IMG/VR virus record: IMGVR_UViG_3300035162_000985
Span: 1 to 29,090 of that record
Source of the DNA: a virus
Length of the DNA: 29,090 nt
Reading direction: 5' to 3' (one strand)
Shown here: piece by piece, positions 1-29,090 of the stretch
Layout of the letters: each line of letters starts with the position of its first letter
Position numbering within the stretch: the first letter of the stretch is position 1
Made by a program: the position numbers and the translations under genes
The notes under the pieces: generated by a model
What the model saw: the letters and a program-made list of their open reading frames with translations, nothing else
What the model was told of the DNA's origin: nothing
The model's database searches: none

Positions 1-64
1 GGTTGGAAGTCTGCTGCTGTTGATTTAAGTGGAAACGGAGTACACAGTTTCTTTGGTTTAGAAT
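1..64. repeat. left copy of terminal direct repeat
   Basis: These 64 bases match the last 64 bases of the window (29027-29090) at every position except base 3 (T here, A at 29029). From base 4 on, 61 bases are identical. The repeat lies inside a gene that reads continuously from the right end into the left end, so it is an assembly overlap of a circular or circularly permuted molecule, or a short true terminal redundancy. The mismatch is silent (GGT versus GGA glycine). Confidence 0.93.
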
Positions 65-84
65 ATGACTCATACAAAATCTAA
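1..84 (+). CDS. C-terminal end of the gene that wraps from the right end
   Basis: This is the last 27 codons plus the TAA stop of a gene that begins at 28781. Joining base 29090 to base 65 keeps the frame open and adds only Tyr-Asp-Ser-Tyr-Lys-Ile before the stop, giving a protein of 109 residues. See the entry at 28781 for the protein. The next start codon overlaps this stop as TAATG, which is the usual gene junction in this genome. Confidence 0.85.
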   Translation, partial: GWKSAAVDLSGNGVHSFFGLEYDSYKI

Positions 85-182
85 TGGTTAGAGCATTAAG
101 ATATTTAGCCGACAAAATAGAAGCGTTCCAATTTTTCTGTATAGTTAAATGGAATCGCTTTTTAGAGAGTATTAAATTATGA
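84..182 (+). CDS. small hypothetical protein, 32 aa
   Basis: ATG overlaps the preceding stop (TAATG), and the TGA overlaps the next start (ATGA), so the frame is locked between two translationally coupled neighbours. The product begins MVRALRYLADKIEAF and is basic with a hydrophobic middle (FQFFCIV). I do not recognise it. It sits at the head of the lysis cassette, so a membrane or lysis accessory role is possible, but that rests on position only. Confidence 0.45.
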   Translation: MVRALRYLADKIEAFQFFCIVKWNRFLESIKL

Positions 183-352
183 GTATAGAAGATTTGAAAT
201 TAGCAACATTTAATGCCATATCATTTATGGTCAGCTTTACGCACGTAGAAAACAGCTTAAAAGTTATACTGTTGATTTTATCTATTGGTTATACAGCACA
301 AAAGATATACGAAACGCATAAAAAAAAGGACAGTAATGCGAAAGATAAATAA
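179..352 (+). CDS. small membrane protein, possible holin-like or lysis accessory, 57 aa
   Basis: The 57-residue product has one clear hydrophobic segment around residues 28-42 (LKVILLILSIGYTA) and a very basic C-terminus (THKKKDSNAKDK). That is the layout of single-helix phage membrane proteins with a cytoplasmic basic tail. It is coupled upstream by ATGA and overlaps the start of the amidase gene. Position directly before the endolysin suggests a holin, pinholin or spanin-type role. However, a better holin candidate lies at 919-1314, so this may be an antiholin or accessory protein. The function is inferred from topology and context only. Confidence 0.5.
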   Translation: MSIEDLKLATFNAISFMVSFTHVENSLKVILLILSIGYTAQKIYETHKKKDSNAKDK

Positions 353-767
353 AATAATAATCCACTGTACAGCTACTGCAGAGGGCAAAGATTATAGCGT
401 AGAAACTATAAGAGGTTGGCACTTAAAAAGAGGCTGGAGAGACATAGGCTATCATTTTTTAATACAAAGAGATGGAACGGTAGATGAGGGTAGACCGATT
501 GAGCAGTCTGGTGCGCATACTAAAGGGCATAACTGGGACAGTATTGGTATATCATACGTCGGTGGCGTAGAAGCTAAAAAGAAAGACGGTAAGTGGATTG
601 CTAAAGACACTCGGACAGACGAGCAAAAAGAGTCTTTATTGGACTTAATTTGCCAGCTACACGATACATACGGCGGCGTTGTTTATGGTCATCGAGATTT
701 CTCTTCAAAATCGTGTCCTTGTTTTGACGCTAAAAAAGAATACGAAAACATAAGCAACCGTTTCTAA
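336..767 (+). CDS. N-acetylmuramoyl-L-alanine amidase (T7 lysozyme type endolysin)
   Basis: An endolysin of the Amidase_2/PGRP fold that would cut the amide bond between MurNAc and L-Ala of peptidoglycan. Zinc ligands are visible as His10 (IIIHCTAT), His119 and Cys127 (GHRDFSSKSCP). Tyr39 and Lys125 occupy the places of the T7 lysozyme catalytic Tyr and Lys; the Lys-x-Cys spacing is the same. The length of 143 residues is typical. I place the start at 336 (MRKINKIIIHCTA), not at the upstream in-frame ATG at 285, because the family begins right before the first strand and the upstream gene reads through 285-352. There is no signal peptide, so export should depend on a holin. Confidence in the enzyme class is high. 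Confidence 0.93.
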   Translation: MRKINKIIIHCTATAEGKDYSVETIRGWHLKRGWRDIGYHFLIQRDGTVDEGRPIEQSGAHTKGHNWDSIGISYVGGVEAKKKDGKWIAKDTRTDEQKESLLDLICQLHDTYGGVVYGHRDFSSKSCPCFDAKKEYENISNRF

Positions 768-922
768 TGGCTTACGAGTTTAGAGTATTGTCTTTGTTTC
801 CTAGTGGTATGGTTATAGGTTGGCAGTTTTACGAGCGTAATATTGAATATAATTACCACGAGTTTGATTTGTATTTAATATTTATACACTTACAATTTCG
901 CTGGGCAAATACAGACGTATGA
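767..922 (+). CDS. small hypothetical protein, 51 aa
   Basis: Coupled to the amidase by TAATG and to the next gene by ATGA. The 51-residue product (MAYEFRVLSLFPSGMVIGWQ...) is rich in aromatic residues (Tyr, Phe, Trp) and has a hydrophobic stretch near residues 35-41 (LYLIFIH), too weakly hydrophobic for a confident membrane helix. I do not recognise a family. Its position inside the lysis cassette is the only hint of a role. Confidence 0.5.
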   Translation: MAYEFRVLSLFPSGMVIGWQFYERNIEYNYHEFDLYLIFIHLQFRWANTDV

Positions 923-1314
923 AAAAAATTTTAAATTGGTTTACAACAGGTGTAATTAGCGAACTAGGTAAGGTTATAGACAACTTATTTACTACTGACG
1001 AGGAACGAATACACGCTAAAAACAAAATACTTAAAGTACTTAAGGAGCAGCAGTTAGAATTACAGCGTTTACAGTCTGAGGTTATAATAGCAGAAGCTAA
1101 AGGCAACTGGCTACAACGCAGCTGGAGACCTATACTTATGCTAGCATTTGGCTTTATAGTTATTTATGTAAAATTTATAGCACCTTTATTTAGTCTGCCT
1201 ATACCGCCTTTAGAAGACGAGTTCTGGAATTTATTACAAATAGGCATAGGAGGCTATGTAATAGGGCGTACAGGCGAGAAAATGATTAAGGAGTATGCTA
1301 GTACCAAAAAGTAG
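919..1314 (+). CDS. holin, phage 3-TM holin family-like, 131 aa
   Basis: The protein has an amphipathic, charged N-terminal half (coiled-coil-like around residues 28-60). The motif GNWLQRSWRPILML follows at about residues 62-75, and the Trp-x-x-x-x-Trp-Arg-Pro signature is typical of the three-transmembrane phage holin family. Hydrophobic segments lie at about 71-92 and 103-118, and the tail is basic. Such proteins form the inner-membrane lesion that lets the endolysin reach the wall. It is two genes downstream of the amidase and is the last gene before a roughly 200-base non-coding region, so it probably ends the lysis cassette. The start ATG overlaps the upstream stop. Confidence 0.8.
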   Translation: MKKILNWFTTGVISELGKVIDNLFTTDEERIHAKNKILKVLKEQQLELQRLQSEVIIAEAKGNWLQRSWRPILMLAFGFIVIYVKFIAPLFSLPIPPLEDEFWNLLQIGIGGYVIGRTGEKMIKEYASTKK

Positions 1315-1318
1315 TTAC

Positions 1319-1334
1319 AGCCCATTAAAGGGCT
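1319..1334 (+). terminator. weak hairpin after the lysis genes, possible terminator
   Basis: AGCCC and GGGCT form a 5-base stem with a 6-base loop (ATTAAA) just after the holin stop. The T-tract behind it is short (TTTATAA), so termination would be weak. The end-of-operon position supports it; the structure alone does not. Confidence 0.3.
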
Positions 1335-1340
1335 TTATAA

Positions 1341-1440
1341 CGCTTATACTAGTATATGTATATAGTAGTCTAGTATATAGTAGTGTATATATAGTAGTAT
1401 AAGTATATACCAGTATACTAGTATATAGTAGTATAAAATA
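1341..1440. repeat. AT-rich direct repeats and palindromes, candidate origin or control region
   Basis: A roughly 100-base low-complexity block built from TAGTATATAGTAG-like units. CTAGTATATAGTAGT occurs identically at 1370-1384 and 1418-1432. The palindrome ATACTAGTAT occurs at 1346-1355 and 1415-1424. Further partial copies (GTATATAGTAGT, GTATATATAGTAG) lie between them. The rest of the gap up to the next start at 1511 is T-rich, with a short TTGC/GCAA hairpin and T-run near 1450-1470. The block separates the lysis genes from the early genes, a plausible place for an origin, iteron-type binding sites or early promoters. Confidence 0.6.
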
Positions 1441-1510
1441 TGTAAATTTTGCTTAACGGCAATTTTTTTTTATGTTTTTTTTTAAAAATAATTATAATTA
1501 CATTTACAGT

Positions 1511-1738
1511 ATGGAGCAGCAAGACACAATTTTAAAGATACTAGGATACAAAACCTGGTCAGACAAGCGTAAAATAGACGCCTTATTAGAGCTAGACGTA
1601 AATATGTATACTAACTTAGGTAGCGATAGCACTAAAAAAGAGAGAGCTAACGTAGCTAAAGAGAGTCGATTTATATACAGAGCTATAAAAAGCATAGACG
1701 AAAAACTAGGTAAAGACTTACTGCGCACCCAATGCTAA
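1511..1738 (+). CDS. hypothetical protein, 75 aa
   Basis: I place the start at the ATG at 1511 (MEQQDTILKILGYKTWSDK). The in-frame upstream ATG at 1472 would add a low-complexity Phe/Asn/Tyr stretch that comes from the AT-rich non-coding region. The product is charged and predicted mostly helical, with no motif I recognise. It overlaps the NinG-like gene by 7 bases and is the first gene of the early region, so it may be one of the first expressed. Function is unknown. Confidence 0.65.
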   Translation: MEQQDTILKILGYKTWSDKRKIDALLELDVNMYTNLGSDSTKKERANVAKESRFIYRAIKSIDEKLGKDLLRTQC

Positions 1739-2151
1739 AAAAGAAGTCTAAAAAACCAACCGTAACAGTCTTAAAGAAAAAACTAGACACTGTATTTAGT
1801 AGATATATAAGACTAAAGGACGCTAACCCAGCTGGCTATGTAGACTGCTATACGTGCGGCGTTACAAAGCTATGGGAAAAAGACGGTATGCAGGCAGGGC
1901 ATTTTATGTCTAGAAAACACACTATAACTCGCTGGGACGAACGCAATGTAAAACCACAGTGTTATACCTGTAACTGTCATTACTATGGCAAACAGTATCA
2001 GTTTGGGTTAAACTTAGATATTGAATATGGCGAAGGCACGTCTCAGGAGCTTTTAATAATTAGTAAACAGGCTCAAAAAAACAATGCAAACGACTTACAA
2101 GATTTAATAGATTTATACACGGATAAATTAGACCAGCTGCTTAAAAAGTAG
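1732..2151 (+). CDS. ninG: NinG/Rap-like recombination protein
   Basis: Matches the NinG family (lambda Rap, a structure-specific endonuclease acting on recombination intermediates). The protein has a basic N-terminus, then YIRLKDA near residue 25-31. A first Cys pair follows (Cys39, Cys42 in DCYTCG), then MQAGHFMSRKH (His57) and RWDERNVKPQCYTCNCHYYG with Cys77, Cys80 and Cys82. The Cys/His pattern implies a zinc-bound HNH-like core. The length of 139 residues is somewhat short but covers the family core. With the exonuclease at 6279 it suggests a phage recombination module. The start overlaps the preceding gene. Family assignment is secure; the activity is inferred from lambda. Confidence 0.88.
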   Translation: MLKKKSKKPTVTVLKKKLDTVFSRYIRLKDANPAGYVDCYTCGVTKLWEKDGMQAGHFMSRKHTITRWDERNVKPQCYTCNCHYYGKQYQFGLNLDIEYGEGTSQELLIISKQAQKNNANDLQDLIDLYTDKLDQLLKK

Positions 2152-2160
2152 TATATTTGC
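2152..2160 (+). promoter_or_regulatory. Bacteroidetes-type -7 promoter box for a candidate small RNA
   Basis: TATATTTGC directly follows the ninG stop and fits the Bacteroidetes TAnnTTTG element exactly. TTA at 2128-2130, 21 bases upstream, could serve as a degenerate TTG box. No reading frame follows before the terminator at 2205-2236. Confidence 0.5.
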
Positions 2161-2163
2161 TAT

Positions 2164-2236
2164 AGGCAAGGTAACCGCTTTGTCTAGTTATATCGTATGT
2201 AAAGGGCAGCTTCTAACTAGGCTGCCTTTTTTTTTT
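2164..2236 (+). ncRNA. candidate small RNA, about 70 nt, two hairpins
   Basis: The stretch between the TATATTTGC box and a strong intrinsic terminator holds no gene. Its first 22 bases (2164-2185) fold into a 9-pair hairpin with an AACC loop, including three G-U pairs. An unpaired linker then leads to the terminator stem GGCAGC/GCTGCC. A transcript starting about 5 bases after the box would begin at the hairpin, the layout of a short regulatory RNA. It could instead be only the 3' trailer of the upstream mRNA. I see no similarity to a known RNA family. Confidence 0.4.
2205..2236 (+). terminator. intrinsic terminator after ninG
   Basis: Stem GGCAGC (2205-2210) pairs with GCTGCC (2221-2226) around a 10-base loop and is followed by ten T (2227-2236). 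It closes the first early unit or the candidate small RNA. Confidence 0.88.
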
Positions 2237-2246
2237 GTGTTATTTT

Positions 2247-2280
2247 TAGGTAGTTATAAACATTTTTTTGTATATTGCAG
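2247..2280 (+). promoter_or_regulatory. early-class promoter block, copy 1
   Basis: A 33-base block (2248-2280) matches 5719-5751 at 29 positions. It contains TAGGT, then TTATAAACATTTTTTTG, then TATATTGCAG. The last part resembles the Bacteroidetes TAnnTTTG box. It lies between a terminator and the gene at 2304, so it probably drives the 2304-3342 unit. Confidence 0.65.
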
Positions 2281-2303
2281 CATAACTTTAAAACGATATA
2301 GCA

Positions 2304-2465
2304 ATGATTTACCTAAACGATTACGAGCGTGGCGGTGTGTGGATTAACAAAAACCATATACTTTTAGTAGCGCAGCAAATTAAAGACTGTAAAGTCTTAC
2401 TTACCGACGGCAGTGTGTTCTACACCCCAGAAACGCATACACAATTAATAGCTAGAATTACATAA
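2304..2465 (+). CDS. small hypothetical protein, 53 aa
   Basis: First gene after the early promoter block. The product begins MIYLNDYERGGVWINKNHIL and looks like a small beta-rich domain, with a predicted strand-turn-strand around LLTDGSVFYTP near residues 32-42. No family recognised. It precedes the putative single-strand-binding genes with only one short gene between, so it may belong to the replication unit. Context is the only evidence for a role. Confidence 0.6.
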   Translation: MIYLNDYERGGVWINKNHILLVAQQIKDCKVLLTDGSVFYTPETHTQLIARIT

Positions 2466-2466
2466 A

Positions 2467-2598
2467 ATGACTTATAGAGAAGACGTAATAAGGGCTACAA
2501 ACCCAGACACAGTAGATTTTTTAAACGCTAGGATTGAAGCCTTAGAGCGTAGAGTTGAATTTCTTGAGGCTAAGATAGAAGTAAATACTAATAATTAA
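2467..2598 (+). CDS. small hypothetical protein, 43 aa, helical
   Basis: Starts one base after the preceding stop. Residues 15-40 (VDFLNARIEALERRVEFLEA) have a heptad-like pattern with Leu/Ile/Val spacing, a short coiled coil that could dimerise. Only 43 residues and no known motif. Supported as a gene by tight spacing and by its open frame in a compact operon. Confidence 0.5.
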   Translation: MTYREDVIRATNPDTVDFLNARIEALERRVEFLEAKIEVNTNN

Positions 2599-2608
2599 TA
2601 TATATAAT

Positions 2609-3019
2609 ATGACAAAGACAGGTAAAATTAAAAGCGTAGATCCTAACGGACTATGGAATGGATTAACTAAGTATAAGGTCTCGTTTGCAGACGGCAACCA
2701 GTATACGTTTTTTGCTAAAGGCAATTTTAAGTTTGACATAGGCGAAACAATTACTTACGAGGTAACTAACGAAGAGTATAAGAACGCAAAGATACCGCAA
2801 GACCAATACAAAAAGGAAACGCCAGCAGCTAATACTGGAGCGCCTAACACTTTTGTAAACAGCCAGCCACCACCAAGTGGCTACATATCAAAAGACCATT
2901 TAATAGTTAGACAGACTTGTATAAAAGCAGCAGCCGAGTTTAACGCTGGTAGAAGCACAGCAGACGCAAACTCTGTAGTAGAAGACGCACAACTATTTTT
3001 TAACTTTATAACTCAATAA
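2609..3019 (+). CDS. putative OB-fold nucleic-acid-binding protein (SSB-like, N-terminal partner)
   Basis: Residues 1-60 (KIKSVDPNGLW...YKVSFADGNQYTFFAKG...FDIGETITYEV) have the alternating beta pattern and conserved Gly placement of an OB-like barrel. A Pro/Thr/Asn-rich linker follows (about 68-92). The C-terminal helix pair (DHLIVRQTCIKAAAEFNAG...EDAQLFFNFI) is of a kind found in phage DNA-binding proteins. It lies 2 bases before a gene whose product ends in the SSB-type tip DDLPF, and just upstream of the helicase unit. A role in binding single-stranded DNA during replication is likely but not proven. It lacks an SSB tip of its own (it ends NFITQ). Confidence 0.5.
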   Translation: MTKTGKIKSVDPNGLWNGLTKYKVSFADGNQYTFFAKGNFKFDIGETITYEVTNEEYKNAKIPQDQYKKETPAANTGAPNTFVNSQPPPSGYISKDHLIVRQTCIKAAAEFNAGRSTADANSVVEDAQLFFNFITQ

Positions 3020-3021
3020 CT

Positions 3022-3342
3022 ATGCAAAGTAAATACGAAAGTGAATTTGTAAACAGCTTCGTTGTAAAAGACGAGCCTAAGTATGACTGGATAGCTGCAA
3101 AGCTACATATAAAAGCCTCAGAGTTTTCAGACTTTATGAACAAGCACAAAGAACACATAGCAGAAAATAACGGATTCTTAAGCGTGGATATTCTAAGAGC
3201 GCAAAAAGACCCTAGTAAAATGTACGCTAAGTTTACTAAGATTAACAAACAGGCTATGAATGCGCCACAAACCAAAGTAGAAACCGCAGACTTTATGCCA
3301 GACAGAGAGCCAGCTAAAGTGCAGGACGACTTACCATTTTAA
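3022..3342 (+). CDS. SSB-tip-bearing replication protein (ends in DDLPF)
   Basis: The 106-residue product has a compact N-terminal domain (about 1-75: FVVKDEPKYDWIAAKLHIKA...NNGFLSVDILRAQ). A flexible segment follows, ending in Asp-Asp-Leu-Pro-Phe. Acidic-then-(L/I)PF is the C-terminal peptide by which bacterial SSB recruits partner proteins. The N-terminal part is not a standard OB domain that I can recognise. It follows the OB-like gene at 2609, so the pair may be a split single-strand-binding system, or this protein may compete for SSB partners. A terminator follows. The tip is seen directly; the role is inferred. Confidence 0.6.
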   Translation: MQSKYESEFVNSFVVKDEPKYDWIAAKLHIKASEFSDFMNKHKEHIAENNGFLSVDILRAQKDPSKMYAKFTKINKQAMNAPQTKVETADFMPDREPAKVQDDLPF

Positions 3343-3367
3343 TTTAGTTTAGTTTTTTTTTGGAAGG

Positions 3368-3395
3368 GGGTAGTAAAGCACTGCCCTTTTTTTTT
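3368..3395 (+). terminator. intrinsic terminator before the helicase gene
   Basis: GGGTAGT (3368-3374) pairs with ACTGCCC (3380-3386), with one G-U pair and a 5-base loop, followed by nine T. It separates the SSB-like unit from the helicase unit. Confidence 0.87.
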
Positions 3396-3418
3396 ATCTT
3401 TAATGCAAAATATACGAT

Positions 3419-4324
3419 ATGCTAATAGACTACAATAAACAAATAAAAACATTATCTAGTATTCGCAAGGGCGAGTTTAAGGAAGGGCTTAATCTAGATA
3501 TACCAGAAATAGATACATATTTCAGACATAAGAAAACTAGCTTTAATATAATACTAGGTCACGCCAACACAGGGAAGACGTCGCTAACTCTTTACATTAT
3601 GCTTTTATATAGCATACGACATAATCAAAAGTGGCTAATATTTAGTAGCGAAAACGAGCCGTACGAATTAATACAAAAGCTGCTAGAGTTTTTAATAGAA
3701 GAACCTATAAATAAAATTATACCTAGCGACTTTAATAATGGTTTAGACTTCCTCAAAAAACACTTTCAATTTATTGACAACAGCAAGCTGTACAACTACA
3801 GGGAGCTGCTAGAAGAGGCTCAGAGAATACGCATAACCTTTAAGTATGACGGCTTTTTAATAGACCCTTACAACTCATTATCTAAAGACAAAGAAATGCT
3901 AAAGGGGTTGGGTGTACACGAGTACGATTACGAAGCTACAACTGATATAAGATTGTTTTGTAAAAAAAACCAAGTAGCTGTATGGTTATGTACGCACGCT
4001 AGCACAGCAGCTATTAGAGAGGTTTACAGAGACGGCATATACCAAGGCTACCCAAAAGTGCCAGAGTCTAGTAGCATAGAGGGTGGAGGTAAGTTTGTCA
4101 ACCGTTGCGATCATTTCTTAGTAATGCACAGATTTATACAGCACCCAACCGAGTTTATGTTTTCGCAACTGCACGTTAAGAAAGTAAAAAGTATAAGCTC
4201 TGGCGGTAGGTGTACGCCTTTAGACGATCCGCTTATGTTAAAAGGAATTATAAACAATGTAGGTTATTCTATAAACAATGAAAGTTTAGTAAAAAAAGTC
4301 AAACTGTTAAATGCACCTTTTTAA
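3419..4324 (+). CDS. replicative DNA helicase, RecA-fold (DnaB/Twinkle-like ATPase domain)
   Basis: A single RecA-type ATPase domain. Walker A is GHANTGKT at residues 47-54. The strand with SSENEP at about 76-81 carries the conserved Glu. Walker B is YDGFLIDPYNS with Asp149. CTHAS has His193 in the place of the DnaB sensor. Residues 230-275 would carry the DNA-binding loops and the C-terminal strand. The length of 301 residues means no N-terminal primase or DnaB helical domain, so host primase must be used. Such proteins unwind DNA at the fork as hexamers. It sits between the SSB-like genes and the sigma-like gene. The ATPase class is clear; replicative helicase is the most likely reading, with a recombinase/KaiC-like ATPase as the alternative. 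Confidence 0.82.
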   Translation: MLIDYNKQIKTLSSIRKGEFKEGLNLDIPEIDTYFRHKKTSFNIILGHANTGKTSLTLYIMLLYSIRHNQKWLIFSSENEPYELIQKLLEFLIEEPINKIIPSDFNNGLDFLKKHFQFIDNSKLYNYRELLEEAQRIRITFKYDGFLIDPYNSLSKDKEMLKGLGVHEYDYEATTDIRLFCKKNQVAVWLCTHASTAAIREVYRDGIYQGYPKVPESSSIEGGGKFVNRCDHFLVMHRFIQHPTEFMFSQLHVKKVKSISSGGRCTPLDDPLMLKGIINNVGYSINNESLVKKVKLLNAPF

Positions 4325-4330
4325 TTTAAA

Positions 4331-4350
4331 GTAATTTTTGTAGCTTAATG
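4331..4350 (+). promoter_or_regulatory. possible early-class promoter before the sigma-like gene
   Basis: AATTTTTGTAGCTTAATG shares TTTTTGTAGCTT with the block at 5718-5751, directly before the ATG at 4353. The upstream TAGGT element is missing, so this is a weaker match. Confidence 0.35.
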
Positions 4351-4352
4351 CT

Positions 4353-4940
4353 ATGAAATGCGTATTGACAGAGGTTTATAAAAAGCACAATACTTGGCTA
4401 GACATAGTGACTAGCTTTAGTGTTAACAAAGACACCGCCGCAGACATAGTAAGTGAAATGTATATAAACGTACAGGGACACTTAGAAAGAGACATATCTA
4501 GCATACTTTACAACAACGACGAGGTTAACTATTATTTCATATATATAGTCTTAAGAAACCTTGTCTACGACTTAAAACGCAAAGAGAAAAACGTATCCTT
4601 TACTAATTTAGACGGACTTAGTCAAAATGAAGATCAGGACTATGTAGAGACGCCAGACTTGTATAGTAAAATAAAAGCTATAAACGACTGGTACGAAAAC
4701 GCAGAGTATTTAGAGATGCTAGAAAATGAAACAATGCTAGACAACTTTAGCTCTGATAAGATGCACTTGTATTATTTAAGACGTATATTTAAAGAGGTAT
4801 ACATAGACGGAAAAAAGTTAGCTAAGTTTAGCAGAGAGTCTAAGATAACTTATTGGAGCTTACGCAATACACTAAAGATTATAAAAAACCAAATAAAACA
4901 AGGCTATGAGAATAGGGACGTTACTAGAAACAATATTTAA
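4353..4940 (+). CDS. putative phage sigma factor-like protein
   Basis: The 195-residue protein has a sigma-region-2-like N-terminal half. DIVSEMYINVQGHL (about 31-44) is followed by an aromatic helix VNYYFIYIVLRNLVYDLKRKEK (about 64-83) ending in a basic patch, as in the -10-reading helix of sigma-70 family members. After an acidic linker, the C-terminus (LAKFSRESKITYWSLRNTLKIIKNQIK, about 157-183) reads as a helix-turn-helix like region 4. It lies in the early region, while the late genes share a non-host-like two-part promoter. I infer that it directs host RNA polymerase to those promoters. Sequence divergence is high, so another HTH transcription factor is possible. Confidence 0.55.
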   Translation: MKCVLTEVYKKHNTWLDIVTSFSVNKDTAADIVSEMYINVQGHLERDISSILYNNDEVNYYFIYIVLRNLVYDLKRKEKNVSFTNLDGLSQNEDQDYVETPDLYSKIKAINDWYENAEYLEMLENETMLDNFSSDKMHLYYLRRIFKEVYIDGKKLAKFSRESKITYWSLRNTLKIIKNQIKQGYENRDVTRNNI

Positions 4941-5061
4941 GTACACAGGCATACAGTGGTTGGTTAAGAAAATAGTAATTGATTTGCTAGGCTACGAAAG
5001 CTGCGGCTGCGAGGGTAGAAAAAAGAAGCTAGACGAAATTAGATTTAAACGCTATGACTAA
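4906..5061 (+). CDS. small Cys-motif protein (CGCxxRKxxLD), 51 aa
   Basis: Starts inside the end of the sigma-like gene and overlaps the next start. The product has an N-terminal helix (LLETIFKYTGIQWLVKKIV) followed by Tyr-Glu-Ser-Cys-Gly-Cys-Glu-Gly-Arg-Lys near residues 30-39. The Cys-Gly-Cys-x-x-Arg-x-x-x-Leu pattern recurs in small phage proteins encoded near replication genes. The next protein also carries a Cys-x-Cys motif, so the two may act together. Function is not known to me. Confidence 0.65.
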   Translation: MRIGTLLETIFKYTGIQWLVKKIVIDLLGYESCGCEGRKKKLDEIRFKRYD

Positions 5062-5251
5062 AGAAGACGTAAAATACTGGGAAACATTTAGAGCGAATAA
5101 GTCTGACAGGATATCTAAAAAAGAGTATCAAAAAATATGTGAGATGCACTCTAGACTAAAAAATCATTCCTACTTTGAACCCTGCACCTGTAACCCTAAG
5201 GGAGTCCAGCAGTTTATAAATGACTTAAATAATATTTATGACAATAGATAA
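5054..5251 (+). CDS. small hypothetical protein with C-x-C motif, 65 aa
   Basis: Overlaps both neighbours (8 bases upstream, 14 bases downstream). Helical N-terminus (VKYWETFRANKSDRISKKEYQ), then FEPCTCNPKGVQQFINDLNNIYDNR. The Cys-x-Cys-x-Pro followed by a helix ending in Ile-Tyr is a pattern I associate with companions of the CGC-type small protein. It may form a zinc site with the neighbouring product. No defined function. Confidence 0.65.
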   Translation: MTKEDVKYWETFRANKSDRISKKEYQKICEMHSRLKNHSYFEPCTCNPKGVQQFINDLNNIYDNR

Positions 5252-5705
5252 AGCCCACGAATACGAAAAGGCTATAATAAATATACTAAACTTTGATGGC
5301 TGGGATTTAAAATGGACTGGCGAGGGTAGCGAAAGCTGGGACGCAGTTGGATACACGCCAAAGAAAAAAAAGTGTGTACTAGAAATAAAGGTCAGAAATA
5401 AATACTATCCTACAAAACTACTAGAAAAATTAAAGTACGACAAGCTAATGGCTCTAGACAAAGAGATAGTAAAACTATATTACGTAGCAGACCCTCAAGG
5501 TAATTATCTATACTGGCTAAACGATTTAAATATGCCAGAGCTTGAAACTAAAGACGTAAGGAAAACAACCCTGTGGGCTAACGATAAAACGCCTAAACAA
5601 CTTTATATGCTTCCAGAAAGCAAAGCGTCAATCGTTACTAAAAACGCGCCAGAGCGTGCTGGTAAGAGAGTTTGGGACGAATACTTTAAACGTCACGAAA
5701 AATAA
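5238..5705 (+). CDS. putative PD-(D/E)XK fold nuclease
   Basis: The N-terminal helix (AHEYEKAIINILNFDGW) is followed by WDAVGYTPKKKKCVLEIKVR with Asp35, Glu49 and Lys51. This is the D-x(n)-E-x-K core of restriction-like and Holliday-resolvase-like nucleases. The remaining 100 residues contain basic and aromatic segments consistent with DNA binding (YYVADPQGNYLYWL, NAPERAGKRVWDEYF). The length of 155 residues fits a single-domain nuclease. A role in replication, recombination or host DNA breakdown fits the neighbourhood. The catalytic motif is visible; the substrate is unknown. Confidence 0.62.
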   Translation: MTIDKAHEYEKAIINILNFDGWDLKWTGEGSESWDAVGYTPKKKKCVLEIKVRNKYYPTKLLEKLKYDKLMALDKEIVKLYYVADPQGNYLYWLNDLNMPELETKDVRKTTLWANDKTPKQLYMLPESKASIVTKNAPERAGKRVWDEYFKRHEK

Positions 5706-5717
5706 TTTAAACATTTA

Positions 5718-5751
5718 TAGGTTTTTATAAACATTTTTTTGTAGCTTGCAG
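5718..5751 (+). promoter_or_regulatory. early-class promoter block, copy 2
   Basis: Second copy of the block at 2247-2280 (29 of 33 bases shared from 5719): TAGGT, then TTATAAACATTTTTTTG, then TAGCTTGCAG. The ATG at 5754 follows only 2 bases later, so transcription from a start a few bases past the box would give almost no leader. Likely promoter for the 5754-7741 unit. Confidence 0.65.
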
Positions 5752-5753
5752 TT

Positions 5754-6077
5754 ATGGAAAACGATATAACAAACGAATTAAAGAGTAATGTCCTGGACGT
5801 AGAAGAATTTAACTACCTAGGGCATTTTGAGTTAGCCACAAAACTACTAATAAGTTGGCAAGAAAAAGCTGAGGCTGCAAACAGCCAAGGTACACTCAAG
5901 CAATTAAATGAATTTGCTAACGCCTTAGCACGTATAGGTATTTACGTAGGCACTATGCAAGAACGCCAGCGGTCTTTTAATGTCCAGCTGTCTAGGTTTC
6001 GAACTGCAAAGCTAGAGTCAGACGAGAAAGTAAATAAAATACGTGAACAGATTAAAGATTTAAAACTAGAATTATGA
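5754..6077 (+). CDS. hypothetical coiled-coil protein, 107 aa
   Basis: First gene after early promoter copy 2. The product is mostly helical. A long coiled coil is likely from about residue 20 to the C-terminus, ending SDEKVNKIREQIKDLKLEL. No enzymatic motif is visible. It precedes the exonuclease gene by one small gene, so a structural or adaptor role in recombination or replication is possible. The stop overlaps the next start (ATGA). Confidence 0.65.
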   Translation: MENDITNELKSNVLDVEEFNYLGHFELATKLLISWQEKAEAANSQGTLKQLNEFANALARIGIYVGTMQERQRSFNVQLSRFRTAKLESDEKVNKIREQIKDLKLEL

Positions 6078-6286
6078 TAATAGAATATTGCGATTTAGAA
6101 TTGGATATAGACTTTACGTATGAACGTGGCGAAAAACAGACCTTTAGTTATTTTGGGTCTTCTGACTCGGTACACATAGAAGGGGTTAGCGTTAAGGGTA
6201 TTGATATATTTGATTTACTAGACCTAGAACAGTTAAACGACATAGAAACAATTATACTAGAAAAAACAGACAGACATTATGACTAA
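6074..6286 (+). CDS. small acidic hypothetical protein, 70 aa
   Basis: Overlaps both neighbours, by 4 bases upstream and 8 bases downstream. Acidic, with predicted beta strands (ELDIDFTYERGEKQTFSYFG) and a helical C-terminus. The segment IEGVSVKGIDIFDLLDLEQL is of a type seen in small phage proteins near exonuclease genes. No known function. The tight overlaps support expression with the exonuclease. Confidence 0.6.
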   Translation: MIIEYCDLELDIDFTYERGEKQTFSYFGSSDSVHIEGVSVKGIDIFDLLDLEQLNDIETIILEKTDRHYD

Positions 6287-7073
6287 AATAAAATTACTAG
6301 ACGGCAAAGAATACGACAAAGCAACTTTGTTAGAAAAAATGATAGACGACGAGTTTTACTACGGCGAATTAAATAAGCTAGCTTTAAGCAGCTCTAGCCT
6401 TAAGCTGATGTTAGACAGCCCTAAGACGTATTACTATGTAACAAAGTATGCTAAGAATGAAACTACGCCTGCGCTACGTGCTGGTCATTTGTTTCACACA
6501 GCTATACTAGAGCCAGAAAAATATGATAAGATTAAGTTTATAGACGTTCAGAGTCGTAACACTAAAAAGTTTAAAGATGCTACTTTAGAATACGGCGAAG
6601 TATTTACAGCTAAAGAGCAAAGCGAAAACGAAAGGCTTGTAGACGCAATGCTAAAAAACCCACAGGCTATAGAATTACTAAGCGATAGTAAGACTGAGGT
6701 AGCAGCAATAGGAACTATACACGGCAAACCCTTTAGAGGTAAAGCAGACATACTTAAAAACAAAGGTGGCATAGTAGATTTAAAAACTACAGTAGACGTA
6801 GAAAACTTTAGTAAAAGCGCCTTTAGGTATAAGTACACATTACAAGCGGCTATATACTGTGAGCTATTCTCTACACCAGACAGGCAACTAACACACGAAG
6901 ACTTTACGTTTTTATGTATTGACAAAGCTAATTTAGATATAGGTATTTGGAAATGTAGCGAAGAGTTTTTAGAGTATGGAAAGCTAGAACTAGAGCGAGG
7001 CATAGAAAGGTACAATACTTATATACGCCCAGACTTTGATATAAACGACTATACAATACAGGGGACATTATGA
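6279..7073 (+). CDS. exodeoxyribonuclease VIII/RecE-like nuclease (PDDEXK)
   Basis: Fits the phage exonuclease VIII/PDDEXK_1 family, which resects double-stranded DNA for recombination. Visible elements are LALSSSSLKLMLDSPKTYYY (about 34-53) and ALRAGHLFHTAILEPE (about 65-80; His73). FRGKADILKNKGGIVDLKTT follows, with Asp157, Asp167 and Lys169 as the metal and catalytic residues. YTLQAAIYC (about 187-194) provides the conserved Gln/Tyr helix. The length of 264 residues is normal. No annealing protein of the RecT/Erf type is recognisable next to it; the OB-like protein at 2609 or a small neighbour could serve. It acts with the NinG-like protein in a recombination pathway by inference. Confidence 0.85.
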   Translation: MTKIKLLDGKEYDKATLLEKMIDDEFYYGELNKLALSSSSLKLMLDSPKTYYYVTKYAKNETTPALRAGHLFHTAILEPEKYDKIKFIDVQSRNTKKFKDATLEYGEVFTAKEQSENERLVDAMLKNPQAIELLSDSKTEVAAIGTIHGKPFRGKADILKNKGGIVDLKTTVDVENFSKSAFRYKYTLQAAIYCELFSTPDRQLTHEDFTFLCIDKANLDIGIWKCSEEFLEYGKLELERGIERYNTYIRPDFDINDYTIQGTL

Positions 7074-7150
7074 CAGCAATTACAACAATATTCTCTATCT
7101 TTTGCTTAGTACTATGGATTTATGTAATAAACGATATACTAGATAAATAA
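7070..7150 (+). CDS. tiny single-helix membrane peptide, 26 aa
   Basis: ATGA overlap with the exonuclease stop. The 26-residue product is one hydrophobic helix (ITTIFSIFCLVLWIYVI) with a short acidic and basic tail (NDILDK). Such peptides can act on membrane enzymes, exclude other phages or be non-functional. The coupled start and clean hydrophobic pattern support it as a gene; the role is unknown. Confidence 0.45.
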   Translation: MTAITTIFSIFCLVLWIYVINDILDK

Positions 7151-7158
7151 ATAAAAAT

Positions 7159-7299
7159 ATGAGAAAAAAGAAACAAACGCAGCAAGAACGTATAGAGACT
7201 TTAGAAAGAGTAATAGCAAAACTATACTTAAGAGTACAAACTAATAGTAACATAATAGACAAACTTACACAAGATGAAAAAATACAAGAGAATAGCTAA
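7159..7299 (+). CDS. small hypothetical protein, 46 aa, helical
   Basis: Follows the membrane peptide after 8 bases and overlaps the DnaA-like gene by 26 bases. Basic start (MRKKKQTQQE), then a helix with Leu/Ile spacing (RIETLERVIAKLYLRVQTNS) that could form a coiled coil. The overlap suggests translation with the DnaA-like protein, perhaps as a partner. No family recognised. Confidence 0.5.
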   Translation: MRKKKQTQQERIETLERVIAKLYLRVQTNSNIIDKLTQDEKIQENS

Positions 7300-7741
7300 A
7301 CTAGTAAGTACTTATACAGGCGAAAACATATTTAGTCCTAAAAAAACACAAGGAGTTGTAGACGCTAGAGGTTTATTTGATCACATAATGTATATAGAGT
7401 TTGGGTGTACCTATCAAAGTATATCAAATTTCTATTACGCTAATGGTAAAAGCAGAAACCACACAGTAATACTTTATAGCGTCAGACAGTATAAAAAAGA
7501 AATAGAGCCGAGACGTGAAGACTTCAAAAACATTTTCTATAGAATACTAACCACAGAAGTAACACATACCAAATACAAAAACGTTATAGAAGACGTAAGT
7601 AAAATAAGCACAGTTAAAGGACTCAATAGTGTAAAAGCATTTGTAAATAAAACACTAGACAAAGAGCTAGAGTATAAAGATACCGAGACAGACAACGTAG
7701 ACCAATTAGACTTAGTGAAACAAATAGAAGAGCTTACCTAG
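7274..7741 (+). CDS. DnaA domain IV-like DNA-binding protein
   Basis: Residues 6-75 resemble the DnaA C-terminal DNA-binding domain. IAKLVSTYTGENIFSPKKTQ is followed by VVDARGLFDHIMYIEFGCTYQSISNFY and then the signature-like segment GKSRNHTVILYSVRQYKK (Asn62-His-Thr-Val in place of DnaA Asp-His-Thr-Thr-Val). The AAA+ ATPase part of DnaA is absent. The C-terminal half (76-155) is helical and acidic and not recognised. It is the last early gene, directly before the terminase promoter. It could bind DnaA-box-like sites to start phage replication, block host DnaA, or regulate transcription. The DNA-binding domain is fairly secure; the role is inference. Confidence 0.65.
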   Translation: MKKYKRIAKLVSTYTGENIFSPKKTQGVVDARGLFDHIMYIEFGCTYQSISNFYYANGKSRNHTVILYSVRQYKKEIEPRREDFKNIFYRILTTEVTHTKYKNVIEDVSKISTVKGLNSVKAFVNKTLDKELEYKDTETDNVDQLDLVKQIEELT

Positions 7742-7769
7742 CAAAGTTTTAAAAAGTTACGTTATATTA
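7741..7769 (+). promoter_or_regulatory. late-class promoter before terminase
   Basis: GCAAA at 7741-7745, 12 bases, then TACGTTATATT (7758-7768). The same two-part arrangement with identical spacing occurs at 17652, 18478 and 21722. ATG of the terminase small subunit is at 7774, 15 bases after the A of ACGTTATAT. Confidence 0.72.
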
Positions 7770-7773
7770 GTAT

Positions 7774-8109
7774 ATGGTACGAGACACACAAGACGGTAAA
7801 AAAAAGATGCTAGAGGAACTAGAATACAATCTAGGCATAGTGTCTACTAGTTGTTTAAACGCAGACGTAAGTAGAGCTACACATTACCGATGGCTACAGG
7901 AAGACCCAGAATACAAAGCATACGTAAAAGACATACAAGAAATTGCTATTGATTTTGTAGAGAGTAAGCTGTACGACAAAATTAAAGAGAATGACACCGC
8001 TTGCATTATATTTTATCTAAAGACTAAAGCAAAGCACAGGGGTTATATAGAGCGCCAGCAAATTGAAGTTGCAGATACTAAAGAGTTTACAGTAAAAGTA
8101 ATTAAATAG
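7774..8109 (+). CDS. terS: terminase small subunit (HTH, phBC6A51-like)
   Basis: The N-terminal helix-turn-helix (LEYNLGIVSTSCLNADVSRATHYRWLQEDPEY, about 17-48) has the THYRWL recognition-helix pattern of terminase small subunits that bind the packaging site. A helical stretch follows (IAIDFVESKLYDKIKENDTACIIFYLKTKAKHRGY) that is typical of this group and ends near YIERQQIE. The length of 111 residues is normal. It lies one base before the large-subunit gene and just after a late-class promoter, so it probably starts the late programme. Confidence 0.82.
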   Translation: MVRDTQDGKKKMLEELEYNLGIVSTSCLNADVSRATHYRWLQEDPEYKAYVKDIQEIAIDFVESKLYDKIKENDTACIIFYLKTKAKHRGYIERQQIEVADTKEFTVKVIK

Positions 8110-8110
8110 T

Positions 8111-9289
8111 TTGAGTACACAAATAGAGACTAACGTAGTCTGGGAACACTTAGAAGAGACTAACAAAAAAATAGTCATATTGCAAGGGGGTACTCGTAGC
8201 GGTAAGACTTATAACTCTATGTTGTGGTTGATATTCTCATACGCCCAGCGACATACAGGAAAAACTATAACTATCTTTAGAGCTACCTACCCAGCTTTAC
8301 GTGCCACAGTAATGAGAGATTTCTTTGACATACTTAAACAGCACGACTTATACAACGAAGCTAACCACAACAAAAGTAATAGCGAGTACAGGCTTAACGG
8401 CAACCTATTTGAGTTTGTAAGTGTAGACCAGTCTAGCAGACTTAAGGGACGTAAAAGAAACCTAGCCTTTTTAAATGAGTGTAACGAAATAACCTTTGAC
8501 TCATTCACTCAGATAATATTTAGGACTGTAGGCGTAGAAGGCGAACCTAGTATTATAATGGACTACAACCCTAGCGACGAGTACAGCTGGATATACACTA
8601 AGGTTAAAACAAGAGACGACGCACAGTTTACAATAACCACCTACAAAGACAATAAGTTTTTAGAGCAAAGCCTGGTAGAAGAAATAGAACGCCTTAGAGA
8701 TACTGACCCAGACTATTGGAGGGTTTATGGTCTAGGACAAGTCGGACGTAACAGGGCAACAGTATTTAAGTTTAGTGAGTGCGAAGAAATACCACCAGAA
8801 GCCAAGCTAGTAGCAAGAGGTTTAGACTGGGGTTTTGTTAACGATCCTAGCTGCGGTGTTTCAACTTACGTACTAGGCAATAATCTATATGTAGACGAAC
8901 TGTTTTACGAGTACGCAATGACAAACAGAGACATACATAAAAAATTACAAGACTTAGGTATAACAAGACAAGACGAGATATTTGCAGACAACAGCGAACC
9001 TAAAAGTATAGACGAGCTGCATAGGTACGGATGGAATATAAAGCCAGCGACAAAAGGCAAGGATAGTATACTAATGGGTATTGACTTAATGAAGCGATAT
9101 AATATACTAATCACAAGCCGTAGCTCTAACACACTCCAGGAGTTTAGGAACTACAAGTGGATAGAAGACAAAAACGGAAACCTACTTAACAAGCCAGTAG
9201 ACAAATTCAATCACAGCATCGACTCAATCCGCTATAGTATCTTTAAAAAGCTATCACGTCCAAACGTAGCTAGGTATGCAATACGATAA
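8111..9289 (+). CDS. terL: terminase large subunit
   Basis: The packaging motor that translocates and cuts phage DNA. ATPase domain: Walker A GGTRSGKT at residues 26-33, Walker B NLAFLNE at about 117-123 with Glu123, and a motif III-like MDYNPS near 151. Nuclease domain: GLDWGFVNDPS near 237-247, IFADNSEPKSIDEL near 290-303 and KFNHSIDSIRYSIF near 364-377 supply the metal-binding Asp residues. The length of 392 residues is at the short end of the range. The start is TTG, one base after the small-subunit stop; no better start lies close by. Very confident. Confidence 0.95.
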   Translation: MSTQIETNVVWEHLEETNKKIVILQGGTRSGKTYNSMLWLIFSYAQRHTGKTITIFRATYPALRATVMRDFFDILKQHDLYNEANHNKSNSEYRLNGNLFEFVSVDQSSRLKGRKRNLAFLNECNEITFDSFTQIIFRTVGVEGEPSIIMDYNPSDEYSWIYTKVKTRDDAQFTITTYKDNKFLEQSLVEEIERLRDTDPDYWRVYGLGQVGRNRATVFKFSECEEIPPEAKLVARGLDWGFVNDPSCGVSTYVLGNNLYVDELFYEYAMTNRDIHKKLQDLGITRQDEIFADNSEPKSIDELHRYGWNIKPATKGKDSILMGIDLMKRYNILITSRSSNTLQEFRNYKWIEDKNGNLLNKPVDKFNHSIDSIRYSIFKKLSRPNVARYAIR

Positions 9290-9306
9290 AATTTTGTATA
9301 TTGTAG
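9271..9306 (+). promoter_or_regulatory. possible early-class promoter at the end of terL
   Basis: TAGGT at 9271-9275, then TTTTGTATATTGTAG at 9292-9306, resembling the blocks at 2247 and 5718 but with two more bases between the elements. It partly lies in the terL coding end and precedes the small gene at 9320. Confidence 0.45.
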
Positions 9307-9319
9307 AAAAATATACGAT

Positions 9320-9496
9320 ATGAAACTTTCTACAGAACAATTAAAACTAGTCAAACACGAGTTTAGAATGAAACGAATATTTGAGCCAGACTTTAGACAA
9401 TACAGTAAAAAGCTATGGAACGAATTTAGACTTGACGTATGGATTACCTACAAAGACGGAGAATATACAAGCTGTGATACTGACGGCTGGAAATAA
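9320..9496 (+). CDS. small hypothetical protein, 58 aa
   Basis: Preceded by the start context ATATACGATATG, shared exactly with 3419 and 10164. The product is basic at the N-terminus (LKLVKHEFRMKRIF) and aromatic at the C-terminus (DVWITYKDGEYTSCDTDGW). No family recognised. It has its own possible promoter, so it may be expressed separately from the terminase pair. Confidence 0.6.
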   Translation: MKLSTEQLKLVKHEFRMKRIFEPDFRQYSKKLWNEFRLDVWITYKDGEYTSCDTDGWK

Positions 9497-9532
9497 TCAC
9501 GCACGCTGAAACGTTAAGGAAATGTTAAATAG

Positions 9533-9565
9533 TTGTGAACATCTATGTTTATAGTTATATTGCAG
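9533..9565 (+). promoter_or_regulatory. promoter-like site, TTG-N20-TATATTGCAG
   Basis: TTG (9533-9535), 20 bases, then TATATTGCAG (9556-9565), the box also seen at 2271-2280. The spacing fits Bacteroidetes promoters. It could drive the small frame at 9567 or the RNA region that includes the tRNA-like gene. Confidence 0.5.
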
Positions 9566-9566
9566 T

Positions 9567-9725
9567 ATGTTCTTATATATATTGACGACAGAGTTAGAAG
9601 CTCGTTTTAGTGCTAATACCATTAAAAGTAGAATCCCTTTCAAACAGAGAGTAGATAAACAAGTAGGCGTAAAGAATCCCAGTGGGTCGGTAACCAATCC
9701 GATACATTTGAAGGGCATAGCGTAG
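9567..9725 (+). CDS. doubtful small protein, 52 aa, possibly frame-disrupted
   Basis: ATG one base after the TATATTGCAG box. The product begins MFLYILTTELEARFSANTIK and then IPFKQRVDKQVG, which looks protein-like; the end (SGSVTNPIHLKGIA) less so. The -1 frame over 9659-9781 is open and ends with a protein-like stretch (GHSVVTTKDGQWASQYIIR). The two halves may be one gene of about 70 residues split by a frameshift. Alternatively the whole region is a non-coding RNA leader to the tRNA-like element. Low confidence. Confidence 0.3.
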   Translation: MFLYILTTELEARFSANTIKSRIPFKQRVDKQVGVKNPSGSVTNPIHLKGIA

Positions 9726-9830
9726 TCACTACAAAAGACGGACAGTGGGCAAGTCAATATATAATAAGATAGTTAATGAAACATAAAGTAAGTGCTAACC
9801 AAAGCTGCGCCTCTAAAAAGAAACATTAAT

Positions 9831-9954
9831 AACGAGATAGTGTAACAGGCAGCACAATTTGCACAGGCAGTAAAAAAATTACTAACGATTGAATTTTTAT
9901 TTTACAACAAACTGCACACGTAAAAAGGTATAGGTTCGACTCCTATTCTCGATA
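9831..9954 (+). tRNA. tRNA-like gene with a 50-base expansion of the anticodon arm
   Basis: The ends fold as a tRNA. The acceptor strands AACGAGA (9831-9837) and TCTCGAT (9947-9953) pair at 6 of 7. T8 and A9 follow. The D-arm is GTGT/GCAC with loop AACAGGCA, giving A14, A15, G18, G19 and A21 in place. The variable loop is AAGGT, and its T48 can pair with A15. The T-arm is ATAGG/CCTAT with loop TTCGACT, and the discriminator is A. The anticodon stem could be TTTGC (9858-9862) with GTAAA (9920-9924), but it encloses 57 bases instead of 7. Inside is a second stem, GCAGT (9867-9871) with ACTGC (9911-9915), and an A/T-rich hairpin. CCA is not encoded. The D-arm resembles tRNA-Gln. No anticodon can be assigned. 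It could be an interrupted tRNA, a decayed one, or a non-decoding tRNA mimic. Confidence 0.55.
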
Positions 9955-9981
9955 CTAATATTAACCCTTAAATTAAACGAT

Positions 9982-10152
9982 ATGACAAACAGAGAAATTT
10001 TTTACAAAGCACTAGACGCTTTAGACCTTACCAGGATACAAAAAATAGACGTTGAAATACTAGCTATAGAATACGCACATAAAGAGTATTTGCTAGGAAT
10101 GAATAGCGCACATAATACAGCTATGAAAGTGTTTGAAAACAATACTAATTAA
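9982..10152 (+). CDS. small hypothetical protein, 56 aa
   Basis: First gene after the RNA region, with the start context ACGATATG. The product is mostly helical and moderately acidic (MTNREIFYKALDALDLTRIQ...). No motif recognised. It lies next to another small helical protein gene and before a terminator, so the two probably form one short unit. The role is unknown. Confidence 0.55.
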   Translation: MTNREIFYKALDALDLTRIQKIDVEILAIEYAHKEYLLGMNSAHNTAMKVFENNTN

Positions 10153-10163
10153 ATATATACGAT

Positions 10164-10322
10164 ATGAAAACTAAAACTAAAATATTACTACAGGAGATTA
10201 TAGACTTACCAGAGTTTGAGCGTAAACAGATTATATCTGTACTCATAGCCTCAATGCTAAACAGCGAAAGCTACGAAGACGCAAAACAAACATATGACGA
10301 CATAATAGATAAGCTAGGTTAA
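10164..10322 (+). CDS. small hypothetical protein, 52 aa
   Basis: Start context ATATACGATATG. The product (MKTKTKILLQEIIDLPEFERK...) is helical, with a hydrophobic middle helix (IISVLIASML) and an acidic C-terminus; a small dimerising helical bundle is plausible. It ends just before the terminator at 10370. The stop overlaps an ATG that opens only three codons (MAA), which I do not count as a gene. Confidence 0.55.
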   Translation: MKTKTKILLQEIIDLPEFERKQIISVLIASMLNSESYEDAKQTYDDIIDKLG

Positions 10323-10369
10323 TGGCTGCCTAACAAAAGCCAAAAGAAAAAAAAGGTGGAAGTCCCTAG

Positions 10370-10396
10370 CCCTTACAGAAATGTAGGGGTTTTTTT
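10370..10396 (+). terminator. intrinsic terminator before the tail genes
   Basis: CCCTTACA (10370-10377), a GAAA tetraloop, TGTAGGGG (10382-10389), an 8-pair stem with one G-U, then seven T (10390-10396). It cleanly separates the small-gene unit from the tail operon promoter at 10418. Confidence 0.92.
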
Positions 10397-10401
10397 GTAT
10401 A

Positions 10402-10430
10402 CACAAATCTTAAATAATTACGTTATATAT
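10402..10430 (+). promoter_or_regulatory. late-class promoter before the tail operon
   Basis: TTACGTTATATAT at 10418-10430 matches the late box. The upstream GCAAA element is imperfect: ACAAA at 10403-10407, with 11 bases before TACG. The ATG at 10444 is 24 bases after the A of ACGTTATATA, farther than at the other sites. Confidence 0.62.
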
Positions 10431-10443
10431 AAAAGCATATAAT

Positions 10444-11055
10444 ATGAAAGTAGAATTGACAGTACCAACGTCACTAAATGACATACCCCTTTATCAATAC
10501 CAGAGGTTTATTAAAACATTTGAAAGCGAAGACGAATTAACAGACGAGTACGCTGGATTAAAAATGCTAGAGTTGTTTTGTGGTTTAAAAATAAACGAAG
10601 CCTTAAAGGTTAAAATGTCGGATATGAATATAATCATTGATAAACTTAATAGGTGTTTGTCTGAGAAACCAGCGCTAATTACTAGATTTAAATTAGGCAA
10701 TACAGAGTTTGGATTTGTACCGCAGTTAGACGATTTGACATTTGGGGAGTTTGTAGACTTAGAAAATACTATATCTGACTGGGACTCTATGCACAAAGCT
10801 ATGGCTGTATTGTATAGACCAGTGACTCAACAACTAAAAGGTAAATACGAGATAGAGGAATATAGAGGAGACAGTTGGCACGATGCTATGAAAAATATGC
10901 CAGCAAGTGTAGCTGTTAGCGCTATTACTTTTTTTTTTCTTTTAGAAAGCGACTTAATGAAAGCTACGCTGCCTTATTTGAGGGAACAGGAGGAAGCAGC
11001 ACAGGTAGAGAAGCAAACTTCACAAATCAGTGGGGGTGGTATCACAGCTTTATGA
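10444..11055 (+). CDS. tail assembly chaperone-like protein
   Basis: The 203-residue protein contains features I associate with a Bacteroidetes siphophage family encoded at the head of tail operons: FKLGNTEFGFVPQLDDLTFGEFVDLEN (about 81-109) and HKAMAVLYRPVTQ (about 116-128). A further feature is EIEEYRGDSWHDAMKNMPASVAVSAITFFFLLESDL. The 3' end overlaps a -1 frame open from 10920 to 11192. That frame carries QWGWYHSF and LTYLTYQKQK, the expected C-terminal extension. This recalls the lambda G/GT arrangement, where a frameshift makes a longer chaperone that binds the tape measure. The chaperone role is inferred from position, size and the frameshift layout. Confidence 0.6.
   Translation: MKVELTVPTSLNDIPLYQYQRFIKTFESEDELTDEYAGLKMLELFCGLKINEALKVKMSDMNIIIDKLNRCLSEKPALITRFKLGNTEFGFVPQLDDLTFGEFVDLENTISDWDSMHKAMAVLYRPVTQQLKGKYEIEEYRGDSWHDAMKNMPASVAVSAITFFFLLESDLMKATLPYLREQEEAAQVEKQTSQISGGGITAL
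10929..10938 (+). other. T10 run, candidate -1 slippery site in the tail chaperone pair
   Basis: ACT TTT TTT TTT CTT in the chaperone frame. A -1 slip on TTT-TTT keeps perfect pairing. The -1 frame opens at 10920, right after a TAG at 10917-10919, and stays open to 11192, so the shift must happen after 10919. The run could act by ribosomal or transcriptional slippage. The exact site is not certain, because a shift later, nearer 11010, would keep more of the upstream protein. Confidence 0.5.
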
Positions 11056-11192
11056 GATTAGCAAACGACAAATTTCTAGACTTAGAGGAAGTAGCAAAAA
11101 AGAATGTACATAATTGCTTAACATACTTGACATATCAAAAGCAAAAAAACGAAATACAGAATAATCATATAAAAAGTAAATTTAAAAAATAA
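11052..11192 (+). CDS. C-terminal chaperone extension (T-like), -1 frame of the tail chaperone
   Basis: From its own ATG (overlapping the upstream stop as ATGA) it encodes 46 residues beginning MRLANDKFLDLEEVAKKN and containing LTYLTYQKQKNEIQ. The same frame extends upstream without a stop to 10920 and adds NFTNQWGWYHSF just before the Met. That Trp-rich stretch looks like part of the domain, so most functional product is probably made by frameshift fusion to the upstream chaperone. Internal initiation at 11052 is the alternative. It ends overlapping the next gene as TAATG. Confidence 0.55.
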   Translation: MRLANDKFLDLEEVAKKNVHNCLTYLTYQKQKNEIQNNHIKSKFKK

Positions 11193-11662
11193 TGGCAAAC
11201 ACAGGCGCAAGGGCATACTACTTAATGCTAGAGACTATTAAAAACACATTGCTAGCAGACAAGAATGTTACAACAGTGACAACTGGCGACCTGTCACAAA
11301 TAGACTTGTCTAAACAAACTATATACCCACTTTCACATATAATCGTAAATAACGCTAGTAACAACGGACAGGTAATGAGTTTCAGCGTTACGGTTTTGTG
11401 TATGGACATAGAGGACGTAAGTAAGTCAGAACCAGTTAATATATTCGAAAGAAACGAAAGCGAGCAAAATATACTTAACACACAGCTAGCAGTTACCAAT
11501 AGACTATACCAGCTTTTACATAATGGACAGCTTAGACTTAACGGTTACCAAGTTGACGACGTAGCACAGTGCGAGCCATTTGTAGATCGTTTCTCTAACC
11601 AGCTAGTGGGTTGGGCAATGACATTTGAGATAATGGTTAAAAACGACTTATACATATGTTAA
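11192..11662 (+). CDS. putative tail terminator or completion protein
   Basis: The 156-residue protein has an alpha/beta pattern. An N-terminal helix (YYLMLETIKNTLLADKNV) is followed by strands with IDLSKQTIYPLSHIIVNNA, SFSVTVLCMDIED and VGWAMTFEIMVKNDLYIC at the C-terminus. Genes of this size and layout between a chaperone and an HK97 gp10-like gene in siphophages usually encode tail terminators. The role is inferred from order and size; I do not see a diagnostic motif. It overlaps the next gene by 7 bases. Confidence 0.5.
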   Translation: MANTGARAYYLMLETIKNTLLADKNVTTVTTGDLSQIDLSKQTIYPLSHIIVNNASNNGQVMSFSVTVLCMDIEDVSKSEPVNIFERNESEQNILNTQLAVTNRLYQLLHNGQLRLNGYQVDDVAQCEPFVDRFSNQLVGWAMTFEIMVKNDLYIC

Positions 11663-12231
11663 AGAATGTTATAAAAGAAATGGAGGCTGCCTCTATAAAC
11701 GTTATAAGTAAAGCAAAAGCCAGCTTAAATAAAAGTAATAGTAGCGGTAATTTATCAAATAGCCTTACGTCAAAAATAGAAGGCAAGACTACACAAGAGC
11801 CAAAGCTGACGTTTTATGCAGAAGACTATGGTAAGTTTGTTGACGAGGGGGTGCAAGGTTATGATCCTGGAGCAATGCCAAGTGGGTCTTTAGCTAGGTA
11901 CAATAAAGCGCCTGGAAGTCCGTATAAATTCGGATCTGGTAATTCTTCTGGTGGTAGCTTAAGAAGCTCTATAGACAAGTGGGTAGTGCAAAAAGGTATA
12001 CCAAACGTTAGAGACGCAAAGGGTAGATTTATAAAACGTAAATCAATGGTGTATTTAATTACTCGTAGCATATGGAATACAGGAATAAAGCCGACATACT
12101 TTTTTACTAACGCAATAGACTCAGAAATAAAAGGCATAAACAAAAAGCTAACTTTCGCATACACAAAAGATTTAAGAGACGGTTTAGAAAAAGACGTAAA
12201 ACAAAAAGGATTAAAATATAAAAGACGCTAA
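11656..12231 (+). CDS. HK97 gp10-like/tail completion protein
   Basis: Residues 50-75 (LTFYAEDYGKFVDEGVQGY) and the later IDKWVVQKGIPNVRDAKGRFIKRKSMVYLITRSIW, then GIKPTYFFTNAID, match the pattern of HK97 gp10-like proteins from Bacteroidetes phages. The pattern is a conserved FVDEGVxG turn, a Ser/Gly-rich loop, and a C-terminal helix with a Tyr-Phe-Phe motif. Such proteins sit at the head-tail junction. Basic C-terminal tail (KQKGLKYKRR). Overlaps its upstream neighbour and is followed after 2 bases by a tail protein. Confidence 0.6.
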   Translation: MLKNVIKEMEAASINVISKAKASLNKSNSSGNLSNSLTSKIEGKTTQEPKLTFYAEDYGKFVDEGVQGYDPGAMPSGSLARYNKAPGSPYKFGSGNSSGGSLRSSIDKWVVQKGIPNVRDAKGRFIKRKSMVYLITRSIWNTGIKPTYFFTNAIDSEIKGINKKLTFAYTKDLRDGLEKDVKQKGLKYKRR

Positions 12232-12233
12232 CA

Positions 12234-13403
12234 ATGCAAACTCAAATAAACTTACGAAGCCCTTTTTATGTAAAGGTTAAACAAGACGGATTAACATCTG
12301 TTAGGCTAGATTTACACGTTTACACTGGAGATTTCGTATCTAATGCCAGTGTACCAGACAGTACAAAGAGGTATCAAATAACTAAAGAACCAATAGGCAC
12401 TAATAACTTTGTAGTTTTCGAGGTTAGCGAATTAATAAGAGATTATTTAGAGATTGAGTTTGATGGTCAATATGTCGGTCAAAATGTTTGGGTAAATATA
12501 ATATATGCAGCAGTTGGAGGAAGTGGAGGTGGTATAGAGCCAGACAATACAAACGGTTATTGTGGTTTTGATGGCTATGGATATTTTGAGGAGGGTGCTA
12601 ACCCTATAATTAACGACGCTGCTTTGATTAGTAATAACGTTATTTTAAAGCTAGATGATTCGCCTGTTGTTATACCAGTAAACACTTCTATTGTTTATTC
12701 AGTAGCTTTTGTTTTAAATGGAGAGGTTGTTAAATCTTTTTCTTTATCACAAAACGATAAAAGTGCAGAGCAAATTAAATATGCTACTAATGGCTATTCT
12801 TATGCTGATTCATTTCAAGGTAGAGTTATTTTAGCTGGTGGTTTATTTGAGGACAATATTTGTTTACAGGGGTTTGAGGACGAGTTTACGCTTATGGATT
12901 GTGACAGTGTACATATTAGCTACACCGAAAATGGTGTAAATAAAGTAAAAATTATAGATATTAAAAACGTTCAAGAATGTAAATACGATCCTATCAAAGT
13001 TACTTTCATAAATAAGTTTGGAGCTTTACAAGACATAATGTTCTTTAAAAAGTCAATAGAAAAAACAGAGGTTAAAGGAGAAGAGTTTAAGTCTTCTGTA
13101 TTTGACTTGGATACACTTAGCTATAAAACATACCAACACCAACAGACACAATTTATGGTACAAGGTAATGACAGCTATACAATGAATACTGGATATATGC
13201 CAGAAGACTATAACGAAGTTATCGAGCAGCTAATGTTAAGCGAGCAAGTGTGGGGTACTTTTACAACGGAAACAGAGGTGCTGGTTAGACCTTTAGTCGT
13301 AAAGACAAAATCACTTACGCATAAAACATCATTAAACGACAACCTAGTAGAGTATACTATAGAGTTTGATATAGCTAATAATAAAATAAACAATATTAGA
13401 TAG
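12234..13403 (+). CDS. tail structural protein, 389 aa
   Basis: The protein is beta-rich with conserved-looking ends (NLRSPFYVKVKQDGLTSVRL; TIEFDIANNKINNIR) and a Gly-rich turn near residue 95-110 (AAVGGSGGGIEP). Its place between completion proteins and a large tail protein, before the tape measure, indicates a tail component, perhaps distal tail or baseplate. Bases about 12,560-12,950 use more GAT, AAT and TTT codons than the flanks, where GAC and AAC are common, so the central part may have been exchanged. No specific function assigned. Confidence 0.5.
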   Translation: MQTQINLRSPFYVKVKQDGLTSVRLDLHVYTGDFVSNASVPDSTKRYQITKEPIGTNNFVVFEVSELIRDYLEIEFDGQYVGQNVWVNIIYAAVGGSGGGIEPDNTNGYCGFDGYGYFEEGANPIINDAALISNNVILKLDDSPVVIPVNTSIVYSVAFVLNGEVVKSFSLSQNDKSAEQIKYATNGYSYADSFQGRVILAGGLFEDNICLQGFEDEFTLMDCDSVHISYTENGVNKVKIIDIKNVQECKYDPIKVTFINKFGALQDIMFFKKSIEKTEVKGEEFKSSVFDLDTLSYKTYQHQQTQFMVQGNDSYTMNTGYMPEDYNEVIEQLMLSEQVWGTFTTETEVLVRPLVVKTKSLTHKTSLNDNLVEYTIEFDIANNKINNIR

Positions 13404-15701
13404 GTGCAAAATATAGAACTATACATAGAAGGGCAAAGGCTAGATTTGTTTCAAGATGAGTCAGTGTCATTGACGCAGACAATAAAGAACGCTAAAGACG
13501 TTGCTAAGATATTTACTTCGTTTACTCAAACCTTTAATGTACCAGCTAGTAAAACAAATAATAAGATATTTAAGCACTACTATAACTTTGATATAGACGG
13601 AGGGTTTGATGCTAGAATAAAGAAAAACGCTACTATAGAGTTAAACACCTATCCGTTTGAGAAAGGCAAAATAAAACTAGAGGGCGTTAAGCTAAAAGAA
13701 AATATAGCCTACTCTTACAACATTACTTTCTTTGGCAATACAGTAGACTTAAAAGACTTAATAGGAGAGGACAAGCTAAACCAATTAGTATCTCTAAACA
13801 CCTTGAGTCTAAACTATGATTCAAATGAAATAAAATCTAGACTACAAGCAGACCCAACTACTAACAATATTATAACTCCTTTAATTACTTCTGGAGCTAG
13901 TGGCACTACTTCTAGATTATATTATGATTCTGGAGGACACGATACTGGGCCTTCTGGAAATTTATGGTTTCATAGTGGAGGAGGTAACCCACATCAACAC
14001 GGAGTATTATGGTCAGACTTAAAATTTGCTTTAAGAGTAGACAAGGTAATAGAAGCTATAGAGACTCAATACAACTTAACATTCTCGAATGACTTTTTTA
14101 ATTCTACAAACTTACCTTATTATGGTTTGTTTATGTGGTTGCATAGAAAAAAAGGTGCTGTTGAAAGTGGTTCTGGTAGTCAGTATGTTAACACTGTAAA
14201 CGGCTGGGCTGTAGCTACAGGAAATAAATCTGAGATGGTTAACAGTACAACTTTTAAAATAACAAATACAGACGATATTACAAGTTTATTGTTAAACTTT
14301 GACACTGGTATACTTAGCTTAAACTTTATAGTTATAGTTAAAAGAGACGGTCAAATCGTTTTGACAAATACAATAAACTCTACAGGTGGAAACAACCTAG
14401 TAAACCTAACTCCATATATAAACTTAAACTCTGAGTATACAGTAACTTTAAACTACGATACTCCAACGCCTATTTTTTCTGGTATAACTTGGATTTACTT
14501 ATACTCTACTTCAGGTTCGCCAGATTCATTTAATACAAGTTTTTATAGCGCACCACCAGCTTTTGAATTTAATATAACATCACAAGTACCAGACATAAAA
14601 ATTATAGACTTCCTTACTGGTATTTTCAAAATGTTTAATCTAGTAGCTTATTTAGATTCCGCTGGAGTCGTAGTTGTTAAAACCTTAGACGACTTTTATA
14701 TTGAGGGGACTAACTATGACATAAGCAGTTATTTAGACGTAAACACTAGCAATGTAAACGTAGCACTACCGTACAGAGAAATTGTTTTTGGGTATAAAGA
14801 CACTAAGACTTTATTAGCATCAATACACAGCCAATTATTTAGCTCTACTTGGGCAAAAGAAGACTATACAGGAGGAGAGAATTTAGACGGAGGTATATAT
14901 AAAATTGAATTACCTTTCGCACATTTTAAGTTTGAAAAAATATTTGATGCAGATAATGGAGACGATACTAAAATTCAGTGGGGTTATTGTGTAGATGATA
15001 ATTCAGAAGCCTATATAGGTATGCCATTTTTATTTTATGTTTCTAAAGTTACAAACGGAGAGCCTATTTCTTTTAGAAGTAGCGAAACTACACACGACAG
15101 TATAAGTAGTTATAATGTACCTAGTAACTCGTTAGCTTTAAACTCTACGGTTAGCAGAGAAAATATAAACTTCAAGAATGAAAGAAACGAATACTCTGGA
15201 GACAACGATTTTTCACTTACCTTATTTCAAAAGTATTACTTAAATTATATAACAAGCATATTTAATAGTAAAAACAGACTAACTAAAGTTACTGCATATT
15301 TGCCTTTAAAGATATTGTTAAACTATTCGCTAGCTGATAGATTTGATATTAATGGACGTAGATATAAAATAAACTCAATTAACACTAATCTAAAGACTGG
15401 TAAAAGCGAAATAGAATTATTAAACGATTTAACAGTTTACTATAACAGCATTATAGTTACTTATAATTCAGTTGAAGTAACTTTATATTATAAATCTTAC
15501 ATAGGCATCGTTCGTAACTTAGTAGTTGGAGATGTAATGTATGCAAATAAAGGACTGACAACATTTCCAGCAACTGGCACATACACTCAAATAGGGGTAA
15601 CTAATGATGAAACTAAATTTTGTGATACTGGGTCTCAAATGGTTATGGTTATAAGCCCTAACGGAGTAACAACAATTATGTCTTGCGTCGCAGTACCGTA
15701 A
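13404..15701 (+). CDS. large tail protein, baseplate or tail hub candidate, 765 aa
   Basis: The start is GTG, directly after the preceding TAG, reading (M)QNIELYIEGQRLDLFQDES. No ATG lies near this position in the frame. The N-terminal domain (about 1-130: SLTQTIKNAKDVAKIFTSFTQTF, NVPASKTNNKIFKHYYN, FGNTVDLKDLIG) is a pattern of large tail proteins in Bacteroidetes phages. The middle contains Ser/Gly-rich loops and beta segments, and the region around 400-440 (VPDIKIIDFLTGIFKMFNLVAYLDS) recalls tail-hub folds. The last 80 residues look like a separate small beta domain. It likely forms part of the tail tip. The function is by position and size. Confidence 0.55.
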   Translation: MQNIELYIEGQRLDLFQDESVSLTQTIKNAKDVAKIFTSFTQTFNVPASKTNNKIFKHYYNFDIDGGFDARIKKNATIELNTYPFEKGKIKLEGVKLKENIAYSYNITFFGNTVDLKDLIGEDKLNQLVSLNTLSLNYDSNEIKSRLQADPTTNNIITPLITSGASGTTSRLYYDSGGHDTGPSGNLWFHSGGGNPHQHGVLWSDLKFALRVDKVIEAIETQYNLTFSNDFFNSTNLPYYGLFMWLHRKKGAVESGSGSQYVNTVNGWAVATGNKSEMVNSTTFKITNTDDITSLLLNFDTGILSLNFIVIVKRDGQIVLTNTINSTGGNNLVNLTPYINLNSEYTVTLNYDTPTPIFSGITWIYLYSTSGSPDSFNTSFYSAPPAFEFNITSQVPDIKIIDFLTGIFKMFNLVAYLDSAGVVVVKTLDDFYIEGTNYDISSYLDVNTSNVNVALPYREIVFGYKDTKTLLASIHSQLFSSTWAKEDYTGGENLDGGIYKIELPFAHFKFEKIFDADNGDDTKIQWGYCVDDNSEAYIGMPFLFYVSKVTNGEPISFRSSETTHDSISSYNVPSNSLALNSTVSRENINFKNERNEYSGDNDFSLTLFQKYYLNYITSIFNSKNRLTKVTAYLPLKILLNYSLADRFDINGRRYKINSINTNLKTGKSEIELLNDLTVYYNSIIVTYNSVEVTLYYKSYIGIVRNLVVGDVMYANKGLTTFPATGTYTQIGVTNDETKFCDTGSQMVMVISPNGVTTIMSCVAVP

Positions 15702-15712
15702 AAAAAAACATT

Positions 15713-15853
15713 ATGATAAAGAATATATTAGAACTTTTAAAAAACGCACAAGGAGAGACTGAGTTAATCCAAATAGCACAAGGCAAGAATAAACTACCTA
15801 CAACATTAAAAGAGGGGTTGCATAAACTTAAAAACGAGATAAAATGGCTTTAG
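15713..15853 (+). CDS. small hypothetical protein upstream of the tape measure, 46 aa
   Basis: The product is MIKNILELLKNAQGETELIQ... and helical, ending KNEIKWL. It overlaps the tape measure start by 10 bases, so the two are probably translationally coupled. Small helical proteins before tape measure genes are common in siphophages and may be chaperone pieces. No direct motif. Confidence 0.55.
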   Translation: MIKNILELLKNAQGETELIQIAQGKNKLPTTLKEGLHKLKNEIKWL

Positions 15854-17649
15854 ATAAAATAGGGGTTGAAATAGAAGTAAAGTCTAAAGGAGCTGCTAAG
15901 GCAATATCTGACGTAACCAAAGGCTTAAGTAGCTTTAACGACGAGTTAAATAAAAACCGAGAGGCTACAAAAATACTAGATCAAATTACTGGTGGTGCAG
16001 TTACGCAGTTTAAGGATTACAAAGCAAGTTTAACAGGTGGTATAAAAGCTGTAAAAGGTTTGTCTGCTAGTTTTAAAGGTTTAAGAACAGCTGTAATATC
16101 TACAGGTATAGGTGCTTTAGTAGTGGCTTTAGCTTTAATTGTAGCTTACTGGGACGACATAACAGAGCTGGTCTCTGGAGTTAGTGCAGAGCAAAAAGAC
16201 TTACTAGCTACACAAGAACAAAGCGTACAAGCTAGTAGAGATCAGTCAGACGCAATATCTATGACAGAAAACACTTTAAGGTTACAAGGTAAATCTGAGG
16301 AAGATATTTTAGCTATGAAAAAAGCACAGACTAACGAGACCATAGCAGCGTTAGAGGCTCAATTAGTAACTCAACAGGAGATTAAAAAATCACAGGTAGA
16401 AACTTCAAAACGTAACAGGAATATACTACAAGGTATAATTAGATTCGTATCTGCACCTCTTACCTTAATCTTAAAAATGATAGACGGTATTACATACGCT
16501 GCTAGTTTATTGCCTGGAGTTGGAGATATAGCTACTAATTTAGAAGGAAAATTTAGCGGTGGTCTTGCTAATTTAATATTTGATCCGTCTGAAGTTGCTA
16601 GTGAAGCTGACGCTACTATTAAAGAGACAAAAAAACAATTAGATAAATTAAAAAACACTAGAGACGGTTACGAATTACAAGAGAGAAAAAATAGAGAAAA
16701 AAAGAAGTCTGGTGGTAAAAGTGATAGCGACGACGAAAAAAAGAGACAAGAAGAACTAGAGGCTTTAAAAGATAAAATTAGAGATGCTGAAGCTAATAAA
16801 GAAGACGAGGCTAGAAAATTAGAATTACAAAAAATACGAGAACATAACGAAAAATTATTAAAAGAAGCAGAAGCTGCTGATTTAAAAACACAAGAGCTTG
16901 AAGATTCTTTAAATGAAACGCTAGCAGCTAAACAAGCTGAGTTTGATAAAATAGATGAAGAAAGAAGATTAAAAAAATTAAAAGAAGATAGAGAAAAATT
17001 AATTGAACAGTTAGAACTTGACAAAGAATTTGATGATTTAAGTTTTGAGGAAAGCAGAAATTTAATTAATGAAAGAGAAGCAGTTTTATTAGCAGACAAG
17101 ACCCTGTCAGGGGAACAAAGAACAGAGTTAGAAAAACAATTTGCTGATGCAAGAACTGAAATATCAGAAAAAGAAGGGGAAGCTAAGACTGATGCATCTA
17201 TGAGTTATGCTAATTCTTTAGGTAAAATTAGTGGTTTAGTAGGTAAAGAAACACAAGCTGGTAAAATGGCAGCAAGTGCAGCAGCTTTAATACAAACCTA
17301 TTTAGCAGCACAACAAGCAAGAACAAGCCAGTTAGCTATAGCAACCCCAGATGCACCAGTAAGAGCCGCCTTGGCTATGGCAGTAGAGATAGCAGCTGGT
17401 CTTAAAAATGTTAAAGAAATAAATAGTATTAAAGTACCAAGAGCAAGTGGTGGAGGAACTGCGCCCACGCCTTCAGCATCTCCAACACCTCCAAGATTTA
17501 ATGTAGTAGGAGCAACGGAAACAAGCCAGCTAGCTGACGCAGTTGCAGGTCAGACCCAACAACCAATCCAGGCGTATGTAGTTTCTAACGATGTAACCAC
17601 AGCACAAAGTTTACAAAATAATATAGTAGAAGGTGCTTCAATAGGATAA
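15844..17649 (+). CDS. tail tape measure protein
   Basis: The 601-residue protein begins DKIGVEIEVKSKGAAKAISDVTKGLSSF, the usual repeat-like start of tape measure proteins. It has a strong hydrophobic helix at about 82-103 (TAVISTGIGALVVALALIVAYW) and a second, weaker one at about 205-228. A long charged coiled coil follows (about 265-450, many Glu/Lys/Leu), then an Ala-rich helix and a Pro/Ser/Thr-rich tail. It sets tail length. At roughly 0.15 nm per residue the tail would be about 90 nm. Tail genes lie upstream, head genes downstream. The coiled-coil part uses GAT/GAA codons more than neighbours. Confident. Confidence 0.85.
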   Translation: MALDKIGVEIEVKSKGAAKAISDVTKGLSSFNDELNKNREATKILDQITGGAVTQFKDYKASLTGGIKAVKGLSASFKGLRTAVISTGIGALVVALALIVAYWDDITELVSGVSAEQKDLLATQEQSVQASRDQSDAISMTENTLRLQGKSEEDILAMKKAQTNETIAALEAQLVTQQEIKKSQVETSKRNRNILQGIIRFVSAPLTLILKMIDGITYAASLLPGVGDIATNLEGKFSGGLANLIFDPSEVASEADATIKETKKQLDKLKNTRDGYELQERKNREKKKSGGKSDSDDEKKRQEELEALKDKIRDAEANKEDEARKLELQKIREHNEKLLKEAEAADLKTQELEDSLNETLAAKQAEFDKIDEERRLKKLKEDREKLIEQLELDKEFDDLSFEESRNLINEREAVLLADKTLSGEQRTELEKQFADARTEISEKEGEAKTDASMSYANSLGKISGLVGKETQAGKMAASAAALIQTYLAAQQARTSQLAIATPDAPVRAALAMAVEIAAGLKNVKEINSIKVPRASGGGTAPTPSASPTPPRFNVVGATETSQLADAVAGQTQQPIQAYVVSNDVTTAQSLQNNIVEGASIG

Positions 17650-17651
17650 AA

Positions 17652-17679
17652 GCAAAAAATAAATTAAATACGTTATATA
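17652..17679 (+). promoter_or_regulatory. late-class promoter before the protease gene
   Basis: GCAAA (17652-17656), 12 bases, TACGTTATATA (17669-17679). The ATG is at 17683, 13 bases after the A of ACG. Located directly behind the tape measure stop, so it starts the head unit. Confidence 0.78.
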
Positions 17680-17682
17680 GAT

Positions 17683-18303
17683 ATGAAAATTATAGAGCTA
17701 ATTATAGACGAAAACGACGAGTACTCAGGTATAGATGCTATAAGTTTGGTAGAATACCCTGCCATAGAGGAAAATTGGGTAGCGCTTAACGAAAACAAAC
17801 GAGAGTATAAGTTTAAGGCTTTAGACGAAGACAAAAAAATACTTATAGGCGCATTGCTAGTGCCTAACAAAATGATATATCGTAAAGACGGCGACGAAGA
17901 GTATTACATACACTTTACAAAAGACACAGTTAAAAAGGCTAGTGAGTTATACTTAATGAATGGCAACGCTAACAATGCGACATACGAACACATTAAAGAA
18001 GTAGAAGGCGTTAGCTTAGTTGAAAGCTGGATAGTAGAAGACAAAGAAAAAGACAAGAGCGCTTTATATGATTTAGATTTACCTATTGGCTCGTGGGTAG
18101 GCGCCGTCAGGGTTAATAACGAAAAACTTTGGGAGATGGCTAAGGTCGAGGGGTCTATTCGCGGTTTTTCAATAGAAGGCTACTTCGCCGAGCGAGCAAC
18201 TGACAGACCTAAGGAGCAAATAGAAGAAGACTTAAGCTCAGAAATAGAGGCTGGCTTAAAACTGCTAGAGATAAAACAATCAATAGTTAAATCACAGCTG
18301 TAA
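17683..18303 (+). CDS. XkdF-like prohead serine protease (Peptidase S78_2-like)
   Basis: Matches the XkdF-like family. The start is IIELIIDENDEYSGIDAISLVEYPAIEENW, then LLVPNKMIYRKDGDEEYYIHFTKDTVKKA. The catalytic region is YEHIKEVEGVSLVESWIVED with His103 and Ser115, then DLPIGSWVGAVRVNN and GSIRGFSIEGYF. It would cleave scaffold and capsid during head maturation. The length of 206 residues is about the core domain; the C-terminal tail is short. It stands in front of the scaffold-like and capsid genes, as expected. Confidence 0.85.
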   Translation: MKIIELIIDENDEYSGIDAISLVEYPAIEENWVALNENKREYKFKALDEDKKILIGALLVPNKMIYRKDGDEEYYIHFTKDTVKKASELYLMNGNANNATYEHIKEVEGVSLVESWIVEDKEKDKSALYDLDLPIGSWVGAVRVNNEKLWEMAKVEGSIRGFSIEGYFAERATDRPKEQIEEDLSSEIEAGLKLLEIKQSIVKSQL

Positions 18304-18473
18304 TGAGTAGACGACGTAAACAAAATAGAAGACCTGCTAAAAACACTGGTGTATCGCCTACAGGCGGTAGCAGAGGCTGTTTGTGTAAAGACGAGTTAAC
18401 CTACTCTAGCGAGTGCTGCGACGGCTCACTATGGGCGCAAGGCATAGGACGCATAACAGCGGTAAGCGAATAA
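18303..18473 (+). CDS. Cys-rich mini protein (CLC ... CCDG), 56 aa
   Basis: Coupled by TAATG to the protease gene. Basic N-terminus (MSRRRKQNRRPAKN), then GCLCKDELTYSSECCDGSLW and AQGIGRIT. Four Cys (C-x-C and a C-C pair) suggest a small metal site or disulfide knot. The CCDG...AQGIG pattern is one I recognise as recurring in small proteins of flavobacterial phages, without a known role. Position between protease and scaffold genes suggests a virion or assembly protein. Confidence 0.65.
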   Translation: MSRRRKQNRRPAKNTGVSPTGGSRGCLCKDELTYSSECCDGSLWAQGIGRITAVSE

Positions 18474-18477
18474 AAAT

Positions 18478-18505
18478 GCAAATAAATTAATCAATACGTT
18501 ATATA
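18478..18505 (+). promoter_or_regulatory. late-class promoter before the scaffold-region genes
   Basis: GCAAA (18478-18482), 12 bases, TACGTTATATA (18495-18505). The ATG is at 18509, 13 bases after the A of ACG, the same geometry as at 17652 and 21722. Confidence 0.78.
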
Positions 18506-18508
18506 ATT

Positions 18509-18970
18509 ATGAGTACAAAAGATAGAGTATTTAGTAGACTGTTTGACAGCAGTAAGCATAACACAGAGTTAAAAAAAGCTGAGGCTAACCTAAACGCTAA
18601 GAAAAAAGTAGCACTAGGATTAGTAGACGAGTTAGACTACGATTTAGACGTACTAACCGAAGAGACTGGTAGACTTAATTATGCGGTTGATGAATTTTTT
18701 GACCAGCAGTTTGACATTATGTACGACGCATATATTAAACTTTACGACGTGTTTTTTAATAATAGCGAGGCTTTCTTAACGCCTTCCGACTTAGACTCAG
18801 ACAGACAACGTTTAGAGGATATTAAAATTAAAGCAGAAGAGTTAGGTTTAAGCGTAGAAGACGTATACCCTAATTACGAAGAGCATATTAGCGAAATAGA
18901 GTTTTTAACAGAAGATTCTACTAAATTTGAAGACAGAAAATCGCAATTTGAAACAGCAATAAGAATATAA
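18509..18970 (+). CDS. head assembly protein with TKDRVF motif, 153 aa
   Basis: Begins MSTKDRVFSRLFDSSKHN. The segment TKDRVFxxLF is shared with the C-terminus of the scaffold-like protein at 19443 (TKDRVFNKLF). The rest is an acidic, helical protein, and KAEELGLSVEDVYPNYEEH near 111-129 is similar to KAEDLGIDPVDIFDNYEEA in the next gene. It lies between protease and capsid genes under a late promoter. A scaffold or capsid-docking role is likely. It has no family name known to me. Confidence 0.6.
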   Translation: MSTKDRVFSRLFDSSKHNTELKKAEANLNAKKKVALGLVDELDYDLDVLTEETGRLNYAVDEFFDQQFDIMYDAYIKLYDVFFNNSEAFLTPSDLDSDRQRLEDIKIKAEELGLSVEDVYPNYEEHISEIEFLTEDSTKFEDRKSQFETAIRI

Positions 18971-18973
18971 ACT

Positions 18974-19411
18974 ATGAATACAAATAAAACAGTACTGTCT
19001 ATTGTAGACAAATTAAAGCCAGCTAAAAAATCTGTAGAGTTAAATATAGTAAGTAGCTTGATTACAGAGTTTGAGCCTTTAGAGCAAAGTTTTAGCGAGG
19101 CGTCATATTTTGCTTATGAGTATGGCGACGAAATTATAGACGCTTTTAGCGACTTTACACAGAAATATAACATAGACAACTATATAGTAAACGGTCAAGC
19201 TACGAATTTAAAAGATATAGCCGACACTATGAGAGGTTACCTAGAAGAGTTAGAGACAAAAGCCGAAGACTTAGGTATAGACCCTGTAGACATATTCGAC
19301 AACTACGAAGAGGCTAGGCGTATGGTAGACGACGCAGACAGTATGTATTCAGACTTTATAAGTAAATATAGAGAGATTATTTCTTTTATAGGTATAGCAG
19401 ACTTTAGTTAA
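18974..19411 (+). CDS. head assembly protein, paralogue of the preceding gene, 145 aa
   Basis: Starts 3 bases after its paralogue's stop. Acidic and helical, with KAEDLGIDPVDIFDNYEEARRMVDDADS at about 96-123 aligning with the preceding product. The N-terminal TKDRVF segment is not present; instead it has MNTNKTVLSIVDKLKPAKK. The pair looks like an old tandem duplication. Function is probably in capsid assembly, by position. Confidence 0.6.
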   Translation: MNTNKTVLSIVDKLKPAKKSVELNIVSSLITEFEPLEQSFSEASYFAYEYGDEIIDAFSDFTQKYNIDNYIVNGQATNLKDIADTMRGYLEELETKAEDLGIDPVDIFDNYEEARRMVDDADSMYSDFISKYREIISFIGIADFS

Positions 19412-19442
19412 TTAATAAACAGTAAATAAATAAATAATAAAT

Positions 19443-20051
19443 ATGAAACCAACAGAAATGTTATCGCAAATTAAGACTTTGCTAAAAGCTAGAGTAAGTT
19501 TAGCACAGCAAACACTAGAGGACGGCGTAACAGTTATAGAAGCTGAGAGCTTCGAAGCTGGACAAGCTATCTTTATAGTTTCTGACGACGAGCGTATCGC
19601 ACTACCTATTGGAGATTATACCACTGGAGACGGCAAAATTATCGTTGTATCTGAGGAAGGAATGATCGCTGAGGTAAAAGAAGCAGCTGCAGAAGAGACT
19701 GAGGAAATTAAAGAAGAGCAACTAGAAGAAGAAATAGTTGTAGAAGACGTGCCAGAGGTTGTTGCCGAAGAGGTAGCAGCTATCGTAGAGGCAGTGGTAG
19801 AAGTTATCGCTCCAGTAATTGAAGAGGTAAAAGAGCAAATGGAAGAGCTTAAGAAAAAGCTATCTGAAATGGAAGATAAAAAGGAAGACGAAGACGACAA
19901 AAAAGAAAAAATGTCTAGCCAAAAGCCATCTCGTAAGCCTATGAAGCACAACCCAGAGACAAAACAAAAAGCAACACAAAACTTATACGCACAAAATAAT
20001 TTAAATAATACAACAAAAGACAGAGTATTTAACAAACTTTTTAATAATTAA
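19443..20051 (+). CDS. scaffold-like protein
   Basis: The 202-residue protein has a small N-terminal beta domain (about 25-77, SLAQQTLEDGVTVIEAESFEAGQ ... IALPIGDYTTGDG). A Glu/Val-rich acidic helical region follows (about 78-130), then a charged coiled coil (EQMEELKKKLSEMEDKKED), then a basic Gln/Lys/Asn linker. It ends in NTTKDRVFNKLFNN. Acidic coiled-coil proteins with a basic C-terminal capsid-binding tail directly before the capsid gene are typical scaffolds. The end motif matches the N-terminus of the 18509 product. It is probably cut by the XkdF-like protease. Confidence 0.7.
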   Translation: MKPTEMLSQIKTLLKARVSLAQQTLEDGVTVIEAESFEAGQAIFIVSDDERIALPIGDYTTGDGKIIVVSEEGMIAEVKEAAAEETEEIKEEQLEEEIVVEDVPEVVAEEVAAIVEAVVEVIAPVIEEVKEQMEELKKKLSEMEDKKEDEDDKKEKMSSQKPSRKPMKHNPETKQKATQNLYAQNNLNNTTKDRVFNKLFNN

Positions 20052-20055
20052 TAAA

Positions 20056-21036
20056 ATGAGAAAAACAAATTTAAGAGACATTACAGGAAACGGTAGTGTA
20101 GCAACAATCACAACTAGCTACGAAGGACAATACCTTGGCGAGCTAATTTCAGCAGCGTTACTTTCTGGAGACACTATCGACAAAGGTGGTATCACAGTTA
20201 AGCCAAACGTAGCTTACAAAGAAGTAGTAAAAAAATTAGACACTTCTGGAATTATTACAGACGCAACTTGCGACTTTACAGTAACAGCTGACCAAATTAC
20301 ACTTTCTGAGCGTATTCTTGAAGTTGAGCCTTTCCAAGTAAATTTACAGCTTTGTAAGAAAGACTTTTTGTCTGACTATCTTGCTTTAGAAATGGGAGCT
20401 AGCGCATACAAAAACTTACCATCTTCTTTTGGTAACTACATTATGGCTCACGTAGCAGCTGAGGTAGCACAAAAAACAGAGCAAAATATCTGGGGTGGTG
20501 TAAACGGAACTGCTGGAGAATTTGACGGTTTAACTACACTTATGGCAGCTGACGCTAACGTAGTAGACGTACCTGGTACAGCTTCTGCTTTTGCATCTTC
20601 TACTATTATAGCGGAATTGGGAAAACTAGTTGACTCAATACCAGCAGCAGTATACGGTAAGGAAGACCTCCATTTATTTTTGCCAACGGTAGCTTTTAAA
20701 GCCTATGTGAGAAGTCTCGGAGGCTTCGCAAGTGGAGGTGTAGGCGCAAATGGTGTAGACAACAGAGGTTCTTTATGGTATGAAAACGGAGGGTTAACTT
20801 TCGAAGGTATCAAAGTATTTAAAGCACCAGGTATGCCAGCAGATCATATGGTAGCAGCTGAGAAGTCTAACCTATTCTTTGGAACTGCTTTACTAGCAGA
20901 TATGGGACAGTCTTCTGCTAAAATTTTAGATATGGCAGATTTGGACGGTTCAGACAACGTAAGAATTATCCTACGTTTCCAGGCTGGAGTGCAATATGGA
21001 GTATCACAGGACACAGTTTTGTACACTTTATCATAA
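20056..21036 (+). CDS. major capsid protein, HK97-fold
   Basis: The 326-residue protein follows the scaffold gene after 4 bases and precedes a strong terminator. It shows HK97-like pattern elements: an N-arm (TTSYEGQYLGELISAAL), VEPFQVNLQLCKKDFLSDYLALEMG (P-domain/spine helix region), and a long beta/loop segment (VYGKEDLHLFLPTVAFKAYVRSLGG). GLTFEGIKVFKAPGMPADHMVAAEKSNLFFGTAL and a C-terminal strand (VRIILRFQAGVQYGVSQDTVLYTLS) complete it. Its codon use (more GGA, GGT, TCT, GCT) differs from neighbours, as expected for a highly expressed gene. Confidence 0.88.
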   Translation: MRKTNLRDITGNGSVATITTSYEGQYLGELISAALLSGDTIDKGGITVKPNVAYKEVVKKLDTSGIITDATCDFTVTADQITLSERILEVEPFQVNLQLCKKDFLSDYLALEMGASAYKNLPSSFGNYIMAHVAAEVAQKTEQNIWGGVNGTAGEFDGLTTLMAADANVVDVPGTASAFASSTIIAELGKLVDSIPAAVYGKEDLHLFLPTVAFKAYVRSLGGFASGGVGANGVDNRGSLWYENGGLTFEGIKVFKAPGMPADHMVAAEKSNLFFGTALLADMGQSSAKILDMADLDGSDNVRIILRFQAGVQYGVSQDTVLYTLS

Positions 21037-21056
21037 TTAACTAATCAATAAATTTA

Positions 21057-21098
21057 GGGGTAGGTAAGCCGTTTTGCGCCTACCACCCCTTTTTTTTT
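21057..21098 (+). terminator. intrinsic terminator after the major capsid gene
   Basis: GGGGTAGG (21057-21064) pairs with CCTACCaCC (21079-21087; one bulged A), with a 14-base loop, then nine T (21090-21098). It should lower transcription beyond the capsid gene. The tail tube gene starts 22 bases later. Confidence 0.88.
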
Positions 21099-21119
21099 AA
21101 CTTTTAAAAACATAAACAA

Positions 21120-21656
21120 ATGAGTTGCAATTCACTAAGTATCGGACGTACTTTGCCTTGCACTAGCTCAGTCGGAGGCATAAAAGCATTTTACGTATGC
21201 TCATATGGTACTCTAGGCGCTTTAACAGTAAGCGCAACGACAGGCGAGTTAGAAAGCATAGCAGGAACGCCAGCATTATACAAATACGACGTAGAAGGTT
21301 CTAACGGACTAGAGCAAGCTGTAACAGCTTCTGCTGAAAACGGTAGCGTATTTTACGAGCAGACATTAACGGTAACGTTAAAGAAACTAGAAAAACTTAC
21401 ACAGTTTGAGCTAACAGATTTATTAAAAGCTAGAACCCACGTTTTTGTAGAAGACTACAACGGTAACTACTTTTTAATGGGAGCGACTAATGGAGTACAT
21501 AGCTCTGGAGGTTCAATTACTACTGGACAAGCGTACGGAGACCTTTCTGGTTTTTCTGCACTGACTTTTACAGCACAAGAAGTTTTACCAGCATATTTTA
21601 CAGCTGCGGCAGTCATTACTGCTAACGTTGAGGCTGGACAAATTGAGCCAGCATAA
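21120..21656 (+). CDS. major tail tube protein
   Basis: The 178-residue protein matches the pattern of Bacteroidetes siphophage tail tube proteins. It has a Cys-containing start (CNSLSIGRTLPCTSSVGGIKAFYVC), LYKYDVEGSNGLEQAVTASAENGSVFYEQTLTVTLKKL (about 53-90), VEDYNGNYFLMGATNGVHSSGGSITTG (about 110-136) and DLSGFSALTFTAQEVLPAYF. These correspond to the tube strands and the inner loop. It stacks as hexameric rings around the tape measure. It lies away from the other tail genes, between capsid and portal, an unusual order. Confidence 0.75.
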   Translation: MSCNSLSIGRTLPCTSSVGGIKAFYVCSYGTLGALTVSATTGELESIAGTPALYKYDVEGSNGLEQAVTASAENGSVFYEQTLTVTLKKLEKLTQFELTDLLKARTHVFVEDYNGNYFLMGATNGVHSSGGSITTGQAYGDLSGFSALTFTAQEVLPAYFTAAAVITANVEAGQIEPA

Positions 21657-21691
21657 TAAGGGGTTATATTAGGTATATGCTAAGGCTATGA

Positions 21692-21719
21692 AGAGGGCGC
21701 AGAGATGCGCTCTTTTTTT
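21692..21719 (+). terminator. intrinsic terminator after the tail tube gene
   Basis: A stem of up to 10 pairs around GCGCA/TGCGC with a GAGA loop (loop 21702-21705), followed by a T-tract (to 21719). It ends the unit just before the next late promoter. Confidence 0.88.
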
Positions 21720-21721
21720 AT

Positions 21722-21750
21722 GCAAAAAAATAATATTTTACGTTATATAT
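21722..21750 (+). promoter_or_regulatory. late-class promoter before the portal unit
   Basis: GCAAA (21722-21726), 12 bases, TACGTTATATAT (21739-21750). The ATG at 21753 is 13 bases after the A of ACG. Directly behind a terminator, so it begins a new unit. Confidence 0.78.
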
Positions 21751-21752
21751 GT

Positions 21753-22109
21753 ATGAGAGTGTTAAAACCGACATCAAACGAGCAAACCTTTTACATTATT
21801 CCCAGAGAGTACGCTATTAGCAACGTAATAGAGCTTAGAGACGATCAAACTAACGTTATAACGTCATATACTACTACAATGGTAAAAGAAAACGACTACC
21901 TTAAATTTACAGGCGTATTTACTTTATTAGAAGGGCATTTTTACGATTTAAAACTAACTAGTACTTCTGTGTCTGGTAGGAAGTATAACACAGACAAAAT
22001 ATTTTGCACAGCTCAAATTATTAACCAAAACAATAATCAAGAGTATAGCATAAATAAAGACCTTTATATAACCAACGACAGCTATAGTAACGACTATATA
22101 GTAATATGA
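21753..22109 (+). CDS. hypothetical structural protein upstream of portal, 118 aa
   Basis: I choose the ATG at 21753 (MRVLKPTSNEQTFYIIPREY), not the in-frame ATG at 21705. The latter lies inside the terminator hairpin and upstream of the promoter. The product is beta-rich, with VIELRDDQTNVITSY, FTLLEGHFYDLKLTS and NTDKIFCTAQIINQNNNQEYSI. It ends with repeated Asn/Tyr/Ser (NDSYSNDYIVI). Genes of this type sit beside portal genes in flavobacterial phages, so a virion or connector role is likely. It overlaps the portal start by ATGA. Confidence 0.6.
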   Translation: MRVLKPTSNEQTFYIIPREYAISNVIELRDDQTNVITSYTTTMVKENDYLKFTGVFTLLEGHFYDLKLTSTSVSGRKYNTDKIFCTAQIINQNNNQEYSINKDLYITNDSYSNDYIVI

Positions 22110-24085
22110 AAAAATTTAAACAGAAACCCAGTACTGGAGTAAAAAACGGTATACCTAGATTTATTAACTTAGGTACTTATACAAGTCCAGAGATAGTAGA
22201 AGAGCAAAACAACGATTTTGTAAAGTATGGCGCAGACAATAATTACTTTGGATTCCTAAACGACTTATTTAACGGATCGCCAACTAACTCAGCTGCTATA
22301 AACGGAATTGCACAGTTAATTGCTGGTCGTGGTATTGACGCTTTAGACAGTAATAAAAAGCCTAACGAATACGCTGTAATGAAAAAACTATTTACAGACG
22401 ACTGTTTGAGTCGTTTAGCGATAGATTTAAAGCTATTTGGTCAAGCTAGTATGCAAGTTATATATAATACAGATAGAACTAAGATAGTACAAGTAGAACA
22501 CTATCCTGTAGAGACTTTACGTGCAGAGAAATGTAATGAAGTAAGCGGAGAAATTGAAGGGTATTACTATTCGCCAGACTGGACAAAAGTTAAAAGCGGA
22601 GACGAACTAAAAAGAATACCAGCGTTTGGGTTTTCTACGGAAGACATAGAGATTTTATACATAAAGCCTTATAAATCAGGCTATTACTACTATAGTCCTG
22701 TGGATTATCAGGGAGCGACGCAATATATAGAGATGGAGTCTGAAATAAGCAACTTCCATTTAAACTCGCTGCTTAATGGTATGGCGCCAAGTATGCTTAT
22801 GAATATGAACTCAGGCATACCAGACGAAGACACTCAGCGAGAAATAGAAAATAAAATATATCAAAAATATACAGGCACGTCAAATGCTGGACGCATAATA
22901 CTAGCCTTTAATAATGGCTCAGAAGAGCAAGCGACTGTAGAGACTATACAGCTTTCAGACGCACACCAGCAATATCAGTTTTTAAGTGAAGAGAGTAGTC
23001 AAAAAATAATAATAGGACACAGGATTACGAGTCCTTTACTTTTAGGTATAAATAAGTCTACAGGGTTTTCGTCAAATTCAGACGAATTACGCCAGGCAAG
23101 TATACTTTTTGACAATACCGTTATAGCGCCGTTTCAAGCCCTTATTTTAAAAGCCTTTGATTCTATACTAGCTTACAACGAAATGAGCTTAAAACTATAC
23201 GTAAAGACCTTACAGCCACTAGAATTTGTAGACTTAACAAACGCTACAACAGCTGAGGAAGTAGAAGAGCAAACAGGACAGAAATTATCGTTATCTAGTA
23301 AAGAGATAGACGGTAAAACAGCTTACGATACGAAAGAGGAAGCAGAGGCAGTAGCTGAGGAAATGGGTTGCGGTGGTTATCACGAACACGAAGCAGACGG
23401 TAAGACGTGGTATATGCCTTGTAAAAGTCACGATCTTAAAGCGCCTTGCTGGGACGGTTACGAGCAGATAGGCACAAAGATTAAAGACGGTAAGGAAGTG
23501 CCAAACTGTGTACCGCTTTCAGACGCAGACAAAATGCGTAAAGACTTATACGAAAAACTAAAAGATATAGGCGAAGAAGAAGACCTTAGCGAATGGGAGT
23601 TAATAGACGCTACACCAGCTAATGAATACGACGATAACATACACAGTGCTTTAAATTTGGCTAGCGTAGTTTCTAGCTCTCCAAGTAAAACAAGCGAGCA
23701 AGACACGCTTATTATAAAAGTACGTTATGCTTATATGGGGTCTAACAATCCACAGCGTGACTTTTGCCAGAAAATGTGGGCAGCTAAAAAAATCTATCGT
23801 AAAGAAGACTTAGATAAACAAAGCAGTGATAATTCTGAGCTAAGTCCCTCAGGATCAAGTACTTACAATATATGGTTATACAAAGGCGGTGTGAACTGTA
23901 AACATTACTGGGAGCGACGTACTTACTTAAGAAAAAACAATAAGAAAATAACAGTAACTGAGGCTAGACGTAGAATAAACGAACTAGACCCTAGTTTACG
24001 TAAAGAGGCAGAGATAGAGAAAAACGCACCAGAAGTGGCGCAAACAGCTAATGCTGGTAATGATTACTGGCGATATAATAACTAA
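22106..24085 (+). CDS. portal protein with extra C-terminal modules, 659 aa
   Basis: The N-terminal 400 residues are a phage portal. Visible are FVKYGADNNYFGFLNDLFNGSPTNSAAINGIAQLIAGRG (about 34-73), VEHYPVETLRAEKC, EDIEILYIKPYKSGYYYYSPVDYQGA and HRITSPLLLGINKSTGFSSNSDELRQA (about 305-333). After these come modules not needed for a portal. GCGGYHEHEADGKTWYMPCKSH (about 420-441) is a Cys/His cluster. PCWDGYEQIGTKIKDGKEVPNCVP follows, and then RDFCQKMWAAKKIYRKEDLD ... KGGVNCKHYWERRTY (about 550-607). The last recalls domains on minor head proteins of Bacteroidetes phages. It seems to fuse portal and minor-capsid functions. Portal assignment is confident; module roles are unknown. Confidence 0.85.
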   Translation: MKKFKQKPSTGVKNGIPRFINLGTYTSPEIVEEQNNDFVKYGADNNYFGFLNDLFNGSPTNSAAINGIAQLIAGRGIDALDSNKKPNEYAVMKKLFTDDCLSRLAIDLKLFGQASMQVIYNTDRTKIVQVEHYPVETLRAEKCNEVSGEIEGYYYSPDWTKVKSGDELKRIPAFGFSTEDIEILYIKPYKSGYYYYSPVDYQGATQYIEMESEISNFHLNSLLNGMAPSMLMNMNSGIPDEDTQREIENKIYQKYTGTSNAGRIILAFNNGSEEQATVETIQLSDAHQQYQFLSEESSQKIIIGHRITSPLLLGINKSTGFSSNSDELRQASILFDNTVIAPFQALILKAFDSILAYNEMSLKLYVKTLQPLEFVDLTNATTAEEVEEQTGQKLSLSSKEIDGKTAYDTKEEAEAVAEEMGCGGYHEHEADGKTWYMPCKSHDLKAPCWDGYEQIGTKIKDGKEVPNCVPLSDADKMRKDLYEKLKDIGEEEDLSEWELIDATPANEYDDNIHSALNLASVVSSSPSKTSEQDTLIIKVRYAYMGSNNPQRDFCQKMWAAKKIYRKEDLDKQSSDNSELSPSGSSTYNIWLYKGGVNCKHYWERRTYLRKNNKKITVTEARRRINELDPSLRKEAEIEKNAPEVAQTANAGNDYWRYNN

Positions 24086-24091
24086 TAAGAA

Positions 24092-24595
24092 ATGGCTACA
24101 GCACTTTTTATAAATAGGACAGACTTAGTAAAAAATACTTTAATAAACGGATCAGTAGACACAGACCGCTTTATACAGGTAATTAAAATTAGTCAGTTTC
24201 AGCATTTGCAAATATATTGCGGTACAGCTTTATACGATCAACTTAGCGACGCAATACTTAATAACACAGTCACAGCAGACCAGCAAGCGCTTCTAAACGA
24301 CTATCTACAGCCAATGCTTATACATTATAGTATGGTCGATTATATTCCAATAGCGTCCTTTGAAATCAAAAACGGAGGGTTGTTTAAACATACTAGCGAA
24401 AACGGACAGGCAGCGACAAAAGAAGAAATAGACTTTTTAACACAAAAACATAGAAGCTACGCAGAGTTTTACACTAGACGATTTATAGACTATATGAGCT
24501 TTAACGCTTCCGAGAAATTTCCAAAATACTATGAAAATAGAGACGAGGATATGTACCCCTCAAAAAGTGCGTCATTTGTTGGATGGGTGTTATAA
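24092..24595 (+). CDS. head-tail connector/adaptor protein
   Basis: The 167-residue, largely helical protein has an N-terminal segment FINRTDLVKNTLINGSVDTDRFIQVIKISQFQHLQIYCGTALYDQL. LLNDYLQPMLIHYSMVDYIPIASFEIKNGGLFKHTSENGQAATKEE and EFYTRRFIDYM follow. This is the pattern of connector-like proteins in Bacteroidetes phages that follow the portal gene (DUF6712-like, as I recall the family). It would dock below the portal ring. Confidence in the family is good; the exact position in the connector is inferred. Confidence 0.7.
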   Translation: MATALFINRTDLVKNTLINGSVDTDRFIQVIKISQFQHLQIYCGTALYDQLSDAILNNTVTADQQALLNDYLQPMLIHYSMVDYIPIASFEIKNGGLFKHTSENGQAATKEEIDFLTQKHRSYAEFYTRRFIDYMSFNASEKFPKYYENRDEDMYPSKSASFVGWVL

Positions 24596-24702
24596 TGAAA
24601 AAACTTTATAGAATAAAAAAAACAAACGTTAAGAAGCTAGTAAGCTATTTAAAGCTAAAACAGCGACAAGAAAAAACAGAGGTAAAACAAAATAAAGATT
24701 AA
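24595..24702 (+). CDS. small basic hypothetical protein, 35 aa
   Basis: Coupled by TAATG to the connector gene. The product (MKKLYRIKKTNVKKLVSYLK...) is strongly basic and helical. It could bind DNA, RNA or an acidic partner in the virion. Only the coupling and spacing support it. No family recognised. Confidence 0.45.
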   Translation: MKKLYRIKKTNVKKLVSYLKLKQRQEKTEVKQNKD

Positions 24703-24703
24703 T

Positions 24704-24889
24704 ATGGGATTCGGACAAATATATAACACAACTTGGTGGGGAAATGCAATAGAGACAGCATCATCAATAGGCACTAAACCAGATTTCTTTAGTGGACAAT
24801 TTACAATGAATGAAAGACAAGAAGTAGAAGCGGTTAAGTGTTTAGCCGACTGGACTCATATAACTGCTTTACAAGACTTAAATAATTAA
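24704..24889 (+). CDS. small structural-type protein (GxIYNTTWWG), 61 aa
   Basis: Begins MGFGQIYNTTWWGNAIETAS. The start with Gly-x-Ile-Tyr and Trp-Trp-Gly is a pattern of short proteins encoded just upstream of tail fibre genes in flavobacterial phages. It lies 3 bases before the first LamG-type protein gene, so it may be a small fibre or decoration component. The function is inferred from place. Confidence 0.6.
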   Translation: MGFGQIYNTTWWGNAIETASSIGTKPDFFSGQFTMNERQEVEAVKCLADWTHITALQDLNN

Positions 24890-24892
24890 ACA

Positions 24893-26227
24893 ATGGCAAA
24901 ACCAAAATTAGCATTAATACCAGCAGCACAAGGCACTAAGTTTTACTCTGTATTACCGAGTGATGGAACTGGAGACTTCGACTTCACAAGAGGCAGCAAG
25001 GCTACTAGAATAAACGCACAAGGACTAATAGAAATAGTTAACGATAATATATCAAGACTTGACTACCCATTGATAGATGGTGTTCAGAAAGGATGTCCGC
25101 ATCATATTTTAGAGCCAGCGAGGGCTAATTTATTATCTTATAGTAATGATTTTAGTAATGCTGCTTGGAGTAAAGGTAGTAATCTTCTGGTTCAATTAAA
25201 CACAGAAATATCGCCAGATGGAAGTTTAAATGCAACCAAATTTACAAATGTTGCTGCAAGTTCTGTTTTTGCTTTTCAATTATCAATAGGTTCAACATCA
25301 TCGGTATGGACTAGCTCTGTATTTGTTAAAAAAGGAACTAATAAATATTGTGGGATTTCAATTACAAGTTTAGGAATAACAAACTCAAGATATCAACCAG
25401 TATTTAATTTAGAAGATGGCACAATTCAAGAAATAAACACATCTGGAACAAATATAACAAATGCAAGCAATTCTATTACGCAATACCCTAACGGATGGTA
25501 TAGGGTTACTATATCAGTAACTTTTGTTGGCGGTGCAGACCAATGTTATATGGTTTTACAGAATACAAATAATACAGATTACAACCCTGTATCTGGCACA
25601 CTTGATTGGCAAAACGCATCTCTTGGAAATGCCTACTTTTACGGAGCAATGCTAGAGCAAGGTTCTTATCCAACATCTTATATTCCAACCACATCAACAG
25701 CAGTTACTCGTTCAGCAGAAACTGCTAATGGAGCTGGGAACTCAACTACGTTTAATTCAGAACAAGGTGTGCTTATGGCAGAGATAAGCGCAGAATCTGC
25801 TTCAGATAGTTCTTTTAGATTTATAAGTTTAAATGATGGTACATCGAATAATGTTGTCAAGTTTGTATTTTACTTAAATATGGTATTTGCAGAAACTGTT
25901 GTAGGAGGTGTTAATCAAGGCAACACAACATATATATTTCCTTCCATTACAAGTAATAATAAAATTGCTTTTAAATATAAAGTAAATGATTTTGCTTTAT
26001 GGGTAAATGGGATTAAAGTTTCTACTGATTTATTAGGTAGTGTTTTGGCTTCAAATATTCTCAATAATTTAAGTTTTGATAACGGAGCTGGTAATAATAA
26101 TTTCTACGGAAAAACTAAGCAAATACAATACTTTGATTCAGCTCTTGATTCAGAACAACTTGAACAATTAACGTCTTGGCAATCTTTTAGAGATATGGCT
26201 AACGGACAATTATACACAATAGAATAG
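24893..26227 (+). CDS. LamG/concanavalin-like tail receptor-binding candidate 1, 444 aa
   Basis: First of three tandem paralogues. The N-terminal domain (about 1-80) has the shared pattern DFDFTRGSKATRINAQGLIEIV ... RLDYPLIDG ... HILEPARANL. A carbohydrate-binding-like beta domain follows (DFSNAAWSKGS ... SPDGSLNATKFTN; WYRVTISVTF). Next comes the junction SYIPTTSTAVTRSAETANGAG, then a C-terminal LamG-type beta sandwich (VLMAEISAES ... KYKVNDFALWVNGIKVSTD ... NNFYGKTKQIQYFDSALDSEQL). Such proteins are adhesins or tail fibres that bind surface sugars. It uses more GAT/AAT/TTT codons than the head genes. The receptor is unknown. Confidence 0.7.
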   Translation: MAKPKLALIPAAQGTKFYSVLPSDGTGDFDFTRGSKATRINAQGLIEIVNDNISRLDYPLIDGVQKGCPHHILEPARANLLSYSNDFSNAAWSKGSNLLVQLNTEISPDGSLNATKFTNVAASSVFAFQLSIGSTSSVWTSSVFVKKGTNKYCGISITSLGITNSRYQPVFNLEDGTIQEINTSGTNITNASNSITQYPNGWYRVTISVTFVGGADQCYMVLQNTNNTDYNPVSGTLDWQNASLGNAYFYGAMLEQGSYPTSYIPTTSTAVTRSAETANGAGNSTTFNSEQGVLMAEISAESASDSSFRFISLNDGTSNNVVKFVFYLNMVFAETVVGGVNQGNTTYIFPSITSNNKIAFKYKVNDFALWVNGIKVSTDLLGSVLASNILNNLSFDNGAGNNNFYGKTKQIQYFDSALDSEQLEQLTSWQSFRDMANGQLYTIE

Positions 26228-26229
26228 AT

Positions 26230-27519
26230 ATGGCACAAACACTAAAATTCGGCAATAAAACGTGGGCTACAAAAGTAGGTTCTACGCTTGCTTATAATGA
26301 TGAGAACGGAAACTACAAGCCTCTGCCCTTTGCGTTTACAAGGTCTACATCAGCGACACGAGTTAATAAACAAGGTTTAATCGAGGTAGTAACAAACGAT
26401 AAACCAAGAATAGATTATACAGATACAAGTGATGGAGTGCTACTTTTGGAAAAGGCAGCAACAAATTTAGTAACTTATTCTCAAGCGTTTGATAATGCTT
26501 ATTGGACAAAGAGTGGAGCAAGTGTTACAAGTGGTTTTACATCGCCAGATGGAACTAATAATGCTTATAAGTTAGTTGAAGATACGAGTAATGCAGACCA
26601 TACTGTATATAAACTTAATATCTCTATTTCTAATGGAGTTGAATATACATATTCAGTATTTGTTAAAGGAACTGAAAGAGTTTTGCAAATGGTTTTATCT
26701 GGTTCGTTTTCTTCTAATTTTTGTAATTTTGATTTATCAGATGGAACTATTGGAGATAATACTGGACTTGTAGATTTTAATATTACATCATTGTCTAACG
26801 ATTGGTATAGATGTGATGTAACTGCTTTAAGCAATGGAACATCTGCAAATATAGAATTAATATTAACAAAATCTAAAACATCTGCAAGATACGCTAATTA
26901 TCAAGGAGACGGAACAAGTGGTATTTACATTTGGGGCTCACAAGTAGAAGCTGGAAATCTATCTTCCTACATACCAACGCAAGGTTCTGCATCGACTCGT
27001 GTGGCTGAAACTGCTTCTGGTTCTGGTAATAGCGAAGTTTTTTCTGATAGTCAAGGAGTATTGTTTGCTAACATAGCTGCGAATGCTAATGATTCTTATA
27101 GGTTTTTAAGTCTATCAGACGGAAGTAATAGTAATAATGTTAGGTTTAATTTAAGTCCAACTGAAAACCAAATTAGTTTTGAAATAAATTCTGGAGGTTC
27201 GTTACAAGTGGGTTACACTAACAATAATACCAATGTTTTACTAAACACCAAAGTAAGTATAAAATACAAAGAAAATAACTTTTCTATTTGGATAAATGGT
27301 TTTAAATTATATACAGATTTAAGTGGCTCTACCCCTATTGGATTAGATAGAATTAATTTTGATAGAGGAACTGGAGGTAATGTGTTTAACGGAAAGACAA
27401 AAGAAATAGGTTACTACGATGCAATTTTAACGGATTTAGAGCTTGAAACGCTTACAAGTTATAAGAGCTGGACATCAATGGTAAACGAATTAAATTTAAA
27501 TATAATATACAATGGCTAA
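26230..27519 (+). CDS. LamG/concanavalin-like tail receptor-binding candidate 2, 429 aa
   Basis: Second paralogue. It has an N-terminal TLKFGNKTWATKVGSTLAYND ... FAFTRSTSATRVNKQGLIEVV ... LLLEKAATNLVTYSQAF. A middle beta domain has SPDGTNNAYKLVEDTSN and WYRCDVTAL, then YQGDGTSGIYIWGSQVEAGN. The junction SYIPTQGSASTRVAETASGSG leads into a C-terminal sandwich (IKYKENNFSIWINGFKLYTD ... FNGKTKEIGYYDAILTDLEL). N-terminal residues 1-20 are more like copy 3 than copy 1. It overlaps copy 3 by 8 bases. Likely a fibre or virion adhesin. Confidence 0.7.
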   Translation: MAQTLKFGNKTWATKVGSTLAYNDENGNYKPLPFAFTRSTSATRVNKQGLIEVVTNDKPRIDYTDTSDGVLLLEKAATNLVTYSQAFDNAYWTKSGASVTSGFTSPDGTNNAYKLVEDTSNADHTVYKLNISISNGVEYTYSVFVKGTERVLQMVLSGSFSSNFCNFDLSDGTIGDNTGLVDFNITSLSNDWYRCDVTALSNGTSANIELILTKSKTSARYANYQGDGTSGIYIWGSQVEAGNLSSYIPTQGSASTRVAETASGSGNSEVFSDSQGVLFANIAANANDSYRFLSLSDGSNSNNVRFNLSPTENQISFEINSGGSLQVGYTNNNTNVLLNTKVSIKYKENNFSIWINGFKLYTDLSGSTPIGLDRINFDRGTGGNVFNGKTKEIGYYDAILTDLELETLTSYKSWTSMVNELNLNIIYNG

Positions 27520-28759
27520 TACACTAAAATTAGGAGCTGGAAAATGGGCTACTGGCACAGATACAGTTCTTGCTTTCAATGACGAAAATAATAACTTTAA
27601 GCCGCTGCCATTCTCATTCAGTAGAGCATCAAGTGCTACTGTTGTTAATCAATCTGGTTTAATAGAAACTGTTGGTAGTGGAGAGCCAAGAATTGACTTT
27701 TTAGGTAATACTAAAGGTGCTTTGCTTTTAGAGCCACAGAGGACTAATAAAGTTATTTATGAAGATTTTACTCAATGGACAAATTATAATGCAAGTGCAG
27801 TTTTAAGCGATGAAACTATTTATGGAAAAAACGCTTACAAAATAGTAGAAGATAGCACGCTTAATTATCACGGATTATATTTAAGAAATTTATTTACTGC
27901 TAATGGGACGAACTATATTTGGTCAGTTTATGTAAAGGGGGGAGAAAGAAGATATGTGGTTCTAACTGGTAGAGGTGGTATTGCAAATAATGATAGTGCT
28001 GTTATCTTTGACACTCAAGATGGAGTTTGGGCTCTTGATAGTTCAAGTCAAAATCAAGCGTTTTCTGCTGAAAGTGTAGGTAATGGTTGGTGGAGAATAG
28101 CTATTGAAGGAAACCCAACAAGTAGTGCTTATGATAGTTACACAATAGCGGCTTCATTAGGTGGAACTACTTATACTGATGCGAATTATCAAGGAGATGG
28201 TACAAGTGGTATTTATGTGGCTATGGCACAAGTAGAAGAAGGCAGTTACGCTACATCTTATATTCCTACATCTGGAAGTGCTGTAACGAGGGTTGCAGAT
28301 GTTTGTAATAATGGAGCTAATGCTCAAGTTATAAATTCAACAGAGGGTGTGTTGTATGCGGAGATTGCTGCTTTGGGTATTGCAACAAATAAATATATTA
28401 ACATTTATCAAGATGCTAACAATAGAATACTTTTGTGGGTAACTTCAACTGGAATTATAAGGGGTTATGCTATTGTAAATTCTTCTGGTTCTGATGTGTT
28501 TATAGATACAGTTGGAGTTGATGCAACAAACAATAATAAAATAGCTTTAAGGTGGCAAGATTTTACTCTTTCTCTTTTTGTAAATGGTGTTAAAATAGGA
28601 AATTCAACTGTAACTAACAGCTTTTCAACAATGAGTTTAACTACGTTAGATTTAAAAGATGTTACAAGTGCTAATTTTTTCTACGGAAACACAAAAGACG
28701 TAAGGGTTTACAACACAGCATTAACAGACCAAGAAGCAATAGCACTAACAACAATATAA
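27512..28759 (+). CDS. LamG/concanavalin-like tail receptor-binding candidate 3, 415 aa
   Basis: Third paralogue. Its N-terminus (TLKLGAGKWATGTDTVLAFND ... FSFSRASSATVVNQSGLIETV ... LLLEPQRTNKVIYEDF) is close to copy 2. The middle domain has NAYKIVEDSTLNYHG, IWSVYVKGGERRYVVL and NYQGDGTSGIYVAMAQVEEG. The junction is SYIPTSGSAVTRVADVCN, and the C-terminal sandwich has LRWQDFTLSLFVNGVKIGNS and FYGNTKDVRVYNTALTDQEA. The most variable parts between copies are the middle domain and the inner part of the C-terminal sandwich, as expected for binding faces. Confidence 0.7.
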   Translation: MANTLKLGAGKWATGTDTVLAFNDENNNFKPLPFSFSRASSATVVNQSGLIETVGSGEPRIDFLGNTKGALLLEPQRTNKVIYEDFTQWTNYNASAVLSDETIYGKNAYKIVEDSTLNYHGLYLRNLFTANGTNYIWSVYVKGGERRYVVLTGRGGIANNDSAVIFDTQDGVWALDSSSQNQAFSAESVGNGWWRIAIEGNPTSSAYDSYTIAASLGGTTYTDANYQGDGTSGIYVAMAQVEEGSYATSYIPTSGSAVTRVADVCNNGANAQVINSTEGVLYAEIAALGIATNKYINIYQDANNRILLWVTSTGIIRGYAIVNSSGSDVFIDTVGVDATNNNKIALRWQDFTLSLFVNGVKIGNSTVTNSFSTMSLTTLDLKDVTSANFFYGNTKDVRVYNTALTDQEAIALTTI

Positions 28760-28780
28760 ATAATTAAATAAATTAATAAA

Positions 28781-29090
28781 ATGAAAGTAGGAAAATACGA
28801 ATTTGACAGTAGAGAAGTAGCAGAGTCTAAAATCAAAGCATTAGGAACTGCTGAAGACGAAGATGGAAACGAGTATCCAACTCACAAGCACACTTTAGTA
28901 CACTTAGGACATATTGTCTTAGAAGCTGGAGAGTATGACGAAGAAGGAGAAGAAACTAAAGCCCCAGTATTATCTGCAAAGTGGCACATCGATGCTCTAT
29001 GGGCTGATGACGAAGGACACCCTTACGGATGGAAGTCTGCTGCTGTTGATTTAAGTGGAAACGGAGTACACAGTTTCTTTGGTTTAGAAT
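28781..29090 (+). CDS. hypothetical protein downstream of the fibre genes (wraps to position 84), 109 aa
   Basis: Begins MKVGKYEFDSREVAESKIKA and runs off the window. Joined to the left end, it gives 109 residues ending GLEYDSYKI. Notable are THKHTLVHLGHIVLEAGEYDEEG (His-rich and acidic), AKWHIDALWADDEGHPYGWKSA and DLSGNGVHSFFGLEY. Several His, Asp and Trp residues could bind metal, but I see no named family. It follows the three receptor-binding candidates after 21 bases and precedes the lysis cassette. Proteins of this size at this place in flavobacterial phages are usually conserved hypotheticals, perhaps fibre or baseplate accessories. Confidence 0.75.
   Translation, partial: MKVGKYEFDSREVAESKIKALGTAEDEDGNEYPTHKHTLVHLGHIVLEAGEYDEEGEETKAPVLSAKWHIDALWADDEGHPYGWKSAAVDLSGNGVHSFFGLE
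29027..29090. repeat. right copy of terminal direct repeat
   Basis: Matches bases 1-64 with a single difference (A at 29029 versus T at 3). The last 61 bases are identical to 4-64. See the left copy. Confidence 0.93.

Follow-up and report, generated by a model that had tools for sequence, protein, structure and literature searches.

Putative late promoters of an uncultured flavophage and the ECF-type sigma factor proposed to read them

Five copies of a two-part motif, each lying ahead of the first gene of a late unit, are almost certainly the late promoters of the phage genome described here, judging from their sequence and placement. We propose, with a probability of roughly 0.85, that they are read by the core RNA polymerase of the host together with an ECF-type sigma factor that the phage encodes, the product of the gene at 4353-4940. 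The window, by which we mean the whole stretch of DNA analysed (29,090 nucleotides, IMG/VR record IMGVR_UViG_3300035162_000985), very likely represents a complete genome, circularly permuted, since its first 64 and last 64 bases are identical except for one mismatch. Its early block (1472-7741) encodes NinG, a helicase, the candidate sigma factor, an exonuclease and a DnaA-like protein. The late block that follows holds terS, terL, tail, tape measure, protease, head, capsid, portal and fibre genes and carries on across the junction to the holin and endolysin genes at the start of the window. No RNA polymerase gene, such as systems of the T7 or N4 type have, was found among the scanned window proteins, all large ORFs included. 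A genome scan for the host returned one low-coverage contig in a Bacteroidia MAG, probably itself a phage contig; the host is therefore inferred from the Nonlabens phage P12024. The features on which the argument draws are the following.

4353..4940, + strand: gene for an ECF-like sigma factor of 195 aa, proposed reader of the late promoters (family profiles, AlphaFold2, Foldseek)
7274-7741: DnaA-like HTH protein, just before terS (Pfam Bac_DnaA_C, 0.058, below cut-off)
7741..7773, + strand: P1, putative terS promoter; GCAAA at 7741-7745, CGTTATAT at 7760-7767, predicted +1 at 7772 (2-nt leader)
7774..8109, + strand: terS, first gene of the late block (phrog_309 and phrog_4044, terminase small subunit)
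10368..10391, + strand: intrinsic terminator adjoining P2 on its upstream side (terminator scan)
10403..10443, + strand: P2, putative tail gene promoter; ACAAA at 10403-10407, CGTTATAT at 10421-10428, predicted +1 at 10433 (11-nt leader)
10444..11055, + strand: first gene of the tail block, after P2 (phrog_32199, unknown function)
17652..17685, + strand: P3, putative promoter of the XkdF-like protease gene; GCAAA at 17652-17656, CGTTATAT at 17671-17678, predicted +1 at the A of ATG 17683
17683..18303, + strand: prohead protease-like gene, after P3 (Pfam PF14550, Peptidase_S78_2, 1.7e-13)
18478..18511, + strand: P4, putative head cluster promoter; GCAAA at 18478-18482, CGTTATAT at 18497-18504, predicted +1 at the A of ATG 18509
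18509..18970, + strand: head-cluster gene, after P4 (by syntenic position)
21692..21720, + strand: terminator-like hairpin with T-run adjoining P5 on its upstream side (read from the sequence)
21722..21755, + strand: P5, putative portal unit promoter; GCAAA at 21722-21726, CGTTATAT at 21741-21748, predicted +1 at the A of ATG 21753
21753..22109, + strand: first gene of the portal unit, after P5 (next gene portal, phrog_33693, 3.2e-115)

The hairpin next to P5 was missed by the simple terminator scan, probably because of a bulged base.

The original prediction placed TACGTTATAT before five late genes, with GCAAA exactly 12 bases upstream of the motif at four of them and, at the fifth, ACAAA one base closer. 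Exact search of the window locates every one of these elements as claimed. TACGTTATAT(A/T) matches exactly at 7758, 10419, 17669, 18495 and 21739, all on the + strand, and GCAAA-N12-TACGTTATAT is exact at 7741, 17652, 18478 and 21722; the remaining site, at 10403, has ACAAA with N11. Looser searches of the window are less telling. TACGTTATATW alone, with up to two mismatches, is found 53 times against 49 expected, showing no excess over chance, while the bipartite form with up to three mismatches gives eight matches against 2.6 expected, four of the eight being exact. The signal thus resides in the exact and bipartite forms. A sigma-70 promoter scan yielded sites no more numerous than in shuffles. 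The motif also departs from the -7 box of the Bacteroidetes primary sigma factor, TAHHTTTG, which excludes G at positions 3 and 4 (PMC6847099): TACGTTAT has G at its fourth position, a base hardly ever found there in the published collection, and AT replaces TG. The lack of fit to the host box, likewise part of the original prediction, is therefore upheld.

For comparison, the window was joined with 22 further records carrying homologues of its proteins, some with as little as about 25% identity, to give a set of 23 genomes. In this set, 47 exact copies of TACGTTATAT on the late-gene strand are found no more than 24 nt from an ORF that begins with ATG, and on the other strand there is none; when the ten letters are permuted (150 permutations), start-proximal matches number 0.3 on average and five at most. 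Exact copies total 51 on the late-gene strand versus at most one on the opposite strand. The core common to all 23 genomes is CGTTATAT, or CGTTATA(T), and the leading TA of the motif is not conserved, being AA, AG or CC in relatives. The motif precedes the protease gene in 20 of 20 genomes, the portal-unit gene in 15 of 15 and the tail gene in 20 of 22; it occurs in the head interval in 15 of 16, and before terS in 13 of 16, leaving three terS starts devoid of it. Nine other early or internal late genes, namely those for helicase, sigma factor, exonuclease, NinG, the DnaA-like protein, terL, tape measure, capsid and portal, have it in none of the genomes tested, 0 of 22 for the sigma gene of the early region, and one further early gene has it in a single genome of 22. 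These counts by gene indicate that the motif marks the first gene of each of five late units. Both comparative expectations attached to the original prediction are thereby borne out in silico: the motif stands before the same genes in relatives, at all five late units, and the interiors of late operons and the starts of early genes are all but free of it, the original reading of the window having likewise found no intergenic copy before the early genes. Its picture of a coordinated late regulon with its own specificity is supported by this placement, the lateness of the units being judged from their gene content. A bipartite scan of the whole collection mixed real sites with chance matches in coding DNA and served only to find long contigs; GCAAAGGTTAGTCGTGCTACGTTATAT, for instance, is a chance match that recurs in many contigs, apparently in one common gene.

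The original prediction named no reading factor. A strong candidate is the gene at 4353-4940, whose product is a divergent ECF-type sigma factor, the case resting on family profiles and fold. The TIGR02937 (sigma70-ECF) model is matched by 23 of 25 members of the protein family (best 3.9e-8), and Pfam Sigma70_r2 by 18 of 25 (best 3.2e-4). The window protein itself matches TIGR02937 at 0.0032 over residues 19-183 and Sigma70_r2 weakly, at 0.13; it falls below the curated cut-offs of both models (17.1 versus 42.9 bits for TIGR02937, 12.6 versus 24 for Pfam) and is at best a divergent member. Its AlphaFold2 model has a pLDDT of 77 and a pTM of 0.43, the latter meaning that trust extends only to the domains taken singly. 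The top Foldseek matches in the PDB are full-length ECF sigma factors, Mycobacterium tuberculosis SigL, Escherichia coli sigmaE and AlgU, and region 2 of sigmaE bound to its -10 element (4lup, 2map) is matched with a TM of 0.55-0.57 on the target. Named viral structure matches are mostly ECF-type sigma factors as well. After a low-confidence linker, helices 134-151, 156-163 and 167-193 form the HTH of region 4, so that the model shows the ECF layout of region 2, linker and region 4, lacking regions 1.1 and 3. A tblastn search of the sigma factor against cultured phages found no match, and the family profile returned chance matches only from PDB sequences.

The sigma gene was found in all 23 genomes, the copy in G039 by profile alone. 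Two motif-bearing long contigs that lack it, G032 and G045, are fragments missing the early region. Other long motif contigs without the gene carry chance matches in coding DNA. Apparent in-frame stops inside three sigma genes were rejected as such, their positions being the real C-terminus.

The architecture of the motif was examined over the start-proximal copies from the window and its 22 relatives. CAAA lies 13-15 bases before the CGTTATA core in 77 of 99 copies and is absent from about a fifth. The C of CGTTATA stands exactly 12 bases ahead of the start codon in 50 of about 100 copies and nearer than that in just five; the spread, 12 to about 31 bases, is cut off sharply at its lower end, and control 7-mers lack such a peak. 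In copies with a more remote ATG, mostly at the tail gene, base 12 after the C is still A in 19 of 20 cases. In the Flavobacterium -7 box the base at -12 is the first (PMC6847099), and the same holds for the sigmaL -10 element (PMC6372665). If the C of the phage core is likewise at -12, then +1 falls on the A of AUG. Since the C stands 12 bases before ATG in half of the copies and almost never closer, most late mRNAs would be expected to be leaderless, and a boundary set for the promoter by the start codon is what such mRNAs should leave behind. We infer that the late mRNAs probably begin, for the most part, at their AUG. The predicted start is the fifth base after TTATAT, usually the A of ATG, which puts it at the bottom of the 5-8 base range originally forecast. 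TTATAT had been taken as the -10 element, but the invariant core is CGTTATA, which fits a flavobacterial ECF-type CGT box. A spacer of 13-15 bases places CAAA near -30.

Because the 23 genomes are all of a single clade, the association of sigma gene and motif is partly a matter of common descent. A more distant test, the sole one, is offered by the Nonlabens phages P12024L and P12024S; barring one partial portal match, no other cultured phage turned up with related capsid and portal proteins. The annotation of P12024L gp35 reads 'Sigma-70 region 2', and the protein matches the sigma family profile, although it is very divergent and was missed by tblastn. Ahead of its late genes the P12024L genome has ACAAA-N13/14-CGTTAATA, or a near variant, at six starts, the distance to ATG again being 11-12 bases; no such form occurs on the opposite strand, and the gene starts have no CGTTATAT. 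The system thus resembles that of the window in its related structural genes, its ECF-like sigma factor and a CAAA-N13/14-CGTTA arrangement before start codons, but its -10 element is CGTTAATA rather than CGTTATAT: the CGTTA core is kept, whereas the remainder of the -10 has changed along with the sigma factor. Three flavophages with no match to the sigma profile, P2559S, 11b and P12002L, served as negative controls, and none has a start-proximal CGTTATAT or CGTTAATA.

Could the same promoters be read by a host sigma factor, such as a host ECF factor with a CGT -10, aided by an activator from the phage, the DnaA-like HTH protein for example, leaving the ECF-like phage protein with another role? 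Flavobacteria do possess ECF sigma factors and a CGT-box promoter motif (PMC9723704), and the HTH-like protein is encoded just before terS, even if its match to Bac_DnaA_C is below cut-off. Yet no DnaA-like protein was detected in G013, G016, G018, G019, G025 or G039, all of which keep the motif, and on this ground it was set aside as the late activator. The sigma gene, by contrast, is present throughout the 23 genomes, and P12024L couples a divergent sigma factor with an altered -10. We regard recognition by a host factor as improbable.

Readings in which the motif is no promoter fare worse. A translation-initiation signal would suit a motif that lies four bases from ATG at many genes, in a phylum that uses upstream bases in place of Shine-Dalgarno sequences (PMC6847099). 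Such a signal would not, however, be confined to the first genes of late units, nor tolerate distances of 12 to about 31 bases that break off so sharply at the lower end, nor carry an upstream CAAA partner at fixed spacing, nor follow immediately after a terminator, as at P2; moreover, T is fixed at -1 in the 12-base class, as against A 41% and T 52% at non-motif genes. We hold this to be very unlikely. Slighter still is the chance that the motif binds another phage protein, a repressor or a replication or packaging factor, and lies near late starts by coincidence. Operators can indeed be dispersed repeated sites, but the orientation here is fixed toward late genes, as the strand counts of exact copies attest, and the position is sharply constrained relative to start codons.

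Under the preferred reading, late promoters served by the phage sigma factor, the early genes, including the motif-free sigma gene, would be transcribed with the host primary sigma factor. As the phage sigma factor builds up, it would redirect the host core polymerase to the five late promoters, its region 4 contacting the upstream CAAA and its region 2 contacting CGTTATA 13-15 bases beyond, and so switch on terS, the tail block, the protease, the head block and the portal block. Transcripts would start on or beside the AUG at most late units and thus be leaderless, the tail-block mRNA having a short leader.

Known phages offer parallels. In phages 7-11 and phiEco32, late (and middle) genes are transcribed by the core polymerase of the host with a sigma factor of phage origin (PMC8948821). 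The late sigma factor of phage 7-11, SaPh711_gp47, reads bipartite promoters, GTAAtg-(16)-aCTA, and gp36 of phiEco32 reads a single-element promoter, tAATGTAtA (PMC8948821). With phage 7-11 the window would share a phage sigma subunit, bipartite late-gene promoters, host core polymerase, early genes on host sigma, and a divergence of both sigma factor and promoter among related phages. It differs in its CAAA-N13/15-CGTTATA sequence, its Bacteroidetes-type host, a spacer shorter than the 16 bases of 7-11 and a predicted +1 at the start codon. The likeness to phiEco32 lies in a phage sigma factor and an extended, conserved -10 element near the start site (6-8 bp); promoters of phiEco32, however, have no -35 element, whereas the window family has CAAA at most sites. 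In Flavobacterium psychrophilum SM6, an ECF-type promoter motif with a CGT box at -10 has been attributed to an ECF sigma factor (PMC9723704); it shares CGT in the -10 region with the CGTT core of the window, but serves host genes, whereas the window motif serves phage genes. The system described here would thus work like those of 7-11 and phiEco32 while differing in sequence, host phylum and predicted leaderless starts, and, as in late sigma systems, a repeated non-host promoter is confined to late genes and near-absent elsewhere across the 22 relatives, and the sigma gene sits in the early region with no copy of the motif ahead of it. The open-licence PubMed Central papers searched contain no late promoter or late sigma factor of a Bacteroidetes phage, and no description of P12024L promoters.

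These results provide a predicted pair of sigma factor and promoter for a broad flavophage group that is uncultured and probably marine, with the Nonlabens phages P12024L and P12024S as a cultured model in which the pair can be tested. CGTTATAT and CGTTAATA, with their diverging sigma factors, make up a natural specificity-swap set, and the pair may offer an orthogonal expression system for Flavobacteriia, as well as a test case for leaderless translation in hosts that do without Shine-Dalgarno signals. More tentatively, at somewhat less than even odds, we suggest that a phage sigma factor with promoters embedded up to the start codon makes the late switch also a shift of the structural genes onto leaderless mRNAs. 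If true, one protein would alter both the choice of genes to be transcribed and the way translation of their mRNAs starts, in a host family where leaderless mRNAs are rare, at just 5.5% in F. psychrophilum (PMC9723704).

Boxes similar to the TAnnTTTG box of the host, which is the -7 box of the Bacteroidetes primary sigma factor, occur in the window as follows:

3395-3405, 4334-4346 and 5735-5746: TTTTTGTAGCTT or TATCTTTAA, a short distance 5' of early genes

These are probably early promoters, and boxes like them precede the sigma factor gene or the helicase gene in several relatives. There is also a second short repeat:

3407-3418, 9308-9319 and 10152-10163: ATATACGAT, immediately 5' of ATG

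Three genes follow it, none of them late: the helicase gene and a pair of small ORFs that lie after terL and before the tail gene. In some relatives, too, it is found before the helicase.

9831-9954: tRNA-like element (Rfam RF00005, 33.8 bits against a gathering threshold of 29 bits)

The acceptor, D and T arms are present, and the anticodon region is enlarged by about 60 bases. ARAGORN called no tRNA at this element, which is kept in the close relatives L007, L009 and L238 with acceptor and T-arm intact.

1-64 and 29027-29090: terminal repeat of 64 bases, the two copies differing by one mismatch

With this repeat at its ends, the record probably holds the whole of a circularly permuted genome, although a criterion based on exact repeats would overlook this.

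24893-28759: three fibre-like genes in a row (444, 429 and 415 aa)

All three have a similar plan, the last containing Laminin_G_3, and they look like the product of tandem duplication.
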